Shown here one piece after another: positions 1 to 64,000 of a DNA stretch of 64,000 nucleotides; within the stretch, counting starts at the first letter, position 1; each line of letters starts with the position of its first letter. This DNA is from Acidobacteriaceae bacterium (GTDB lineage Bacteria > Acidobacteriota > Terriglobia > Terriglobales > Acidobacteriaceae), in NCBI GenBank assembly GCA_025462735.1, contig JAOAPC010000020.1, positions 161,421 to 225,420 on the forward strand, written 5' to 3'. The notes under the pieces are model-generated. The model had not been told where the DNA came from. It saw only the letters and a program-made list of their open reading frames with translations, and searched no databases. The translations under genes were made by a program, and so were the position numbers.

Positions 1-1283
1 ACCTTGGTATGGTGATCGATATGTTCCGGCGTGGTTGCAGGGGACATCAGCGCCATGTTGTGGAATGGCGTGAGCAGGATTCCGCGGTTCATGGCGAAGA
101 GGTGCATGAAGCGCTCTAACTCGAAGTCCATAGCATCGTGGGCTTCGGTGCCATTGCGCGGCGTTTGCCGTGCAAATAAGTACTCCGCGCGGCATCCGAG
201 TCGGGTAACGTGCCAGGGAACATCAAACTCCGCAATTGCTTTGGCCACGCCCTCAGTCCAGCGCTCGGCCAGTGGAATCATATGCTCAAAAGCTTTCTCG
301 GTGAGAACCTTCTCCAGCGTGGCCCGCATGGCAGCGAGCGAAAGCGCGTTTCCGGCAAGAGTGCCTCCAATGCCACCCACGTCGCAGTCTTCAAGATTGT
401 GGCGGGCGACGATCGGATCGGCGACGGCCTGCGTAAATCCGTATGTGGAACCGGGGACACCTCCGCCGATCGGTTTGCCGAAAACCAAAAAGTCAGGGTC
501 CAGATTTTCGGCACGCGTATAGCCGCCGGGACCGGCGCAGATGGTGTGAGTTTCGTCGATGATGAGCAAGGTGCCGTACTTGCGAGTCAGTTTGCGCAGC
601 TGCTCGTGAAAGGCCGGGTCAGCATGCACGATGCCGACATTGGTCATAGCTGGTTCGGCTAGGACGCAGGCGACATCGCGGGGGCTAAGCGCCTTCTCCA
701 GTGCCGCGACGTCATTGAATTCGACCACTTTAGTCGTGACTGTGGGATCGACCGGCGGGCCGACATTTCCTCGGCGAGCCTTGGCCACCCCATTCTCCAG
801 AGTGATGAAGGTTTCGTCCACGCTGCCGTGATAGCACCAGTTGAAAACCAGAATTTTTGGGCGGCCGGTGATCTGGCGGGCTAAGCGAATAGCAAAGCGG
901 TTCGCATCAGTCGCTGTGAGAGCGAATTGCCAGAAAGGCAAACCGAAGCGCTTTTGCAGTTCCTCGCCGACCCAGACCGAGTCTTCACTCGGGAGCATAA
1001 GCGTAATGCCGCGCTCGACTTGTTGCTGTACCGCCGACACGGTCGCGGCGGGCGAGTGTCCGGTCATGGCGCCAGTGTCGCCGAGGCAAAGATCGACGTA
1101 GCAGTGACCGTCAACATCCACGAATTCCGCACCATGAGCTTCGCGCACAAAAGGCGGGAAGGCGCCGGCCCATTTGACCATCCAGTTCATGGGGACGCCG
1201 CCCAGCAAAGACTTCCGGGCACGTTCGAACAGGACCTTGGATTTTGGCCGCTGTGTAATAAATTTCTGTTGTTCAGACTGCAT
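1..1283 (-). CDS. class III PLP aminotransferase (glutamate-1-semialdehyde aminomutase-like), 3' end outside window
   Basis: Reading the minus strand from the ATG at 1281-1283 gives an open frame of about 427 codons that leaves the window still open, so the C-terminus is missing. The protein shows the fold-type I order of a class III aminotransferase: an N-terminal GGVPMNWM segment, DxDG and GDTGAMTGHSP near residues 60-80, a diagnostic IIDETHT stretch (the Asp that pairs with the PLP ring nitrogen), and VFGKPIGGG with the presumed Schiff-base lysine at residue 270. This subgroup resembles glutamate-1-semialdehyde aminomutase but is usually an amino-donor transaminase of unknown substrate. 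No heme-pathway genes are adjacent, so a hemL role is not supported. Family is certain; substrate is unknown. Confidence 0.88.
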   Translation of the reverse strand, partial: MQSEQQKFITQRPKSKVLFERARKSLLGGVPMNWMVKWAGAFPPFVREAHGAEFVDVDGHCYVDLCLGDTGAMTGHSPAATVSAVQQQVERGITLMLPSEDSVWVGEELQKRFGLPFWQFALTATDANRFAIRLARQITGRPKILVFNWCYHGSVDETFITLENGVAKARRGNVGPPVDPTVTTKVVEFNDVAALEKALSPRDVACVLAEPAMTNVGIVHADPAFHEQLRKLTRKYGTLLIIDETHTICAGPGGYTRAENLDPDFLVFGKPIGGGVPGSTYGFTQAVADPIVARHNLEDCDVGGIGGTLAGNALSLAAMRATLEKVLTEKAFEHMIPLAERWTEGVAKAIAEFDVPWHVTRLGCRAEYLFARQTPRNGTEAHDAMDFELERFMHLFAMNRGILLTPFHNMALMSPATTPEHIDHHTK

Positions 1284-1447
1284 TAACGAACGAAGACGGT
1301 CACGATCGATCGAGCGCATTCATATGTACCGCGGCTGTCGCGAAGATTTGATCACGAAGAGGTCAGAATTGTAGCTGAAAGCGAAAAAGAGAGGCAAATG
1401 GGGGCAATGGAAAAAGTGGACGTCACTGACATGTGCCGCCGCGAGAG

Positions 1448-2589
1448 TCAATGTGCATTTGCGGATAGAGCCGCGTCAAGAACGTAATCGACGACCAGTT
1501 TGTCGGTGAGCGCACCCGCACCTTGGACATGGAAGTTGGTAGTCGTAATGACAATTACGAGAGATTCGTCCGGGAAGATCAGAACTTTGTTGCCCCCGTT
1601 GCCGTACATTCCCCAGGAATGCAACGAGTGGGCATGAAAGTGGAACGTCTGCAGCCACCAGAGGTACCCATAGTCTGTATCCTCGCGAGCATTGGCGTGT
1701 GCGCGAAGCGACGTCTCCACCCATCCGGCAGAAAGGACCGGTTTCCCATTCCACATCCCGCGGTCCAAATAAAGTTGCCCCAACTTGACCAAGTCGCGGC
1801 TCCGCAATTCGACACCACCACCCGTCATCGCCGTACCGAGGGGCTGAAAGTGCCACTTCACGGAGGTTATGCCGAGAGGCGCGAACAGAACCTCGCGAGC
1901 AAAATCTGGTACAGGCCGCTTGACCGCTCGTTCGAGCACCACTCCCAACGTGGTAGCGCCGGCAGTGCAATAGCTCCAACTCCGGCCGTAGGGAGAATCT
2001 TTAGGCTTTGTTTCCCAGTCCGGAAAGCCGCGAATTGGCAAATTGAGCGCAAACTTGGCCCAATCCTCCACCAGATACATTCGCTCCTCGTTTCCGCGGG
2101 AGAATGCATTCTCGTCGTCGCACTCGAGCAGTGAGCTCATTGTCAGGAAATCTTCGATGGTAATTTTGCTCTTCCGTGGGTCGGGGTTTTCGAGCGGCAA
2201 CTTGTCCTGCAGGTAGTCCAGAACGTGTGCGTCGACATTTGGAATGAGTTGCCGATCAATTGCGGCTCCGATCAATATCCCGGTGATTGTCTTCGTCGCG
2301 GACCGGGTATTCCGCAATCCGCTCACGCCATCGCTATCGAAGTAGCGTTCAAAGGCTAGTTTTCCGTGCCGTGCAATGAGAACACTGGTAATCGCCTTGA
2401 ACTCTCCGGCTTGATTGCCTGCTCCATTTGGCCCAGTCGTATGGCTGAAATGCCGGCCGAGGAGGGATCAGTGGATGACAAGTCGTCGCCATATGCGGCA
2501 TCGACCGCCATCAGTAGAAGGAGCAAACTGAACGCCAGCGAAAGCACCAGTATGGTTCGGGACAAACGGGACCGTAGTGGGAACGTCAT
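1448..2589 (-). pseudogene. exported beta-lactamase-fold serine hydrolase, interrupted by a frameshift
   Basis: The first part starts at the ATG at 2587-2589 with a clear signal peptide (SRTILVLSLAFSLLLLLMAVDAAYG). It runs to MEQAIK near 2415, after which this frame stops within about 20 codons. The neighbouring frame continues the protein without a gap (AGEFKAITSVLIARHGKLAFERYF) and then carries the SxxK motif as SATK, a Tyr motif (SYCTAG) and a C-terminal GNGGN strand. That order matches class C beta-lactamase-fold esterases, close to the 6-aminohexanoate-dimer hydrolase type. The break lies at about 2408-2416 and is explained by one missing base. Either the gene is recently inactivated or the base is a sequencing error. 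Restored, the protein would be about 380 residues and periplasmic. Substrate unknown. Confidence 0.8.
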
Positions 2590-2761
2590 GTTCAGTACTC
2601 TACTGTGGCGGCAGCTACGTTTTGTCAAAAATTCAACATTCAGTGCGGCGGATAAAAAGCGCAACGGCGATTGAATCATTTCGCTCCCAGAACAAGTCTC
2701 GCCATCAACTTGCCCCTCCTCCGGCCCGGCGTTAGCATGAAAGGTTCCCAGGAGGCTGCGA

Positions 2762-4300
2762 ATGGCAACCGATACCCTGACGAAACCCATCATCGAGGGC
2801 GACGCTTCTCGCCCCAACATTTATCGAAACTTCATCGACGGCGAGTGGGTCGAATCCGCGTCCGGTGAGACCTTTGAGGACCGCAATCCTGCCGACACTC
2901 GCGACGTAGTCGGAATCTTTCAGAAATCCAACAAGGACGACGTCAACGCCGCCGTCGATGCCGCAAGAAACGCATTTGTGAAGTGGCGGCTGGTTCCAGC
3001 GCCGCGCCGCGCCGAGATCATCTACCTTGCCGCCGAAATGTTGGCCGAACGCAAAGAGGAATACGCGCGTGACATGACCCGCGAGATGGGCAAGGTGTTG
3101 AAGGAAACTCGCGGCGATGTTCAGGAAGCTGTGGACACAGCGTATTACATGGCGGGTGAAGGTCGGCGCCTGTTCGGTCCCACAACTCCTTCGGAGCTCC
3201 CGAACAAGTTTGCTATGGCAATACGCCAGCCCGTAGGTGTTTGCGGCATGATCACGCCCTGGAATTTCCCCATGGCGATTCCTTCCTGGAAGCTACTGCC
3301 CGCGCTCGTCTGCGGGAACACTTGCGTGATCAAGCCTGCACAAGACACTCCGCTTTCCACATTCAATCTGGTTCGCGTGCTTAGTGACGCTGGGGTACCA
3401 AAAGGCGTGGTGAACATTGTGACCGGATTCGGCCCGGACGCTGGCGCGCCCATGCTCGAACATCCCGAAGTTCGCGCAGTTTCATTCACTGGATCGAGCG
3501 CTGTTGGTCGAACGATTGGCACCGCGGCAGCTAAGACTTTCAAGCATTGTTCGCTGGAACTGGGCGGCAAGAATCCCATGATCGTGCTCGACGACGCGAA
3601 TCTGGATCTCGCAGTTGAAGGCGCTCTTTGGGGAGGCTTCGGCACCACCGGCCAACGCTGCACCGCGACCAGCCGCATCATCGTTCAGAAGGGCGTCTAT
3701 CGCGATTTTGTGAGCCAGCTGGTCGAGCGTGCGACCAAGCTTCGAGTGGGTAACGGACTGGACGAAACGAGCGACATGGGCCCTGCCATCAATGAGAGGC
3801 AACTGCAAACTGATCTGCAGTACGTTGACATTGGCAAGACCGAAGGGGCCAAGCTGCAGTGCGGCGGCAACCGTCTCACCAAGGGCGATTATCAGTATGG
3901 ATTTTTCATGGAGCCCACGATCTTCACGGACGTCGATCCCAAGATGCGCATCGCGCAGGAAGAAATCTTTGGGCCGGTGGTTTCGATCATTCCGTGCGAG
4001 GACTTCGATGACGCGATCGAGATTGCGAACAACATCGAATACGGCCTCTCGTCGGCAATCTACACGCGCGATGTCAATAAAGCATTCACTGCTATGCGCG
4101 ATCTCTACGCCGGCATCACTTACATCAATGCCCCTACCATTGGCGCCGAGGTCCACCTTCCTTTCGGCGGAACCAAGGCCACCGGCAATGGCCATCGCGA
4201 AGGCGGAATCGGCGCTATCGATTTCTACACTGAGTGGAAGTCGGTGTACGTGGACTACTCGGACCGGTTGCAGAGAGCGCAGATAGATCGGCCGGAGTAG
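2762..4300 (+). CDS. NAD(P)-dependent aldehyde dehydrogenase
   Basis: A full-length 512-residue ALDH. Visible landmarks are TPWNFP (oxyanion Asn168), the cofactor-binding KPA (Lys191), SFTGSSAVG of the Rossmann fold, ELGGKNP with the general base Glu266, and GQRCTATSR with the catalytic Cys300. EEIFGPVVS and the terminal [16 protein letters not shown] are also typical. The sequence is closest in style to semialdehyde dehydrogenases (alpha-ketoglutarate semialdehyde or piperideine-6-carboxylate type), which oxidise an omega-semialdehyde to the acid in sugar-acid or amino-acid breakdown. That assignment is from general resemblance only. The start is preceded by AGGAGGC about 6 bases upstream, a strong ribosome site. 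It is a single-gene unit, divergent from the broken serine hydrolase. Confidence 0.93.
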
Positions 4301-4395
4301 GGAACTCGTCGTTAGCCGTTCGTCGTTAGTCGTTGGTTAAATCAAAGGGTTTTACGGCGGATAACTCTAAGATTGCCAAGATTGCTTCAGTATTT

Positions 4396-4468
4396 TCTCG
4401 GCGAACTCTGCGTTCTCTGCGGTTAAAAGCTTTTGCTCCTGGTTTTGTCTCTGCGGTTAAAAGCTTTT
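4396..4468 (+). repeat. intergenic repeat with core CTCTGCGGTTAAAAGC, two tandem copies
   Basis: Two copies of CTCTGCGGTTAAAAGCTTTT lie at about 4415-4434 and 4449-4468, preceded by GGCGAACTCTGCGTT. The same wording recurs at 41,201-41,222 and, more diverged, at 5,735 and 11,564. The copies sit just before the aminotransferase start. They do not encode protein and look like a dispersed, REP-like family. Confidence 0.75.
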
Positions 4469-4496
4469 TGTTTTGAATCGTGTTTACAATATTCAT

Positions 4497-5702
4497 ATGC
4501 CCGTAACCCAAACTCGCGAAATCGCCCCGGCCCAACGTCTCGAGAACCTGCGTTATGCCATCCGCGACCTGGTCGGTCTGGCCGATGAAGTCAAACGGCA
4601 GGGCCACAAGGTTTTGTATTTGAACGTCGGCGATCCGAACATTTTTGATTTCGCCACGCCGCCGCACGTTATTGAGGCCGCGTACCGCGCCATGCGCGAC
4701 AACAAGAACGGCTACGCACCTTCAGCAGGAGTTCCGGAAGCGATCGACGCAATTCGCGCCGAGGCTGAGCGAAGCGGCATCAGCAGCGTCCAGAATATTT
4801 TCGTAAGCAATGGCGCCGGCGAAGCGGTTGATCTCTGCCTTACCGCACTCCTCAACCCTGGCGACAACGTTCTCACCCCACGTCCTGACTATCCTCTCTA
4901 TCCCGCCGTGCTTTGCAAAACCGGGGCTGACCCGAATCCCTACTATTTGAATGAAGATGATGGCTGGCAGCCCGAACTGGATGACATCAAGAAGCGAATC
5001 AATTCGCGGACCAAAGCCATTGTTCTAATCAATCCGAACAATCCCACCGGCGCGCTGTGTACCCGAAAGATGCTAGAAGATCTCGCCGAGTTCGCACGGC
5101 GGCACAATCTGCTCATAATCGCTGACGAGATCTACGACAAGCTGATTCTCGACGGCGGCGAGCACATCTCAATTGCTGCGGTTGCTCCCGATGTTCCGAT
5201 TGTCACGATCGGTGGGTTGTCGAAAAATTATCTCGCTCCAGGATGGCGAATGGGGTGGGGCATTGTGAGCGGCGAAGCGGCGGCGGTGAAGCCCTACGTC
5301 GAAGGCATTCACAAGATGCTGCGGGCGCGGCTTTCGGCCAATCATCCGCAACAGTACGCCATCAAAGTTGCACTCGAAGGTCCGCAAGATCACCTGGTCG
5401 AAGTGCGCCGGAAACTTACTGCCCGAAGGGATCTCACGGTCCAAGCCTGCAACTCGATTCCGGGCATGAGTTGCGTTCCTCCACGTGGCGCGTTCTATGC
5501 CTTCCCCCGAATCGATGTTCCCGAAGACGATGCCGTGTGGGTGAAACAATTGCTGCTGGAAAAGCACATCCTGACGGTGCAGGGTTCAGGCTTCGGGCAA
5601 AAGCCTGGCACCAAGCACTTCCGCATCGTGTTTCTGCCGCAGGAAGAAACGCTTAAGCAGGCCTACTCAGAGATTCGCAATTTCATGAAGACGCGTTCTT
5701 GA
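4497..5702 (+). CDS. class I/II aminotransferase, alanine-transaminase-like
   Basis: From the ATG at 4497 the product has 401 residues; an in-frame TTG 24 bases upstream is less likely. It shows the fold-type I class I pattern: YLNVGDPN, NKNGYAPSAG, VSNGAGEAVD, the NPNNPTGA loop, ADEIYDKL (Asp contacting the pyridine nitrogen, Tyr contacting O3'), GGLSKNYLAPGWRMGW with the Schiff-base Lys, and a C-terminal Arg (HFRIVFLP) for the substrate carboxylate. The sequence is of the AlaA/AlaC type, which exchanges amino groups between alanine or glutamate and 2-oxo acids. It is monocistronic, with a repeat-filled leader upstream and an inverted repeat downstream. Substrate specificity is inferred from family resemblance only. 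Confidence 0.88.
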   Translation: MPVTQTREIAPAQRLENLRYAIRDLVGLADEVKRQGHKVLYLNVGDPNIFDFATPPHVIEAAYRAMRDNKNGYAPSAGVPEAIDAIRAEAERSGISSVQNIFVSNGAGEAVDLCLTALLNPGDNVLTPRPDYPLYPAVLCKTGADPNPYYLNEDDGWQPELDDIKKRINSRTKAIVLINPNNPTGALCTRKMLEDLAEFARRHNLLIIADEIYDKLILDGGEHISIAAVAPDVPIVTIGGLSKNYLAPGWRMGWGIVSGEAAAVKPYVEGIHKMLRARLSANHPQQYAIKVALEGPQDHLVEVRRKLTARRDLTVQACNSIPGMSCVPPRGAFYAFPRIDVPEDDAVWVKQLLLEKHILTVQGSGFGQKPGTKHFRIVFLPQEETLKQAYSEIRNFMKTRS

Positions 5703-5734
5703 CGCAAGCCACTTCTGTGGTTTTCCTTCGCGTA

Positions 5735-5790
5735 CCTTCGTGTCCTTTGTGGTTAATGCCTTTGAATTCGAACTACCAAGGACACGAAGG
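5735..5790. repeat. inverted repeat with 13-bp perfect arms (CCTTCGTGTCCTT)
   Basis: CCTTCGTGTCCTT at 5735-5747 is matched by its exact reverse complement at 5778-5790, separated by 30 bases; similarity extends imperfectly for about 7 bases inward. It follows the aminotransferase stop by about 30 bases and could fold into a hairpin, but no T-run follows, so it is not a standard intrinsic terminator. It is a diverged, head-to-head pair of the same GTGGTTA-type repeat seen at 4,396 and 11,564. Confidence 0.75.
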
Positions 5791-5841
5791 AATGCTTTAG
5801 ATCTTTGAGTCTTTTTTCTGAATCTGCTCTAATCGGGCTGC

Positions 5842-6567
5842 GTGATCGACATTCACTGCCACATCTTGCCCGAAGTAGATGACGGCCCGAAATCCTGGGA
5901 CATCGCGGAAGCCATGTGCCAAATGGCGGCGCAAGATGGTATCGAGCACATTGTCGCTACGCCGCATTCGAACGATCGTTATTTCTACGACCGGAAATAT
6001 CTTTCAACCCTGCTCCAAACGTTGCAACAGCGCATCGGACCGCAACCGGTGTTAAGCCTTGGCTGCGACTTTCATCTCTCCTACGACAATATGCAGAGCG
6101 CGATACGCAAGCCGGAACAATTCTGTATCGGCAGCAGCCATTACTTGCTGGTCGAGTTCAGCAACTTCGGCATCTCTCCGCAAGTCGATGATTGGTTCAC
6201 GCAAATACGCCAGCGCGGCATCACGCCGATCATTACTCATCCCGAACGCAATCCCATCTTGCAGCAGGATCCGCACCGCATATTAAATTGGATAGAACTT
6301 GGATGTGCGGTGCAGGTTACCGCTTCGGTGTTCACCGGATTCTGGGGTCCGCGTCCGCGCCAAATAGCGGACCGGCTGCTAAAAGAAAAAGCTGTGCATT
6401 TCCTTTCGACCGATGCGCATGACACCAAGCGTCGTGTGCCCATACTCTCCGAGGCAAGAAAGGTAATTGCAAAGGAGTTCGGAGAGGAACTTGCGCGGTC
6501 GCTGGTTGAAGACAATCCGGCAGCAGTCGTCAAGAATCAGCCGCTTCCGTACTTCCCCCAGAATTGA
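5842..6567 (+). CDS. PHP-domain tyrosine-protein phosphatase, CpsB/YwqE-like
   Basis: The frame starts at GTG 5842 and gives 241 residues, the usual length of the CpsB/CapC family. Metal-binding residues of the PHP fold are in place: HCH near the N-terminus (IDIHCHILPEVDDGP), ATPH, THPERN, and STDAHD near residue 190. In this family the enzyme removes phosphate from the tyrosine cluster of bacterial tyrosine kinases that govern polysaccharide export. No capsule or Wzc-like kinase gene is in the window, so this copy is an orphan. No good upstream ATG exists, which supports the GTG start. Confidence 0.88.
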   Translation: MIDIHCHILPEVDDGPKSWDIAEAMCQMAAQDGIEHIVATPHSNDRYFYDRKYLSTLLQTLQQRIGPQPVLSLGCDFHLSYDNMQSAIRKPEQFCIGSSHYLLVEFSNFGISPQVDDWFTQIRQRGITPIITHPERNPILQQDPHRILNWIELGCAVQVTASVFTGFWGPRPRQIADRLLKEKAVHFLSTDAHDTKRRVPILSEARKVIAKEFGEELARSLVEDNPAAVVKNQPLPYFPQN

Positions 6568-6572
6568 CTGTC

Positions 6573-7148
6573 TTATCGCGCAGGAACCGCAGATATGCCA
6601 GACGACGGAGCTGAAACTTGCGCCGAATTCGCCGGGATTGAGCCACCTGCAGGCAGGGACACATGCGATGACGAAGCTTTCGCCGACACCGACGACCTCG
6701 AAGCAACATGCGCCGTAGGCTCTGCGGCCATCGTCATGGCGCTATCTGGGTTGAGCAAATGTTCGTGATCAGGGCCGAGCCCCAGTCGAATCAGAGCGCG
6801 GGAATCGGGGATCGATTTGCTCTGCCATCCCTGGTCCGCCTGATAACGATGCAGTGCCTGTTGCGTGGACGCGTCCCATTTGCCTGAAGGCTCTCCCTTC
6901 AGGTAGTGCTCACGGACCAGCGCTTCTTGAATTTGCCGAATCCGCTCTCCATCAATCGCCTTCTGGCCGCGAGCCCTTCGCGTCTTCTTGCTCGAGTGAT
7001 GCGTGGCATGGTGCGTGGACTTTTGCGCCTTCGCATTTGCAGTCGCGGGCTGCGGCTTAGCGGCGGAAGTGCTGCCAAAGGCCAATGACAACGACGCGGC
7101 CAGCAGCACAGTCGCGGCTACCATCGGCAATTTATACTTCACATCCAT
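6573..7148 (-). CDS. secreted protein with a peptidoglycan-binding domain
   Basis: This 191-residue protein begins with a signal peptide (KLPMVAATVLLAASLSLAFGSTSAA), followed by a basic, His-rich linker. A single PG_binding_1-type module follows at about residues 67-110 (RIRQIQEALVREHYLKG, then WDASTQQALHRYQADQGW). The last 70 residues are Ser/Ala-rich and low in complexity. No catalytic domain is present, so it probably anchors to or senses the cell wall. Its stop lies 5 bases from the phosphatase stop (convergent). The start is 90 bases downstream of the HtrA stop on the same strand, so the two could share a transcript. Confidence 0.8.
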   Translation of the reverse strand: MDVKYKLPMVAATVLLAASLSLAFGSTSAAKPQPATANAKAQKSTHHATHHSSKKTRRARGQKAIDGERIRQIQEALVREHYLKGEPSGKWDASTQQALHRYQADQGWQSKSIPDSRALIRLGLGPDHEHLLNPDSAMTMAAEPTAHVASRSSVSAKASSSHVSLPAGGSIPANSAQVSAPSSGISAVPAR

Positions 7149-7241
7149 GCTCAGTCCTTCGCCTGGAACTCAGGAGTTCCGGCTCAGGTCATGATCTCCC
7201 AGAGCCGGGCCCCGCGCCAGTTCCGATAGTGCAGGTAACAG

Positions 7242-8810
7242 TTACGGAAGTGTTCCGGCCAGGAAAATTGTGCCGTCGTTCCGTCCCGCGCCACGTTGGC
7301 GCACCAGCAACACGACATCCTGACCGCTCTTCAACCCAGCCTGGACGCGGTCGAATTCCTCCTGGTTGTTCACCTTTTGCTTGTTGATCTCCAGGATCAC
7401 ATCTCCCCGCGTCAGGCCAATGTCATCGGCAAACGAGCCCGGCTTGACCTCTTGAACAACCACGCCCTGGCCCGAGGGAACATTCAGGCGATCGGCCATT
7501 TCCGGCGTGAGATCGCGCACCATTGCACCCAGTTTGCTCTGCTTCGGTGTTGCCTGTTCGCCGCCCTCTTCTTCATCTCCCAACCGGCTGGCGAATAGCT
7601 TGGCACGATCAGCAACTGTCACCGCAGCTTCGTCTTTCTTGCCGTTGCGGTAGTATCCGAGCGACACTTTCGAACCTGGTCTACGGCTGGCGATATCTGA
7701 GACCAGCTCGTCGCCATTCTTCACCGGTTTTCCGTCAACGGAAAATATGGTGTCCCCCACCTTCAGCCCTGCGCGTTCCGCCGGACTGCCAGGCACCACG
7801 CTCGAGATCGTAATTCCGCCCTGCCCGCCGTAAACGCGCGAAATGGCCGGGTTCTCCTGCGCGTTGAACTCGATCCCAATCGATCCACGTTCCACCCTGT
7901 GCTCGGGTCCGGTGAGCTGGTTATAAACTTGCGCGATGGTATTTGAGGGCAGCGCGAATCCCACTCCCGCGTACGCATTGGTGTCAGTCAGAATCGCCGT
8001 ATTAATGCCGATCACTTCACCTTCCATATTGACAAGCGGCCCGCCTGAATTTCCCGGATTGATCGCAGCATCAGTTTGAATGAACGACTGAAACTGGCGA
8101 TTGGGTACGATGTTGCGTCCCTTAGCCGAAACAATGCCGGCGGTTACCGTTGCCTGCAGCCCAAACGGGCTTCCCACCGCGAGCACCCAGTCGCCAACTT
8201 GCATGCCCTCCGAATTGCCCAACTTGGCTGTCGGCAAAGCGTGGTCTATATCAATCTTGATCACGGCCAGATCGGTTTCCGTGTCGCTGCCAATGACCTT
8301 GGCGTCGTGTTGAACCCCCGGCGCATCGTCCTGCAGGTGTACGCGAATGCGGTCCGCTTTCTCGACCACGTGACGATTGGTGATGATGAAGCCTTTCGAA
8401 TCTACGAGCACCCCTGAACCTAAAGACCGCTCACGGATTGGCCCCTGTTGGCCGCCTTGGCCGCCAAAAAACTTGTCAAAGAAATCACCGAAAGGGCTCT
8501 CCTCTGGGCCGCCCTCCTGATCGCCGCCACCGCGCCGACGCGACGGCTTGATGGTCGATTCGGTATTAATGTTGACTACCGCGGGCTCGATCGCCTTTGC
8601 GATCTGCGAAAACTGGTTGGAAAGCTGGCGGGGTGAAGGTATGGTCAACGGGGTCGCGTCAGCGGATCGTTTCTCTTTCTCTTGGCCCTTTACACCGTAC
8701 GAAACCACGGTGCCGATCAGAATTCCGACCGTCAGAGTGAGCAAAATGACCGCAGTGAAGCCCAGGCGGTTAGCTTTAAAACGCTCCCACAAATTGGCGC
8801 GCGCTTCCAT
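7242..8810 (-). CDS. membrane-anchored HtrA/DegP-family serine protease
   Basis: The start is taken at the ATG at 8808-8810 (MEARANLWERFKANRLG), giving 522 residues. A single N-terminal membrane segment (residues 17-40) anchors the protein. The trypsin-like domain carries the triad His147 (ITNRHVV), Asp180 (TDLAVIKI) and Ser255 (NPGNSGGPL). Two PDZ domains follow, at about residues 330-420 and 440-520. A Gly/Gln-rich loop at residues 93-125 corresponds to the LA loop. The family degrades or chaperones misfolded envelope proteins. The architecture is complete, so the protein should be active. Confidence 0.95.
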   Translation of the reverse strand: MEARANLWERFKANRLGFTAVILLTLTVGILIGTVVSYGVKGQEKEKRSADATPLTIPSPRQLSNQFSQIAKAIEPAVVNINTESTIKPSRRRGGGDQEGGPEESPFGDFFDKFFGGQGGQQGPIRERSLGSGVLVDSKGFIITNRHVVEKADRIRVHLQDDAPGVQHDAKVIGSDTETDLAVIKIDIDHALPTAKLGNSEGMQVGDWVLAVGSPFGLQATVTAGIVSAKGRNIVPNRQFQSFIQTDAAINPGNSGGPLVNMEGEVIGINTAILTDTNAYAGVGFALPSNTIAQVYNQLTGPEHRVERGSIGIEFNAQENPAISRVYGGQGGITISSVVPGSPAERAGLKVGDTIFSVDGKPVKNGDELVSDIASRRPGSKVSLGYYRNGKKDEAAVTVADRAKLFASRLGDEEEGGEQATPKQSKLGAMVRDLTPEMADRLNVPSGQGVVVQEVKPGSFADDIGLTRGDVILEINKQKVNNQEEFDRVQAGLKSGQDVVLLVRQRGAGRNDGTIFLAGTLP

Positions 8811-8971
8811 GTTGAATAGCCTCCAGATTCCAAACCCCCGATTATACAGCCGCAAAGTGGTTGAAAAGGCAGGCCCGATTCGGCCTCTGTTCCTTAGACG
8901 CGGGAGCACAGGAAAGTGTTGTTGAGTCTTGCTCTGAACCTGTAAAGAAGTGTGATCTCAACGCGCAAGCC

Positions 8972-9655
8972 TCACTGATCGGTAAGCGAAATGAAGTTAA
9001 ACCCGCCGCCGATTGCCTCGAGTGCCACCACAGTTTGGAATTGGCTTTGGGTCAACTCAAGCGGGCCAGTATTCAAGTAAACGTTGGTCGTCCCCGGCGC
9101 GGTCATAAACACTTCGTAGTTGCCAATCGCTTCCGAGTGATACGACGTGGCCTGGTTAAAGTCGAGTTTAGCGGCAGCCGGCGTTGTCCCAGCAATACTG
9201 CTTCCGGCATTGACGATATAAACGTCGGCGGGACCCATTGTGGGCGATGCGTTGGCTACTCGGACTTGAGCGGTCCCAGTCGCGATTGTCGTGGTCGTGG
9301 TTGAGCCATCGGTAAGCAAAAGCGATTGCATCTTTGAGGCAGGGCCCGTCAGTAGGAGGGTCTGGTTCGCGCTGGCGGTCACCGAAATAGTCTGCTTAAA
9401 AATTGAAGTGGAATTGCTCACGGTCAGTACTTGAATTTGCCGTCCCCCGGATTTCACCGCTAGATATCCTGTGGAATTGGTGTAAGCAAGTGCGGTTGCG
9501 ACCTGCTTCCCGTCAATCAGGATGTCGACCGGGGGAGCATCGGACGAGGCCATTACAATTCGCAGCTGCTGTGTCGTGCTGGAACTGCTGCTGCCGCACC
9601 CGATCATCGAAACTATCCCAAGACACAGCGCAAACACCCCGGCACATCTGCCCAC
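8972..9655 (-). CDS. DUF4397-domain lipoprotein
   Basis: The 227-residue product has a lipoprotein signal peptide ending in a lipobox (SMIGC), then a poly-Ser linker. Two repeats of the DUF4397 beta-sandwich follow, at about residues 30-115 and 125-220, each opening with a QLRIVMASSDAPPVDILIDG or AQVRVANASPTMGPADVYI strand. The domain is frequent in secreted proteins of Acidobacteriota and Bacteroidota; its function is unknown. The gene stands alone between HtrA and the TonB-like gene, both on the same strand, with about 130-160 bases on each side. Confidence 0.82.
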   Translation of the reverse strand: MGRCAGVFALCLGIVSMIGCGSSSSSTTQQLRIVMASSDAPPVDILIDGKQVATALAYTNSTGYLAVKSGGRQIQVLTVSNSTSIFKQTISVTASANQTLLLTGPASKMQSLLLTDGSTTTTTIATGTAQVRVANASPTMGPADVYIVNAGSSIAGTTPAAAKLDFNQATSYHSEAIGNYEVFMTAPGTTNVYLNTGPLELTQSQFQTVVALEAIGGGFNFISLTDQ

Positions 9656-9783
9656 GTTTGCCTCCAGTGCAAGTTGTTGTTTATCAGAAATTCAGAAATT
9701 CTGGAAATAGGATGCGGCGCATGCCCTGCAACGATGTGCCGCGGAGTAGATTTTCCGCTTTGGAGATTTCGTCACGTGCCCAC

Positions 9784-11103
9784 TTAGTTTGGCGAGAGCG
9801 TGAAATTAACTGTGATTAGAGTATCAACTTCCACGGGACTCCCATTCAGCAGATATGGCCTGTACTTCCAGCGCTTGACCGCGTCGACTGCGGCCGTAGC
9901 CAGCGAGGGATCTCCAGAAACCACGCGCACATCCTGAACGTTCCCCTCTTTGCTGATAACAACGGCCATGACCACCGAGCCCTGGATTCGGGCAGCTCTC
10001 GCGTCGGAAGGATACGTTGGCTGCACTTTGGAGATTACAAGGCTTTGAGTCACTCCTTGCGAGACTCGCACTCGCAGCGGCCGGGCGCCTTGAGGCGCGA
10101 CCGCCGTACGCTGCGGTTGGCTGTTAGGTTGGGGTCCCGGATCCAGAGTACCGCCCGCTACCGCGAGCCCAGTAGCGCGATCTCCGGCAGTTCTCTCTCC
10201 TGCAACCACTTCTCCGCTGCTCAAGCATGTGGTGGCCTTCCCATCGGCAGCAGCCCGCATCGCGCCACTCTCATCCGAGCAGAGTGCGCGCTGGCCTGAA
10301 CCCGCCACTTCAGGTTCAGCAACAACTTTATATTGGGTTCCGTCACAGCCGGAGATCACATACACGTATCCAGCATGTTTGCCGGTAGCGAGGTCGGCAA
10401 AAGGTCCGTTCGACGCAGACGCTCCAGCGTTATTAGATCCTTGGCCCTTGCCCATCAGCCCCGAAAGGCTGCACGCGTACGTCCCGCGAGCAGAATGATA
10501 GGAGTTCTCGGCGGCAATTATTACTCGCAGTCCCATCTGCGCGCCTTGCTCATTTTGTTTGCTGTTCTGCTGTTCGATATTTTTCAGAAAATCAGGGTCC
10601 GCCAGCGGTACCCGGATCGCGACGCTGATCTCATTGAGGCGCCAACTATCGGCTTCCGTCTTCATCACAAACGTAAAGTGCGGAATAAAAGGCAACGTCT
10701 GCTCCGCCCCCTCCTTAGTCATGCGCAAGGTGACGTCAATCTGGTCTTCATCTCCTGAGAGGCTGTCGCCCTCGACAGTAATTTCCACTTTCTCGTTCTG
10801 TTCCGCTTCTTCCGCCTGCAGCAGTATTGGCCCGGTGTCGAACGTCTCGAACTTTGTGCCGCTCGCTTTTGTCATATTCGCGAACATTGAGAATTCGTCC
10901 AGCATACTCATCCCATTTGTACCGGTCATCCGCTTAAAAGCATTGCGGGTCGTATCCGGTAAATGCTTTTCCAGGTGATTGGGTGCGGTGCCAAAAAACA
11001 TTTCAATCAGCGCCTGTCGCGCGGTTTGCGGAGGAGGCGGAGTTTGAGCCTTGAGGGAAGGGAACAGCAGCAGGGGAAGGAGCCATGCAAAAAGGCGGCG
11101 CAT
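9784..11103 (-). CDS. TonB C-terminal domain protein with a pseudopilin-like middle domain
   Basis: The start is the ATG at 11101-11103, which follows a perfect GGAGG five bases upstream; the product has 439 residues. After a signal peptide (FAWLLPLLLFPSLKAQ) come three parts. Residues 25-190 are an unassigned acidic region. Residues 190-310 resemble the globular part of type IV pseudopilins (IIAAENSYHSARGTYACSLSGL, then HAGYVYVISG, then a CSDESGAMR stretch) but lack the N-terminal pilin helix. Residues 345-439 form a TonB C-terminal domain (QPTYPSDARAARIQGSVVMAVVISKEG, ending in VDAVKRWKYRPYLLNG). Many acidobacterial secreted proteins carry such a TonB domain without an inner-membrane anchor. 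The combination with a pilin-like domain is unusual. Confidence 0.8.
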   Translation of the reverse strand: MRRLFAWLLPLLLFPSLKAQTPPPPQTARQALIEMFFGTAPNHLEKHLPDTTRNAFKRMTGTNGMSMLDEFSMFANMTKASGTKFETFDTGPILLQAEEAEQNEKVEITVEGDSLSGDEDQIDVTLRMTKEGAEQTLPFIPHFTFVMKTEADSWRLNEISVAIRVPLADPDFLKNIEQQNSKQNEQGAQMGLRVIIAAENSYHSARGTYACSLSGLMGKGQGSNNAGASASNGPFADLATGKHAGYVYVISGCDGTQYKVVAEPEVAGSGQRALCSDESGAMRAAADGKATTCLSSGEVVAGERTAGDRATGLAVAGGTLDPGPQPNSQPQRTAVAPQGARPLRVRVSQGVTQSLVISKVQPTYPSDARAARIQGSVVMAVVISKEGNVQDVRVVSGDPSLATAAVDAVKRWKYRPYLLNGSPVEVDTLITVNFTLSPN

Positions 11104-11726
11104 TGGACCTCCAGGAAACACGAGCAGCATACCAGAGTTGCTGCTACGGGATTCTTTCCTTACAGACACCGCCCGGGGAAGATCGTCGGCCATGCCTGTG
11201 CAGCGAATGTGCAAAATTATGCAGTTCAGTCACGTCGGCGGCGGTTGCCCGAATTGCTCGTACGCGAGACCTAATCCCTTGTCCAACACGGGTTTCCCCG
11301 CTTGTCGGCGCTGTTCCGCCAGCAGCAAGCCTTTGGCCGCGAAGGTGCAATTTTCACTTGTCAAGAAAAGAGGCTGCCAGAGTCCATGCTTTCGATCCTC
11401 TTCTTTCCGTGTTCTCGACCCGACCTATGCCGTACGCTCACGGTCTCCGGCGCGCTTACTCTTGGCGCGCTGGGTAGAGCGCAGACGGCGCCTTAGCTGT
11501 AGTTTGTCCCGCCATTCGCCTCTTTTGAACGGTGGCTCCAGAAATGGGGCCACTTTTTTCGCTCCTCCTCTGTGAACCTCTGTGTCCTCTGTGGTTCAAG
11601 CTTTAAAAACCTTTACCAAGAACAATTCTCTGGTCCCTTGCCGACAGCCCGTGAATTGCCGGTGCAGTACGACCTCGTGCCCTGGTGTTACCTTAGAAAA
11701 GCTATAAACCTGGTACTGAGGTGACA
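11104..11726. other. non-coding stretch between the TonB-like gene and the M28 peptidase
   Basis: No reading frame here looks like a protein on either strand: the longest ones are Arg/Ser-rich and have no ribosome site. It must hold the promoters of the two divergent genes. The only recognisable element is the repeat at 11,564-11,610. A short zinc-ribbon-like string (CPNCSYARPN) occurs in one frame near 11,245, but without supporting context. Confidence 0.6.
11564..11610 (+). repeat. diverged intergenic repeat (CTCTGTGTCCTCTGTGGTT)
   Basis: The string TGAACCTCTGTGTCCTCTGTGG followed by TTCAAGCTTTAAAAAC matches the pattern of the repeats at 4,396 and 41,201 with A/G changes. It lies about 115 bases upstream of the M28 peptidase start. 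Confidence 0.6.
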
Positions 11727-13181
11727 ATGCATCGCGGATCGTTTGCAGTCCTGGTTGTGGTTCTCATTTCTTCTTTCTCTTATTCGCAAACCGTAAAGCC
11801 CTCATGGGCTTCTTTGCCGCAGGAAGCTGAGTCCGCTACGCGCGCGTTTCCGCCGGAGTTGAGAAACCAGCTCACACAGATTCGCGATGCCGCCCTCTCC
11901 GATAATTACGCGTACCAGCAACTGGAACATTTAACTGACAGCATCGGGCCCAGGCCGGAGGGATCTCCGCAAGCCGATGCCGCCGCGCATTACGTTGCCG
12001 ACGAATTACGCAAGCTAGGGCTCGATGTTCACCTGGAACCTGTGCCGGTGCACCGCTTCGAACGCGGCACCGACGCAGCGGAGCTACTCGAATATCCAGG
12101 TCAGGTCGATGGAACCAGGCAGAAAATTTTTGTTACCGCTTTGCTGGGAAATTCGCCGACTCCGGAAGGCGGCATCACCGCCGATGTTGTTGTTGTCAAA
12201 AACTTCGACGAGTTGAAACAGCTTGGAAGGGACAAAGTCGCCGGCAAAATCGTACTGTTTAACGTGGTTTACGATCAACGTAAAGCCGCCGCTGGACAGG
12301 CAGGCCCAGCGTATGGCGAGGCCGTCCGCTATCGCGGGGTCGGAGCTGTGGCCGCCGCTGCGCTCGGCGCAGCAGGTTCGCTGGTGCGCTCGGCCGGTGA
12401 CGGAGTATACCGCCTTCCGCACACCGGCTGGAGCGCCGATGCTCCCATCCCGGCAGGCGCGGTCACCGCAGAGGACGCAGGCCTGATAGCGCGCCTTGCG
12501 TCGCGGGGCCGAGTTCGAATTCATCTGACGCTCACTACGAAACAAGGTCCTGAGGCTCAGGGCTACAACGTTGTTGCAGATTTGAAAGGCAGCGAACATC
12601 CTGAACAAATTGTGATCGTCTCCGGTCACCTGGATTCGTGGGACCTTGGCACCGGCGCGATCGATGATGGCGCTGGCGTTGTCGTGGCCATGGAAACCGC
12701 CGAAATCATTCACAAGTTGAATTTGCATCCTCGGCGTACTCTTCGCGTCATAGCGTGGATGAATGAAGAGATGGGCGCAACTGGGGCCGCGGCTTATGCG
12801 AAAGATCACTCAGCAGACGTTGCCAATCATTTTGCCGCCATCGAGAGCGACTTGGGCGCGGAGCATCCATTAGGTTTTCACGCGAAGATCAGCGAGGCTG
12901 CGCACAAACAGCTTTCACCCGTGCAGGACGTGCTCAGCCCTTTCGGCGCGAGCTTACTTCAACTCGTACCGCAATCGCCCGAAACCGATATTGAGCCGCT
13001 GGCCGACAAGGGGGTGCCTGCTTTCGGAGTGTGGCAGAACGGGCTGACGTATTTCATGTATCACCACACCCCCGCCGACACGTTGGATAAAGTTGTTCCG
13101 GAGGAACTCAGAGAGAACGCCGCCTGCATGGCTGTGATGGGCTATGCGCTGGCAGACATGGCGGATCCGCTGCAACGGTAA
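11727..13181 (+). CDS. secreted M28-family metallopeptidase (carboxypeptidase Q-like)
   Basis: The start is the ATG at 11727, with GAGGTG at a good distance just upstream; a GTG 6 bases earlier overlaps that ribosome site. The 484-residue product has a signal peptide (FAVLVVVLISSFSYSQ), an inserted PA domain at about residues 125-250, and the M28 catalytic domain. The co-catalytic zinc ligands are visible: His301 in SGHLDSWD, Asp in AIDDGAG, the Glu pair in MNEEMG, Asp in ESDLG and the His pair in MYHHTPADT. It should release amino acids from peptides outside the cytoplasm. Monocistronic. Confidence 0.92.
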   Translation: MHRGSFAVLVVVLISSFSYSQTVKPSWASLPQEAESATRAFPPELRNQLTQIRDAALSDNYAYQQLEHLTDSIGPRPEGSPQADAAAHYVADELRKLGLDVHLEPVPVHRFERGTDAAELLEYPGQVDGTRQKIFVTALLGNSPTPEGGITADVVVVKNFDELKQLGRDKVAGKIVLFNVVYDQRKAAAGQAGPAYGEAVRYRGVGAVAAAALGAAGSLVRSAGDGVYRLPHTGWSADAPIPAGAVTAEDAGLIARLASRGRVRIHLTLTTKQGPEAQGYNVVADLKGSEHPEQIVIVSGHLDSWDLGTGAIDDGAGVVVAMETAEIIHKLNLHPRRTLRVIAWMNEEMGATGAAAYAKDHSADVANHFAAIESDLGAEHPLGFHAKISEAAHKQLSPVQDVLSPFGASLLQLVPQSPETDIEPLADKGVPAFGVWQNGLTYFMYHHTPADTLDKVVPEELRENAACMAVMGYALADMADPLQR

Positions 13182-13317
13182 TACCGTCAGCTTCTGCGGA
13201 ATCTATCCGAGCCAGCGATAACTGGTCCCTGATCCGCAAGCGAAAACACATACAGAACAACTCTCGCAGATCAATCAACCGGAGATACCGTTAACCCCTG
13301 GAGGCATAAGCCGAATA

Positions 13318-16272
13318 ATGCATATCAAGTCAAGTTTGAGCAGATGGGCGCGCAAGGCACGCCGTTTAAGCACCCTCACTCTTAGTATTTTTTGCTTTAG
13401 CGTATTTGTCACGGCTCAACAAATCGCTCCCGCCATGCCTATGCAGGCGAAGTATGAAGACGGCGCTGAATTCCGGTGGCTGAACAAGAAGGTCCTCGAT
13501 TTGCGTGTGCTGGACAGCATGGAAGACCTTTCCAACTGGTCGTTCGCGGGCGCGGGAGAGATGACTCTAACGGACGTTCACGTCAAAGAAGGCCGGCATT
13601 CGTTGAGAATCCGCTCTACTACCAATGTCGCCCAAGTTGAGGGCAGCGGCGAGTGGGAAGATCTTGTTGCGACCCGCAAATTTCCCGGGGAAGACTGGAG
13701 CCGGTATAACCGCATCTCTCTCTGGGTCTACCCCGATATCATCGGCGCGCCCGCCATTTCCTGTTCTCTGATCCTTCACAATGATGGCTCCCACAAACTG
13801 CCGGATTCATACAACGAGGGACGTCACGAGTCGATCATCCTCAAGAATCACGTGTGGAACCATGTCGTGTGGGAAATTGCTCCACTCGACCGCGACCGTA
13901 TCACTGCGCTCGAGTTTGCCTACAGCCTTCCCAAAAAATTTCCTGACCCCGGCGATCATACGATTTTAGATATCGATCAACTGGAATTGCAGAGTGTAGT
14001 CGCCGATCACGTGGAGGGTTGGGACGTGGCGCCCGGCAAGATTGCTTTCAGCGACAGCGGATATACGACTGGTTCCTCGAAGTCCGCAATCGCCAGCGAT
14101 CTTACAGCGCACGAGTTCTCAGTGATTGACCAGCAGACCGGACAAATCGTCCTCACCAAATCGGTCGAGCAAGCGACCACTGCGTTGGGTAAGTATCAAG
14201 TGCTGGATTTTTCTGAGGTCCGCCAGCCAGGCACGTACGTGATCAAAGCCGGAGATACGCTGACGCGCTCTTTCCGCATCGGAGATGACGCCTGGCTTGA
14301 CAGCATTTGGAAGGCGGTCAACTTCATGTACAGCGAGCGATGCGGAACCGAAATCCCGGGCATTCACGGCAGGTGTCATCAGGATATCTACACAATTCAT
14401 GACGATAAGCGACTTGTCGTCAACGGGGGATACCACGACGCCGGCGACCTCTCCGCAACGGGAAATACGCCCGGAATGGTGTACGCCGTGTTGTCGCTCG
14501 CGGACAGTCTGAAGCGGCAAGGCGAAGACCCGGTGCTCCACGATCGTCTACTGGAAGAAGCGCGCTGGGGTCTGAATTGGGTGCTCAAAACGCGATTTGG
14601 CGACGGCTATCGCAGCACCGGGCAATTAGTCAGCTACTGGACCGACGGCATTATGGGCACAGCAGACGACCGCTTCGGCCAAGCTGTCAATAATCCGGAA
14701 TGGAATTTTCGCGTAAGCGGAGTGGAAGCCCTGGCAGCCCGCATATTGAAGGACAGCGACCCGGAGCTGGCGAACCGTAGCCTGGTGATTGCAGAAGAAG
14801 ACTGGAAGTATGCCGTCGAAGGTCTGAAAACTGCGCCTCCACTGGCCGAAGTTTACGGTGCCCAGGACGAATTGGAGCGAATTTCATTCGGCGTGGTCGC
14901 ATCGGTCGAGCTTTACCTTTCGACCGGAGACGACCGTTACGCGCGGGAGGCTATTGTCTTGGGTGATCAGGTGCTCGCTTCTCAGGAGCGCACCTTGCAG
15001 CCCTGGACGATTCCCTTGACGGGTTATTTCTATACCAGCCCCAAGCGAGAAAATCTTTTTCACCGTTTTCACATCGGCCAGGAGCAAGAGCCGATTATGG
15101 CTCTCATCCACCTGTGCGAAGCGTTCCCTGATCATGAGAAGTGGATGAAGTGGTACTCGGCGGTGGTCTTGCACTCACAGTACTATTTGAAGTCAGCTGC
15201 CGTCGTCGATGAGCCTTATTCGGTTTTGCCGGCGGCAGTGTATCGCGAGAGCGAAGCGCGACTCATTCCTGAAGCCAAAAATTGGACCCCACTTCGTGCG
15301 GCTGATCGCGACGCCTACGTCCAAGAAGTGCGGCGGGGAATTCCCCTTGGTGGCGAGAATTATCTGCGCCGTTTCCCGGTCTGGTTTGATTTTCGTGGCA
15401 ACTCCAGTGTTCTGCTCTCCGAAGCGAAAGCGCTCTCGGCAGCCGGACACTTGCGAGGCGACCTCGAAGCCGAAGACTTGGCTCAGAAGCAGGCTCAATG
15501 GTTGGTCGGCCGCAATCCTTTCGCTGCCAGCGTGATGTACGGCGAGGGATACGACTGGACGCCGCTGTACAGTGTCCGTTCCGGCCAAATGGTCGGCGCG
15601 CTTCCTGTCGGCATTGAAACTAAAGGCTTCGACGACGCTCCTTACTGGCCCAACCAGATTTGCTGGACTTATAAAGAGGTATGGACCCAGCCGGTCGGGC
15701 AGTGGATCTGGCTGATGCAAGACATTAGTGTGCCTGCGACCGTGCGAGGAATGTCCAATCCTGCGAGCCACGTGCCGATCGAGTTCTACGAACAAAAAAA
15801 CGGTCAGGTCACAACCGCGACTTCGAGTCCGCTTGGAGAATTCAATATTCACTTGCCGGAAGGTCACTACGATGTGCGGCAGGGTTTAGCACACACGAGT
15901 GTTACCGTTCTCCCGGGCGGATCCTATGATGTCGATCTGCGTACTGACTACGTCCTCGACTTCAAAGTGACATATCAGGATCTCGGTCACAACGAAGTGT
16001 CATTGCGAGTCTCGGCAGAGGGCGCGGGCCGTCACACGTTCACGATTCGCAGCGACAATCTCACCGTAAAGGAACCAGGCAAACAGGAGCTCGATCTGAC
16101 TTCGGGAGGTGTCCGAGAGGCGGTCTGGCGCGCGCACGTAGTCTCGCCGAAGACGCCTTGGGTGGCGGTGATAATTCCTGATAGCACTCTGAGTGAACGC
16201 CGCGAAATCACTGGGAGCGAAATCCGCAATTCTTTATCGGACACGTCCCCGGGCCGTTCCAAAACTCCTTAA
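13318..16272 (+). CDS. secreted glycoside hydrolase family 9 enzyme
   Basis: The 984-residue protein has a signal peptide (residues 1-36) and a jelly-roll, CBM-like region at about residues 55-225. An immunoglobulin-like cellulase N-terminal domain follows at about 230-325. The GH9 alpha6/alpha6 barrel spans about 330-800. Catalytic landmarks are YHDAGDLS with the base Asp374 and Asp377, and the proton donor Glu787 in TYKEVW. The His/Arg segment expected between them is diverged (NPFAASVMYGEGYDWTP). A C-terminal beta-rich tail (about 810-960) may be another Ig-like module. GH9 enzymes cut beta-1,4-glucans (cellulose, lichenan) or related glycans. Tail and N-terminal domain make it larger than typical endoglucanases. 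GGAGG lies about 15 bases before the ATG, rather far. Confidence 0.88.
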   Translation: MHIKSSLSRWARKARRLSTLTLSIFCFSVFVTAQQIAPAMPMQAKYEDGAEFRWLNKKVLDLRVLDSMEDLSNWSFAGAGEMTLTDVHVKEGRHSLRIRSTTNVAQVEGSGEWEDLVATRKFPGEDWSRYNRISLWVYPDIIGAPAISCSLILHNDGSHKLPDSYNEGRHESIILKNHVWNHVVWEIAPLDRDRITALEFAYSLPKKFPDPGDHTILDIDQLELQSVVADHVEGWDVAPGKIAFSDSGYTTGSSKSAIASDLTAHEFSVIDQQTGQIVLTKSVEQATTALGKYQVLDFSEVRQPGTYVIKAGDTLTRSFRIGDDAWLDSIWKAVNFMYSERCGTEIPGIHGRCHQDIYTIHDDKRLVVNGGYHDAGDLSATGNTPGMVYAVLSLADSLKRQGEDPVLHDRLLEEARWGLNWVLKTRFGDGYRSTGQLVSYWTDGIMGTADDRFGQAVNNPEWNFRVSGVEALAARILKDSDPELANRSLVIAEEDWKYAVEGLKTAPPLAEVYGAQDELERISFGVVASVELYLSTGDDRYAREAIVLGDQVLASQERTLQPWTIPLTGYFYTSPKRENLFHRFHIGQEQEPIMALIHLCEAFPDHEKWMKWYSAVVLHSQYYLKSAAVVDEPYSVLPAAVYRESEARLIPEAKNWTPLRAADRDAYVQEVRRGIPLGGENYLRRFPVWFDFRGNSSVLLSEAKALSAAGHLRGDLEAEDLAQKQAQWLVGRNPFAASVMYGEGYDWTPLYSVRSGQMVGALPVGIETKGFDDAPYWPNQICWTYKEVWTQPVGQWIWLMQDISVPATVRGMSNPASHVPIEFYEQKNGQVTTATSSPLGEFNIHLPEGHYDVRQGLAHTSVTVLPGGSYDVDLRTDYVLDFKVTYQDLGHNEVSLRVSAEGAGRHTFTIRSDNLTVKEPGKQELDLTSGGVREAVWRAHVVSPKTPWVAVIIPDSTLSERREITGSEIRNSLSDTSPGRSKTP

Positions 16273-16383
16273 CGCATCCGGAAACTGATTGTTTGAAGGC
16301 GATAGGCGAGGCTCGGTTTGAATTGTCTCGTATACCGAGACGGACTGTTCGTTCTGCGCGCGGTGTGATTAAATGCCGGAAAC

Positions 16384-17253
16384 ATGCACGCTGCCGCCAT
16401 TCTTGGGCCGGGGAATGTTGCTAAGCCGCTCGCGGCATTTCAGCGCGCGGCCTACACGCAATGGACATCGCTGATCGAGCAGGCCGATGCGATCATAATC
16501 TTCGGCGGCGACGGTACCATTCATCACCATCTTCGAACCTTGGTCGAACTCGGCGTTCCGTTGATGGTCGTTCCGTGCGGCAGCGGAAATGATTTCGCGC
16601 GCGCCCTCGGACTGCAGACTCCGCGCGATTCGCTTTCCGCCTGGCAGAAATTTGCTAGCGGCACTGGCAATATTCGGACGATCGATCTCGGAGTAATTCA
16701 GAATGTAGTTGCTGACGGCGCAAATACAGATCAATCCGTTCCTACCGTTCAGCGTTATTTTTGTTGTGCTGCCGGCGTCGGTCTTGATGCTGAGATCACC
16801 CGTCGCGCTAACGCCCTTCCGCGGTGGATTCGCGGGCACGGCGGATATGGTCTTTCTGCGCCGCGCGAATTCCTTCGCTTCCAGCCTTTTCCCATGAAGG
16901 TCTGTTCCAACGGCGCACCCAGCCAATTCCGGCCCACCATGCTAGCAGCCGTAGCCAATGCGCCTTTTTATGGCGGAGGCATGAAGATCGCGCCCAAGGC
17001 GAAGCTCGATGATGGCAAGCTGGATCTATGCGTCTTGCGCGCCATGGATAAGCTCAACTTGTTTTGCCTCTTTCCCACAGTTTATTTCGGCGGACATTTG
17101 ATTTCGAAAAAAGTCGAATACGATCAAACCGATCGCGTTCGCATCGAGACCGAGGCGCCATTCGAGGTTTACGCCGACGGCGAATATGTGTGCCGAACTC
17201 CGGCTGAATTTCGAGTCGCGCACGAGGCCTTGCAGGTCATTGTCCCGGAATAG
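16384..17253 (+). CDS. diacylglycerol kinase-family lipid kinase
   Basis: The 289-residue product has the GGDGT nucleotide loop (residues 43-47), PCGSGNDFARALG, a C-terminal APYADGE-like EVYADGEYV strand and PFYGGGMKIAPKAKLDDGKLDL. Together these define the DagK/YegS/sphingosine-kinase fold. The N-terminus is short: about 42 residues precede GGDGT and the usual NPxSG opening is replaced by ILGPGN. An in-frame stop just upstream rules out a longer start. It probably phosphorylates a lipid at the inner membrane. The gap to the SppA gene is 40 bases, so they are likely co-transcribed. Confidence 0.86.
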   Translation: MHAAAILGPGNVAKPLAAFQRAAYTQWTSLIEQADAIIIFGGDGTIHHHLRTLVELGVPLMVVPCGSGNDFARALGLQTPRDSLSAWQKFASGTGNIRTIDLGVIQNVVADGANTDQSVPTVQRYFCCAAGVGLDAEITRRANALPRWIRGHGGYGLSAPREFLRFQPFPMKVCSNGAPSQFRPTMLAAVANAPFYGGGMKIAPKAKLDDGKLDLCVLRAMDKLNLFCLFPTVYFGGHLISKKVEYDQTDRVRIETEAPFEVYADGEYVCRTPAEFRVAHEALQVIVPE

Positions 17254-17293
17254 ACACGTCTTTCCCCATGACGGTGCTAAACTACAATCTTGA

Positions 17294-18208
17294 ATGGCTG
17301 AGAACGGACGCTCACGGGTCTGGTTATGGGTACTGATAGGAGGAGGAGCTTTCTTCCTCTTCGTGCTGGCCGTGTTCACCCTGGTTTTCATTGCACTGCA
17401 CGCGAGCGGGCGCCAGGCTGGAATACACGCTTTCGGCGACAAGATCGGCGTCGTCGATCTGGATGGGGTCATTGTTGATCCCAACGAGGTTGTCGAAGAT
17501 CTCCGCAGGTTCGCTGACGATGATTCCATCAAGGCAATCATCATCCACGTGAATTCGCCCGGCGGCGGAGTCGCAGCCTCGGAGGAAATTTATCGCGAAG
17601 TCAAGCGCGTCCGCGACGAGAAGCATAAGCGCATAACGGCGTCCATACAGACGGTCGGCGCCAGCGGCGCGTATTACGTATCCTCCGCCACCAATAAAAT
17701 TTATGCTGATAGCGGCAGCGTTGTGGGATCGATTGGGGTGATCGCCGAATGGGTGAACTATGGCGATCTCATGCGCTGGGCCAAGCTCAAACCGGAAGTG
17801 CTAAAAGTCGGGCAATTCAAAGACACCGGTGACCCTACGCGCGAGCTGACGCCTGCCGAGCGTCAATACATGCAAGGCCTCATCGACAACATGTATGGAC
17901 AGTTTGTGCAGGCCGTGGCCGATGGCCGTCACGCGAAAACTTCTGATATTAAATCGATTGCCGATGGCCGTGTCTGGACTGGCGAACAAGCGATGAACTT
18001 GCATCTGATTGACCAGATTGGCGATTTTCGCTCTGCCGTGCTCGACACTGCCAAGTCCGTGAACATCAGCGGCGAGCCGGTGCTGGTGCATCCGGAGAAA
18101 GACCGCAAGTCGCTGCTTGACCTACTGTTCGGGGACGCCTCCCAGTGGCTGCCCACCAAGGAAAAGTTGCTCGATCAGCAGGTTGGGTTTTACTATCTGT
18201 GGAAATAG
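17294..18208 (+). CDS. sppA: signal peptide peptidase SppA, short form
   Basis: The 304-residue protein has one membrane helix (residues 9-37) and a single S49 ClpP-like domain. The Ser/Lys dyad is visible as Ser124 (VGASGAYYVSS) and Lys176 (VGQFKDTGDPTRELT). Short SppA proteins act as homo-oligomers that clear cleaved signal peptides from the membrane. The frame starts at ATG 17294, shortly after the lipid kinase, which suggests a two-gene unit on envelope lipid and protein turnover. Confidence 0.93.
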   Translation: MAENGRSRVWLWVLIGGGAFFLFVLAVFTLVFIALHASGRQAGIHAFGDKIGVVDLDGVIVDPNEVVEDLRRFADDDSIKAIIIHVNSPGGGVAASEEIYREVKRVRDEKHKRITASIQTVGASGAYYVSSATNKIYADSGSVVGSIGVIAEWVNYGDLMRWAKLKPEVLKVGQFKDTGDPTRELTPAERQYMQGLIDNMYGQFVQAVADGRHAKTSDIKSIADGRVWTGEQAMNLHLIDQIGDFRSAVLDTAKSVNISGEPVLVHPEKDRKSLLDLLFGDASQWLPTKEKLLDQQVGFYYLWK

Positions 18209-18365
18209 CAGGCGGCGATCGCATCTGCCTCTTGCCAACAAGCCCTGAAATTTGAGAAGGTTATGCGGAAGGGTTTCCATCCGCAGGCGGATTGCGGGTC
18301 GAGGCCAGTCGCAAGGCTGGGCCCCGGCTGCAGTATTCTCGAAAAATTGGGGAGCATAAAGAGCC

Positions 18366-18683
18366 ATGACGAAAGCGGATCTGATCGATGAAGTCTCCGG
18401 GTTGGTGGAGTTGACCCGCAAAGATAGCGAGGTGGTCGTCGAGACCATTTTTGACAGCATCGTCCGCTCGTTGCGGGCTGGCGACAAAATTGAAATCCGC
18501 GGTTTTGGCAGCTTTCGCACACGCCAACGCAAGCCCCGTGTCGGACGCAATCCCAAAACCGGCGACCGCGTGGATGTTCCCGCCAAGAAGATTCCGTTCT
18601 TCAAGCCGAGCAAGGAACTGAAAGACTTGGTGAACGGCGAAACCAGCTCCCATGCGCCTGCCACTTCGTCCCCTGCTATGTAG
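18366..18683 (+). CDS. HU/IHF-family DNA-binding protein
   Basis: The 105-residue product matches the HU/IHF fold along its length: TKADLIDEVSGL at the N-terminus, EIRGFGSFRTRQRKPRVGRNPKTGD spanning the beta-arm, and PFFKPSKELKDLVNG at the end. The arm sequence is nearer IHF-beta than HU. It bends DNA and organises the nucleoid. A Ser/Pro-rich tail of about 12 residues is extra. It precedes a small conserved-looking gene by 30 bases, probably one transcript. Confidence 0.93.
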   Translation: MTKADLIDEVSGLVELTRKDSEVVVETIFDSIVRSLRAGDKIEIRGFGSFRTRQRKPRVGRNPKTGDRVDVPAKKIPFFKPSKELKDLVNGETSSHAPATSSPAM

Positions 18684-18713
18684 GGCTTGTTTGTTGTTTA
18701 GAATCTCCCGAGG

Positions 18714-18971
18714 ATGTTCTCCCGCAAAATCCGTGTGGAATACGAGTTGGATGGCAAGCTCGTGCCCTGTCCGCTGAAATGGCTCGATAGCTTTTCCATG
18801 CGCAATTTCACCAATGCCAGCATTTTCGACGATACGATACCTGCCGGCGACGGGCTCATGGAAATCGGTGAGCGAGTTCCGCTGGATAAATTGAGAGAAG
18901 CAATGGCAGATTGGTTCAGGCGGAAAGGATATTTGCCTCAAGGTGCCGGATTGGTCGTCAAGCTCGCTTAA
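18714..18971 (+). CDS. small protein of unknown function downstream of HU/IHF
   Basis: An 85-residue protein without a signal peptide or membrane segment. It opens with a beta strand (RKIRVEYELDGKLVPCPLKWL) and ends with an amphipathic helix and basic patch (LREAMADWFRRKGYLP). I do not recognise the family. The 30-base spacing from the HU/IHF gene suggests co-expression and perhaps a nucleoid or regulatory role, but nothing in the sequence shows it. Codon use is like its neighbours, supporting a real gene. Confidence 0.65.
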   Translation: MFSRKIRVEYELDGKLVPCPLKWLDSFSMRNFTNASIFDDTIPAGDGLMEIGERVPLDKLREAMADWFRRKGYLPQGAGLVVKLA

Positions 18972-19020
18972 CAGTTCGTAGGGTCCCCTGCAAAAAAATA
19001 CTTCTTGCTTCGTCTACCTT

Positions 19021-19797
19021 CTACGTTGCTCCCATTGCGTGCCTTTTCACCAGGGCGGGCGAGCTGACCATCAGTGTCCGCAATCGCACCACCGCCGCCG
19101 AGTGAATTTGCGACACCCGCGATTCGCCCACGCCCAGAGCCATTCCGATCTCTTTCATTGTCTGCTCTTCAAAGTAGTACAGGGTCAATACCTGGCCCTC
19201 TTTTTCCGGCAGTTCGGAGATGGCACGACTCAGCAAATCCTTCATTTCCGAATGCAGGCATTGCGTCAACGGATCATTTCCACTGCCGCTGGATAACGAT
19301 TCGCAGAGATCCTGTTCTCTGCCGTCATCAGGGGAGACGATTCGCAGACTGCCAATTTCGAGCGCATCGATGTCGCCAGACAGCTTCTGCAACTGCGGCA
19401 GACTTAGTTCTAGCTCGCGGGCAAGTTCAGGTTCTGTGGGATTGCGGCCCAATGCCGCTCGCAGCTTCTGGCCTGCTTCTTCCACTTGGCGTGCCTGCCT
19501 GCGCAAATCACGCGGGCTCCAATCCAATTCGCGTAGGCTGTCGAGTATCGCACCGCGAATCCGAAATTTTGCGTAAGACCCGAACCCCACGTGTCTGCCA
19601 AGATCGAATTTCTGCAATGCGTCGATAAGCCCCACTACCCCCGCGTGTACCAGGTCTTCAAGCAGAACATGCCGTGGCAGCCGTTCGTGTATTTGTCGGG
19701 CTGTGTAACGGACCTGCGGCAACTGCTCAATCAACAGTCGCTCGCGCTCTCCTTCGTTCTGCCAGGCGCTAGAAGCTGGTTTGCTCTTGTTCATCAT
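19021..19797 (-). CDS. FliA/WhiG-type alternative sigma factor (sigma-28 group)
   Basis: About 258 residues from the ATG pair at 19792-19797; in-frame starts up to 19848 are possible and none has a strong ribosome site. Region 2 is clear (HVLLEDLVHAGVVGLIDALQKFD, then FGSYAKFRIRGAILDSLRELDW), region 3 follows (LGRNPTEPELARELELSLPQLQ), and region 4 holds the helix-turn-helix (MKEIGMALGVGESRVSQIHSAAVVRLR). DW-SPRDLRRQAR is a hallmark of the FliA branch. In most bacteria this factor drives late flagellar and chemotaxis genes, but none are nearby. No anti-sigma FlgM is visible here. Confidence 0.88.
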   Translation of the reverse strand: MMNKSKPASSAWQNEGERERLLIEQLPQVRYTARQIHERLPRHVLLEDLVHAGVVGLIDALQKFDLGRHVGFGSYAKFRIRGAILDSLRELDWSPRDLRRQARQVEEAGQKLRAALGRNPTEPELARELELSLPQLQKLSGDIDALEIGSLRIVSPDDGREQDLCESLSSGSGNDPLTQCLHSEMKDLLSRAISELPEKEGQVLTLYYFEEQTMKEIGMALGVGESRVSQIHSAAVVRLRTLMVSSPALVKRHAMGAT

Positions 19798-20051
19798 CCG
19801 GAGTCTCATTGGTTGAGCTTTGCTCGTCGGAGCAGCCAAAACCTGCACCAGTACGGGCGGAGCTCATCGGGAACCCTTCCGATTTAATGAGCAGAAGATA
19901 AGAACGCGATTAGTAGAGGATTAGAAGATTCTTGGCATGACAAGTTATTTGCCAGATCGGAACAGGGACACAAACTGGGAATTGCGGACAGATCAAGAGG
20001 AAGCCTTTTGGCTGCAGCTCTCGCTTTAGAGACGTCGGAAACTTGGAGCGC

Positions 20052-20744
20052 TCAAGGCCGGGGCCTCGAACTGTCGGTTGCGCTCAGCTCGTAGCCCACC
20101 CCGCGCACCGTGTGGATCAGGCGACGGCCGAATCCATTGTCGACCTTGCGGCGCAGATAGTTCACGTAAACGTCAATCACGTTTGTTCCCGAGTCGAAGG
20201 ACAGATTCCAGACGTGCTCGATGATCATCGCGCGCGAGACTCGTCGTCCAGCATTCAGCATCAAGTACTCGAGCAAGCCGAATTCCTTCGATGTAAGTTC
20301 TATGCGCTTGCTCGCCCGTTCCACCCTTCGTTCCACTCTGTCGAGCTTCAAATCTGCGACCGTGAGCACCGAGGCCGCAGGCAAGTGGCTCCTTCGCAAC
20401 AGGGCGCGAATCCTTGCTGAAAGCTCTGAAAATGAGAATGGTTTGCCCATGTAATCATCAGCCCCGAGGTCCAGGCATTGCACTCGGTCTTCGACCCTGT
20501 TTCTGCTGGTAAGGACCAAAATCGGCATACTCGGTTTTCGCGGCCGCAGATGCCGCAGAATGGCCACTCCATCCACCCCCGGCAGGTCCAATTCCAGCAT
20601 GAAGAGGTCATAGTCCATTTCGGTGGCCATGGTCTTCGCCTGTTCGCCATCGTGGGTCACGTCCACCGCATAATGTTCCGCTTCAAGACCTTTTTTTACA
20701 AAGGTCGCCAAAGCCGGGTCGTCTTGTGCAATTAATACCCGCAT
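20052..20744 (-). CDS. OmpR/PhoB-family response regulator with Glu in place of the phospho-acceptor Asp
   Basis: Start at ATG 20742-20744 (MRVLIAQDDPAL), 230 residues. Receiver domain at residues 1-118 and winged-helix output domain at about 128-225 (ELTSKEFGLLEYLM, then FDSGTNVIDVYVNYLRRKV and HTVRGVGY). The acidic pair Asp8/Asp9, Thr79 and Lys101 are conserved. The residue that should be the phosphorylated Asp is Glu51 in LFMLELDLPGVDG, with Asp at position 53. The Glu codon is plainly GAA. Such a change usually abolishes normal phosphorylation and may mimic the active state. No histidine kinase is adjacent. The gene is divergent from the GGDEF gene with 199 bases between. Confidence 0.92.
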   Translation of the reverse strand: MRVLIAQDDPALATFVKKGLEAEHYAVDVTHDGEQAKTMATEMDYDLFMLELDLPGVDGVAILRHLRPRKPSMPILVLTSRNRVEDRVQCLDLGADDYMGKPFSFSELSARIRALLRRSHLPAASVLTVADLKLDRVERRVERASKRIELTSKEFGLLEYLMLNAGRRVSRAMIIEHVWNLSFDSGTNVIDVYVNYLRRKVDNGFGRRLIHTVRGVGYELSATDSSRPRP

Positions 20745-20943
20745 AGCATGGATTAGAGACGCTTCATTCTTAAAGACCATCAGCTTTGAAGCAAGGCACG
20801 AAGGGCGCTGCAACCCAGCAATCGCAATGGATCTCTCCGAAAGCTGCGTCTCCGTGGCAATAGTCTGCGCGCTGGTCGCAAGCGGAACCTCGCATGCCAC
20901 TCGCCATTTACCTGTCTTACGCCGGAGGATAAGGAAATAGATC

Positions 20944-22245
20944 ATGGAGCCTTGGAACAAGAGATTTCTACAATCCTTCCTTCTTCCCGGCGGCGCCATT
21001 CTGCTCGGCGCTTTCCTGCTGCTCGGCCCCGGATCGATTAATCCCTCGGTTTACGGAGTGAAGTTTTTTTATTTCGCGGTCTTCATCGCCGCCTTACTGC
21101 TCTCTTGGAGATTCCATACCACGCGCATTCTTCTCGCCGCCATCGTGCTCTTGCTGGCAAACCGCGCACTCGAGTTTTTTGCGCAGGGACGCATTGTTCC
21201 TTCAGGCCCCGGCCGAGTCGCATTTGAGGCCATCGCTCTCCTGCTTCCTCTGAACTTCATTCTGCTCACTTTCTTTCCGGAGCGGGGTTATCAAGGCCGC
21301 AGCTTGTTCTGGTTTTTGGCGCTACTGTTCTTTGAGTCTGTCTTCGTTGCTGCCATCGCACGTCCGGATCAGCCTGTGCTCGCGCTCCTGCATGTTTCAC
21401 CGGTTGCGTCGATTCATTCACGGGTTCCTCAACCCGCGCTGCTGTTCTTTGCTCTCGCCCTCATTTATCTGCTTATTCGTTTGATTCGTTTTCAGAAGCC
21501 GACCATCATTGGGATGTTTTGGTCTTTGATCGCAACCTGGCTTGCGCTCAATGCCGGAGGGATAGGGAAAGTCGGAAGCGCATATTTCGGAGTCGCCGCA
21601 TTAATTCTCGCCAGCTCCATAGTGGAAAATTCTTATGCTCTTGCTTACCGCGACGAACTGACCGGTCTCCACTCCCGCCGTGCTTACAACGACGCGCTAC
21701 TTCGCCTGAAACCGCCCTATGCCGTCGCCGCAGTTGATATCGACCACTTCAAAAGCATCAATGACACCTACGGACACGATATCGGCGATCAGGTGCTGCG
21801 CATGGTCGCATCCAAATTGACACGCGTGGGCGGCGGCGGCGATCCCTACCGCGTTGGCGGCGAGGAATTCACCATCCTGTTTCCAGGAAGAACCGGGAAA
21901 GAAATCGTGGATACGCTCGAACTGCTGCGGCTGAATATCGAAAGCTCCACCTTCCGTGTCCGCAGCGGAGACGAGCGCCGCAAAGTGCAGCGTCCAACTG
22001 ACCGAAGGTCAAAAGGTAAGAAAGCTGAAACACCTCGCCTGACTCCCAGCTCCGCCGTCTCACTCTCCGTAACGGTGAGCATTGGAATCGGGGAATCGCA
22101 ACCCAAGCTCAGCTCCGATGAAATTATCAATCAGGCGGACAAAGCCCTCTATCGGGCCAAGCGCAGCGGAAGAAATCGAATCGAGACTGGTGTGCCCGAG
22201 AAAAAGATATTGGGATTCGGCAGGAAAAAACCAAAAGATACCTAA
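20944..22245 (+). CDS. membrane-bound GGDEF diguanylate cyclase
   Basis: The 433-residue protein has about seven hydrophobic segments over residues 10-235, then a GGDEF domain. The active-site signature is RVGGEEFTILF, with IDHFKSINDTYGHDIGDQVL before it; these match an active cyclase making c-di-GMP from two GTP. The usual inhibitory RxxD site five residues upstream is absent (GGGGDPY). A basic insert of about 30 residues (RRKVQRPTDRRSKGKK) splits the domain before VTVSIGIGES. AGGA lies 8-9 bases before the ATG. Its last four bases overlap the convergent ATP-grasp gene. Confidence 0.9.
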   Translation: MEPWNKRFLQSFLLPGGAILLGAFLLLGPGSINPSVYGVKFFYFAVFIAALLLSWRFHTTRILLAAIVLLLANRALEFFAQGRIVPSGPGRVAFEAIALLLPLNFILLTFFPERGYQGRSLFWFLALLFFESVFVAAIARPDQPVLALLHVSPVASIHSRVPQPALLFFALALIYLLIRLIRFQKPTIIGMFWSLIATWLALNAGGIGKVGSAYFGVAALILASSIVENSYALAYRDELTGLHSRRAYNDALLRLKPPYAVAAVDIDHFKSINDTYGHDIGDQVLRMVASKLTRVGGGGDPYRVGGEEFTILFPGRTGKEIVDTLELLRLNIESSTFRVRSGDERRKVQRPTDRRSKGKKAETPRLTPSSAVSLSVTVSIGIGESQPKLSSDEIINQADKALYRAKRSGRNRIETGVPEKKILGFGRKKPKDT

Positions 22246-23282
22246 GTTCCCGACGCTTTGCTCCGCCGGTTGCGTTCCACCGCCAGCTCTACAATCTCAC
22301 CGATCAGCTGGGTGTAAGAGCGACCAGATTTTTTTGCTGCCATGGCAAATTCGTGTTTGCTCGAGAGCCACGGATTCGGGTTGGCTTCGATCACATAAAC
22401 TTCACCCTCGGGAGTGAGCCGCATGTCGATTCGTCCGTAGTCCCGCAGTTTCACCGCGCGATATGCGGCTATAGCGGTTTCTTGCAATTTCTGTGCAGTG
22501 GCTTCGTCCAGGTCTTCGACGATTTTTGATTTAGTCAGCTTGTAAGCTTTGGAATCCGTTTCAAACTTCACATCGCGGCTGGCTATTCTCGGGGTTCCTT
22601 CCGGCAGCTTCGAGAGATCAAGTTCGACCAGCGGCAAAACTTCCGTCTTCTCATAACTGCCAAGAATCGCCGCATAGATCTCGCGGCCCTCGATGTATTC
22701 CTCGATCAGGGCCGGAGAATCAAACTCGTTCTGCACATACTCCACTCGCTCCATCAACTCCTTCACGCCCGTCACCACGGCCTCGGCATCGATCCCAATC
22801 GATCCGTCTTCCGATTGCGGCTTCACAATCAAAGGAAATTTGACGTCGTGCGCGTGATCGATGTTTCCGCGATACGCGGTTGCGAAAAACGGAGTGCGGA
22901 TCTCGTGAAAAGCGAACATCTTTTTCGCCGTTGCCTTGTCCTGCGCAAGAAAATGCGCGTGCGGGCCCGCGCCAGTGTAGGGAAGTCCGAGCAGGTCCAT
23001 ATACGCGGCCACGTTCATTTCTTTGGTGTCATCGCCCGCGTAAGACTCGGTAAGGTTGAAGACCAGGTCTGCGCCGCATTTCCCCAATGCGTAGAGCGAC
23101 TGCGGACGTCCATCCAGAACGTAATAAGAAGGTTCGTGCCCAAGTTTTCCCAGCGCGTCGAAAATTTCTTCCCGGTCCTCTTTTACTTTGCGCTTGCGAC
23201 CGGCTTGTGTGGCCTCTGGTTCGGAGGTATCTTCCTCGCCCCACACGTCATACAGCACCGCGACTTTTAATGTATCGCCCAT
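22242..23282 (-). CDS. ATP-grasp ligase, D-alanine-D-alanine ligase-like
   Basis: The 346-residue protein has an N-terminal VAVLYDVWGEED strand, a LPYTGAGP segment and the ATP-grasp core: FPLIVKPQSEDGSIGI, EEYIEGREIYAAILG, and YGRIDMRLTPEGEVYVIEANPNPWL with the Mg-binding Glu and Asn. It resembles Ddl enzymes but is long in the first domain, where a basic insert (AGRKRKVKEDREE) occurs. Serine and tyrosine residues that define D-Ala specificity are not clear. The gene lies 9 bases after the zinc peptidase on the same strand, so the two form an operon. It may ligate amino acids or a peptide unrelated to cell-wall D-Ala-D-Ala. Confidence 0.8.
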   Translation of the reverse strand: MGDTLKVAVLYDVWGEEDTSEPEATQAGRKRKVKEDREEIFDALGKLGHEPSYYVLDGRPQSLYALGKCGADLVFNLTESYAGDDTKEMNVAAYMDLLGLPYTGAGPHAHFLAQDKATAKKMFAFHEIRTPFFATAYRGNIDHAHDVKFPLIVKPQSEDGSIGIDAEAVVTGVKELMERVEYVQNEFDSPALIEEYIEGREIYAAILGSYEKTEVLPLVELDLSKLPEGTPRIASRDVKFETDSKAYKLTKSKIVEDLDEATAQKLQETAIAAYRAVKLRDYGRIDMRLTPEGEVYVIEANPNPWLSSKHEFAMAAKKSGRSYTQLIGEIVELAVERNRRSKASGT

Positions 23283-23291
23283 CCCCCGCTC

Positions 23292-24350
23292 CTAAGCTTG
23301 AAAAGCTTTGCACCGCGCCAGATGGGTCATCACCAGCGTGGTCGCGAACACGGTAATTTCCGACAGATATTCGGCTTCTTTTTTCTTGTCGATCATCAAC
23401 CGCAACTCTCCGCTCCTCTTCTCAATCGAATCCATCAATTTCTTTACTGCGGGTCTTTGCATGGCGGTCCACCGCGCGATGTGATCCACAATAGTTTTTC
23501 TGTGCTCCCGTAGGAAAGCCTCCGCCGGCTGCGCTCTCTTGCTCTTCTTAGACGCGTTAAACATGGCCGTAAGATCGGCGTCCTGCGTCACATCCAGCAG
23601 CGGAATCTGGTCGGTGGTGTTGCGGTAGAACTCACCAACAGTCATTTCCATTTCCGCAGCGGTAATGTCCGGCGAGCCGCGTTTGCGCAGCGGATCAGCA
23701 TTTCCCAACTCGCGCGCGATCCGGTCCATGTAGCGCAGCTTCGCTATCGCGCCCCAGCCGCGGTACTTCTTGCGCCAACCCGAGCGCGGCGTCAGCCACA
23801 CCGCAAACGTTTCCGCAAAATCTTCGTCCGGATGTTTCTGCGCGTACCAGCCTGGGAGGTAGCGCACGTAATCTTTCGAAAACAACACCGGACGGTAGTT
23901 TTCGCGATACGGACGCCGGTAAGGTCCGAACAACTGCTTCCACTCCGGCGTGCGATGCAGGTTGTACGCGTAATTGAATGCGTGCCCAGCCTCGTGCCGC
24001 AGATACATCATGATCTCGCGATCGCTCTCGAGATCATTGTTCTCCCTTTCAATCTGCGCGACGTCAGGTCGTGCCAGATAGAACGGAATCCCTATCACCG
24101 GCTCACCCGAGGGGCATCCCCACTCATCCGTCAAATAACATGCTGGCCGGAACTTTAAAATCTTTTTCTGCTCCAGCTCGCGATAGAGCTGTTTCACGAA
24201 TTTCTCGACCGAGGATCCTTCGATCGACAATCCAAGATCGCAAACCCGCGTGTCCACCAACGATTGCGGCTGCGGGATATCCCGAGGTTCGCTCGAGTCC
24301 GTCAGCGATTGCGTTCGGTCGGTCTCTGCCTGTTGGCTTAATTCGGTCAC
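23292..24350 (-). CDS. putative zinc-dependent metallopeptidase
   Basis: From GTG 24350 the product has 352 residues; an in-frame GTG at 24413 would add 21 residues that look hydrophobic but not like a good signal peptide. The key motif is HEAGH in YLRHEAGHAFNYAYNLH, with a downstream acidic segment (HPDEDFAETFAVWLTP) that could provide the third zinc ligand, as in gluzincins. The remaining C-terminal half is helical and Lys/Arg-rich. The annotation as a putative zinc-binding peptidase is by motif only. It is followed after 9 bases by the ATP-grasp ligase, so a peptide made by one could be cleaved by the other. Confidence 0.75.
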   Translation of the reverse strand: MTELSQQAETDRTQSLTDSSEPRDIPQPQSLVDTRVCDLGLSIEGSSVEKFVKQLYRELEQKKILKFRPACYLTDEWGCPSGEPVIGIPFYLARPDVAQIERENNDLESDREIMMYLRHEAGHAFNYAYNLHRTPEWKQLFGPYRRPYRENYRPVLFSKDYVRYLPGWYAQKHPDEDFAETFAVWLTPRSGWRKKYRGWGAIAKLRYMDRIARELGNADPLRKRGSPDITAAEMEMTVGEFYRNTTDQIPLLDVTQDADLTAMFNASKKSKRAQPAEAFLREHRKTIVDHIARWTAMQRPAVKKLMDSIEKRSGELRLMIDKKKEAEYLSEITVFATTLVMTHLARCKAFQA

Positions 24351-24579
24351 GCGTAACCAGTGTATTAAAAGGTCCGCGACAGCAATAGTGAGGAGAGAAG
24401 TGCGGCCTGCCACCCTGATCAGGGTATTGGAAACGCCCAGTTACCAGAAGATGACCATGGGCCGAGAACGCGCGTCATCTCTCTTACCAGCGCGCTTGCG
24501 CCGAATTGCGTGGCGTGGCGGCAACCCAGCGATTGCAATGCCCGCTCACCTCGAGTAAATCTCCCGCGAGAACGCCGTC

Positions 24580-26217
24580 TTACTGGCGATCGAGAAGCAC
24601 CCGGAGCTCGCTCGAGCGCGATGGGTGCCGCAGCTTGCGCAACGCTTTTGCCTCGATCTGGCGAATGCGTTCCCGGGTGACTGCGAAACAGCGGCCGACC
24701 TCTTCCAGCGTGTGCTCCGAACCGTCGTCCATGCCGAACCTCATGCGCAATACCTTTTCTTCGCGCGGACTAAGAGTACGCAGGACCAGTTCGGCCCGTT
24801 CTCTCAGGTTGACGCCGATTACCGCTTCTGCGGGTGAGACGGCGGTGCGATCTTCGATCAGGTCGCCGAGATGAGAGTCTCCCTCTTCGCCAATCGGCGT
24901 TTCCAGTGAGACCGGCACTCGCATAATCTTCAGCGCCTTGCGGACCTTCCATTCCGGAATGTCCATCTGCTTGGCAATCTCGTCTGAACTGGGTTCGCGC
25001 CCCAACGATTGCACCAGTCGCCGCGAGGTGCGGATCATCTTGTTGACCACCTCAGTCATATGCACGGGCAGGCGGATCGTGCGTCCTTGGTCAGCAATTG
25101 CCCGGCTTATTGCCTGACGAATCCACCAGGTCGCATAAGTGGAAAACTTATAGCCCCGGCGATACTCGAATTTATCCACCGCCTTCATCAGGCCAACGTT
25201 GCCTTCCTGGATCAGGTCGAGAAAATGAAGACCGCGATTGGCATATTTCTTGGCGATCGAGACCACCAGCCGAAGGTTCGCTTCAATCATCTCGTGCTTT
25301 GCCTTGTCAGCATTCATCTGACCCTGGATGATCGCGCGCTGCACATTGCGTAGTTCGGTGAAAGTCATTCCCGCATCGCTTTCGAGCTTTTTTATGTCAG
25401 CGCGGTGCTGGCGCTGGGTAGCGTGGTAGCCTCTCCTGAGCTCCTCGCTAGCCGTTTTCGAGATTTTCTTCTCTAGAAGGCTGAGCTGGCGATCCAGCGA
25501 GCGCATAGCTTCCGCAGTTTTACTTACCCTATCAATCAGCCGCTTATGTTCTGAGTGAGTAAGTCCCAGAGTCCGGATGATGAGTGAAATTCGGACCATT
25601 TCGCGGCCCAGTTGCGACCTGCAGCGGCGGTATTGTTTTGCCTTCTTTTTCGGTGGGATGGTACCCAGACGTTCTGCCAGCCGGCAGGCTACGGTGTAAT
25701 GCTTGCGCAGCTGTTCGATTCGGCGGATGAGTTCGTCGCGCCGTTTTCGTAACCTGTCCTCAGTGAGCTCCTCCTCGGGAAAGGTGACCATCTCCTGAAT
25801 CGAGCGCTGGCCCGATTTCAGGTCTTCAGCTATCGTAAAAATTTGGCGTATAGCAATAGGCGAACGCGAAAGCGCTTTCAACGCTGTGCGCTGTCCGTGC
25901 TCAATCCGCCTGGCGATCTCCACTTCGCCTTCGCGGGTGAGCAACGGCGATACACTCATTTCGTGCAGGTAAAGCCGCACCGGATCGCTGGACGTATCGG
26001 GAGCGCCAGAACTCAGGTCGAGTTCGACCTGTTCGTCTTCGCTGTCAAGTTTTTGGTCCAGCGTTAACCATGGCAATGCAGGATCGCTGGCAAGCACATC
26101 CAGCCCCTGTGTGCGCACGGCACTGAGCAAGTCATCCCCGTCCTGTTCGGATTCCATGTCGTTCGGGGTCAGTTCATCCACTTCTTGGTCGACAACGTAG
26201 TCTTTTCTTCCTGGCAT
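24580..26217 (-). CDS. rpoD: RNA polymerase sigma-70 factor, RpoD type
   Basis: 545 residues. Region 1.2 begins at [21 protein letters not shown]; a non-conserved insert covers about residues 150-290 and is highly charged. Region 2 follows with [54 protein letters not shown], then [17 protein letters not shown] of region 3. Region 4 carries [30 protein letters not shown]. This complete set is that of a group 1 (housekeeping) factor. The N-terminal 1.1 part is short and acidic. Acidobacteria often have more than one RpoD-like gene, so this may not be the only copy. Confidence 0.93.
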
Positions 26218-26342
26218 ATTTGTCTCTTTATGTGTGACGTCGGCAAAAGCTCATGTAGTCAAGAACCGAAAGCCGGAACAGCCTTGGTTCTTCAGATCAG
26301 AAATCAGAATTCTGAAAAGCGCGCCCTATTGCTTAGATGCGC

Positions 26343-26591
26343 TCATGGCTGCTCGTCACCGGACACGGAAACGACGGCAAAACCCAAAGCGTCCGTTACG
26401 TCAAGTGCCGCGGATTCTCCATAAATTTGATTAATGGTATGGCGCAGGGCAATGAGGTTGCTGCGCGCGGATTCCGTAGCACGGCTGGCCGGATCCTTCC
26501 CCAATTCCAGCTCGTAGGTCCTTAACAGGAACCCACTCTGCTCCTCAAGGCGTTCAATCGTCTCGGGTTTTAGCTGCGCTTCAGTCTGCAC
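26343..26591 (-). CDS. small hypothetical protein
   Basis: An 82-residue frame from GTG 26591, with an in-frame stop just upstream. It is Glu-rich and probably helical (KPETIERLEEQSGFLLRTYELELGKD) and ends with VSVSGDEQP. I do not recognise a domain. No convincing ribosome site precedes it. It is included because its composition resembles a real protein and it lies in a run of minus-strand genes just downstream of the tRNA remnant. Confidence 0.45.
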   Translation of the reverse strand: MQTEAQLKPETIERLEEQSGFLLRTYELELGKDPASRATESARSNLIALRHTINQIYGESAALDVTDALGFAVVSVSGDEQP

Positions 26592-26826
26592 ATCCTAGTG
26601 TACGCGATTCTTGCGTTGAACGCTGCGAAGGGGTAGCCCCGAAGGCAGGTCAGTGGTTCTTCGGCTGATCATTCTCGTAATTTGTTGGTGTAATGCGAAG
26701 GAGCTAAATCGTTCTGTTTCAATCGCTCGTCCTTTGTTCCTGCGGTCCCCAGCCCTATTTGGGCTATGCCTGCGAAGGTTCGTTGCAACACGAAGCATCG
26801 CCCCACAAGCTGATTGATTCCGACTC

Positions 26827-26915
26827 CGGAGAGTTGGCCGAGTGGCTAAAGGCGGCGGTTTGGTAATTCTCCCCAAAAGGCTGACCCCGTCTGTTTTCAA
26901 CCAGTTCGCCGAAGT
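26827..26915 (+). pseudogene. truncated tRNA-Ser 5' half with a non-tRNA tail (copy A)
   Basis: Bases 26827-26861 match the 5' half of tRNA-Ser: acceptor GGAGAG, the D-arm GGCCGAGTGGC and the anticodon 5' strand GGCGGCGGTTTG. The 3' half, variable arm and T-arm are missing; the anticodon triplet reads GGT, not a Ser anticodon. The following bases, roughly to 26915, resemble those behind the second copy at 54,029 (CAAAA, then CTGACC and TGTTTTCAA). The surrounding 26,592-26,992 stretch holds no gene. Confidence 0.75.
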
Positions 26916-26992
26916 TAACAGGAGACTCCGGGACGCCGTTCAGGGTGCAGAAAACCAACAAAGCGATCCAGACGGCCCTAACGTTGCAAAAT

Positions 26993-28342
26993 TCAGGTTT
27001 TCACTGAAACAGGCTCGCTGCCTTTAATAGTTCGCTCCGGATCCACGATCATCCACGCCAGCGCCCCTAGCACGCACAATCCAGCCGCAACCAAGAATGA
27101 CGCCGTCCAACCAAATCGGCTGGCGATTGCCGGAGTCAACGAAGCCGTCACGAAGCCACCGACTTGCGCCCCCATATTCATAAAGCCAGAAACCGAGCCG
27201 GAAGATGATCCCGCAAGTCCGGCGGTTACAGACCAGAAAGAACTCTGCGCCAGATACAAGGCGCCTGCCCCGCCGGCCAGCACCACGCTGGCGAGCCTCG
27301 CACCGTGAACTTCAGAGCCCAGTACGAGAAAAACACCAGCCATTAAAATAACCACCGCCGCCAGATAGCAGCGTCCCACACGTGCGCCCCATCGGCGGGC
27401 CAGACGATCGCTGATGAATCCGCCGATTGGACAACATGTTGCCATCGCCAGGAATGGCAACATGGCATAGAACGCGCTGGCCTTAAGGTTCAAACCTCTG
27501 ACCTGCGCCAGATATAAATAAAACCAACTGAAGAATATCCAGGCAACGTACCCAAAACTGAAATAGCTGAAGGTGATGGCCAGAACATCCCGGCTTTTTA
27601 AAATGGAGGTCCAGGGGATCAGACGCTGGTTTGTGTCGACGGATTTGCCCGCGGAGATTCCTTCATTAATAAATGCCAGTTCTGAGGCCGACACTTGGCG
27701 GTGTTCTTGCGGAATGTCTCGCGCAAAAATGAACCACACCAGCCCGGCCAGTAAGCCAATCACGGCGCAAATCCAGAACGAGGTTCTCCAGCCGTAATGC
27801 AGCATCGCGTAAGTGATCAGCGGCGGAGAGAGCCCGGCCCCGGCACCCACCCCGGCGAAAATCCAGCCATTTGCGATTCCGCGCTCATGCACTGGGATCC
27901 ACCGGGAAACGAATTGGTTTGAGGCCGGATACATTACTGCTTCGCCTGCACCCAATAAGAATCGCGCAGAAACGAATAGCCACAAAGCCCCAGTGATTCC
28001 AGATGGCACCGATGCCGTCAGAGCGGTGAACACTCCCCACCAGATCACTCCAGCGGCAAGCACCCGTCGCGGTCCCAGTTTGTCGGCCAGCCTTCCCCCG
28101 GGTGTTTGAAAAAGGGCGTAGCCCGCAAGAAAAGCACTGAACACCCAACCCAATTGGACATTGCTCAAGTGGTAGGCTGCGGCAATAGAGCCGCCGGCGA
28201 TGGAGATATTCACGCGGTCTAGAAAAGCGACCCCGCTCAACACAAACAACAAGAAGATGAGATTCCAGCGCACGTGACTGCGCCCGACGACGGTCACCGC
28301 ACTTCGTGGGGCGTTCTCGATGGCCTCAGTGGGCGGCGCCAT
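26993..28342 (-). CDS. MFS transporter, anion:cation symporter (ACS) family
   Basis: 449 residues with twelve hydrophobic segments. Family signatures are visible: FLDRVNISIAGGSIAAAYHLSNVQLGWVFSAF in helix 1-2, GRLADKLGPRRVL in loop 2-3, and GAGEAVMYPASNQFVSRWIPVHERG in helix 4-5. This group imports organic anions such as hexuronates, glucarate, galactonate or tartrate with protons. The ATG overlaps the end of the upstream hydrolase by 17 bases, so the two are translated together. A second ACS-type importer is encoded at 47,107. Confidence 0.9.
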   Translation of the reverse strand: MAPPTEAIENAPRSAVTVVGRSHVRWNLIFLLFVLSGVAFLDRVNISIAGGSIAAAYHLSNVQLGWVFSAFLAGYALFQTPGGRLADKLGPRRVLAAGVIWWGVFTALTASVPSGITGALWLFVSARFLLGAGEAVMYPASNQFVSRWIPVHERGIANGWIFAGVGAGAGLSPPLITYAMLHYGWRTSFWICAVIGLLAGLVWFIFARDIPQEHRQVSASELAFINEGISAGKSVDTNQRLIPWTSILKSRDVLAITFSYFSFGYVAWIFFSWFYLYLAQVRGLNLKASAFYAMLPFLAMATCCPIGGFISDRLARRWGARVGRCYLAAVVILMAGVFLVLGSEVHGARLASVVLAGGAGALYLAQSSFWSVTAGLAGSSSGSVSGFMNMGAQVGGFVTASLTPAIASRFGWTASFLVAAGLCVLGALAWMIVDPERTIKGSEPVSVKT

Positions 28343-29192
28343 GGTATGCCGTGACTCGTTGCCGTGATTCCCCTAGGTTTTCGATGCCGAGTTCCACGAT
28401 ATCGCCAGCCTTCAGATACACGGGAGGGTTCATGCCCAAGCCAACTCCGGCCGGCGTTCCAGTGCTGATCATGTCGCCGGGAAGAAGGGTCATGAACTCG
28501 CTCACGTAGGAAACTAGGGTGGCGACATCGAAGATCATGTTTGAAGTGGAACTGTTTTGACGGCTCGTTCCGTTTACCATGAGCCACATTTTCAAATTGC
28601 CAACGTTAGGGATTTCGTCGGGCGTTGCGAGGAAGGGGCCTAACGGTGCAAACGTGTCCGCGCTCTTGCCTTTTACCCATTGTCCCCCGCGTTCGAGTTG
28701 AAAACTGCGCTCCGAGTAATCGTTGTGGAGGGCATAGCCGGCGACGTAATCGAGGGCGTTCTTTTTATCGATGTAGAGAGCACGTTTGCCGATAATGACC
28801 GCCAGTTCCACTTCCCAGTCGACTTTGGTCGCGTTGCGTGGCATCACCAGAGCATCATTCGGCCCCATCAGCGAAGTTGTCGCTTTAAAGAATAGAACCG
28901 GTTCCTTTGGGGGCTCGGCCTTCGTCTCCGCAGCGTGGTCTCGATAATTAAGTCCAATGCACACGATTTTACTGGGCCGGCAAATCGGAGGCCCAAGCCG
29001 CGTAGTTGGCGAGACCCTCGGAGCGGAAGCCGCATTCTTCCTCAGCCATGTCTCCAGTTGCTTCAATCCGCCTTTCCCAAAAAAACTTTCATCGTAGTCC
29101 GAACCTATCGCCGATACATCGATGCGACTGCCGTCTTTTAGGAGCACGCCCGGTTTTTCCTGCCCTGGCTCCCCAAAGCGTATAAGTTTCAT
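28326..29192 (-). CDS. fumarylacetoacetate hydrolase-family protein
   Basis: Start at ATG 29190-29192 (MKLIRFGEPGQ), with GGGGAG about 9 bases upstream; 288 residues. The FAH catalytic core is complete: SKIVCIGLNYRDHAAE, the metal ligands in DWEVELAVIIGKRA, AGYALHNDYSER, then GDMISTGTPAGVGLG. In this superfamily members hydrolyse or decarboxylate beta-diketo acids, or cleave 2,4-diketo-3-deoxy sugar acids such as 2,4-diketo-3-deoxy-L-fuconate. The pairing with an ACS transporter supports a sugar-acid role. It could also complete the L-fucose route encoded at 60,900-64,000, which is inference. Confidence 0.9.
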   Translation of the reverse strand: MKLIRFGEPGQEKPGVLLKDGSRIDVSAIGSDYDESFFGKGGLKQLETWLRKNAASAPRVSPTTRLGPPICRPSKIVCIGLNYRDHAAETKAEPPKEPVLFFKATTSLMGPNDALVMPRNATKVDWEVELAVIIGKRALYIDKKNALDYVAGYALHNDYSERSFQLERGGQWVKGKSADTFAPLGPFLATPDEIPNVGNLKMWLMVNGTSRQNSSTSNMIFDVATLVSYVSEFMTLLPGDMISTGTPAGVGLGMNPPVYLKAGDIVELGIENLGESRQRVTAYHGAAH

Positions 29193-29325
29193 CTTGCGGA
29201 TCTCCCCTCGATGAGTTGTTCGCAAAACTCGCAAAAGCTGTGGTCATCGTTCAGTTGTTGAATCGAATCACGAAAGCATGAGCGATGCTGAACTGAAGAG
29301 TTGTAAATTTCTCGCTCGACAATCA

Positions 29326-29335
29326 TCATATAATA
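29326..29335 (+). promoter_or_regulatory. candidate operator, TCATATAATA
   Basis: Sits between the divergent hydrolase/transporter operon and the first cupin gene, 60 bases before the latter. It matches the TCATATNATA motif shared across the island. TATAAT within it could also be a -10 box. Confidence 0.5.
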
Positions 29336-29394
29336 ATTAGAATAGTCCCGAACAGATTTTTGCGTCCCCATCACATCAAGGAGAAACTGCCTCC

Positions 29395-30249
29395 ATGCAG
29401 AGAAAGACTCCCGCATCGTTGATGTTGGTTCTTATCGCCGCGCTTCTTCTTTCATCTTTGGCGACGGCACAAAGCGTCGGGGATACTATCGAGCTGTATT
29501 TCGGCGATTGGCACACATCCTCATCACATACCATCCGAGGAGGGCTTCAGCTACGGGACATTTTTACACGTGGCAATCCACAAGCGCCCACCCAAAAAGG
29601 TGCGGTGCTCCGTTTTGTCAATTCATATGATTACGCCACTCTCGCGCCCCGGGCTTCAAGCCAGACGACCCGTCTCGATGGTCAGCAGGAAGTTTACTTT
29701 GTTGAATCCGGTCACGGCACCGTAACTGCGGGCGGACAAACCTCCGACCTTTTCCGCAACATCGCGATTCTGGTGCCTGCGAATTTAGAGTTCACGATCA
29801 AGAACACTGGCGACCAGCCGCTGACTATGTACGTCATCAATGAACCAGTGCCGGCCGGTTTCCGCCCCAATTCCAGCATCTTGGTCCGGGACGAAAATAA
29901 GCTTCCCATTACTTCGAGCGACGGCCACTGGGCACACATAGTAAAGACACTATTCGTAACCAGCGATGGCCTTGCCACGCTTGAGAGTGTGCTGACGGTA
30001 GCGCTCGATCCGCTCACTATAGGGCGTCCGCACGTCGTTGATCACGACGATATCGAAGAAGTATGGACAGCACTCCGTGGCACCAGCATCGCCTTTGTGG
30101 GCAATCAATTGCGACGGCAAACGCCGGGGATGGCCTTTTACCATATCCCAGACAACAAAACACCACATACCAACATTAACCAAAGCGAAGATTCTCAAGT
30201 GAGTTTTCTCTATTTTGCTCGTTACCATCCGCACGAACTCCGCAAGTGA
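29395..30249 (+). CDS. secreted double-cupin protein, copy 1
   Basis: 284 residues with a signal peptide (LMLVLIAALLLSSLATAQ). Two cupin halves follow, at about residues 75-145 and 200-265. The first has GQQEVYFVESGHGTVTAGG; the second, RPHVVDHDDIEEVWTALRG, where the copies at 30,298 and 40,103 have EPHPH and GQEEIWAAIDG. The second His of the HxH pair is therefore lost and an extra residue inserted, so metal binding in this half may be changed. Function is unknown; cupins in sugar loci can be isomerases or lyases of unsaturated or keto sugars. First gene of a run of plus-strand genes. Confidence 0.8.
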   Translation: MQRKTPASLMLVLIAALLLSSLATAQSVGDTIELYFGDWHTSSSHTIRGGLQLRDIFTRGNPQAPTQKGAVLRFVNSYDYATLAPRASSQTTRLDGQQEVYFVESGHGTVTAGGQTSDLFRNIAILVPANLEFTIKNTGDQPLTMYVINEPVPAGFRPNSSILVRDENKLPITSSDGHWAHIVKTLFVTSDGLATLESVLTVALDPLTIGRPHVVDHDDIEEVWTALRGTSIAFVGNQLRRQTPGMAFYHIPDNKTPHTNINQSEDSQVSFLYFARYHPHELRK

Positions 30250-30297
30250 ATCCGAAGTGCGAGCTGAGAAGTGCGAGTCGAAAAAGGAGATCTCATT

Positions 30298-31290
30298 ATG
30301 CGGCGCGCAATTGCCTGGTTAAGTTCATGGATGGTCGTATTCGCGCTTTTGAGTTTCGCCAAGGCCCAGACTCCACCGCCGAGCAGCGGCACTCGAAACG
30401 CCATCAACGGCATTAACTCGTATCCCGGGCCGGGTCTGGTCAGGTACTCGCCCGATCGCGAGCCGCGCAATCGGCGAATCGATCTATTCCTTAGTGATTG
30501 GCAAGGATCCATGCCCCGCTTTGAGCATGGTTCGTTGGTGCTGCGCGACATTCTGACTCGTGGCGACAACTTTGCGCCTCCGGAAAAAGGCGCTGTACTG
30601 CGTTACGCGAACTTCCTCGCTCTTGGCCGCTTGGCTCCCGGCGATTGGACTACGCCTTCGCGGCTCGAAGGACATCAGGAGGTTTATTACATCCTCGGCG
30701 GTGAGGGAGAGGTCACGGCGGGCGGCGACACAGCAAAGCTGCGCAAAGACGTCGCTATCCTGATGCCTGCTGGACTCGAGTTCGTGATGAGGTCCACTGG
30801 CGATGAAGCGCTAACCATGTATGTCATTAATGAGCCGACGCCGGCCGAGTTTCACCCGAAAACCAAAATGGGTGTAAAGGATGAAGCCGGTGCGCACCAG
30901 AGAACTCCTGCTGGCGGAGATCCGTTTATTGTAGGCGGCGCTTCCGGACATTGGGCGCACATTGTGAAAGAACTTTTCTCGCCTGCGGATGGACTTGCGA
31001 CCGAGCAAAGCGTCATTACCGTGACCGTCAATCCGCTTACGCTGGGCGAACCGCATCCCCACCGGCCGGGCCAGGAAGAAATCTGGGCTGCTATCGACGG
31101 CGACAGCCTAGCCTTCTTGGGCACCGAACTCCGTATGCAGCGGCCGGGCATGGCGTACATGCTGCCGCCGGATGCGACTACAATTCACTCCAATATTAAT
31201 TTTGGCGACAAGCCCGTCAAGTTTCTCTATTTCGCAAAATTTCCGGAGGGCGACAATTACACCCACGCGGTTGTGCCTGCACCTAAATAA
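30298..31290 (+). CDS. secreted double-cupin protein, copy 2
   Basis: The ATG at 30298 has AAGGAGA 8 bases upstream and yields 330 residues with signal peptide (WMVVFALLSFAKAQ). It shares FLSDW, HGSLVLRDILTRGDN, EKGAVLRYANFLALGRLAPG and the two cupin halves with the copies at 29,395 and 40,103. The second half carries the full cupin motif: HPH, then Glu after four residues and Gly at the end (EPHPHRPGQEEIWAAIDG). A metal-binding enzyme outside the cytoplasm is likely; reaction unknown. It lies 48 bases after copy 1 and 22 before the lactonase gene, so co-transcription is likely. Confidence 0.82.
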   Translation: MRRAIAWLSSWMVVFALLSFAKAQTPPPSSGTRNAINGINSYPGPGLVRYSPDREPRNRRIDLFLSDWQGSMPRFEHGSLVLRDILTRGDNFAPPEKGAVLRYANFLALGRLAPGDWTTPSRLEGHQEVYYILGGEGEVTAGGDTAKLRKDVAILMPAGLEFVMRSTGDEALTMYVINEPTPAEFHPKTKMGVKDEAGAHQRTPAGGDPFIVGGASGHWAHIVKELFSPADGLATEQSVITVTVNPLTLGEPHPHRPGQEEIWAAIDGDSLAFLGTELRMQRPGMAYMLPPDATTIHSNINFGDKPVKFLYFAKFPEGDNYTHAVVPAPK

Positions 31291-31312
31291 GACCGTTCTT
31301 CTTTATAGATCG

Positions 31313-32554
31313 ATGCGAACCACGAGCTTGAAAAATTATCTTGTCTCGTCGTTGCTCCCGGTCCTGCTGTTGACCACAGTTGCATGGAGCTCTCCAGCAG
31401 CTTCGGACGAATACTTCGTTTACTTCGGCACCTACACCGGCTTCACTTACATGAAAGAAGGTCTCCCGGCCGGCGGAAGCCACAGCAAGGGCGTTTACGT
31501 CAGCCGCTTCCGACCTGCAAGCGGGGAACTAAGTAAGCCAGAGCTCGCAGCGGAGATTGTGAACCCGGCATTCCTCGCAGTTCATCCCAACCAACGCTTT
31601 TTGTATGTCGTGACCGAGGACCCTCTTTCGGTTGGGCCGAACTTTGACCATGCGTCTTATGTGACTGCTTATGAAATCGAGTCAGCAACTGGCAAGCTGC
31701 ACCTGCTGAACAGCCTGCCTACGGGCGGCACCAGCACCTGTTATTTGTCGATCGACAAGTCGGGGCATTACCTGCTGTTCGCGAACTTCGGCAGCAGCAG
31801 CGTCACGGTGCTACGAATCAAGGATGACGGTTCGATAGGCGAACAGACCGCGTTCATGAAGCACATAGGAAGCGGCAGGGATCCGGCATTTCAATCGAAA
31901 GCCCACCCGCATTCGATCGACGTTTCTCCCGACAACCGCTTCGCCATTGTTTCTGATCTCGGCGTGGATAAAGTGTTCGTGTACCACTTCGATGCGTCTA
32001 CCGGCGCGCTCTCGCCCGATCAGCCTCCATTCGTCGAATCAGAATCAGGTGGTGGTCCACGTCATTTTGTTTTTGATTCTGCCGGTAAATTCGGATATTC
32101 GCTCCACGAGATGAGCGGCTTTGTAACCGTAATGGCCTGGGACTCGGCGAATGGCAGCTTCACCAAAATTCAGGACGCTAGAACACTGCAGCCCGATTTT
32201 GTTGGCGCAAACGATAGCGCCGAGATTGCGATACATCCCAACGGAAGGTTTCTCTACGAGTCCAATCGCCGCTTCCGCGGGCCGGAGTTGTGGGGCCCTG
32301 ACACAATTGGCGTCTTCGCCATCGATCCGGTTAAAGGGACATTGTCAGAGGTGGAGCAAGTGCCGCCCGGAGGCACGATGCCGCGTAACTTCGCCATCGA
32401 TCCGACGGGAGCATATTTATTTGCAGCTAATGAGTTCAGCGGCAACGTCGTACTGTTTCATGTTGATGGCAACACCGGACGGCTTACGCCAGCTAATAAT
32501 GAAGTGAAGATCGACGTTCCGGTGTGCATCGTGTTCGTGCCCGCGCATAGGTGA
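31313..32554 (+). CDS. secreted lactonase-family seven-bladed beta-propeller, copy 1
   Basis: From ATG 31313 the product has 413 residues, a signal peptide (SSLLPVLLLTTVAWSSPAA) and the repeated propeller pattern of the 6-phosphogluconolactonase-like family: YFVYFGTYTGF, HPNQRFLYVVTEDP, SIDKSGHYLLFANF, GGGPRHFVFDSAGKFGY and NFAIDPTGAYLFAANEFSGNVV. Cytoplasmic relatives open 6-phosphogluconolactone; exported ones act on free lactones or have unknown roles. Its position next to PQQ-type dehydrogenases suggests it opens the lactones they produce. It begins 22 bases after cupin copy 2. Confidence 0.85.
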   Translation: MRTTSLKNYLVSSLLPVLLLTTVAWSSPAASDEYFVYFGTYTGFTYMKEGLPAGGSHSKGVYVSRFRPASGELSKPELAAEIVNPAFLAVHPNQRFLYVVTEDPLSVGPNFDHASYVTAYEIESATGKLHLLNSLPTGGTSTCYLSIDKSGHYLLFANFGSSSVTVLRIKDDGSIGEQTAFMKHIGSGRDPAFQSKAHPHSIDVSPDNRFAIVSDLGVDKVFVYHFDASTGALSPDQPPFVESESGGGPRHFVFDSAGKFGYSLHEMSGFVTVMAWDSANGSFTKIQDARTLQPDFVGANDSAEIAIHPNGRFLYESNRRFRGPELWGPDTIGVFAIDPVKGTLSEVEQVPPGGTMPRNFAIDPTGAYLFAANEFSGNVVLFHVDGNTGRLTPANNEVKIDVPVCIVFVPAHR

Positions 32555-32610
32555 GCTCGACCGATTGCGGTGATTACTGGTGAGGAGATCAAAGCACTTT
32601 AATTAAATCA

Positions 32611-33858
32611 ATGATGAAACCTTCAACGAGATCAATTTCGTTCGCGTGCTGTTTAGTGATGGCGTTGGCCTTCACGGTAAAGCTCCAAGCCGCTGGCCAA
32701 GACAACGACTACTTCGTGTACATCGGCACCTACACCGGGTTCAAATATGTGCACCACAGCCGCACTTGGGGAGTTGGAGACAGCCACAGTAAGGGAATTT
32801 ACGTCAGCCGATTTAATGCAAGCACGGGAGATCTTAGCGAGCCTCAGTTAGCTGCGGAGATCACCAACCCGTCGTTCCTTACTATTTCTCCAAATCATCG
32901 ATTTCTTTATGCCATCAGTGAGGACCCTCTTTCCATTGGCCCGCCAAAAGATCATTCGTCGTACGTTAGCGCTTTCGCGATTGATCCTGCCACCGGCAAG
33001 TTGCGCCTGGTAAACACGGTTCCTGCCAACGGAACCAGCACCTGCTACATATCGATCGATAAGACCGGGAAATATGTATTCATGGCAAATTTCGGAAGCG
33101 GAAGCATCTCAGTAGTGCGGGTCAGGGATGATGGCTCTCTCGGCGAGCTCGCGGCTTTCATCCAGGATGTCGGGCACAGCGTCGATCCATCGATTCAAAC
33201 CGAGCCCCATACTCATTGGGTCGGAGTTTCACCCGACAATCGATATGTCATCGTTTCAGATCTGGGCCTGGATCGAGTATTCATTTTTCATTTTGATCAG
33301 AACACGGGAAAACTTTCTCCGCTCGATGCTCCCTTTGTGACCGTGTACCCCGGTGGCGGGCCTCGTCACTTTGCCTTCGATCCGAAGGGGAAGTTTGGAT
33401 ATCAGCTCAGCGAGATGAGCGGGATGGTGGACGTTTTCGCTTGGAACTCCTCTGAAGGGACTTTGACCGAGGTGCAGCGGGTCCAGACTGTGCCGCACGA
33501 TTTCTTCGGTGGTAACCACAGCGCGGAAATCGAAGTGCGACCGGACAGTAAATTTCTCTACGAAACCAACCGCCGCACTCAAGGCGAAACCGTTAGAGGT
33601 CCGGACACAATTGGAGTTTTCTCAATCGACCCACAAACCGGAACCCTCGCGCCTGTTGAGCAAGTGCTTTCCGGGGGAATTATGCCGCGTAGTTTCGATA
33701 TTGATCCAAGCGGGGCCTATTTATTGGCTGCCAACCAACTGAGTAATAATGTGGTGGTTTTCGCAATCGACCGCAAAACCGGACGGCTTTCGAAGACGGG
33801 TAAAGAGATCAAAGCCGACACCCCAGTTTGCCTCAAATTCGTACCTGCCGACCACTGA
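32611..33858 (+). CDS. secreted lactonase-family seven-bladed beta-propeller, copy 2
   Basis: 415 residues, with signal peptide (ISFACCLVMALAFTVKLQAAG). It follows copy 1 by 56 bases and matches it almost blade for blade: YFVYIGTYTGFKY, SHSKGIYVSRFNASTGDLSEPQLAAEITNPSFL, TSTCYISIDKTGKYVFMANFGSG, GGGPRHFAFDPKGKFGYQLSEMSGM, and a similar C-terminus (PVCLKFVPADH). This is a tandem duplication within the locus. Both copies keep the family pattern, so both may be active, perhaps on different lactones. Confidence 0.85.
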   Translation: MMKPSTRSISFACCLVMALAFTVKLQAAGQDNDYFVYIGTYTGFKYVHHSRTWGVGDSHSKGIYVSRFNASTGDLSEPQLAAEITNPSFLTISPNHRFLYAISEDPLSIGPPKDHSSYVSAFAIDPATGKLRLVNTVPANGTSTCYISIDKTGKYVFMANFGSGSISVVRVRDDGSLGELAAFIQDVGHSVDPSIQTEPHTHWVGVSPDNRYVIVSDLGLDRVFIFHFDQNTGKLSPLDAPFVTVYPGGGPRHFAFDPKGKFGYQLSEMSGMVDVFAWNSSEGTLTEVQRVQTVPHDFFGGNHSAEIEVRPDSKFLYETNRRTQGETVRGPDTIGVFSIDPQTGTLAPVEQVLSGGIMPRSFDIDPSGAYLLAANQLSNNVVVFAIDRKTGRLSKTGKEIKADTPVCLKFVPADH

Positions 33859-33929
33859 ACCGGTGTGATGCACTCGAGGTAGAGGGCACAGGCGATGTAC
33901 TGATAAATTCGTACGCTGGTTTGTATTTG

Positions 33930-33939
33930 TCATATGATA
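33930..33939 (+). promoter_or_regulatory. candidate operator, TCATATGATA
   Basis: Preceded by ATTTG, giving the 15-mer ATTTGTCATATGATA, which recurs as ATTTGTCATATAATA at 45,198-45,212. It lies 30 bases before the cytochrome/sorbosone dehydrogenase start. Nearly palindromic about CATATG. Confidence 0.55.
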
Positions 33940-33968
33940 TAACTGTAAAAAATCGGACAGGTATCGGA

Positions 33969-35651
33969 ATGATCGTTCGGAGCAACTGTTTCGCTAATCT
34001 ATTCTTGAAATTTTCCGTGTCTGTGCTTCTGCTCTTAAGCGCCAGCTTCGCGCCCTCCTTATTATTCAGCCAGGACGCTTCATTTCACAACGCGCCCGCA
34101 AGCACAAAAACAGATAAAAACCCCTACGCTGGAAAGGCCGACGCGGCTACTGCCGGAAAAACTGTCTACTCGAATAGCTGTATCACTTGTCACGGCGCAT
34201 CAGGACAGGGAAGTGGCAATGTGCCGCCCCTGGCACACGGACCCGCCCAGACAGCTTCCGATGGCGAAGTTTTTTGGTACATCACGCATGGTGATATCGA
34301 GAACGGAATGCCATCCTGGGCAAGTCTGCCGGCCGAACAGCGCTGGCAAGTCGTCACTTATATTAAGACGCTCGGAAGCACGTCTCCAGCAGCTACAACT
34401 TCCGCTTCCGTGGCGCCTGAAGCCGCATCTGGGCCGGCCGTATCGAATGCTCCGCCACCCAAGCCGCCGTTTACCGACTATCGCTTCGAGAGTCCTGGAA
34501 CGATTCGTCACATCACGCTCAAAGATCTCCCCGAACCGTACGCCACCAGCTCGGCCACAAACGGTCCGAAGATCGTCGCGCGCCCAGAGGACGCTTGGCC
34601 GAAAGCGCCGGAGGGTTTCAAAGTCGAGTTGTACTCGACAGGGCTAACCAATCCCCGAATAATGCGCACCGCGCCCAACGGAGATATTTTTCTTGCGGAA
34701 ACCAGCGCCGGCGATATTAAGGTCTTCCGTGGAATGACGGCGGACGGCAAGCCGGAACAGATGAAAGTCTTCGCGACTGGCTTGAACATACCGTTTGGGA
34801 TTGCGTTTTATCCCCTCGGCCCAAATCCGGAGTGGGTGTATGTCGCGAACATGGACTCGGTCGTCCGCTTCCCCTATCACAATGGCGACATGACCAGCAG
34901 CGGCCCGCCTCAGCACCTGCTCGATTTGCCCAGCGGCGGTCACCACCGTTCGCGTGATGTCCAGTTTTCTGCCGATGGCAAGAAGATGTTCGTGTCGGTT
35001 GGGTCTGAGCAGAACGTCGACGATACTCCTGCAGAAAAAAACCGGGCCGATATTCTTGAGCTCAATCCGGACGGCTCGGGTTTACGTGTGTATGCCTCCG
35101 GTATTCGCAACCCGGTTGGTATCGCAATTAATCCGGCTACCGGCGAGCTGTGGTGTTCAGTGAACGAGCGCGATGGATTGGGTAATGATCTGGTGCCCGA
35201 CTACATCACGCATGTGCAGGAGGGTGGCTTCTATGGCTGGCCATGGTGGTATATGGGTGGCAACCAGGACCCGCGCTTTGCAGGAAAACATCCGGAATTA
35301 AAAGACAAAGTCATTACCCCCGACGTCATCTTGCAGCCGCATAACGCGTCCCTGCAAATGGCTTTCTATGACGGCAAGCAATTTCCGGCGGAGTATGCAG
35401 GAGATATTTTCGCCTCAGAACACGGTTCCTGGAACCGCTCACCACGTGCCGGATATGAAGTGATCCGCGTGCCCCTGCACCAGACTGGGCACGCAAGCGG
35501 CGAGTACGAGGATTTTCTTACCGGCTTCGTCATCGATGACGAGAATGTCTGGGGGCGTCCTGTTGGTGTCACTGTCGCGACAGACGGTTCGCTGCTGGTG
35601 AGCGACGATGGCTCAGGTTCGATTTGGCGTATTAGCTACACCGGAAAATGA
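33969..35651 (+). CDS. cytochrome c fused to a PQQ-type glucose/sorbosone dehydrogenase
   Basis: From ATG 33969, 560 residues. A signal peptide (LKFSVSVLLLLSASFAPSLLFSQ) leads into a class I cytochrome c domain at about residues 55-130 (SNSCITCHGASGQGSG for heme, NGMPSW for the distal Met). A Pro/Ala linker follows, then a six-bladed GSDH propeller at about 215-555 (APNGDIFLAETSAGDIKVFRG, GLNIPFGIAFYP, GGHHRSRDVQFSADGKKMFVSVGS, GIRNPVGIAINPATGELWCSVNERDGLG). The propeller binds PQQ in this family and oxidises aldoses or L-sorbosone; electrons would pass to the attached heme. In many relatives the cytochrome lies at the C-terminus or is separate. Confidence 0.9.
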   Translation: MIVRSNCFANLFLKFSVSVLLLLSASFAPSLLFSQDASFHNAPASTKTDKNPYAGKADAATAGKTVYSNSCITCHGASGQGSGNVPPLAHGPAQTASDGEVFWYITHGDIENGMPSWASLPAEQRWQVVTYIKTLGSTSPAATTSASVAPEAASGPAVSNAPPPKPPFTDYRFESPGTIRHITLKDLPEPYATSSATNGPKIVARPEDAWPKAPEGFKVELYSTGLTNPRIMRTAPNGDIFLAETSAGDIKVFRGMTADGKPEQMKVFATGLNIPFGIAFYPLGPNPEWVYVANMDSVVRFPYHNGDMTSSGPPQHLLDLPSGGHHRSRDVQFSADGKKMFVSVGSEQNVDDTPAEKNRADILELNPDGSGLRVYASGIRNPVGIAINPATGELWCSVNERDGLGNDLVPDYITHVQEGGFYGWPWWYMGGNQDPRFAGKHPELKDKVITPDVILQPHNASLQMAFYDGKQFPAEYAGDIFASEHGSWNRSPRAGYEVIRVPLHQTGHASGEYEDFLTGFVIDDENVWGRPVGVTVATDGSLLVSDDGSGSIWRISYTGK

Positions 35652-35672
35652 TCGGGGACTAGGCTTAATTCG

Positions 35673-36350
35673 ATGACCAACACTCTGCACCGTTACGGCG
35701 ATTCTGAAAGTTTCTACGATGACTACATTATTTTTGCCACTCCCAGCAGCGGCAAGAATGATAGCGACAGTGTTCCCAAGCTCAAGGCTTTTCTGGAGAT
35801 GGCCCTCCCTTTTAATCCAGTAAACCTTGGCGATCCGGTCCACGGCGGCGCGCTACGGCCGTCACGGAGTCTGACCACCGTGTCGAATTGGAAGCGCGAT
35901 ATGACTGCGAACTTCCGCGCCGTGATTGATGGCATTGACGCGCCTGCGTCAGTAGCTGCCATCTTCGATAATCAGGAATCCGCAGAAGGTTTTCTCAAGG
36001 TCGTAGCCGACGCTGATCTCGGCCTATCCGTGAATGTTTCAACTTCCATCGAAGGCGCGGAGGAGTGTTGCCGCTATGCCGGCATTACACGCCACAGCGT
36101 CGGTTACTCGCTGGGTTTCGAGGGCTCCACCGAGAAGCTGCCCAACTCGCAGGTGCTCAAGCTAACGACCATGTGTGGTCACGGGATGGTATCGTCCAAC
36201 CTGGCTAGAAAAATGATCGATTGGGTAAAGGAAGGCCGACGCACTCCCGCCCAGGCCGTCACCTATATGCAGCGCTTCTGTTCCTGTGGCGTGTTCAATC
36301 CAGTTCGCGCCAAACGCCTGCTCGAAGACGCGCGCAAGAAGATCGAGTGA
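35673..36350 (+). CDS. protein of unknown function with conserved-looking Cys pairs
   Basis: 225 residues, no signal peptide or membrane segment. I do not recognise the family. It has a beta/alpha rhythm (AVIDGIDAPASVAAIFDNQESAEGFLKVVADADLGLSVNVSTSIEGAEECCRYAG) and a C-terminal half with TTMCGHGMVSSNLARKMIDW and FCSCGVFNPVRAKRLLEDAR. The CC, CGHG and CSCG groups suggest a bound metal or Fe-S cluster, but this is inference. It begins 21 bases after the sorbosone dehydrogenase and 68 before the PQQ glucose dehydrogenase-like gene, so it is embedded in the oxidation operon although cytoplasmic. Confidence 0.75.
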   Translation: MTNTLHRYGDSESFYDDYIIFATPSSGKNDSDSVPKLKAFLEMALPFNPVNLGDPVHGGALRPSRSLTTVSNWKRDMTANFRAVIDGIDAPASVAAIFDNQESAEGFLKVVADADLGLSVNVSTSIEGAEECCRYAGITRHSVGYSLGFEGSTEKLPNSQVLKLTTMCGHGMVSSNLARKMIDWVKEGRRTPAQAVTYMQRFCSCGVFNPVRAKRLLEDARKKIE

Positions 36351-36418
36351 AGCGGCGGAAAAGGGAAGTACGCCGGCGATGTCGGTTGGTTTATGACTTC
36401 AATCACGGGGACCGAAGC

Positions 36419-38311
36419 TTGAAACTCAGCGCGTTCACTGCCTTTCTCTGTAGTGTTTTTTCCCTTGGCTTACCAGCGTCTGCGCAATCCGATTGGCCAA
36501 TGTACAGCCACGACTACGCCAGCACGCGCTATTCGCCGCTGAACCAGATCAACACTAAGAATGTTCAACTCCTGCAGCCGGCGTGGACCTATCACCTGAA
36601 AAAGGAAGGCCCGCGGCCCCTATCGGCAGGAGCGGTCAGCAGAGGCGGAGGGCGGCGTTCGTCTCAAGCCACGCCGATCGTGGTGAATGACGTACTTTAT
36701 ATGCCGACACCGTACGGCACGGTCATTGCCCTCGAGCCGGAGACGGGCAACGAGGTCTGGAGTTACAAGCTACCTCAGGGACGGCCCGCCGGACGCGGTG
36801 TTTCTTACTGGCCCGGAGATGCGAAGACTCCGGCATCAATTCTGTTCGGTACATCCGACGGGCGACTCATATCGATAAATGCGAAGACCGGACAACCAAC
36901 CGCTGGCTTTGGTCTCGATGGTGTGGTGGACATTAAGCCCGAAGTGCTCAACGGAATTCCTAACGCTCAATTCGATATCACCTCTCCGGTCACGGTTTAC
37001 AAGGATTTGGTGCTTACCGGGGGCCAGCTGCAGGAGGCCCCGGCGGCAGGCGCGTCCGGAGATACGCTGGCTTGGGATGTGCACACCGGAAAACTGGTGT
37101 GGCGTTTTCACTCGGTGCCGCATCCAGGCGAAGTCGGACATGATACGTGGCCAGGTGAGGCCTGGAAGAATCGCTCCGGAACCAATGTTTGGGGTTTCAT
37201 GAGCGTCGATGTCGAACGCGGACTTTTATTTCTTCCATTCGGCTCTCCTAGTTCCGATTTTTATGGCGCCGACCGAAATGGCAAGAATCTTTTCGGCAAC
37301 TCGCTGGTAGCGCTAAACGCCGATACGGGAAAGCTCGCCTGGTATTTTCAAGCCGTTCACCACGACACCTGGGATTACGATTTGGAATCGGCGCCGGTGT
37401 TGATGGATGTGACCCAACACGGAGAAAAAATTCCCGCAGTTGCGGTTACTGGAAAGCTCGGGCTGATTTTTATCCTCGATCGCCGAAACGGAAAACCCAT
37501 CTTCGGGGTCGAGGAGCGGCCCGTACCTGCAAGTGATGTTCCTGGCGAACCCAGTTTTCCGACTCAGCCTTTTCCGCTGAAGCCAGTGCCATTGGGCCGC
37601 CACAGTTTCACCCCCGATGAAATTGCCACAGTGACGCCTGAACAGAAACAGTTCTGCACCAATCTTTTGGCCACCGAAGGCGGAATGGCCAGCGGCGGCC
37701 CCTATACCCATTACGGACCGAAACTAACGATTGTTTTTCCTGGGTCCATGGGCACTACCAATTGGCCCGGAATGTCATACAACCCGGATCTCGGATACCT
37801 GTTCCTCAATACCGTGAATCTTGGGGATGTCGGGAAAATTGCGAAGTCCGAGGAAGGCGCCGATCCCCCTTACGATCGCGCAAGCCCATGGGGCATGTAT
37901 GCGCGGTTCTGGAATGCCGACAAGTTCTGGCCGTGCCAGCAGCCGCCTTGGGGAGAACTGTGGGCAATCAACGTGAATACCGGGGAAGTGGCTTGGAAAA
38001 TTCCTTTCGGTGTTGATGCGGAGCTAGATTCGAAGGGTGTTCACGGTACCGGCACCTTGAATTTCGGTGGATCGATTACTACCGCAGGCGGACTAGTATT
38101 CATTGCCGCGACCCGCGACCAGATCTTCCGTGCCTTCGAAGCATCGACGGGAAAAGAATTGTGGAAAAGCAAACTCGAGACCGGCTCGTATACCGTGCCC
38201 ATGACCTACCGAGGAAAGAACGGTAAACAATACGTAGTCCTGGTTGCCACCGGCGGCAGCTTCTACGACCCGACCGCAGGCGATTCGGTTATCGCCTTTG
38301 CATTGCCATAG
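36419..38311 (+). CDS. exported PQQ-dependent dehydrogenase, glucose dehydrogenase-like eight-bladed propeller
   Basis: The start is set at TTG 36419, preceded by GGGGA about 8 bases upstream; no ATG or GTG fits the signal peptide (FTAFLCSVFSLGLPASAQ). The 630-residue product shows the quinoprotein pattern: DWPMYSHDYASTRYSPLNQINTKNV at the mature N-terminus, ALEPETGNEVWSY, RGVSYWPGD, VHHDTWDYDLESAP, GVHGTGTLNFGGSITTAGGLVFIAAT and the last blade KQYVVLVATGG. RGVSYW and HDTWDYD place it with glucose/polyol dehydrogenases and not with methanol dehydrogenases. It should oxidise a sugar in the periplasm to a lactone. No cytochrome domain is attached. Confidence 0.9.
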   Translation: MKLSAFTAFLCSVFSLGLPASAQSDWPMYSHDYASTRYSPLNQINTKNVQLLQPAWTYHLKKEGPRPLSAGAVSRGGGRRSSQATPIVVNDVLYMPTPYGTVIALEPETGNEVWSYKLPQGRPAGRGVSYWPGDAKTPASILFGTSDGRLISINAKTGQPTAGFGLDGVVDIKPEVLNGIPNAQFDITSPVTVYKDLVLTGGQLQEAPAAGASGDTLAWDVHTGKLVWRFHSVPHPGEVGHDTWPGEAWKNRSGTNVWGFMSVDVERGLLFLPFGSPSSDFYGADRNGKNLFGNSLVALNADTGKLAWYFQAVHHDTWDYDLESAPVLMDVTQHGEKIPAVAVTGKLGLIFILDRRNGKPIFGVEERPVPASDVPGEPSFPTQPFPLKPVPLGRHSFTPDEIATVTPEQKQFCTNLLATEGGMASGGPYTHYGPKLTIVFPGSMGTTNWPGMSYNPDLGYLFLNTVNLGDVGKIAKSEEGADPPYDRASPWGMYARFWNADKFWPCQQPPWGELWAINVNTGEVAWKIPFGVDAELDSKGVHGTGTLNFGGSITTAGGLVFIAATRDQIFRAFEASTGKELWKSKLETGSYTVPMTYRGKNGKQYVVLVATGGSFYDPTAGDSVIAFALP

Positions 38312-38347
38312 CGGCCTTTCGCGAACCTCCCGAAGTTTTTCTTGCGC

Positions 38348-38386
38348 AAAAAAAGTCGCCGGGTCTCAACGGAGAGCCCAGCGACT
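38348..38386 (-). terminator. rho-independent terminator of the 38,414 gene
   Basis: On the minus strand a stem GTCGCTGGGCTCTC pairs across a CGTT loop with GAGACCCGGCGAC and is followed by TTTTTTG. It lies about 30 bases past the stop of the small secreted protein. The plus strand has no T-run after the same stem, so it mainly serves the minus-strand gene. Confidence 0.85.
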
Positions 38387-38413
38387 GGGTCTTTAAGATA
38401 AATTGCTTCAATC

Positions 38414-38869
38414 TTATTGCTTGTCGTAAACCACCATCTCGTGGAATGGTTTGCCGTCTTTGTCTGTGCCGTCCATGGTGAACGTAGTTGTCTTGCCATC
38501 CTCCGAAAGCACTGCTCTACTCTTGGCGGAGCGGCCGTTGAAGTTCCAGACCTGCTCGTTGGTGTGACTATCTATCTTGGTTACGATCACGGTGGTGTTA
38601 TCTCTTCCCTCAACCGATACAGCTTTTCCGGCGACCGGGGTGTAATGCCATGAAGAACTCTTGCCTTCGGAATTAGTTTCGTTAACCGTGACCGTGCCAT
38701 CGGGATCGACGGTGCACATGTCTATCTGAGGTGGCGGTCCGGGAAACTTAGATTTCGCAAAGTTCACGTTCCAGGTGCCAGCAAATCCGCCAGCGGGCAT
38801 AGTGGCTTGTAGTTGGGCAACAGCTAGGAAAGTAAACGCGGCAGTCAATATGAGCAGGCGTGTTTTCAT
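38414..38869 (-). CDS. small secreted beta-rich protein of unknown function
   Basis: 151 residues with a signal peptide (LLILTAAFTFLAVAQLQA). The mature part starts with FAGTWNVNFAKSKFPGPPPQ, a pattern that recurs in many acidobacterial secreted proteins and resembles lipocalin-like folds, then runs as short strands (GTVTVNETNSEGKSSSWHYTP, NTTVIVTKIDSHTNEQVWNFNG, GKTTTFTMDGTDKDGKPFHEMVVYDKQ). No catalytic motif is seen. Own promoter region with a TCATATGATA site at 38,873 and own terminator; transcribed against the oxidation operon. Confidence 0.75.
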   Translation of the reverse strand: MKTRLLILTAAFTFLAVAQLQATMPAGGFAGTWNVNFAKSKFPGPPPQIDMCTVDPDGTVTVNETNSEGKSSSWHYTPVAGKAVSVEGRDNTTVIVTKIDSHTNEQVWNFNGRSAKSRAVLSEDGKTTTFTMDGTDKDGKPFHEMVVYDKQ

Positions 38870-38872
38870 GGC

Positions 38873-38882
38873 TCATATGATA
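38873..38882 (+). promoter_or_regulatory. candidate operator, TCATATGATA
   Basis: Four bases upstream of the ATG of the minus-strand secreted protein, followed by a second AATATGATT. Position this close to the start would block translation initiation or overlap a short leader if bound. Confidence 0.45.
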
Positions 38883-38948
38883 ATATGATTGAAAATTGTG
38901 TCAACTGCTTTTCGCGTTCGCACGAGCGTGGCCAATCTGTGACGTCTG

Positions 38949-38963
38949 GTCTTCATAGAAGAC
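38949..38963. promoter_or_regulatory. perfect palindrome GTCTTC-ATA-GAAGAC with direct repeats
   Basis: Six-base arms with a three-base spacer, followed at once by two copies of a 17-base direct repeat (AAGACTGAGTTTCATGT and AAGACTGATCTTCACAT, 13 of 17 identical). It lies about 60 bases before the YVTN propeller gene and is a candidate operator different from the TCATATNATA sites. Confidence 0.5.
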
Positions 38964-39024
38964 TGAGTTTCATGTAAGACTGATCTTCACATAGGAACCG
39001 ATTTCACCTGAGAACGGAGTGACC

Positions 39025-40038
39025 ATGCGAACTGCCTTCATTATCCCGCTTCTTTCGCTACTGATCGCTGGGACTGCCTGGGCGGAATCTGCCATTACCA
39101 CCTCATCGACTGGGCTCTTGTTGGTGGCTAATAAAGGAGACAACAGCCTCGGCATCATCGACCCGGCAATCGGACGGCAAGTTGCTGAGGTCCCAGAAGG
39201 CGGCGTAACCGGACACGAAATTATCACTTCACGCGATGGCAAGCTTGCCTACGTTCCGATCTACGGAAACTCCGGCGTCGGCCAGCCGGGAACTGACGGC
39301 AGCAATTTGGTCGTGATCGATATCGCCGCGCGAAAAGTTGTTGGCAATCTCGATTTCGGCAAGGGCGTTAGGCCGCACCTTCCGGTTCTTGGCCCGAAAA
39401 ATGGCCTGTTGTACGTCAGCACCGAACTCGAAAAATCCATCACCATCATCGATCCCGCGACACTGAAAATCATAGGCTCGGTTCCCACAGGTCAAGAGCA
39501 GTCACACATGTTCGCAATCACGCGCGATGGCAGCCGCGCATATACCGCGAACGTGGGACCGGGAACAGTTTCGGTTCTTGATCTGGCCGCTCGCAAAGTG
39601 CTCGCCGTCATTCCTGTCTCTCCACAAGTGCAACGGATCTCGCTTTCGACCGATGACAAATTCGCCTTCACTTCAGATGTAACCAAGCCTCAACTCGCGG
39701 TCATCGACACCCACACCAACAAAATCAAGACGTGGATCCCTCTGCCCGGCTTGGGCTATGGAAGCGCAACTACGGCTGACGGCAAGTGGCTGGTGATTGC
39801 GCTGCCGCTGGTGCACCAAGTCGCTGCGGTGGACCTCAGCACGATGAAGGTCGCGCACACAATCGACACGCCCAGCAGGCCGCAGGAAGTGCTGATCGCT
39901 CCTGACGGCCGGACGGCATACGTCTCCTGCGACCAGAGCGGCAAGGTTGCGGCCATCAGTCTTGCGGACTGGAAGGTACAGAAGATCATCGATGCAGGCA
40001 AGGGTGCCGACGGCTTGGCTTGGGCGGCTGCCAAGTAA
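39025..40038 (+). CDS. secreted YVTN/YncE-like beta-propeller protein
   Basis: Start at ATG 39025 with GGAGTGA just upstream (a GTG 6 bases earlier overlaps this site). 337 residues, signal peptide (FIIPLLSLLIAGTAWA). About seven repeats of the YVTN type follow (LLLVANKGDNSLGIIDPAIGRQV, LLYVSTELEKSITIIDPATLKIIGSV, RAYTANVGPGTVSVLDLAARKVLAVI, TAYVSCDQSGKVAAISLADWKVQKII). Such propellers bind ligands or act as lactonase-like or cytochrome-related accessory proteins; no catalytic residues can be named. It is 64 bases upstream of cupin copy 3 and likely shares its transcript. Confidence 0.82.
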   Translation: MRTAFIIPLLSLLIAGTAWAESAITTSSTGLLLVANKGDNSLGIIDPAIGRQVAEVPEGGVTGHEIITSRDGKLAYVPIYGNSGVGQPGTDGSNLVVIDIAARKVVGNLDFGKGVRPHLPVLGPKNGLLYVSTELEKSITIIDPATLKIIGSVPTGQEQSHMFAITRDGSRAYTANVGPGTVSVLDLAARKVLAVIPVSPQVQRISLSTDDKFAFTSDVTKPQLAVIDTHTNKIKTWIPLPGLGYGSATTADGKWLVIALPLVHQVAAVDLSTMKVAHTIDTPSRPQEVLIAPDGRTAYVSCDQSGKVAAISLADWKVQKIIDAGKGADGLAWAAAK

Positions 40039-40102
40039 ACCGAGCATTCCGACTCGCAAAGTTTGCCGCACTTCAGTCAGAAATACGAGATCGAGGACCA
40101 GT

Positions 40103-41125
40103 ATGAGTCGAACAGGGACGTCGTCGTTCTGCAGATCATGCTTCTGCAGATCATGCTTATGCAGATCATGGTTCCGAAATTATGCTGCTGGCTTAGCGCC
40201 ATTCCTGCTAGGCGCGGCATTGCTGCCCACAGCTGCACAGACGGTTGCCAAGCCCCCGGTAAAGACGCCAAGCGCAGGCGGCAATAGTTTCGACGGACCT
40301 GGAGCGGTTCGGTATCAGCCTTCGCGAGATGTCCAGGATCGACGCATTGATATGTTCATCGGCGACTGGCGTGACTCGATGCCGCGTCATATTTATGGCT
40401 CCCTGGTGCTGCGCGACATTCTGACGCGAGGCGACAACTACGCCCCGCCGCAACCCGGTGCAGTTCTTCAAGCCGCGAACTATCTTGCCTTCGGCCGGCT
40501 GGCAGCTGGCAATTCCACTATTCCCACCAGCCTGCAGCGCGAGCAGAATGTTTTTTATATTCTTGGTGGCAATGGGGAAATTACCGCAGGAGGGAAGACC
40601 ACTGCGTTGCATAAAGATGTTGCCGTCTTCATCCCTGCGGATCTCCAATTTGTCGTGACCAGTACCGGCGATCAGGACCTCACCATGTATGTGGTCAGCG
40701 AACCGGTTCCCGACGGCTTCGTCCCTGGGAAGGCAATCCTCGCGATCAACGAGGCTCAAGTTCCGGTGCGAACTCCGATGGCCGCGTCCCCATTTACTCT
40801 GCCGGGCGCGTCCGGACACTGGGCGCACATAGTACGGGATCTCTTTTCAAAAACTGACGGGCTGGCCACCATCGGTGATCTCATCACCGTGACCATTGCT
40901 CCTATGACCATGGGCGAACCGCATCCGCATAATGCGGGTCAGGAGGAAATATGGGCGGCAATCGACGGCAACAGTCTTGCCTTCATCGGGACTGAGCTGC
41001 GAGTGCAGCATCCGGGAATGGCCTACATGATCCGTCCCGATCAATCTATGACCCACTCGAATATCAATACCGGTGACACGCCGGTGAAATTCCTTTGGTT
41101 TGTCAGTTCCTCGATTAAGAAGTAG
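40103..41125 (+). CDS. secreted double-cupin protein, copy 3
   Basis: 340 residues from ATG 40103. It is clearly paralogous to the copies at 29,395 and 30,298: RRIDMFIGDWRDSMPRHIYGSLVLRDILTRGDNYAP, the first cupin half near residues 135-205 and the second with EPHPH and GQEEIWAAIDGNSLAFIGTELR. The complete HxH and Glu set suggests a bound metal. The signal region is odd: three tandem pentapeptides (FCRSC, FCRSC, LCRSW) come before the hydrophobic core (AAGLAPFLLGAALLPTAAQ). Nearest to copy 2 in wording. Reaction unknown. Confidence 0.82.
   Translation: MSRTGTSSFCRSCFCRSCLCRSWFRNYAAGLAPFLLGAALLPTAAQTVAKPPVKTPSAGGNSFDGPGAVRYQPSRDVQDRRIDMFIGDWRDSMPRHIYGSLVLRDILTRGDNYAPPQPGAVLQAANYLAFGRLAAGNSTIPTSLQREQNVFYILGGNGEITAGGKTTALHKDVAVFIPADLQFVVTSTGDQDLTMYVVSEPVPDGFVPGKAILAINEAQVPVRTPMAASPFTLPGASGHWAHIVRDLFSKTDGLATIGDLITVTIAPMTMGEPHPHNAGQEEIWAAIDGNSLAFIGTELRVQHPGMAYMIRPDQSMTHSNINTGDTPVKFLWFVSSSIKK
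40127..40171 (+). repeat. three tandem 15-bp repeats inside the signal-peptide coding region
   Basis: TTCTGCAGATCATGC occurs twice exactly (40127-40141 and 40142-40156) and once as TTATGCAGATCATGG (40157-40171). The unit is a multiple of three, so copy-number change keeps the frame and only varies the N-region of the signal peptide. Confidence 0.9.
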
Positions 41126-41190
41126 CTGCGGGCGAATTGCGCAGCGACTCGGACAAAGCTGATCACTTTCCTGTTTTATCTGCGCCCTCC

Positions 41191-41275
41191 GCGAATCCTC
41201 CGCGTTCTCTGCGGTTAAAAGCTCTTGGTCTGCCCGAACTTAAACCGCAGAGTTCGCCGGGAATGACGCAGAGCC
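41191..41275. repeat. head-to-head pair of the CTCTGCGGTTAAAAGC repeat
   Basis: The plus-strand copy CGCGTTCTCTGCGGTTAAAAGC ends at about 41222. A second copy on the opposite strand (GGCGAACTCTGCGGTTTAAG when read on minus) lies at 41238-41257. CTCTGCGGTTTAA and its complement could pair. It fills the convergent gap after cupin copy 3 and before the end of the TonB receptor gene. Confidence 0.75.
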
Positions 41276-41417
41276 GAGAAGTTCAATTCCCGAGCAGGAC
41301 AGCCGAGGCCGGCTGTCCCCACATTCGCAAAATAATTGGTGCAAAACAACGGGGTGAAGATTCGGAAGCTTGCGCACCCGTATCTCCACCCCTCAACACC
41401 CTAATAACAACTTCGTA

Positions 41418-44400
41418 CTAGAAGATAAACTTCGCGCTTATCTGACCGACTCGCGTAGGTGCGGTCTGGGTAACCTGACCGAACTGGCTGCTGTTCGCAT
41501 TTCCCACCACAGAAGTGGACAGGAAATTGGCATGATTGAAGACGTTGAACATCTCGAAGCGCAGGTTGAATGCCATGCTCTCGGTGATTTTCGTGTCTTT
41601 TTCCACGCCTAAATCCGTGTTGATCGCTCCCGGCCCGCTGAAGGAAAACTGTTTCGCGCTCCCAGTCACGCCACAAGCTTCGTAACTTTTAAGCACGCCA
41701 CTACAGTTAGGAAGGTTGAAGGCGAATGCCGACTTGGTAAAGTAGTTGTGCACTCTGCCAGAAAGCGTTGTGTGCGAATTCACCTTCTGAAGCGGACCGA
41801 CGAAGGTAGGATAGTCGAGCCCGATGTTGGTCAGCGCGAAATCGCCCCCGCTCCTCAGGCTGATTGGAGTGCCAGTATTAAATCGGCTGATGCCGGTAAT
41901 GTGCCATCCGGTGGCAACCCGACGCTGGCCGAACAGGCGCGCGAACGGAAGGTCCCAGTTGTAGCTCACCACCAGGTTATGCCGCATGTCGAACGTCGAA
42001 GGACCGTAGTTTCGAGACGGATCGCGAGGGTCGTACCTGGCAGAGTAACTATCCAACGAGTGGGCGTAGGTGTAGCTCACCAGTAAGGTCAAGTCACGAG
42101 CGCGGCGTTCCGCCGAAACCTGCAGCGAGTTGTAGTTAGAGTTCGCCGAGTTCTTCAGGTAAGTCGCCGACGCGAAGGCCACTACCGGACCCCCGTTGGA
42201 ATTTGTATAGTTCGGGCTGATGGCTTGATTGTTTATCAGACCCGTAAAGGTGCCGTAGTAGGTTTGGCCGCCCTGCGTGTAGACGCTGCCTTCGCCGCTT
42301 GGCCCGCAGCCTGCCGCTGAAAGCGACTGGCAAAGCGGGCCGTTGCCCCACAGTATGTCTTCGCTGCGCTGAATATGATGTCCTTGGGTCCCCACATATG
42401 ACACGGTCAGGACAGTCGACTTATCGAGCTGCCGCTGGATCGAGACGTTGTAATGTTCGGCCATTTGCGTCTTGTTATGGTTGTAATATCCCGGCAGGTA
42501 GAGAGGCATGAGCGACCCGAACTTGAAGTTCGGAAATGGCCCGGGACCCGATGGAAAAGTAAAAGGGAAGTGCTGTCCCTGTGGTACGCCGTTTGCACGA
42601 GTCACATACGGGCTTGCAAACTCCGTCGGTGCCGGGGATGCCCAGTAAAGGCCCCAGGGAGCGTCACCGATAATCCCGAAGTTGCCGTTATCCGCAGCGC
42701 CGAGATAGTAGACACCGTAAGCCGCACGAATGCTGGTTTTGTTCTCACCCCAAATCCCGCCCGTGGGTGCATAGGCGATACCAATACGAGGTCCGAAGTT
42801 GTTCCACTGGGTCGGCGAGATCGTGCTCGGAACTCCCGGATCTCCCGGGACGACGTTGCCCGGAGGTGAGTTGGGGAACTTGACCGATTGCTCTCCCGGT
42901 ACTGGAGCCGTCAGGCGGCCATAGACGTCGCTCCATGGCCGGGCAACATCCCAGCGCAAACCAAGGTTAACCGTGAGTTTGGGAGTAGCCTTCCAGGTGT
43001 CGGAACCAAAAAGCGCGCCGTATCGCGTTCGGTTGTCAAGAAGCTGAACGGAGCATTGCACGAACGTTCCCGGAGCGCCGATATAGTAATCGGAAACATC
43101 TGAATTTGTTTCATTTCCGCTGAATTGGAAATATCCGTTGGGGCCGCATTCGTTTCGAACGTTGAGCCGGTAGTACCGGAGGTCGCCACCAAAGCTGAGG
43201 GAGTGGTTACCCATCGTCTTGCTGAAGGTGTCGCTAACGCCATAGGTCGTGTCAGGCTGATACAGATTCAACCAGTTGTTGCCGACTGCAAAGTTATTGA
43301 ACAGCATCATTGGCAGTGATGATGGGTATCCGGGCGTTCCAGTGTTGATGAGACCGTAAGTTGTGGGGTCCGTATTGAAACCGTATTGACTGTAACTTGA
43401 AATCTTCGAACTGGCAGACGGTTGCGAGGTCCGAACCGCCGTGCGGAAAAACTGGATGCGAGCGACGTTGACGGCGGTGCTGCCGAAAGTCTTGGTATTG
43501 CTCATCGCGAACAGCTGGTTGCGCGACGGCACCAACGCCGGAAAGCCCGGGACATTCGTTACTCCCTGATATGCCTGCTGGTAGATAGGCTGGGTCGCGG
43601 TCGAATCATCGTAGTGATAGTAACCCGACCAGTTGCCAGTCATCTGGCTTAGGAAGTCAATTCTCTGGGCCATGTTGGTATCGATAAGCGATCCGCTGTG
43701 GCTTGAGTCAGAATAGATGAATCCACCTGATTGATTTGCGGCGGGAATGAACTTCATCGTCGCTGAACTGATGGGATCTATGTAGGCAGAGATGTTGTGG
43801 CCAGGCACGCTAATCGGATTACCGTTAGAGTCGAGTTCGGTAGTCGTCACCGGAGTGCCGAGTTGGTTGTACGTCGTAGGTGTACAAACCGGAGGTCCTG
43901 GACACGAAGGCCCCTGCCCAACTATGGTTCCACCGCCGCGACTCATGAGGGTTGCCGCCCAGGCATTGCCCTGGACAAAACTGTTGAGCACGTCGTCCGG
44001 GAAGATACCTTTCCGCTCATCATTACTCAAAACCGACATCGGGCCCGTACTGACTCCGGCTACCTGACGGGTCTGCTGAAAGTCGGTAAAGAAAAAGATC
44101 TTGTCTTTCCAGATCGGACCCCCGAACACACCGCCGAACTGATGTTGCTTTAACGCCGCCTTCGTCCCGCTCATGTAGTCTTTCGCGTCTAAACCCTGAT
44201 TGCGGTAGAACTCGAAGAGCGTTCCATGGAAGCGGTTGGTTCCGGATTTCGTGACCGTGTTCATGACCGAACCTGTGAACTTGCCATACTCAGCACTGAA
44301 GCTGTTGGTCAGCAGGCGGAACTCAGCGATTGAGTCGGCGTTCGGAATCAGGCCGGCGCCCATATTCTTGGTTTCGTTGACCTCGGCGCCATTCACCAGG

Positions 44401-44999
44401 AAGGCGTTGGCCCATTCCGGCTGACCGTCCGTGGAGACATTGCCCGACGAGGTATAGAGACCGGAAGAAGGGCCGCGATCGGAGTATCCGCTGTTGGTAT
44501 TCAACGGAGAAACGCCTGCCTGAAGTGACAACAGATCAAGATACGAGCGGCCGTTGAGCGGCATGGCAAGAATCTGCGGCGATTCAATCGTGGTGCCGGT
44601 CGCCGTACTTACGGTTTCGACCTGCACAGCGTTCGCTTCGACTGACACCGTCTCCTGCGCTCCGCCGACGGCGAGCGTCAGGTCGTATCGCAACTCGTCA
44701 TTTACTCTGAGGTCGATGTCGTTGAGTGTGGCTTGCCGAAATCCGGAAATGCTGGCGTTGACTCGGTAGTGTCCGGGCGGCAGTGCCAGAAAGATGTACG
44801 CACCCTGGGTGTCAGTCGTGGCCCCCCGCTGAAAGTTGGTTGCGGTCTCCGTGACCGTGACGCGAGCGCCGCTGATAACCGCACCGGAACTGTCACGGAC
44901 ATATCCTTGGATAGACCCAGTCACGTCTGCCATCAGGCTGGCGCTTCCAAGCAGGACCAGCAGGCAGAGACAGAAACATCGATAAGTAAGACGTTGCAT
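41418..44999 (-). CDS. TonB-dependent outer-membrane receptor, Oar-like with carboxypeptidase-regulatory N-terminal domain
   Basis: From the ATG at 44997-44999 (GAGGGGG just upstream) the product has 1193 residues; an in-frame ATG at 45059 with AAGGTG is the alternative. A signal peptide (CFCLCLLVLLGSASLMA) precedes a CarboxypepD_reg domain (residues 25-110, GSIQGYVRDSSGAVISGARVTVTETATN). A plug domain follows at about 115-280 (QILAMPLNGRSYLDLLSLQAGV, then NSFSAEYGKFTGSVMNTVTKSGTN), and then the beta-barrel, ending in an aromatic residue (QISAKFIF). This family imports or binds large substrates such as glycans in Acidobacteria. It is divergent from the BKACE gene and has a promoter with TTGACA upstream. 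Confidence 0.92.
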   Translation of the reverse strand: MQRLTYRCFCLCLLVLLGSASLMADVTGSIQGYVRDSSGAVISGARVTVTETATNFQRGATTDTQGAYIFLALPPGHYRVNASISGFRQATLNDIDLRVNDELRYDLTLAVGGAQETVSVEANAVQVETVSTATGTTIESPQILAMPLNGRSYLDLLSLQAGVSPLNTNSGYSDRGPSSGLYTSSGNVSTDGQPEWANAFLVNGAEVNETKNMGAGLIPNADSIAEFRLLTNSFSAEYGKFTGSVMNTVTKSGTNRFHGTLFEFYRNQGLDAKDYMSGTKAALKQHQFGGVFGGPIWKDKIFFFTDFQQTRQVAGVSTGPMSVLSNDERKGIFPDDVLNSFVQGNAWAATLMSRGGGTIVGQGPSCPGPPVCTPTTYNQLGTPVTTTELDSNGNPISVPGHNISAYIDPISSATMKFIPAANQSGGFIYSDSSHSGSLIDTNMAQRIDFLSQMTGNWSGYYHYDDSTATQPIYQQAYQGVTNVPGFPALVPSRNQLFAMSNTKTFGSTAVNVARIQFFRTAVRTSQPSASSKISSYSQYGFNTDPTTYGLINTGTPGYPSSLPMMLFNNFAVGNNWLNLYQPDTTYGVSDTFSKTMGNHSLSFGGDLRYYRLNVRNECGPNGYFQFSGNETNSDVSDYYIGAPGTFVQCSVQLLDNRTRYGALFGSDTWKATPKLTVNLGLRWDVARPWSDVYGRLTAPVPGEQSVKFPNSPPGNVVPGDPGVPSTISPTQWNNFGPRIGIAYAPTGGIWGENKTSIRAAYGVYYLGAADNGNFGIIGDAPWGLYWASPAPTEFASPYVTRANGVPQGQHFPFTFPSGPGPFPNFKFGSLMPLYLPGYYNHNKTQMAEHYNVSIQRQLDKSTVLTVSYVGTQGHHIQRSEDILWGNGPLCQSLSAAGCGPSGEGSVYTQGGQTYYGTFTGLINNQAISPNYTNSNGGPVVAFASATYLKNSANSNYNSLQVSAERRARDLTLLVSYTYAHSLDSYSARYDPRDPSRNYGPSTFDMRHNLVVSYNWDLPFARLFGQRRVATGWHITGISRFNTGTPISLRSGGDFALTNIGLDYPTFVGPLQKVNSHTTLSGRVHNYFTKSAFAFNLPNCSGVLKSYEACGVTGSAKQFSFSGPGAINTDLGVEKDTKITESMAFNLRFEMFNVFNHANFLSTSVVGNANSSQFGQVTQTAPTRVGQISAKFIF

Positions 45000-45059
45000 A
45001 AGCCCCCTCGATTTGCGATTGTGCGACGATGTCGTGTTTGTGAACGCAGTCGAAATCAT

Positions 45060-45437
45060 GCGAACACCTTCTTTATTTCTACGAGCGCGAGTTCGTCTAG
45101 TCTGAAGAATCGTGCGATCCAGTTTCTCCTTGGCTAAGCCGGAACATCTGGATCTCGTAACGTTGTAGGGAAGCGCGAAAAATGCCCGGCACCGAGCATT
45201 TGTCATATAATACAATGTAAAGTTCACTGTCAAGCGAATAATCACGGCAGGCTAATGAGTTCGGCGCAATACCATTCTGTGGAAGTCCTGCGCTTGGGCG
45301 TCGCGTTGGCCAGTCCGCTTTCACAGTCAATCCATAAACGCACCAGTGTAAACTTGCCCGGGTTGGACGAAGTGCATCAGTCTGAAGTAAATATCTGCAG
45401 TAAATAGATGTGAATTTGTGGTCGGAAAGGGAATGCC
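45060..45437. promoter_or_regulatory. divergent promoter region between TonB receptor and BKACE gene
   Basis: On the minus strand an exact TTGACA (45228-45233) is followed after 15 bases by TATTAT (45207-45212), or after 18 by TATATG (45204-45209). It drives the receptor with a leader of about 200 bases. The -10 area overlaps the motif ATTTGTCATATAATA at 45198-45212. No gene is visible in the region. Confidence 0.6.
45203..45212 (+). promoter_or_regulatory. candidate operator, TCATATAATA
   Basis: Overlaps the -10 region of the TonB receptor promoter, where a bound regulator would block polymerase. It shares 14 of 15 bases with the site at 33,925-33,939. Confidence 0.55.
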
Positions 45438-46424
45438 GTGTCTCAAGAACGTAGGGACTCGTCGCAGCAAGCCGCATGGTTCGACTACACCGACAGCTAT
45501 GAGTTCATGGAGCGAGTGCGCTCGGGAATGCCCCCGCTTATCATCTGTGTCGCGTGCAATGGCGGAATTCAAGGTAAAGAGGCAAACGAGTTTATTCCCG
45601 AAACCGCTGACGAAGTCGCCGAGTCGGTCCAAGGTGCTTACGAAGCCGGCGCCGTCATGGTGCACATCCACGCGCGCGATCCGCGGCAACTGACCCAAGG
45701 CGCACGCGACACCGACACGTGGCGCGAAGTTCTGCGAAAAGTTCGCGCGCGCTGTCCCGAGATCATCATCAACTCGACGACCGGCGCTGGTCCAGGCATG
45801 ACCATGGAGGAGCGGTCGGCTTGCCTGGCTGCGGGGCCGGAAGTTGCATCGCTAAACCTCGCGCCGGATATGAGCAAGTTCCATCTAAAAGAGCGGCCGG
45901 CGCCATTGCCTTTTCCACGGCCGGCGCTTGAGATTGACGAGTGTATTCCATTTACCTACGGACAAATCCACGAATTCGCCGCGGAGATGAAGCAGCGTGG
46001 AGTGAAGCCGGAGTTGGAGCTCTATCATCCCGGGTGCGCGTGGGTGGTGCGCTATCTCATTGAGCACGATCTGTTGGAAAAGCCTTACTGGATGCAGACA
46101 GTCATGGGCTACCAGACCAGTAGTTATCCCACGGTCGAAAATGTCCTCCAGATATTAAAAGAATTTCCCGATGACGCCTTGTGGTTGTGTTCCGCGATCG
46201 GATCGTTTCAACTGCCTCTGACAACCCTCGCTACTTTGATGGGCGGACATGTGCGCGTGGGATTGGAGGACAACGTCTACTACTCCCGTGGACGAAAAGC
46301 CAAGAGCAACGCCGAGCTGGTCAAGCGTGCAGTTCGCATTGCGCACGAGCTAAACCGACCGATCGCAACCCCTGCCGAGGCTCGCAAGATGCTCGGCCTG
46401 CGAAGTCAGCCAACCCAATACTAG
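45438..46424 (+). CDS. BKACE-family (DUF849) beta-keto acid cleavage enzyme
   Basis: GTG start at 45438 with AAGGGA about 8 bases upstream; 328 residues, slightly long for the family because of an N-terminal extension of about 30 residues. It is a TIM barrel with the zinc-binding HxH as MVHIHARDP, plus IICVACNGG, INSTTGAGPGMTMEER, LNLAPDMSKF and GGHVRVGLEDN. Family members condense a beta-keto acid with acetyl-CoA and release acetoacetate plus a new acyl-CoA; many substrates are unknown. Within this island it might act on a keto-acid formed from the oxidised sugar, but that is inference. Confidence 0.9.
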   Translation: MSQERRDSSQQAAWFDYTDSYEFMERVRSGMPPLIICVACNGGIQGKEANEFIPETADEVAESVQGAYEAGAVMVHIHARDPRQLTQGARDTDTWREVLRKVRARCPEIIINSTTGAGPGMTMEERSACLAAGPEVASLNLAPDMSKFHLKERPAPLPFPRPALEIDECIPFTYGQIHEFAAEMKQRGVKPELELYHPGCAWVVRYLIEHDLLEKPYWMQTVMGYQTSSYPTVENVLQILKEFPDDALWLCSAIGSFQLPLTTLATLMGGHVRVGLEDNVYYSRGRKAKSNAELVKRAVRIAHELNRPIATPAEARKMLGLRSQPTQY

Positions 46425-46506
46425 TTGCGAGGGCCAGCGTACATTTTCGTGTTTGTAATTTTAGGAGCAGGTGGGTGTATCTCGCGGAAAAAAGCAGTAA
46501 TCAGCT

Positions 46507-46516
46507 TATGATACGA
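46507..46516 (-). promoter_or_regulatory. candidate operator, TCGTATCATA (minus strand)
   Basis: Ten bases before the start of the cytochrome/HhH gene. It differs from TCATATCATA by one base. The plus-strand reading TATGATACGA could also be a -10 element. Confidence 0.45.
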
Positions 46517-46526
46517 TATTTCGCGT

Positions 46527-47015
46527 ATGGTCCTCGTCACCGCACTCTATTTAGCTGTCTCCACTGCTTCGCCCCCTCTGCCTCCCGGCAAAGGTAAGGA
46601 AATTGTCGAGCGAATGTGCAGCTCCTGCCACGCGCTTAAGGTTGTGACCTCGAAGAGGGCGTCCCCAGCTCAGTGGTCGCAACTGGTCGATCAAATGGTC
46701 TCACGCGGGGCCGAGGGCACGGACGAGGAAGTCGAGACCGTCGTCGAGTACTTGGCCAAGAACTTTGGCTTGGACAGCCCACCCCCAGCCTCCGAAAAAA
46801 CAGAGAAAGAGCATTCCGCCGCTCAGCCAGTCAATGTAAATCAGGCCACCGCCGCGGAATTGTCCGCTACGATTGGACTCTCATCCGACGAGTCCGCCGC
46901 TATCGTTGCCTACCGCGAGCAGAATGGCAAGTTCAAAGAATGGCGCGATCTGACCAAGGTGCCCGGCATCGAAGCCAGTAAGATTGAGAGCAACAAAGAC
47001 CGGCTGGTTTTCTAA
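46527..47015 (+). CDS. cytochrome c domain fused to a ComEA-like helix-hairpin-helix domain
   Basis: 162 residues. A short hydrophobic N-terminus (VLVTALYLAVSTASP) leads to a heme-binding CSSCH (MCSSCHALKVVTSKRASPAQW) and a candidate distal Met in DQMVSRGAEG. After an acidic, Pro-rich linker (residues 88-102) comes a ComEA-type HhH module (VNVNQATAAELSATIGLSSDESAAIVAYREQNGKFKEWRDLTKVPGI). The HhH module binds DNA backbones in DNA-uptake proteins but is also found in unrelated exported proteins. The combination with a c-type heme is unusual; it probably takes electrons from the PQQ dehydrogenases. Confidence 0.85.
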   Translation: MVLVTALYLAVSTASPPLPPGKGKEIVERMCSSCHALKVVTSKRASPAQWSQLVDQMVSRGAEGTDEEVETVVEYLAKNFGLDSPPPASEKTEKEHSAAQPVNVNQATAAELSATIGLSSDESAAIVAYREQNGKFKEWRDLTKVPGIEASKIESNKDRLVF

Positions 47016-47106
47016 CACTTCGTCAGATATCTGCCATGCGCTATCGTCACGATCCAAACAGCGCTTCTAATTTTTCGTCTTCCGTCTCACAGGTGCTGCC
47101 GGCCCA

Positions 47107-48390
47107 ATGACAGAGACCACGCTTACCGCTCGAGACGTACCCGCGCGTCCAACCCATGCTCGCCACGTTGTGCTGGCGCTGGTGGTCGGCGCCTACATGA
47201 TCACGTACATGGATCGCGTGAATCTGGCATCAGCCGTTCCCGTGATCCAGCGGGATCTCGGTTTCTCCATGATTACCATCGGCTGGATCTTCGCCGCCTT
47301 TCGCTGGGGGTATGCTTTTTTTCAAATCCCCGGTGGATGGATGGGCGACCGCATCGGCGGACGCCGGGCTCTGTCAGTGGTTGTCGTATGGTGGTCGATT
47401 TTCACGTCGCTGACGGCGTTTACGTGGAATGCCTTCTCAATGGGCGTGTGCCGATTTCTTTTCGGCATGGGCGAAGCTGGGGCTTTCCCGATCGCAACCC
47501 GGTCTCTCTCCGGATGGATGTTGCCGACGGAGCGAGGTTTCGCGCAGGGCCTGACCCATGCTGCATCGCGAGTGGGCGCGGCTTTGACTCCGCCCTTGGT
47601 CGTGCTGCTGATGGTTCGCTTCGGATGGCGCATGCCGTTTTTTCTCTTCGGCCTGATTGGGTTGTGCTGGTCAATCGCTTGGTACTGGTATTACCGCGAC
47701 ACTCCCGCCGAGCACCGGCACACCAACGCCGCCGAACGATCTCTCATCGAGAACTCAACAGGCATTCGTCCCGCGCAGACACGTACGGTGCCTTGGGGTC
47801 TAATCCTGCGCAGCCCCTCGTTGTGGACTTTATCGCTGATGTATTTCTGCTACGGCTACAGTATCGATATTTATCTGGATTGGTTCCCCAAGTATCTGAA
47901 TGACCACCGCGGTTTCAACCTCACGCAGATGGGTTTCTATGCAAGCCTGCCTCTGTTAGCAGGGGCAGCCGGCGATCTTTTGGGTGGATCAGTTTCGGAC
48001 CGCTGCGCCCGGCGCTTCGGCAATTTGAAACTTGCGCGACGCCTGGTTGCACTGGCTGGTTTTGTTCTTGCGGCCGTTTTCATTATTCCTGCAACGTTCA
48101 CGTCCCACTCCACGGCTTCGGTCCTTTACTCTTGCGTAGCGGTCTTTGGGCTTGAAGTCACCGTGGGTGTGTCCTGGGCGATTCCGCTGGATATAGGTGG
48201 CGAGTACGCCGGCACGATAGCGTCGGTGATGAATACATTCGGCAACCTGGGAAGCGCCGTCTCGCCGGTGCTGCTGGCCTATCTAGTCGGACTGTACGGT
48301 TGGAATGTGCCGTTCCTGGTGTGCTCTATACTTTGTGTTGCGGGCGCTGTGCTGAGTCTGGCCATCGATGCAGATAAAAAACTCGTCTGA
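47107..48390 (+). CDS. MFS transporter, ACS family (second copy)
   Basis: 427 residues, twelve hydrophobic segments, and ACS signatures: YMDRVNLASAVPVIQRDLGFSMITIGWIF, GGWMGDRIGGRRAL, GMGEAGAFPIATRSLSGWMLPTERG and DWFPKYLNDHRGFNLTQMG. It resembles hexuronate/glucarate-type importers. It follows the cytochrome/HhH gene by 91 bases. It would bring the oxidised organic acid into the cell where BKACE or the FAH-type hydrolase acts. Substrate cannot be read from the sequence. Confidence 0.9.
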   Translation: MTETTLTARDVPARPTHARHVVLALVVGAYMITYMDRVNLASAVPVIQRDLGFSMITIGWIFAAFRWGYAFFQIPGGWMGDRIGGRRALSVVVVWWSIFTSLTAFTWNAFSMGVCRFLFGMGEAGAFPIATRSLSGWMLPTERGFAQGLTHAASRVGAALTPPLVVLLMVRFGWRMPFFLFGLIGLCWSIAWYWYYRDTPAEHRHTNAAERSLIENSTGIRPAQTRTVPWGLILRSPSLWTLSLMYFCYGYSIDIYLDWFPKYLNDHRGFNLTQMGFYASLPLLAGAAGDLLGGSVSDRCARRFGNLKLARRLVALAGFVLAAVFIIPATFTSHSTASVLYSCVAVFGLEVTVGVSWAIPLDIGGEYAGTIASVMNTFGNLGSAVSPVLLAYLVGLYGWNVPFLVCSILCVAGAVLSLAIDADKKLV

Positions 48391-48455
48391 GAGTTACGGT
48401 GAGTCGAACGGCGACTCTGGCGTTTTCGATCTGCTGCAAAATTCGACCGTGATAG

Positions 48456-48465
48456 TATGATATGA
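48456..48465 (-). promoter_or_regulatory. candidate operator, TCATATCATA (minus strand)
   Basis: Lies 35 bases before the ferredoxin-fusion start. TTCGAC sits 8 bases upstream of TATGATA on the plus strand, and the same TTCGAC-8-TATGATA arrangement occurs at the GntR gene (50,561-50,581). Confidence 0.5.
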
Positions 48466-48499
48466 CGATTATGATTTGTTGCAGCCCACGTCTACCGCG

Positions 48500-49345
48500 A
48501 TGAAAATCAATCCTGACAAATGTGTCGCCTGCGGCAATTGCATTTATGTCTGCCCGGTTGGAGCCATTTACGTTGATCCTACCCTGAAACGCGCCACCAT
48601 TGACCGCAATGAATGCGTAGAGTGCTACGCGTGCTACTACGGGCTAAGCACTGAGCATTTGAATCCAGGCTTCGTGCGCACGGTTCGAAAATTGCTGCAG
48701 TTTGGAAGAGTACGCTTCGATCCCGAGCCTGATATTTGCCCGACCGCTGCCTTCGAACCAGACCATCTCGAATGGCCGCGGGTTGTCCGGCGGGCATTCT
48801 CTGATCCCCGCGCTACCCACGAGTCCACCGGCGTTCAAGGCCGCGGCACCGAAGAAGTCAAGACCAATGACGTCACCAAGCGCGTCAGGCAGGGCGAAGT
48901 TGGCTTCACCATCGAGTTCGGCAGGCCCGGCGTCGGGGTCTGGTTCCGCGACATCGAGAAGATGACTCAAGCTTTGGCAGAGGCGAAGATTCCCTTCGAG
49001 AAAAAGAACCCTCTAACTCTGTTGATGAGCGACGTTGCGACCGGAAAATTAAAGCAAGACATCCTGGGGGAGAAGGTTCTTTCGGCAATCGTGGAAATCA
49101 AAGTGACTGTCGATCGCACCGAAGAGATTCTCCGGCTCGTGCGCGAAGTCGAGAAACAAATTGATACCGTCATCGCTCTTGGGGTAAGCACACGGTGCGA
49201 TGAAAATGGCGAGGAGCACGTCGTGGCGCCGATTCTTGAGCGCTTCGGATACCGCATTCAGAGAGCCAAGACCAATACAGGGTTGGGCAGGATAACCAAC
49301 CCTGAAGAGGAAGTCCGCTTTCAAGTCGAAGCTGCAACCATGTGA
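48500..49345 (+). CDS. ferredoxin-type 4Fe-4S domain fused to an unknown C-terminal domain
   Basis: Start taken at ATG 48500 (MKINPDKC); a TTG 24 bases upstream is possible, and neither has a clear ribosome site. 281 residues, no signal peptide. The N-terminus has one canonical cluster motif (CVACGNCIYVCP) and a second, reduced set (CVECYACYYG), then a lone Cys in DICPTAAF. A basic linker at residues 90-125 leads to an alpha/beta region (VGFTIEFGRPGVGVWFRDIEKMTQALAEAKIPFEKKNPLTLLM, then ILGEKVLSAIVEIKVTVDRTEEILRLVREVEKQ) that I do not recognise. It may be an electron-transfer partner for a catabolic dehydratase or dehydrogenase. Function unknown. Confidence 0.8.
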   Translation: MKINPDKCVACGNCIYVCPVGAIYVDPTLKRATIDRNECVECYACYYGLSTEHLNPGFVRTVRKLLQFGRVRFDPEPDICPTAAFEPDHLEWPRVVRRAFSDPRATHESTGVQGRGTEEVKTNDVTKRVRQGEVGFTIEFGRPGVGVWFRDIEKMTQALAEAKIPFEKKNPLTLLMSDVATGKLKQDILGEKVLSAIVEIKVTVDRTEEILRLVREVEKQIDTVIALGVSTRCDENGEEHVVAPILERFGYRIQRAKTNTGLGRITNPEEEVRFQVEAATM

Positions 49346-49453
49346 AATGTCTGGGTGGCAGGGATCGGCACTAAGATAACTGCTTCGCGGCAGTCACCGG
49401 ACGTGCACCACTGAACGCGCACCTTTCGCAAACGCGCCCCAGAGCAGAATTGC

Positions 49454-50509
49454 GTGAAAGACCATCCATTGGCGGAGCATCCTCACAAAGAAGCAGGTCT
49501 CCCCGATTGCTCTCTCGTCCTTGATCTGATCGATTCTTTCCGCCGGTCGAAAGCCATGTTCGCGGCGGTCTCCTTAGGCGTTTTCGATACCCTCGAACGC
49601 GCTCCGGCAAAAGCGAACACGGTTGCCTCGGCTCTTCAGCTCGCCTCTGAGCCACTCGAACGCCTGCTCGACGCTTGTGTAGGACTCAAGCTCTTGCGGC
49701 GAAACGGTGCATTGTATGCGAACGAACCTGTAGCCAGCACTTATCTGTGCCGCGCCAGTGAACGCGCGCTCGTCGGCTACATACTTTATTCGAATGATGT
49801 TCTGTTTCCTTTATGGGGTCACCTCGAAGATGCGCTCCGAGAAGGGACACCGCGATGGGAGCAGGAATTCGGGGCCGAAGGGACAATTTTCGATCACTTC
49901 TTCCACACGAATGATGCCAAGCGGACCTTTCTCCATGGCATGCATGGGTTTGGTCTGCTGAGCTCACCTAAGGTAGTCGAAGCCTTCGACCTTTCACGGT
50001 TCCGACGAATGTTGGATTTGGGTGGCGCGACGGGACATCTGGCGATTGCTGCTTGCCAGCATTACCCGGAGCTCCATGCCATCGTCTTCGATCTTCCCGA
50101 GGTGACCGAAATTACCGACGATTACATCAATAAATCAGGTCCGCTCTCAGAGCGCGTCTCCCTAATGGCAGGCGACTTCTTTCGCGATGAGCTGCCGGAA
50201 GCCGATCTGATCGCGCTGGGGCGGATTCTTCACGACTGGCCCGAGACTAAGATTCGTCCCTTGCTTAAGAAGATTTTCCATCGCCTCCCTTCTGGCGGAG
50301 CAATACTTATTTCCGAAAAGCTACTCGACGAAAACAAAAGTGGTCCCGCGACCGCTCTTCTTCAATCTTTGAACATGCTGGTCTGCACTGAGGGCAAGGA
50401 GCGCACGCTGAGCGAGTATCGACAACTGCTGGAAGACGCCGGGTTTCAGAAAGTTGAGGGCAGAGTTACTGGCGCTTATCTCGATGCAGTTTTTGCCAGC
50501 AAACCGTGA
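49454..50509 (+). CDS. SAM-dependent O-methyltransferase, plant COMT/ASMT-like
   Basis: From GTG 49454, 351 residues, the usual length. The N-terminal helical dimerisation domain covers residues 1-100 (FAAVSLGVFDTLE, then ASEPLERLLDACVGLKLLRRNGALYANEP). The Rossmann-like domain has the SAM loop MLDLGGATGHLAIAA, FDLPEVTEI, and the catalytic His in LGRILHDWPETK. These enzymes usually methylate hydroxyl groups on aromatic small molecules or intermediates of natural products. It sits in the same-strand run between the ferredoxin fusion and the GntR regulator, an odd place for a biosynthetic enzyme. Confidence 0.87.
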   Translation: MKDHPLAEHPHKEAGLPDCSLVLDLIDSFRRSKAMFAAVSLGVFDTLERAPAKANTVASALQLASEPLERLLDACVGLKLLRRNGALYANEPVASTYLCRASERALVGYILYSNDVLFPLWGHLEDALREGTPRWEQEFGAEGTIFDHFFHTNDAKRTFLHGMHGFGLLSSPKVVEAFDLSRFRRMLDLGGATGHLAIAACQHYPELHAIVFDLPEVTEITDDYINKSGPLSERVSLMAGDFFRDELPEADLIALGRILHDWPETKIRPLLKKIFHRLPSGGAILISEKLLDENKSGPATALLQSLNMLVCTEGKERTLSEYRQLLEDAGFQKVEGRVTGAYLDAVFASKP

Positions 50510-50571
50510 GAGCGATCAGGGTAGAGCTACATCGGAAGGAACGCGTAAATCGTAGGAACTTTCGACAATGG

Positions 50572-50581
50572 TGTTATGATA
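50572..50581 (+). promoter_or_regulatory. candidate autoregulatory operator, TGTTATGATA
   Basis: Lies 47 bases before the proposed start of the GntR regulator. Eight of ten bases match TCATATGATA. TTCGAC sits 8 bases upstream of TATGATA, as at 48,456. Confidence 0.45.
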
Positions 50582-50627
50582 CCCGAAATGGAGCGCCGCT
50601 AATGGTTTTGCGCCGGAGGGTAGGGGC

Positions 50628-51413
50628 CTGATTCGAAGACAGACGATTACCGCCCAAGTCATTAACTATATCCTCGATCTCATAAAAAAGGGCCACGTAA
50701 AACCCGGTGAGCGCCTTCCGACGGAGAAGCAGTTGACCGAAGAACTTTCGGTCAGCAGGACCTGCGTTCGCGAAGCCATCAAGTCTCTGCAATCTCTACA
50801 ACTCATCAGCGTCAAGCCGAAGATTGGCGCAGTTGTTCTCGAGCCCACTCCAGTTGCTCTCATCAACGCTGAGTATCTTTCAACCTCGGCCTTCATGCAG
50901 CAGGCGGAGTCTTTGATCGAATTTCGCAAGGTCCTCGAATTGGGATTAGTTGCTTTGGCTGCGGAAAAAGCTAACGAGGCGGACTGGGTGGTCATGCGAG
51001 AGGTCTTGGCGGAGCAGGAAGCTGCTATCAAAATGGACCGCAGTACTCGCCACGGCACTATGATTTTTTACGAGGCCATTGGCAACGCGAACGTCCGTTT
51101 CCACAAAGCGGTTGCTGCGGCCACGCGTAATCCGCTTGCAATCATGGTGCTTGAAGCTATCTCTGCGCCGCTCGCCGAGGTGAGCCGCCGCACCAACGAA
51201 ATGCCTGGAGTGCCCGAAGCCGGACTACGGCAACATTGGGCAATTTACCGGGCGATCCGTGAGAACAATCCAGAAAAGGCCCGTCGCGCGATGCAGGCAC
51301 ATCTTGCAGCCGCGGAACGCAACGCTCATATTCTGGAGAGCGAGGACCATGACGGCGCGCCGAAAGTCCCAGCCGCCTCGTCGAGAAAAGAACACGCGGT
51401 TTTGCAGCGTTAA
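50628..51413 (+). CDS. GntR-family transcription regulator, FadR subfamily
   Basis: The winged helix spans the first 70 residues (TITAQVINYILDLIKKGHVKPGERLPTEKQLTEELSVSRTCVREAIKSLQSLQLISV). A helical FCD ligand-binding domain follows, with metal-type His residues in NVRFHKAVAAATRN and LRQHWAIYRAIRENNPEKARRAMQAHL. The start is unclear: no ATG or GTG is in frame before the HTH. CTG 50628, eight bases after GGAGGG, is the best guess; an ATG at 50602 is in another frame and stops after nine codons, so a small sequence error is possible. FadR-type regulators typically sense sugar acids or other carboxylates and repress neighbouring catabolic genes. Confidence 0.87.
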   Translation: MIRRQTITAQVINYILDLIKKGHVKPGERLPTEKQLTEELSVSRTCVREAIKSLQSLQLISVKPKIGAVVLEPTPVALINAEYLSTSAFMQQAESLIEFRKVLELGLVALAAEKANEADWVVMREVLAEQEAAIKMDRSTRHGTMIFYEAIGNANVRFHKAVAAATRNPLAIMVLEAISAPLAEVSRRTNEMPGVPEAGLRQHWAIYRAIRENNPEKARRAMQAHLAAAERNAHILESEDHDGAPKVPAASSRKEHAVLQR

Positions 51414-51462
51414 TGCCAGCATGCTCCTGCTGCCTGATTTTGTTGGACTCTATTTTGAATCT

Positions 51463-52770
51463 ATGTCGCTGCTGAGCCTCCAGAAAATGCGTTTCTGCGT
51501 TGGTGTAATCGTACCGATCCTGCTTGGCATTGGCGGTGTCGCGGCAGCTCAAAATCAAGGCATCGCGTCCCCTGGCAATAACGGACAAGCGCTTGTGGGA
51601 GCCACAATCATTGACGGCTCGGGTCGACCGCCAATCGAAAATGCAACTTTATATATTCGCAATGGGCGTATCGAGGCGGTAGGGAAGCGCGTGAAGCTTC
51701 CGGCTGGTGTGCAGCGCATCGATGCCAATGGGAAGACCATCATTCCCGGGTTAATTAGCGCACACAGCCATGTCAACGATGCTAGTCAGTTCGGCATATA
51801 TTTGCGCGATGGCGTAACTACCATACTGAGCTTGGGCGGCAATAAAGAGTTTGCCTTGCGCGACCAAGCTGCGAAGGCTCCGCCCGGAACCGCGCCACAT
51901 CTCTACGTCGCCGGCCCTATCCAGGATTCCACTGCGATTCCCGGGGCTGTGGCTGTAAAAGATCCTGAGGGAGCACGTAAAAGCGTAGATGAACTTACAG
52001 ACAACAAGCCGGACATCGTAAAACTACGTGTTGATGATTTTCTAGGCGCGCGCGCCAAAATGTCTCCTGATGTCTACGCCGCGATCATCGATGAAGCACG
52101 CAAGAATGGTTTCCGCACCGCAGCCCACATTGTTTTGTTGGATGATGCAAAGGGCGTACTGCGGGCCGGAGTCGATTACATCGCGCACAGCGTCCGCGAC
52201 CGCGAAGTGGACGCTGAATTCATCGGGCTCATGAAAGCGCGTCATGTCTTTTATTGCCCCACCTTCACCCGTGAGGTAGCCATCTTCGCTTACTCCGAGA
52301 CGCCCGCTTTCTTCAGCGATCCTTTTTTTCTGAAGGAGGCCGATTCTGCAGAGATCGCAAAAATGGCTGATCCAAAGCATCAGGAAACCGTCCGAAATGA
52401 TTCAGCGGCGCAGTGGTATAAGCAACAGTTTCCGGTAGCGATGCACAATCTCAAAGCCGTTTCGGATGCTGGCATTGATATTGTAATGGGGACGGACAGC
52501 GGTGGTGGGCCGGGCCGGTTTCAGGGCTACTTCGAACATCTGGAATTGGAATACGAGACCAAGGCTGGTCTAACGCCCATGCAGGCGCTCGTCTCGGCAA
52601 CCAGCGCTCCAGCCAAGCTACTGCACATTAGCGATCGCACCGGAACACTAGAAAAAGGCAAGTGGGCCGACTTCGTGATCTTGTCCGCGAACCCGCTCGA
52701 TGACATCAGGAACACTCGCAAGATCGATTCCGTCTGGATCGGCGGAGTCCGGGTTCCTGCAAAACAGTAA
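51463..52770 (+). CDS. exported amidohydrolase (imidazolonepropionase/prolidase-like)
   Basis: From ATG 51463, 435 residues; ATG 51487 (MRFCVG) is equally possible and gives a tighter signal peptide (FCVGVIVPILLGIGGVAAAQ). Metal ligands of the amidohydrolase TIM barrel are visible: HSH in ISAHSHV, His in TAAHIVLLDD, His in DYIAHSVRD and Asp in MGTDSGGG. The small beta-domain flanks it (ATIIDGSGRPPIENATLYIRNGRIEAVG, then WADFVILSANPLDDI). Members hydrolyse cyclic amides, peptides or lactones. The gene begins about 50 bases after the regulator and probably shares its transcript. Confidence 0.87.
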   Translation: MSLLSLQKMRFCVGVIVPILLGIGGVAAAQNQGIASPGNNGQALVGATIIDGSGRPPIENATLYIRNGRIEAVGKRVKLPAGVQRIDANGKTIIPGLISAHSHVNDASQFGIYLRDGVTTILSLGGNKEFALRDQAAKAPPGTAPHLYVAGPIQDSTAIPGAVAVKDPEGARKSVDELTDNKPDIVKLRVDDFLGARAKMSPDVYAAIIDEARKNGFRTAAHIVLLDDAKGVLRAGVDYIAHSVRDREVDAEFIGLMKARHVFYCPTFTREVAIFAYSETPAFFSDPFFLKEADSAEIAKMADPKHQETVRNDSAAQWYKQQFPVAMHNLKAVSDAGIDIVMGTDSGGGPGRFQGYFEHLELEYETKAGLTPMQALVSATSAPAKLLHISDRTGTLEKGKWADFVILSANPLDDIRNTRKIDSVWIGGVRVPAKQ

Positions 52771-52782
52771 CATCGTGAATCT

Positions 52783-53772
52783 TTACTGCGGCGTTTTGGC
52801 TGCCAGAGTATAGAAGTCGTAGCGGACCGTCCAGTGCGCCTCTTTACCAGGCTCAATCTTCAGATGAATGTAAGGCTCGGCCGAAGCGACCGTTGAAATC
52901 GCCCAAAAATTAACCTTCTCGAGCGCCTGGTCGCTTGTTATGTGTACACCGGCCCCGCTCTTTAGGTTCTCAACCTTAAAATCGTAGTCTTTCACGTCGT
53001 TCTGCGATCCGGTCAGCTCCGAAAAAACTCCATTCTTTCCGACCAGCTCGTGGGGAAAATGAATTTCGTTTCCGACAATTTCGGCGCGATCGTTGAAACC
53101 GCGCGTCGCGACCGGAGTGAATTCGAATTTGACCACGATATCCGGCCCGACGACCTCGTGGTCGATTACAAAGAAATTATGGTTGTACTGAGTCGTATCG
53201 ATTGCTTTCTGACCGATGTTCTTCAGTGAGTGCTCCAGCAGAAGTTCCGGCTTGTCCTTCACCAGGCGCACAGTTTTGCGATACACGTACGCATATCCTT
53301 CGTCGGAACGCAGGCGCTGCGTGAACTCGATGCGGTCCTTGTGCTTGCGTATGGTCCATTTTCCGGGATCGACAATGTCATACGTCTCATAAGGGCGGTA
53401 TGCCTTTTCGTCCGGTTTGCGGACCGTGCCAATGCCGATTCGAACAAATGTGCCGCCGACCTTAGCTTCGTCATAGCCGAGGCCCGAGTCGTTTGTCCGA
53501 AACTCTTCCACCGGCCCAGTGATTGCGTCATGAATCTTGGGATCGTGGTGCTCGTACCACCGGCCAAAATACTCGTGTCCCCCGAATTGAAGGCTGGAGA
53601 CAATCCCCGACCAGTCAAACCGCGTGCCCTGGTACGAGCCGTGTTGAGCATCGGGCAGCATAAGTTCCGCGTGAATCAAGCCATTTGAGATCTCGGCCTT
53701 CGGGTAGTCCTGCCCGCTCAGTAAGCAGTTGGAAAAACAGATCATGGTGCACAAATAAAACATCGTTCGCAT
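52783..53772 (-). CDS. exported protein with a galactose-mutarotase-like fold
   Basis: From ATG 53770-53772 (MRTMFYLC), 329 residues with a signal peptide ending at SNCLLSGQ. The rest is a beta-rich supersandwich (LIHAELMLPDAQHGSYQGTRFDWSGIVSSLQFGGHEYFGRWYEHHDP, EFTQRLRSDEGYAYVYRKTVRL, TTQYNHNFFVIDHEVVGPDIVVKFEF, PYIHLKIEPGKEAHWTVRYDFY). The pattern fits aldose 1-epimerase relatives, with candidate His residues in HNFFVIDHE. It may interconvert anomers before oxidation by the PQQ enzymes, which act on one anomer. Convergent with the amidohydrolase, stops 12 bases apart. Confidence 0.78.
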   Translation of the reverse strand: MRTMFYLCTMICFSNCLLSGQDYPKAEISNGLIHAELMLPDAQHGSYQGTRFDWSGIVSSLQFGGHEYFGRWYEHHDPKIHDAITGPVEEFRTNDSGLGYDEAKVGGTFVRIGIGTVRKPDEKAYRPYETYDIVDPGKWTIRKHKDRIEFTQRLRSDEGYAYVYRKTVRLVKDKPELLLEHSLKNIGQKAIDTTQYNHNFFVIDHEVVGPDIVVKFEFTPVATRGFNDRAEIVGNEIHFPHELVGKNGVFSELTGSQNDVKDYDFKVENLKSGAGVHITSDQALEKVNFWAISTVASAEPYIHLKIEPGKEAHWTVRYDFYTLAAKTPQ

Positions 53773-53788
53773 AGCCGAAGTGTAAAGG

Positions 53789-53944
53789 CTAACGAAGGAA
53801 GGTGAAAGCAAATTGATGAAACGCGCTGTTGTCGCAGGTGTCGCTGGCATAATATCGACCAAAGAAGGCGGTGCGAGTCTCGATGATTTGCCCGACCTGT
53901 TTGCACCGTGTCCAATTGCGCCGAAGAAGCTCTGCAATGTCCAT
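53789..53944 (-). pseudogene. possible N-terminal remnant of a tyrosine recombinase
   Basis: From ATG 53942-53944 a 51-codon frame reads MDIAELLRRNWTRCKQVG, then IIETRTAFFGRYYASD, and stops. The second part resembles the opening beta strand of bacterial integrases (a hydrophobic residue, then GRYY or RYY). Nothing after it looks like the arm-binding or catalytic domain. It is divergent from and 85 bases away from the tRNA-Ser half, the usual relation of an integrase to its attachment site. The match is from memory of the pattern only. Confidence 0.3.
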
Positions 53945-54028
53945 GCTGAGTAGCGTATATATGTTGCATACGCAATGAATATTGGATAATAGACAATCGG
54001 TGCTTTGTTTATTGTTGATCGTAAAACC

Positions 54029-54115
54029 GGAGAGATGGCCGAGTGGCTGAAGGCGGCGGTTTGCTAAATGTTTCCAAAAATCCTGACCTGGTTTGTTTTC
54101 AATCGCTTCGCTCGA
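54029..54115 (+). pseudogene. truncated tRNA-Ser 5' half with a non-tRNA tail (copy B)
   Basis: Bases 54029-54068 match tRNA-Ser(GCT): GGAGAG, GGCCGAGTGGCTGAAGGC and GGCGGTTTGCTAAA, with an intact GCT anticodon. The sequence then departs from a tRNA. The tail CCAAAAATCCTGACC and TGTTTTCAA matches the tail of copy A at 26,871-26,903 with a single-base gap. No T-arm or CCA-like 3' end exists downstream. Confidence 0.78.
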
Positions 54116-54289
54116 GTGCATAGCACCGTATCGGCCGCCGCTCGGGCACAGTTGGGATCCATACGCAAAGCGAATACACAATGGCCGGAACACCAGAAGC
54201 AATGTGCTATCAGGCATTGAACTGGGCGAACTGCACTTGCTCCATTCGCATCCCCGCGTGCTTAGTGCAATTTCCTGGCTTACTCCTAG

Positions 54290-54475
54290 AGCGCATGTCT
54301 GAATTACGTCAACCAATGGGTCGCTTGCAGCTGTCCCACCGGCACAGACCCAGACGGTCGCCTGACCTACGACGGTGGCTGGCAAACCAATCGCCCCGCG
54401 CCGATGCACAAGCAATATCTATACGTCGAAAACACCTTCGAGGAACTCGATGCGCCCGGCGAGTGGTTTCCTTGA
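54290..54475 (+). pseudogene. fragment of a right-handed beta-helix protein
   Basis: One frame reads CLNYVNQWVACSCPTG, then YDGGWQTNRPAPMHKQYL and YVENTFEELDAPGEWFP before a stop. The last phrase is typical of secreted parallel beta-helix (polysaccharide-lyase-like or glycosidase-like) proteins, where it continues with LDRxTGxLYY. Here a stop follows; removing one base would let it continue with FLELGKKNY. Upstream the frame stops at 54,287. Only the central strand of the original gene is left. Confidence 0.65.
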
Positions 54476-54524
54476 ACTAGGCAAGAAGAATTACGTAGCT
54501 CCCAAGTGAGCACTCTAAAATACT

Positions 54525-57092
54525 TCACCTCTGGGTAGTCTGCGCGATGCGAATGGCCTTATCTATATCCGGGTCGGCGGGCGTAAGCTTCTTTGCTTCG
54601 AGCAGTTCCCGGAGTCCATCTTTTGTGTCGCCTGAATGGAGGTAGATGAGCCCAAGGTCTTTGTGCAATTGGCCAAGCGCGGTGCACCCGCCGCAGACCT
54701 GGATACCTTCCTTCAATTGTGAAATAGCTTCCGGCCAATCGTGGGCAGCGGCGGAAGCCAACGCGAAGTTCCCTAGAGTCTGGGCCCGATCCATGACTTG
54801 CTTTTGGGACTGCAGCGCTTCGAAGCGGGCTTGAAAACGCTTGGCCTCATCAGGATCGGTTTGCGCCAGTTGGCGGGATAGGTTGTAAAGTGCCTCACCG
54901 TGCTCAGGATTAATCTCAATCACTTTCCGCCATTGCGCGATTGCGCCAGCCCGATCTCCGGCGTGCAGAAGCTCTTGACCAAGCACGAAAAGGGGGTCTG
55001 GATTTTTTGGATCTAGGTTTGCCGACTTCCGAAGTGCCTGAACTGCCGCCGTGGCATCCCCGGCTGATTTTTCGATCAGTCCAAGCAGATACCACGGCTC
55101 CGCATACCGAGGATCAAGACGCACCGCAGTCTCAAGTTCTGGCTTGGCGTCCTGATCGCGCCGCAAGTCGACCAGAACTCGCCCCTTGTTATAGTGCGCG
55201 GGCGCAGAATCGGAGTCCAGTTTCACAGCTTCAGAAAACTCGGTCAGGGCGCCTTCCAGGTTGAACTCGTCAGCGTATGCAATTCCTAGATTCAAATGTG
55301 CGCCTGAAGACTTGGGTTCCAGTTCGACGACCTTCTGGAAATAGCTAATGCCCTCTTCCGTCCGCGTCATGCGCGTGAGTACCATCGCAAGCGCCGTCAG
55401 CGCCTGAGAATTGTCTGCACTGATCTTAAGCGTACTACGTATTGCCTCCTCCGCCTCAGCGAAACGCGATTCGCCAGCAAAGATCAGCCCGAGATTAATG
55501 AATGCCTGCGTGTATTGCGGATTGTTTTCTGTCGCCTGACGGAAAAGTTCTTCTGCTTCTTTGTTTTTCCCTTGCTGCCCATATAGCACACCGAGATTGT
55601 TTTGCGCTTCTGCATAACCCGGGTCCAGAGCAATCGCTGCTTTCAGTTCATTTTCTGCTTCGGCCTCATGCCCAGCCTGAAGGCTCAGAAACCCGAGCTG
55701 GTTATGTGCGCGAGCGATAGTGGAGTCAAGGCTAATGGCTTTTTGTAGTGCCTCGTGCTCTTCCGCAATCTTGCCCAGACGATCAAGGGCTAAGGCCATA
55801 TCGTAGTAGGTGCGCGCATTGGCGGGGTCCTCAGCTAGAGCTTCGCGGTAGAGATCGGCAGCACGCTGATACTCGCCCGCTTGAAAATATTCGTTAGCTT
55901 GGTTGACCTTCGTCCCGGCGACATTCTCTTTAACACCCTGCTCTTTCTTTTGTTGGAAGCCCTCGAGCTCCTCGCGGGCTCTCTGGTCCTGGCCTAGGCT
56001 TCGCAGTACTTGCGCTAATTGAAATCGCGCTTCGCTTGACGCTGGATTCAGCTGTGACGCCTTTTCAAGATGAACTAGTGCCTCCTGCGGCCTTCCAAGT
56101 TTCGCAAGAACAAATCCCAGGTTGTAGCGAGTGTCATAATGGTTTGGATTGAGTACTATCGCCTGACTGAGCAAGTCTTTAGCCGCCGTGTAGTTCCCAA
56201 GTCCGCGGTCAACCACCCCCATCAAGTAAAGGGCGTCAAAGTTATGCGGTTTGCGCCGGAAGTAGTTCTGGATTTCGGGCAACGCCGTTTGGAACTCCGC
56301 CAGGACAATCAACGCCTTGACGTATGAAAGTCTGGTGCTGTCATTGCTCGGATCGAGCCGCAACGCCTCGCGAAATTCATCAACAGCTTGTCGGAACTGA
56401 GATTCCTGCGTGTAGGCAAGGCCCAACCTGCTGTGCCGGTCCGCTGATGAAGGATTTTGTTGTACTAACTCTGCCAGCAGTTTGACGGCTTCCGCCACGT
56501 CACCGTTGCTCGAATATGCCACCGCGAGATCATCCTGAAGCGCGGGATTCACGGGGCAATCTTTCAGATATGCAATTGCGGCAGAATAACGCTTCTCGGC
56601 GATCAACGCTTTCGCAAGCCCGTCTAGAGCAGGTACGGACTTCGGGTCGGATTTCAGAGCAAACTTGAATTCTTCCACTGCGGTATCATTTTGACCCAGC
56701 TCACCCAGCGCCTCTCCAAGAGCAGTGTGTCCCAACGGATCATCGGGCTTTATGCGCACTGCAACTTTCAATTCCCGGGCAGCTCTCGCAGGGTCGTGCT
56801 TTTGCAAAAGTGCCAATGAAAGATTGAAACGCGGCTCCCACGAATTCGGGTCCTGCCGCACAGCAGCTTGAAAAGCAGCGATCGCGCACGATAACTGGTG
56901 CCGCTGGCCGAAGTAGGCACCTAATGCGTCGTATATAGCCGCCGACGGCTGAGTTGTGATGGCCTTCTCCAACTCAGCGGAAGCTTTGCATGCAGCGGGC
57001 ATTTGCGCGAATAGGATCGCGCTGAATGCCTGTACAACCCAGGCGCAGAGAGCAATTCGCGGCCAACGCAACATTCTCAGCAATCTCACCAT
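54525..57092 (-). CDS. exported TPR-repeat protein, about 20 repeats
   Basis: 855 residues with a signal peptide (RIALCAWVVQAFSAILFAQ). The rest is an almost continuous array of tetratricopeptide repeats, each about 34 residues (PDDPLGHTALGEALGELGQNDTAVEEFKFALKSDPKS, DSTIARAHNQLGFLSLQAGHEAEAENELKAAIALDPG, PQYTQAFINLGLIFAGESRFAEAEEAIRSTLKISAD). A Gln/Lys-rich spacer near residues 380-400 divides the array. It should be a periplasmic or surface protein scaffold. It is divergent from the CRTAC1 gene (75 bases between starts), a pairing that is common in Acidobacteria. Confidence 0.9.
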   Translation of the reverse strand: MVRLLRMLRWPRIALCAWVVQAFSAILFAQMPAACKASAELEKAITTQPSAAIYDALGAYFGQRHQLSCAIAAFQAAVRQDPNSWEPRFNLSLALLQKHDPARAARELKVAVRIKPDDPLGHTALGEALGELGQNDTAVEEFKFALKSDPKSVPALDGLAKALIAEKRYSAAIAYLKDCPVNPALQDDLAVAYSSNGDVAEAVKLLAELVQQNPSSADRHSRLGLAYTQESQFRQAVDEFREALRLDPSNDSTRLSYVKALIVLAEFQTALPEIQNYFRRKPHNFDALYLMGVVDRGLGNYTAAKDLLSQAIVLNPNHYDTRYNLGFVLAKLGRPQEALVHLEKASQLNPASSEARFQLAQVLRSLGQDQRAREELEGFQQKKEQGVKENVAGTKVNQANEYFQAGEYQRAADLYREALAEDPANARTYYDMALALDRLGKIAEEHEALQKAISLDSTIARAHNQLGFLSLQAGHEAEAENELKAAIALDPGYAEAQNNLGVLYGQQGKNKEAEELFRQATENNPQYTQAFINLGLIFAGESRFAEAEEAIRSTLKISADNSQALTALAMVLTRMTRTEEGISYFQKVVELEPKSSGAHLNLGIAYADEFNLEGALTEFSEAVKLDSDSAPAHYNKGRVLVDLRRDQDAKPELETAVRLDPRYAEPWYLLGLIEKSAGDATAAVQALRKSANLDPKNPDPLFVLGQELLHAGDRAGAIAQWRKVIEINPEHGEALYNLSRQLAQTDPDEAKRFQARFEALQSQKQVMDRAQTLGNFALASAAAHDWPEAISQLKEGIQVCGGCTALGQLHKDLGLIYLHSGDTKDGLRELLEAKKLTPADPDIDKAIRIAQTTQR

Positions 57093-57166
57093 CTGCTCCC
57101 GCTAGCGCTCCATCGTAGCAGACAAGCGCTGGACCACTTCAGCCCGAATGTTATGATCGCGAAATA

Positions 57167-58948
57167 ATGAGCATGGGACGTTTGGGTGAATGGATTTTTG
57201 GCCAGATTCTTTTTTCGGCAGGCCTAATAACGTTTGCGCTCACTCAGCCCGCGCATGCACAAGGTGTGGCTACGGGAGGTACTGCGGTCCCCGCCCGGCC
57301 GCTTCCTGCCGGAATGAAAGCTCCGGTAGTTGAATATCGGGATATCGCGAAACAAGCAGGCCTTGATGGCGTGAACATCTCCGGTTCAGAAACTTCAAAG
57401 CAGTACATCGTAGAGACTACCGGCAACGGAGTCGCGATCTTCGATTTTGACAATGACGGCCTGCCCGACATTTTTCTGGTCAACTCCGGGTCACTCGACA
57501 AAGACGCCGTCCAGCCGAAGCATTTCCTTTATCACAATCTGGGTGGACTTAAATTCGAAGATGTTACCGATAAGGCGGGAATCAAACTTACCGGATGGGG
57601 ACAGGGAGTCTGTGTCGGCGACGTAGACAACCACGGGTATCCGGATTTGTTCATCACACAATGGGGACAGAGCGTTCTCTATCGAAATCTTGGTAACGGC
57701 ACGTTCAAGGATGAAACCAAGCAGCGGGGTTTGGCTTCGGCAAAGCCGCGCTGGAGCACAGGTTGCGCGTTCCTCGATTTCAACCATGACGGATTTCTGG
57801 ATTTGGTTGTTGTTCACTATGTGGACTTCGACCTGGCCCATACGCCTCATCCTGGCCAGACCAGCCAGTGCCAATGGAAAGGGAAGCCAGTCATGTGCGG
57901 CCCGCGGGGCCTGCCGCCCGAAACGCTCTCGTTCTATCAAAATGACGGACACGGAAACTTCACCGATGTTTCGGATCAGCTCCACATTTCAGGTCCTAGG
58001 AACTACTACGGATTCACTGCGTTGACCGGGGACTTCGACAATGATGGTTGGCCGGACATCTTTGTGGCTTGTGATTCGACGGCGAGCTTGTACTATCACA
58101 ACCTCGGAGGAAAGAGGTTTGAAGAGATCGGCGTCCGGGCTGGCCTTGCGTACAACGAAGATGGACGCGAACAAGCGGGTATGGGCGCTGCCGCCGCTGA
58201 TTTCGACGGTGACGGATTACTCGATATATTCAAGACAAACTTCGCCGACGACACCCACACCATGTACAGGAATCAGGGCGCCAATAATTTCGAAGACGAC
58301 ACTATCGGCTCGGGTCTTGCAGTGAATACAAAGTATCTGGGCTGGGGAACCGCATTCCTTGACTTTGATAATGACGGATGGAAGGACTTAATTGTCGCGA
58401 ATGGTCATGTCTATCCCGAAGTGGATACTGGCCACACCGCCGAAAAGTACAAGGAGCCGCGGCTTCTCTATTGGAACCGTGGTGACGGCCAGTTCTTTGA
58501 TCTCTCTTCGCAGGGCGGTTCGGGCATTACCGATGTTCACTCGTCACGCGGTCTGGCCGTAGGCGATCTGGACAATGACGGGAGCGAAGAAGTCTTAATC
58601 AGCAATATGGGTGAAGCACCGTCCCTGCTAAAAAACTTTGCAGATAACGGGAATTCGCTGCTGGTGCGCGCTCTCACCTCCGCGCGAGATGCTATTGGCG
58701 CGCGCATCACCGTCACTGCTGGGGGGCACAAACAAATTGACGAAGTGCGCAGCGGCGGCTCCTACATCTCACAAAATGATCTTCGCCTGCACTTTGGCCT
58801 TGGCAGCGCCAGCACAGCGGACATATCAGTCCGCTGGCTTGACGGCAAAGTGGAAAATTTCAAGTCGGCAGCGGCGGGGCAAATTCTGACAATCGAAGAA
58901 GGCAAAGGGATTGTGCGTACACAGCATTACAGTTCCTCAAAAAAATGA
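57167..58948 (+). CDS. secreted CRTAC1-family protein (FG-GAP repeats plus ASPIC/UnbV domain)
   Basis: 593 residues with a signal peptide (FGQILFSAGLITFALTQPAHA). Seven FG-GAP/VCBS-like repeats carry calcium-binding loops of the DxDxDG type (FDFDNDGLPDIFLVNSG, LDFNHDGFLDLVVVHY, GDFDNDGWPDIFVACDS, ADFDGDGLLDIFKTNF, LDFDNDGWKDLIVANG). The C-terminal 90 residues form the ASPIC/UnbV domain (GARITVTAGGHKQIDEVRSGGSYISQNDLRLHFGLG). It is likely an extracellular, calcium-stabilised propeller. Role unknown; it shares a promoter region with the divergent TPR gene. A weak TGTTATGATC site (57,149) lies in front of it. Confidence 0.92.
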   Translation: MSMGRLGEWIFGQILFSAGLITFALTQPAHAQGVATGGTAVPARPLPAGMKAPVVEYRDIAKQAGLDGVNISGSETSKQYIVETTGNGVAIFDFDNDGLPDIFLVNSGSLDKDAVQPKHFLYHNLGGLKFEDVTDKAGIKLTGWGQGVCVGDVDNHGYPDLFITQWGQSVLYRNLGNGTFKDETKQRGLASAKPRWSTGCAFLDFNHDGFLDLVVVHYVDFDLAHTPHPGQTSQCQWKGKPVMCGPRGLPPETLSFYQNDGHGNFTDVSDQLHISGPRNYYGFTALTGDFDNDGWPDIFVACDSTASLYYHNLGGKRFEEIGVRAGLAYNEDGREQAGMGAAAADFDGDGLLDIFKTNFADDTHTMYRNQGANNFEDDTIGSGLAVNTKYLGWGTAFLDFDNDGWKDLIVANGHVYPEVDTGHTAEKYKEPRLLYWNRGDGQFFDLSSQGGSGITDVHSSRGLAVGDLDNDGSEEVLISNMGEAPSLLKNFADNGNSLLVRALTSARDAIGARITVTAGGHKQIDEVRSGGSYISQNDLRLHFGLGSASTADISVRWLDGKVENFKSAAAGQILTIEEGKGIVRTQHYSSSKK

Positions 58949-59025
58949 GCTCCATATATATAGCGCTCCGGCATCACTCGTCGCAACCAAGCCTCGCCGG
59001 ATGCACGGTTATCGCGATGTTTCAC

Positions 59026-60813
59026 TTAGGACTTCGCGATCAGTCTCAATCCTTCTCCTTCTGGGTCATTGCGCACTGCGCAGGGCGCGTCAAAGTACAT
59101 CGTTGCCCGCCGCTCCGAAGTGTATGCCGGCCAATGCGGCAGACCGTTGTGATTAGGATTTCCTGTTCGGGCAAAATTCACCCAGGCAGTACTGATTTGC
59201 TTCGATAGGAGCAACGCCTCTGTGGTGCCCCCACTGTAATGATCGCAAAGTTCAGCATTGTCGAAAGTGAATGCTATTTCTGCCGCGTGAAACGAACCAG
59301 GACGGCCATCCAGTACCGGCGTGCGCCAACAATAAACATAAGAGTACGCAGGTGCAGTACCCAATGCGGCCTTCCTAGTCGCCTGCTCGAAGGCAGGACG
59401 GCGAAAAGGAGCCGCTGCAATTGTGGCGTATAGGTCGAAGGGCGTCGCTTCAGGATAATCTCGTCTGTAAGCGTCGATGATCTCCTTGGCGCGGTCGCCG
59501 AATTCCTCACCCACCAATCTGTGGACTTCTTCTATCCGCATGGCGTTCACATCGGCGCGGTCAAGTCCGCTTATGGCCTCATGGAGATTTGTGCCAGTGA
59601 GCAAGGGAACGTCCGCTGATATCTCGGGAGCTCCCGGATCGAATGGATGGCGGGGAAGAATGCTGCCGTCCACCGTCGGACCCCAGTTGTCTTCATCGTA
59701 CACTTCACGAAGAGAATATTTGTGCGGGGGCATTTTCTTCATTGCTTCCGCAGCAGCACCCGAAAGCCGATCAACTGGAATTTTCTGCAGTTCGTTTACT
59801 TGTGACTTGGAGAAGCCGAGCTCTGCTATCACCAACTCAGCCAATTGTCCGGAGTAGTCAGGAGAGAGCGCTTTTAGAAAGGGGCCACTCTGCACAATCG
59901 CGCGATGAAACAAGCCTTTGGCCGCTGGCATAGCCATAAGTGCGATGACTTTGCCTCCCCCGCCAGACTGACCGAAGATAGTTACATTACTGGCATCGCC
60001 GCCAAAATTCGCGATGTTATCGCGGACCCACTCCAAGACAGCGACTATATCGAGCATCCCAACGTTGGCAGCAGTGGCATATTCTTCTCCTCCCAGGTGA
60101 CCGAGGTTGAGATAGCCATAAACGTTCAGACGATGGTTGTGAGTGACTACGACAACGTCGTGATTGCGGGCGAGACTTTCGCCATCGTAGGAAAGAAGGT
60201 CGTGTCCGCTGCCCGCCGTGAACCCTCCGCCATGCATGTAGACCATGACCGGGCGTTTGCGTGACGAATTAATCTCCGGCGCCCAAAGGTTGACACGCAA
60301 ACAGTCCTCTCCAGGCACAGTTAGAAACGCACCGCGATGCAGCACGAATGCATCTTCGTCGTGGTTCGCCAGGTTTCCGCCATCAGTATCAAAGTGCGCG
60401 GAGTCCTGGTATGGACAAATACGGCCATACTGCAGCGCGTTGCGGATTCCCGTCCACGGTTCAGGCTTGACTGGCGGCATGAAGCGCCTGGCGCCAGCGG
60501 TTGAGGCGCCATATGGTACGCCTTTGAAAATGTAGACGCCGTTCCGCTTGAAGCCGCGGATTTTTCCAGAGGTCGTTTCGGCAACCGTCGCGGCGTCAGA
60601 AGCGATAACCAAGCTGCGACCGCAACCGCCTGTTACAGGTTTTATTTTCGACGGAGCGTCCGTCATGGGCTCTGCCGCGCTCTTCCGCAAGATGACAGAA
60701 CTCGCTAACCCTGCCCCCAAGGTTGCCATGCCGCCAATGAAGGACCGCCGTTCCTTAAATGCCGAGCCTGAGCCGCGATTTAGTGGCTTTTTCGACGTTC
60801 GCTTCATACGCAT
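59026..60813 (-). CDS. Tat-exported type B carboxylesterase
   Basis: 595 residues. The N-terminus has a twin-arginine motif (ERRSFIGGMATLGAGLASSVIL), so folded export is likely. The alpha/beta-hydrolase fold shows the oxyanion HGGGFTAGSG, the nucleophile Ser in FGQSGGGGK (the GxSxG elbow), an acidic residue in TGTNLHEA and the His in GSFHAAEIAFTFDN. Near the N-terminus, TTSGKIRGFKRNGVYIFKGVPYG is the family signature. It hydrolyses carboxylic esters of unknown kind, perhaps acetyl or feruloyl groups on glycans. Convergent with the CRTAC1 gene. Confidence 0.92.
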   Translation of the reverse strand: MRMKRTSKKPLNRGSGSAFKERRSFIGGMATLGAGLASSVILRKSAAEPMTDAPSKIKPVTGGCGRSLVIASDAATVAETTSGKIRGFKRNGVYIFKGVPYGASTAGARRFMPPVKPEPWTGIRNALQYGRICPYQDSAHFDTDGGNLANHDEDAFVLHRGAFLTVPGEDCLRVNLWAPEINSSRKRPVMVYMHGGGFTAGSGHDLLSYDGESLARNHDVVVVTHNHRLNVYGYLNLGHLGGEEYATAANVGMLDIVAVLEWVRDNIANFGGDASNVTIFGQSGGGGKVIALMAMPAAKGLFHRAIVQSGPFLKALSPDYSGQLAELVIAELGFSKSQVNELQKIPVDRLSGAAAEAMKKMPPHKYSLREVYDEDNWGPTVDGSILPRHPFDPGAPEISADVPLLTGTNLHEAISGLDRADVNAMRIEEVHRLVGEEFGDRAKEIIDAYRRDYPEATPFDLYATIAAAPFRRPAFEQATRKAALGTAPAYSYVYCWRTPVLDGRPGSFHAAEIAFTFDNAELCDHYSGGTTEALLLSKQISTAWVNFARTGNPNHNGLPHWPAYTSERRATMYFDAPCAVRNDPEGEGLRLIAKS

Positions 60814-60919
60814 CGCACTTTTCTATTACTGAAATAGTGTATCTGTCAATAAAAATCGTTCCCGACGCTGACCATTCTTGCAGCACAGCCACTGGACGGC
60901 AACTTGCACGTCGTCTCGC

Positions 60920-61756
60920 TCACAGCCGATAAACTTCCACGGCGGTCGTGCCCAATATTCTCTCTTGCTCGTATTCGGACAGCTGAGAGATACCGCACCG
61001 AACCGTATCCACCCAGCGCTTATAGGAGCTGCCGAGCAGCATTACCGGCCAATCCGACCCGAACATGACTCTCTTTGCTCCGAAGGCTGTCAGAACAATC
61101 TGCAAGTAGGGACCGAGATCCGCTTCTGTCCAGGACTGCCAACGTGCTTCAGTGACTAGGCCCGAAAGCTTGCAAAAGACATTTTCACGTCGCGCCAGTT
61201 CTGTAAGGTTCTCTCTCCATGGGGATATCGTGCCCTCCCTTATTCGGGGCTTCGCAATGTGATCGAGAATAAATATCTGGTTGGGATGGCGGTCAACGAA
61301 TTGAATCGTCTGCGGCAGATGACGCTCAAGTATCAGGAGATCGTAGCGCAGATCAAAGTCTTTCAATAAGTTGATACCGCGGTTGAAGTCTTCGCGCAGA
61401 ACGTACAAGTCATCGGGTTCGTCGTGGAGCACATGCCTCACACTCTTCAACTTGGCGTGCGTGGAGAAGTGTTCCAGATCGCGGTCAACCTTCGGATCGG
61501 TGAGCGCAACCCACCCAACAACACCTCGGATAACCTCGTGACTGCGCGCAAGATCTAGCAGCCATCGAGTTTCCGCCAATGTCTGCCTGGCCTGTACGCT
61601 AACAACGCCCTTAATGTCAGATTCTTCGAGGACCTCCATTAAATCTTGGATCAGGAAGTCACGCCGAAGAAGCCCCATGTTCTCCGAAATCCAGGGATAT
61701 TGGGGAGCGGAATATTTCCATAGGTGATGGTGAGCATCGATCTTGGCGTATGGCAT
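60920..61756 (-). CDS. amidohydrolase family 2, L-fuconolactonase-like
   Basis: 278 residues. Metal- and substrate-binding residues of this TIM barrel are visible: IDAHHHLWKY at the N-terminus, SVRHVLHDEPDD, ILDHIAKP and the catalytic Asp in MFGSDWPVML. This set and spacing are those of the fuconolactonase/2-pyrone-4,6-dicarboxylate lactonase family (COG3618). Together with FucP and the mutarotase directly upstream, the natural reading is opening of L-fucono-1,5-lactone to L-fuconate in the cytoplasm. Last gene of the operon inside this window. Confidence 0.88.
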   Translation of the reverse strand: MPYAKIDAHHHLWKYSAPQYPWISENMGLLRRDFLIQDLMEVLEESDIKGVVSVQARQTLAETRWLLDLARSHEVIRGVVGWVALTDPKVDRDLEHFSTHAKLKSVRHVLHDEPDDLYVLREDFNRGINLLKDFDLRYDLLILERHLPQTIQFVDRHPNQIFILDHIAKPRIREGTISPWRENLTELARRENVFCKLSGLVTEARWQSWTEADLGPYLQIVLTAFGAKRVMFGSDWPVMLLGSSYKRWVDTVRCGISQLSEYEQERILGTTAVEVYRL

Positions 61757-61796
61757 TCGAGGTCCCTAATCGTTGTCAGGTCTGCGAACTCGCCAG

Positions 61797-62135
61797 CTAA
61801 GGTTCTAATTTAAAAATACGTTCCATGCGCAGCCATTTTTCGCCGGGCTCCGCTTCCGGCAACGCTTGCTGGAATTTCCACATGAGCTGCTCCCAAGCCT
61901 GCACCCTCGGATTCTGCTGGTCAGCCTTGGCTTTTTTTTCAAACGAAAAGCTCTCATTTACTTCCATGATCATGAACATGCGCGTGCCGAGCAGGTAGAT
62001 TTCCAGATCTTCGATACCAGAGTCCTTTAAGCTTTGCGTGATCTCGGGCCAGATTTTCTCGTGGTGTTTCCTGTACTCGGCAATCAGAGCGGGATCGTCT
62101 TTCAGGTCGAGAGTGAAGCAGAATCGGCGGCTCAT
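61797..62135 (-). CDS. L-rhamnose/L-fucose mutarotase (RhaM-like)
   Basis: 112 residues, the standard size. The dimeric alpha/beta barrel signature is clear: RFCFTLDLKDDPALIAEYRKHHEKIWPEI with the catalytic His, then LEIYLLGTRMFMIMEV and WEQLMWKFQQALP. The start overlaps the transporter stop by four bases (ATGA), so it is translationally coupled to it. In this operon it should convert alpha and beta L-fucose anomers so that the dehydrogenase receives its substrate. Confidence 0.9.
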   Translation of the reverse strand: MSRRFCFTLDLKDDPALIAEYRKHHEKIWPEITQSLKDSGIEDLEIYLLGTRMFMIMEVNESFSFEKKAKADQQNPRVQAWEQLMWKFQQALPEAEPGEKWLRMERIFKLEP

Positions 62136-63439
62136 TCCGCGGTACTCAGTTCAGCAGCTCGGGACTCCCCAACCAGAACAGGCCGGTAGCCGCGCACCGC
62201 GAAGTAGAGCACATAAGCTTGGCAGATTAGGGGCACTATGAACGCCACTCGAATAGTGCTGTGGTCGGAGATGAATCCCATAATAGCGGGGAAGATCGCC
62301 CCACCGATGATCGAAGCCACCAACAAAGACGACCCCAGCTTTGTGTATCGCCCAAGCTGCTTGATGCTTAAAGCAAAGATAGTTGGGAACATGATCGAAT
62401 GAAAGAAACCGATCAGGACTACCGCCCAAAGGGGTGCCACGCCGGAGCCGAGAAGGACGACGAGGAGACAGACCAAAGTCGACAGGGAAAACAATGAAAG
62501 CAGCCTGGCGGCAGGCACGCGCTTCATGATGTAAGAACCCGAGAACCTTCCGATCATGAATCCAATCAAATGCAACTTCAAATAGAACGAAGCATCCTTT
62601 TGAAGCATTCCAGGAATACTATGCTGCGCCAGTCGGATGACGAAGCTGCCCACGCCAACTTGAGCGCCAACGTAAAAGAATTGTGCAATAACTCCTTTTA
62701 CCAGGTGGCCATAACGCCAGATATCGCGCAATTCTTCCCCGGTTGATTCCTGCTTCACCGCTCCATCGGTTGCGCCGGCTTCCGGCAACTGGGAAATAAA
62801 AATCACAACAGCGTATACGAGAAAAATTCCTGCTATGACCAGGTAAGGGATCCTCACGGTGCTGACCACGGCCGTGCGATACGCAGCCATCTCTGCGGGC
62901 GTCATGGTCGTCAACTGCTCGCGCGAATACTCGAGAGCTGAGAGGATAAAAGCCGCGCCAATGAAAGGCGTCACCACTGCGCCCACGGCGTTGAACGACT
63001 GTGCTAGATTTAACCGCCGCTCTGAACTCTCGGTGGGCCCCAGAAGTGTCACGTAAGGGTTAGCAGCGACCTCAAGTACCCCTTGGCCGCACGCCATAAC
63101 AAAGGAAGCAAAAAGAAATAATCCATACACTTGAATTGACGCCGCGGGAATAAACAGCAACGCGCCCGCCGCGCATGTAACCAAACCAACGACGATTCCA
63201 TTCTTGTAGCCGATCATTTCCAGCAGCCGTCCTGCAGGCAACGCGGAAAGGCAATAACCGCCGAAGAATGCCACCTGAATGAGCGCCGATTGAAAGTCGT
63301 TCAGATCGAAGACCTTCTTCAAATGCGGGATGAGAACATCATTGAGATTGACTCCCAGCGCCCAGAGAAAAAATAGGGTGGTGACGAGAATGAGTGGGGC
63401 GACATATCGCCGCTCGGTGATGGGTGCTGAGGTTGTCAT
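62132..63439 (-). CDS. fucP: L-fucose:proton symporter FucP-like MFS transporter
   Basis: 435 residues, twelve membrane segments. The FucP family marks are present: FFLWALGVNLNDVLIPHLKKVFDLNDFQSALIQVAFFGGYCLSALPAG, ACGQGVLEVAANPYVTLLGP and QFFYVGAQVGVGSFVIR. It imports L-fucose or a related deoxy sugar with a proton. The start follows the dehydrogenase stop by three bases and the stop overlaps the mutarotase start, so this is a tight operon. Confidence 0.92.
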   Translation of the reverse strand: MTTSAPITERRYVAPLILVTTLFFLWALGVNLNDVLIPHLKKVFDLNDFQSALIQVAFFGGYCLSALPAGRLLEMIGYKNGIVVGLVTCAAGALLFIPAASIQVYGLFLFASFVMACGQGVLEVAANPYVTLLGPTESSERRLNLAQSFNAVGAVVTPFIGAAFILSALEYSREQLTTMTPAEMAAYRTAVVSTVRIPYLVIAGIFLVYAVVIFISQLPEAGATDGAVKQESTGEELRDIWRYGHLVKGVIAQFFYVGAQVGVGSFVIRLAQHSIPGMLQKDASFYLKLHLIGFMIGRFSGSYIMKRVPAARLLSLFSLSTLVCLLVVLLGSGVAPLWAVVLIGFFHSIMFPTIFALSIKQLGRYTKLGSSLLVASIIGGAIFPAIMGFISDHSTIRVAFIVPLICQAYVLYFAVRGYRPVLVGESRAAELSTAE

Positions 63440-63442
63440 GTC

Positions 63443-64000
<558 letters not shown>

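Follow-up and report, generated by a model that had tools for sequence, protein, structure and literature searches.

In a 64,000-nucleotide stretch of an Acidobacteriaceae genome (the window), two copies of the 5′ half of a tRNA-Ser(GCT) gene, here termed A and B, lead into homologous tails, and we consider it somewhat more probable than the alternatives combined that they mark the left ends of two islands inserted serially at the anticodon-loop core, each of which brought its own promoter and 5′ half. This reading is favoured because the two copies share a tail, B and the intact gene share a left arm, relative G001 has an intact tRNA beside the same flanking genes, and a similar duplication occurs in a second genus. 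The earlier suggestion of attachment scars from serial integrations is thus the one that fits best, although neither an island-specific recombinase nor an exact empty site was found. Provided that contig C6 follows contig C1, which holds the window, the island between A and B would belong to a larger array running as far as the intact tRNA on C6; on its best reading, this array mirrors the ordinary tRNA island, a form that is rarely seen.

Two tRNA-Ser(GCT) halves and their tails

A and B are each a 5′ half of tRNA-Ser(GCT), 40 nt long, fused at the anticodon loop to a homologous tail, and both lie on the plus strand, as the earlier note had it. Copy A (26,828–26,867) is decayed, matching the intact gene at 36/40 nt, and is probably the half of the native gene; copy B (54,029–54,068) is identical to the intact gene (40/40). 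The start previously given for B was right, and that for A, 26,827, was one base off. The cores read TTGGTAA in A (26,860–26,866, plus strand) and TTGCTAA in B (54,061–54,067, plus strand), and both the coordinates and BLASTN confirm that the halves quit the tRNA at the same point of the anticodon loop and share what follows. When the window is aligned with itself, 26,826–26,909 matches 54,027–54,111 (84 and 85 bases, with one single-base gap) at 81% over 85 columns with an E value of 7.6e-15, so the similarity of the tails is not due to chance, and the view that these are copies of one unit and not independent truncations is upheld. Neither ARAGORN nor Rfam at gathering scores finds a tRNA in the window.

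A genome-wide search for the 5′ half, the core and CCAAAA returned two matches, A and B. BLASTN of the genome with copy B as query gave five matches at E < 1e-5, namely A, B, the intact tRNA-Ser(GCT) on contig C6, a separate tail copy on C6, and a tRNA-Ser(GGA) on contig C12. The tails of A, B and this third copy are 74–84% identical in pairwise comparisons over 104–155 bases. The A tail (26,867–26,966, plus strand) matches the C6 copy at 83.7% over 104 bases and is the putative left end (P′ arm) of island 1, and the B tail (54,068–54,220, plus strand) matches it at 82.6% over 155 bases and is the putative left end of the next island. With three tails in the whole genome, the proposal of a small tRNA-derived element present in many copies finds no support. 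Beyond the 3′ half of the intact tRNA, where the earlier note proposed to look for it, the tail is absent; the third copy lies 1 kb upstream of the gene instead. Tails are present in 2/8 genomes of the genus and 2/300 of the family, this genome (G000) included; a widespread repeat was ruled out, as this genome holds three tails and few genomes carry one.

The third site, on C6, has a palindromic core and reads GGGAGA A TTGCTAA A TCTCCC. It has the form of a tyrosine-recombinase core site, with inverted arms and a 7-bp overlap corresponding to the anticodon loop, and is the only one of the eight TTGCTAA occurrences in the window and C6 with perfect 6-bp inverted arms; the arms flanking the cores of A and B are not palindromic. 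Upstream of the core at this site is a sequence, X, that is not a tRNA half, so that one unit departs from the simple rule.

The proposed islands and the intact gene

The conserved left flank (17,294–24,413) encodes a D-Ala-D-Ala ligase-like protein, a zinc peptidase and others. An RpoD-like sigma factor gene (24,580–26,217, minus strand) adjoins it here and in G004, and is not between left flank and tRNA in G001. Island 1, of about 27.2 kb (26,867–54,028), is a predicted sugar-use island, and carries genes for an MFS transporter, FAA hydrolase, cupins, lactonase-type propellers, PQQ dehydrogenase, cytochrome c, an outer-membrane beta-barrel protein, BKACE, a methyltransferase and an amidohydrolase. 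Island 2 starts within the window (54,221–64,000) with genes for TPR and ASPIC proteins, an esterase, Amidohydro_2, rhaM, an MFS transporter and an SDR, and probably continues on C6. The GC content of the islands (54–55%) is scarcely different from that of the left flank (55.8%). Repeats in the region include TPR–ASPIC gene pairs and an inverted piece of 132 bp. PADLOC gave no match for four proteins.

The assembly consists of 24 contigs, and the window, on contig C1, reaches a contig end. This end (62,907–64,000) overlaps that of C6 end to end at 90%, and if C6 follows C1, A, B and the intact gene would stand in line and in the same orientation over about 72 kb. The join is weakened because the overlap is not identical and several other contig ends also match one another inexactly, at 87–95%; such overlaps are not rare here. 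A, B and the intact gene are in one assembly, and the contig overlap would place them on the same replicon. Predicted L-fucose genes are present on both sides of the overlap. The 2–200 kb range of Islander takes in the distance between A and B (27.2 kb) and, if the contigs are joined, the stretch of about 72 kb that separates A from the intact gene.

The tRNA-Ser(GCT) gene on C6 is the only intact one in the assembly, which is 97% complete, and a lasting break in it is therefore unlikely to have been tolerated. About 327 bases ending in the 5′ half of B recur, at 94% over 327 columns, before and into this gene. The 5′ half and a putative promoter would thus be present at both B and the intact gene, and the sequence upstream of A is unlike both. 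The 286 or so bases before B (53,743–54,028, plus strand) form its left arm, which is the putative right end of island 1 and would include the promoter. This arm occurs twice in this genome; elsewhere, 1/398 genomes has a match to it, of 27 bases (G072). Joined in silico to the C6 core and 3′ half, the left flank of either A or B gives a complete tRNA-Ser(GCT); rejoined with the decayed core of A itself, the gene has the anticodon GGT.

The left flank and 5′ fragments in relatives

The ligase gene of the left flank is present in 7/7 relatives of the genus (in two pieces in G006). In G001, an intact tRNA-Ser(GCT) lies about 250 bases after the left-flank genes on the same strand, and A is therefore probably the native site. 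Most relatives have no tRNA following the left flank: there is none within about 9 kb in G004 and G005, the contigs of G002, G003 and G006 stop before any tRNA, and in G007 the tRNA is 40 kb from the flank and no scar was found there. No exact empty site for the A–B island alone was found. On the right side, BLASTN among G001, G007 and G005 matches only at the tRNA, and TBLASTN of the window and C6 proteins against these genomes gives scattered matches, with no shared run of genes right of the tRNA. A 21-nt tRNA 3′ end at C10:18,585–18,605 was considered as the native right flank and rejected, as the sequence after it is unlike the right flank of G001 by both BLASTN and TBLASTN.

A pattern scan of the family, which does not take in copy A, matched 5/398 genomes; one (G094) was dropped because ARAGORN reports its match as an intact tRNA, leaving G000, G004, G079 and G133. 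G004 carries the 5′ half with a homologous tail, so that in two species of the genus all tails depart from the tRNA at the same anticodon-loop core. The fragments of G079 and G133 depart at this core as well, with other tails. G079, of another genus, has both a 5′ half and an intact gene, on separate contigs, with a common promoter (26/28 bases). A scan of a genome-contig database for the 5′ half and the start of the tail found one stretch, gp1 AA144, though the present genome may have been excluded from it. The tail pattern had no match in viral contigs, and a 601-base query around B, used to look for donors, gave only tRNA-sized matches, in seven plasmids and one phage.

Proposed order of insertion, recombinases and related systems

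Four junctions are seen: half to tail at A, half to tail at B, palindromic X to tail on C6, and half to 3′ half at the intact gene. Under serial insertion, a tyrosine recombinase would swap the 7-bp core of a circle (5′ half, core, tail) with that of the gene in the chromosome, whose 5′ half would be left behind as a scar; the promoter and 5′ half of the newcomer would join the old 3′ half. Island 1 (27.2 kb) would have entered the native gene to give scar A, then a 1.0-kb unit would have entered the rebuilt gene, and then a unit of about 43.6 kb, mostly on C6 and with a right end that lacks a tRNA half, would have entered the scar between them. This order would produce all four junctions, and the new promoter and front half are predicted to have kept the tRNA gene working each time. 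The scheme does not account for three things: the recombinase, the palindromic junction, and a decayed, stray 3′ tRNA piece that has no core (c6m 16,200–16,243, inside the second unit).

The last two of these bear on an alternative that we regard as improbable, in which insertions were disruptive: a palindromic attP (X, core, tail) would break the tRNA, and the element would carry a whole spare tRNA-Ser(GCT) with its promoter, the left arm of B, by which the cell would survive, so that B is an element-borne tRNA broken later by another element. The palindromic site does lie 1 kb before the complete tRNA on C6, and the stray 3′ piece is about as decayed as A, but that piece lacks the core, a search for 3′ halves with a core turned up the intact gene alone, and no tRNA follows the tail of A or of B within the window.

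Among 45 ORFs scanned with Pfam there is no recombinase between A and the intact tRNA. C1 has no match to PF00589, and the single match on C6 lies beyond the intact tRNA, so that no integrase was found in or overlapping the islands, as Islander asks. That this C6 integrase made the scars itself, in trans and on the 5′ side, was rejected as the leading explanation, and we hold it to be quite unlikely. An integrase of its family directly follows the intact tRNA-Ser(GCT) both here and in G079, but members of this family recombine at the 3′ ends of tRNA genes: when ten loci in relatives were read further, five islands ended in a 16–23-nt copy of the tRNA 3′ end, and two more loci had a 20–23-nt copy right before the integrase gene, which places the crossover at the 3′ end and not in the anticodon loop. 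G114 and G012, moreover, have the gene and the integrase but no scar in the 32 and 13 kb fetched upstream. In the serial reading, the recombinase may have been lost, or it may have worked in trans. Least probable is that segmental duplication or homologous recombination copied the 5′ halves and flanking DNA with no site-specific insertion; the 24-contig assembly and the repeats in the region would suit this, but the tails of two species of the genus exit at one and the same core, as do the other tails of G079 and G133.

Of 3,919 islands catalogued by Islander, 159 have a 5′ fragment; tandems of at least two islands number 125 (PMC4383910). As in those 5′-fragment islands, the fragments here would, if C6 follows C1, be upstream of an intact tRNA on the same strand, with a crossover centred on the anticodon and a rebuilt gene. 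Islander requires an integrase for each (PMC4383910), whereas none was found here between the fragments and the intact gene, and the array would span two contigs. Since the mapping programs Islander and TIGER, as described, both need an integrase per island, and the Islander catalogue holds mostly 3′ fragments (PMC4383910), both would overlook arrays that lie on the 5′ side and have no integrase. Archaeal pTN3-like integrases use an attB in the tRNA 5′ half. There, as proposed here, the element provides the 5′ half and promoter of the rebuilt tRNA, an arrangement that is rarely met with in bacteria according to a review; the promoter is that of the integrase gene, which integration splits (PMC8371274). 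No integrase gene was found at the present sites. The ssrA islands of Dehalococcoides are also serial, as proposed here; they carry catabolic genes and share as their target an essential RNA gene present in one copy, and some are reported to lack integration genes, for which accretion was proposed; they differ in using a serine recombinase and a 20-bp direct repeat of the ssrA 3′ end, and in stacking downstream (PMC3146451). No title or abstract start in our search results concerns the present locus.

If the serial reading is true, the promoter of an essential tRNA with a single gene copy has been exchanged time and again through horizontal acquisition of sugar-use islands. Island uptake would then be tied to tRNA expression, and the ends of islands would be known exactly in a soil lineage that has received little study. 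A broader proposal, which we put forward as doubtful, is that the sole tRNA gene decoding AGC/AGU in these acidobacteria serves as a capture platform on which integrase-less metabolic islands, each with a promoter and tRNA 5′ half of its own at its end, stack 5′ via the anticodon loop, the promoter of this essential tRNA being swapped at each capture and the scars offering safe secondary landing sites to elements unable to rebuild the gene. The ordinary 3′-end islands with the C6 integrase family (G034, G075, G122, G030 and G114) resemble this locus in that the tyrosine recombinase adjoins the tRNA, and differ in that the intact tRNA and integrase form their left end and the 16–23-nt copy of the tRNA 3′ end their right. 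The tRNAs at these five loci are four tRNA-Ser and one tRNA-Pro.

Truncated and intact copies of tRNA-Ser(GCT)

Copies A (26,828-26,867, plus strand) and B (54,029-54,068, plus strand) were read directly from the sequence and bear out the claim of the earlier note that two plus-strand tRNA-Ser 5' halves share one tail. Both depart from the tRNA in the anticodon loop and run on into a homologous tail; when the window is compared with itself, the two copies align over 85 columns with 81% identity (E 7.6e-15). There are no tRNA gene calls within the 64-kb window, which is the final 64 kb of contig C1 in a 97% complete assembly of 4.36 Mb in 24 contigs. The intact gene, whose position the note had left to be found, is a single one among the genome's matches to tRNA-Ser(GCT), on contig C6 (C6:20,018-20,111, minus strand; c6m 35,783-35,876, c6m being C6 read reversed). 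Copy B matches it at 40/40 nt and copy A at 36/40 nt. The likeness of B extends upstream: over 327 columns, window 53,743-54,068 (up to and through the B half) is 94% identical to c6m 35,496-35,822, a stretch that leads straight up to the intact gene and runs into it; the tRNA half is the sole part that A has in common with this region.

The note had proposed checking whether the tail occurs at the other end of the intact tRNA; it does not, and a third copy lies instead at c6m 34,771, 1,044 bases before the core (the 7-bp anticodon-loop sequence) of the intact gene. To the left of this third site there is no tRNA half; the arm there is instead a perfect inverted match to the one on the other side (GGGAGA A TTGCTAA A TCTCCC), and the site is the only one of eight TTGCTAA occurrences (window and C6, both strands) with perfect 6-bp arms no more than 2 bases from the core. 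The tails of A, B, C6 and a relative in the same genus (G004) have pairwise identities of 71-84% over 103-155 bases.

TPR and ASPIC/UnbV genes adjoin tail B (window 54525-58948) and recur upstream of the third site (c6m 21988-25522), and the G004 sequence immediately to the left of its 5' half (left end of L085) resembles by eye the end of a TPR-ASPIC/UnbV-type gene. A 132-bp piece of a PDZ-protein gene on C6 (c6m 5414-5545) is present as an inverted repeat just right of tail B (window 54337-54468, 92%).

Contig order and proposed serial insertion

The last 1,094 bases of C1 align end to end with the first 1,095 of c6m at 90%. In a comparison of 47 of the 48 contig ends (one C24 end left out), some pairs overlap exactly by 35-127 bases, in the way that assembly produces; other pairs are alike but inexact (87-95%), and C1 and C6 are such a pair. 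The overlap is thus support for adjacency and not proof. The genes at the C1 end (Amidohydro_2, rhaM, MFS, SDR) and the c6m start (end of an MFS-SDR pair, second SDR, alpha-L-fucosidase, IclR, two MR_MLE) together resemble what we take, from presumed pathway role, to be one L-fucose cluster. Were C6 to follow C1 directly, A and B would be collinear with the third site and the intact gene over ~72 kb.

A complete tRNA-Ser(GCT) results when the left flank of A or of B is joined in silico to the C6 gene's core and 3' half; if the decayed core of A itself is used, the anticodon becomes GGT. In the simplest account, islands insert at the 7-bp core bringing a promoter and 5' half, the displaced old half remaining as a scar. 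Island 1, the DNA between A and B, would have entered at A, followed by a unit of 1.0 kb, which carries a DUF7919 gene, into the rebuilt gene, and then by a ~43.6-kb unit, ending in the non-tRNA left arm of the third site (X), into the scar between island 1 and the 1.0-kb unit. These three insertions would account for four junctions (half/tail at A, half/tail at B, palindromic X/tail on C6, and half/3' half at the intact gene), the third insertion being the least secure step. They leave unaccounted for a decayed 44-nt 3' piece of tRNA-Ser(GCT), lacking the core, at c6m 16,200-16,243 (L020:19651-19694) inside the second unit, which would suit the alternative that elements break the tRNA gene and supply a spare; we regard that alternative as unlikely. 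The piece is also at odds with the 20-nt copies of the C6 integrase family.

Native site and occurrence in relatives

Serial insertion at the core would begin at A, and the case for A being the native site draws on G001 and A itself, because the results in G004, G005 and G007 are against it and the contigs of G002, G003 and G006 end early (all are relatives in the genus). In G001, genes syntenic with window 17,294-24,278 are followed after ~250 bases by an intact tRNA-Ser(GCT) of the same strand. The ligase of this left flank is present in 7/7 genus relatives (two pieces in G006). In G004, as in the window, the sigma factor follows the flank, and then comes another gene, with no tRNA-Ser(GCT) in 9.7 kb past the match; G005 has none in 9 kb after the flank; and in G007 the tRNA lies 40 kb beyond, in the same orientation, with no 5' scar found between. 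The contigs of G002 and G003 stop no more than 0.5 kb past the flank, and that of G006 stops inside it. G004 carries its own 5' half and tail on a contig different from that of the left flank, and its contig C222 is identical to the record of MAG Acidobacteria gp1 AA144.

Tail homologues occur in two of eight genus genomes and two of 300 family genomes, the source genome (G000) included both times. The exact pattern of 5'-half truncation was found in 5/398 genomes; the match in G094 was dropped as an intact gene, leaving G000, G004, G079 and G133. In G133 only the fragment was located. In G079 fragment and intact gene, on separate contigs, are alike at 26/28 promoter bases adjacent to the 5' half. 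Promoter and 5' half are thus duplicated as in G000, in another genus, and the G079 tail differs from those of A, B and C6.

Close direct repeats in the G079 and G133 tails (L208, L209; GAGTGCAGCAG and GTCCAGCA, each twice) resemble integrase arm-type sites, and the G133 contig ends shortly past them, perhaps inside a transposase gene.

Recombinases and known systems

PF00589 has 11 matches genome-wide; C1 carries none of them, and the single C6 match lies to the right of the intact tRNA. No recombinase was found (Pfam, E 1e-5) among the 45 ORFs scanned from A to the intact gene, of which the window holds 27 and C6 18; the set lacks the small ORFs and a few larger ones. The 3,919 islands in Islander include 159 with a 5' fragment, 2,083 that are anticodon-centred and 125 tandems of two or more, with an integrase obligatory per island (PMC4383910), as likewise described for the later TIGER/Islander resource (PMC12424338). 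Archaeal pTN3-like tyrosine recombinases are described with attB in the 5' half and the rebuilt tRNA driven by the integrase promoter, an arrangement seldom encountered in bacteria according to a review of these enzymes (PMC8371274). In Dehalococcoides, islands are reported as stacked at ssrA via a serine recombinase, some without integration genes (PMC3146451). The proposed 5'-side array differs from Islander and TIGER islands, which need an integrase, in that none was found in it. Next to these systems, the present case is a variant, a 5'-side array with catabolic cargo and no integrase found inside, at a single-copy tRNA that we presume, from its AGC/AGU decoding, to be essential.

Matches to the C6 integrase (382 aa) at E 1e-30 occur in 52/150 family genomes, G000 included; 30 listed loci have tRNA-Ser (12), tRNA-Pro (3) or neither (15) within the examined flank. 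Among ten such loci read further in other genomes, five (G034, G075, G122, G030 and G114, the last just 16 nt) repeat 16-23 nt of the tRNA 3' end at a distance of 7-27 kb downstream, two (G043, G056) have a 20-23-nt copy immediately before the integrase gene, and G088, G012 and G103 have no such copy. Those with copies are ordinary islands with crossover at the tRNA 3' end, and the C6 integrase is therefore not an obvious candidate for the maker of A and B.

Members of this integrase family (L038-L067) directly follow a tRNA-Pro or one of four tRNA-Ser isoacceptors. The gap is 70-90 bp in 9/11 measured loci (134 bp in L056, 372 bp in L054) and often contains repeats such as GTGATACC. A 21-nt tRNA-Ser 3' end at C10:18585-18605 (L145) probably marks where a 3'-class island ends on the right, and the DNA to its right is similar to another such island's left end (51 bases, 80% to C6).
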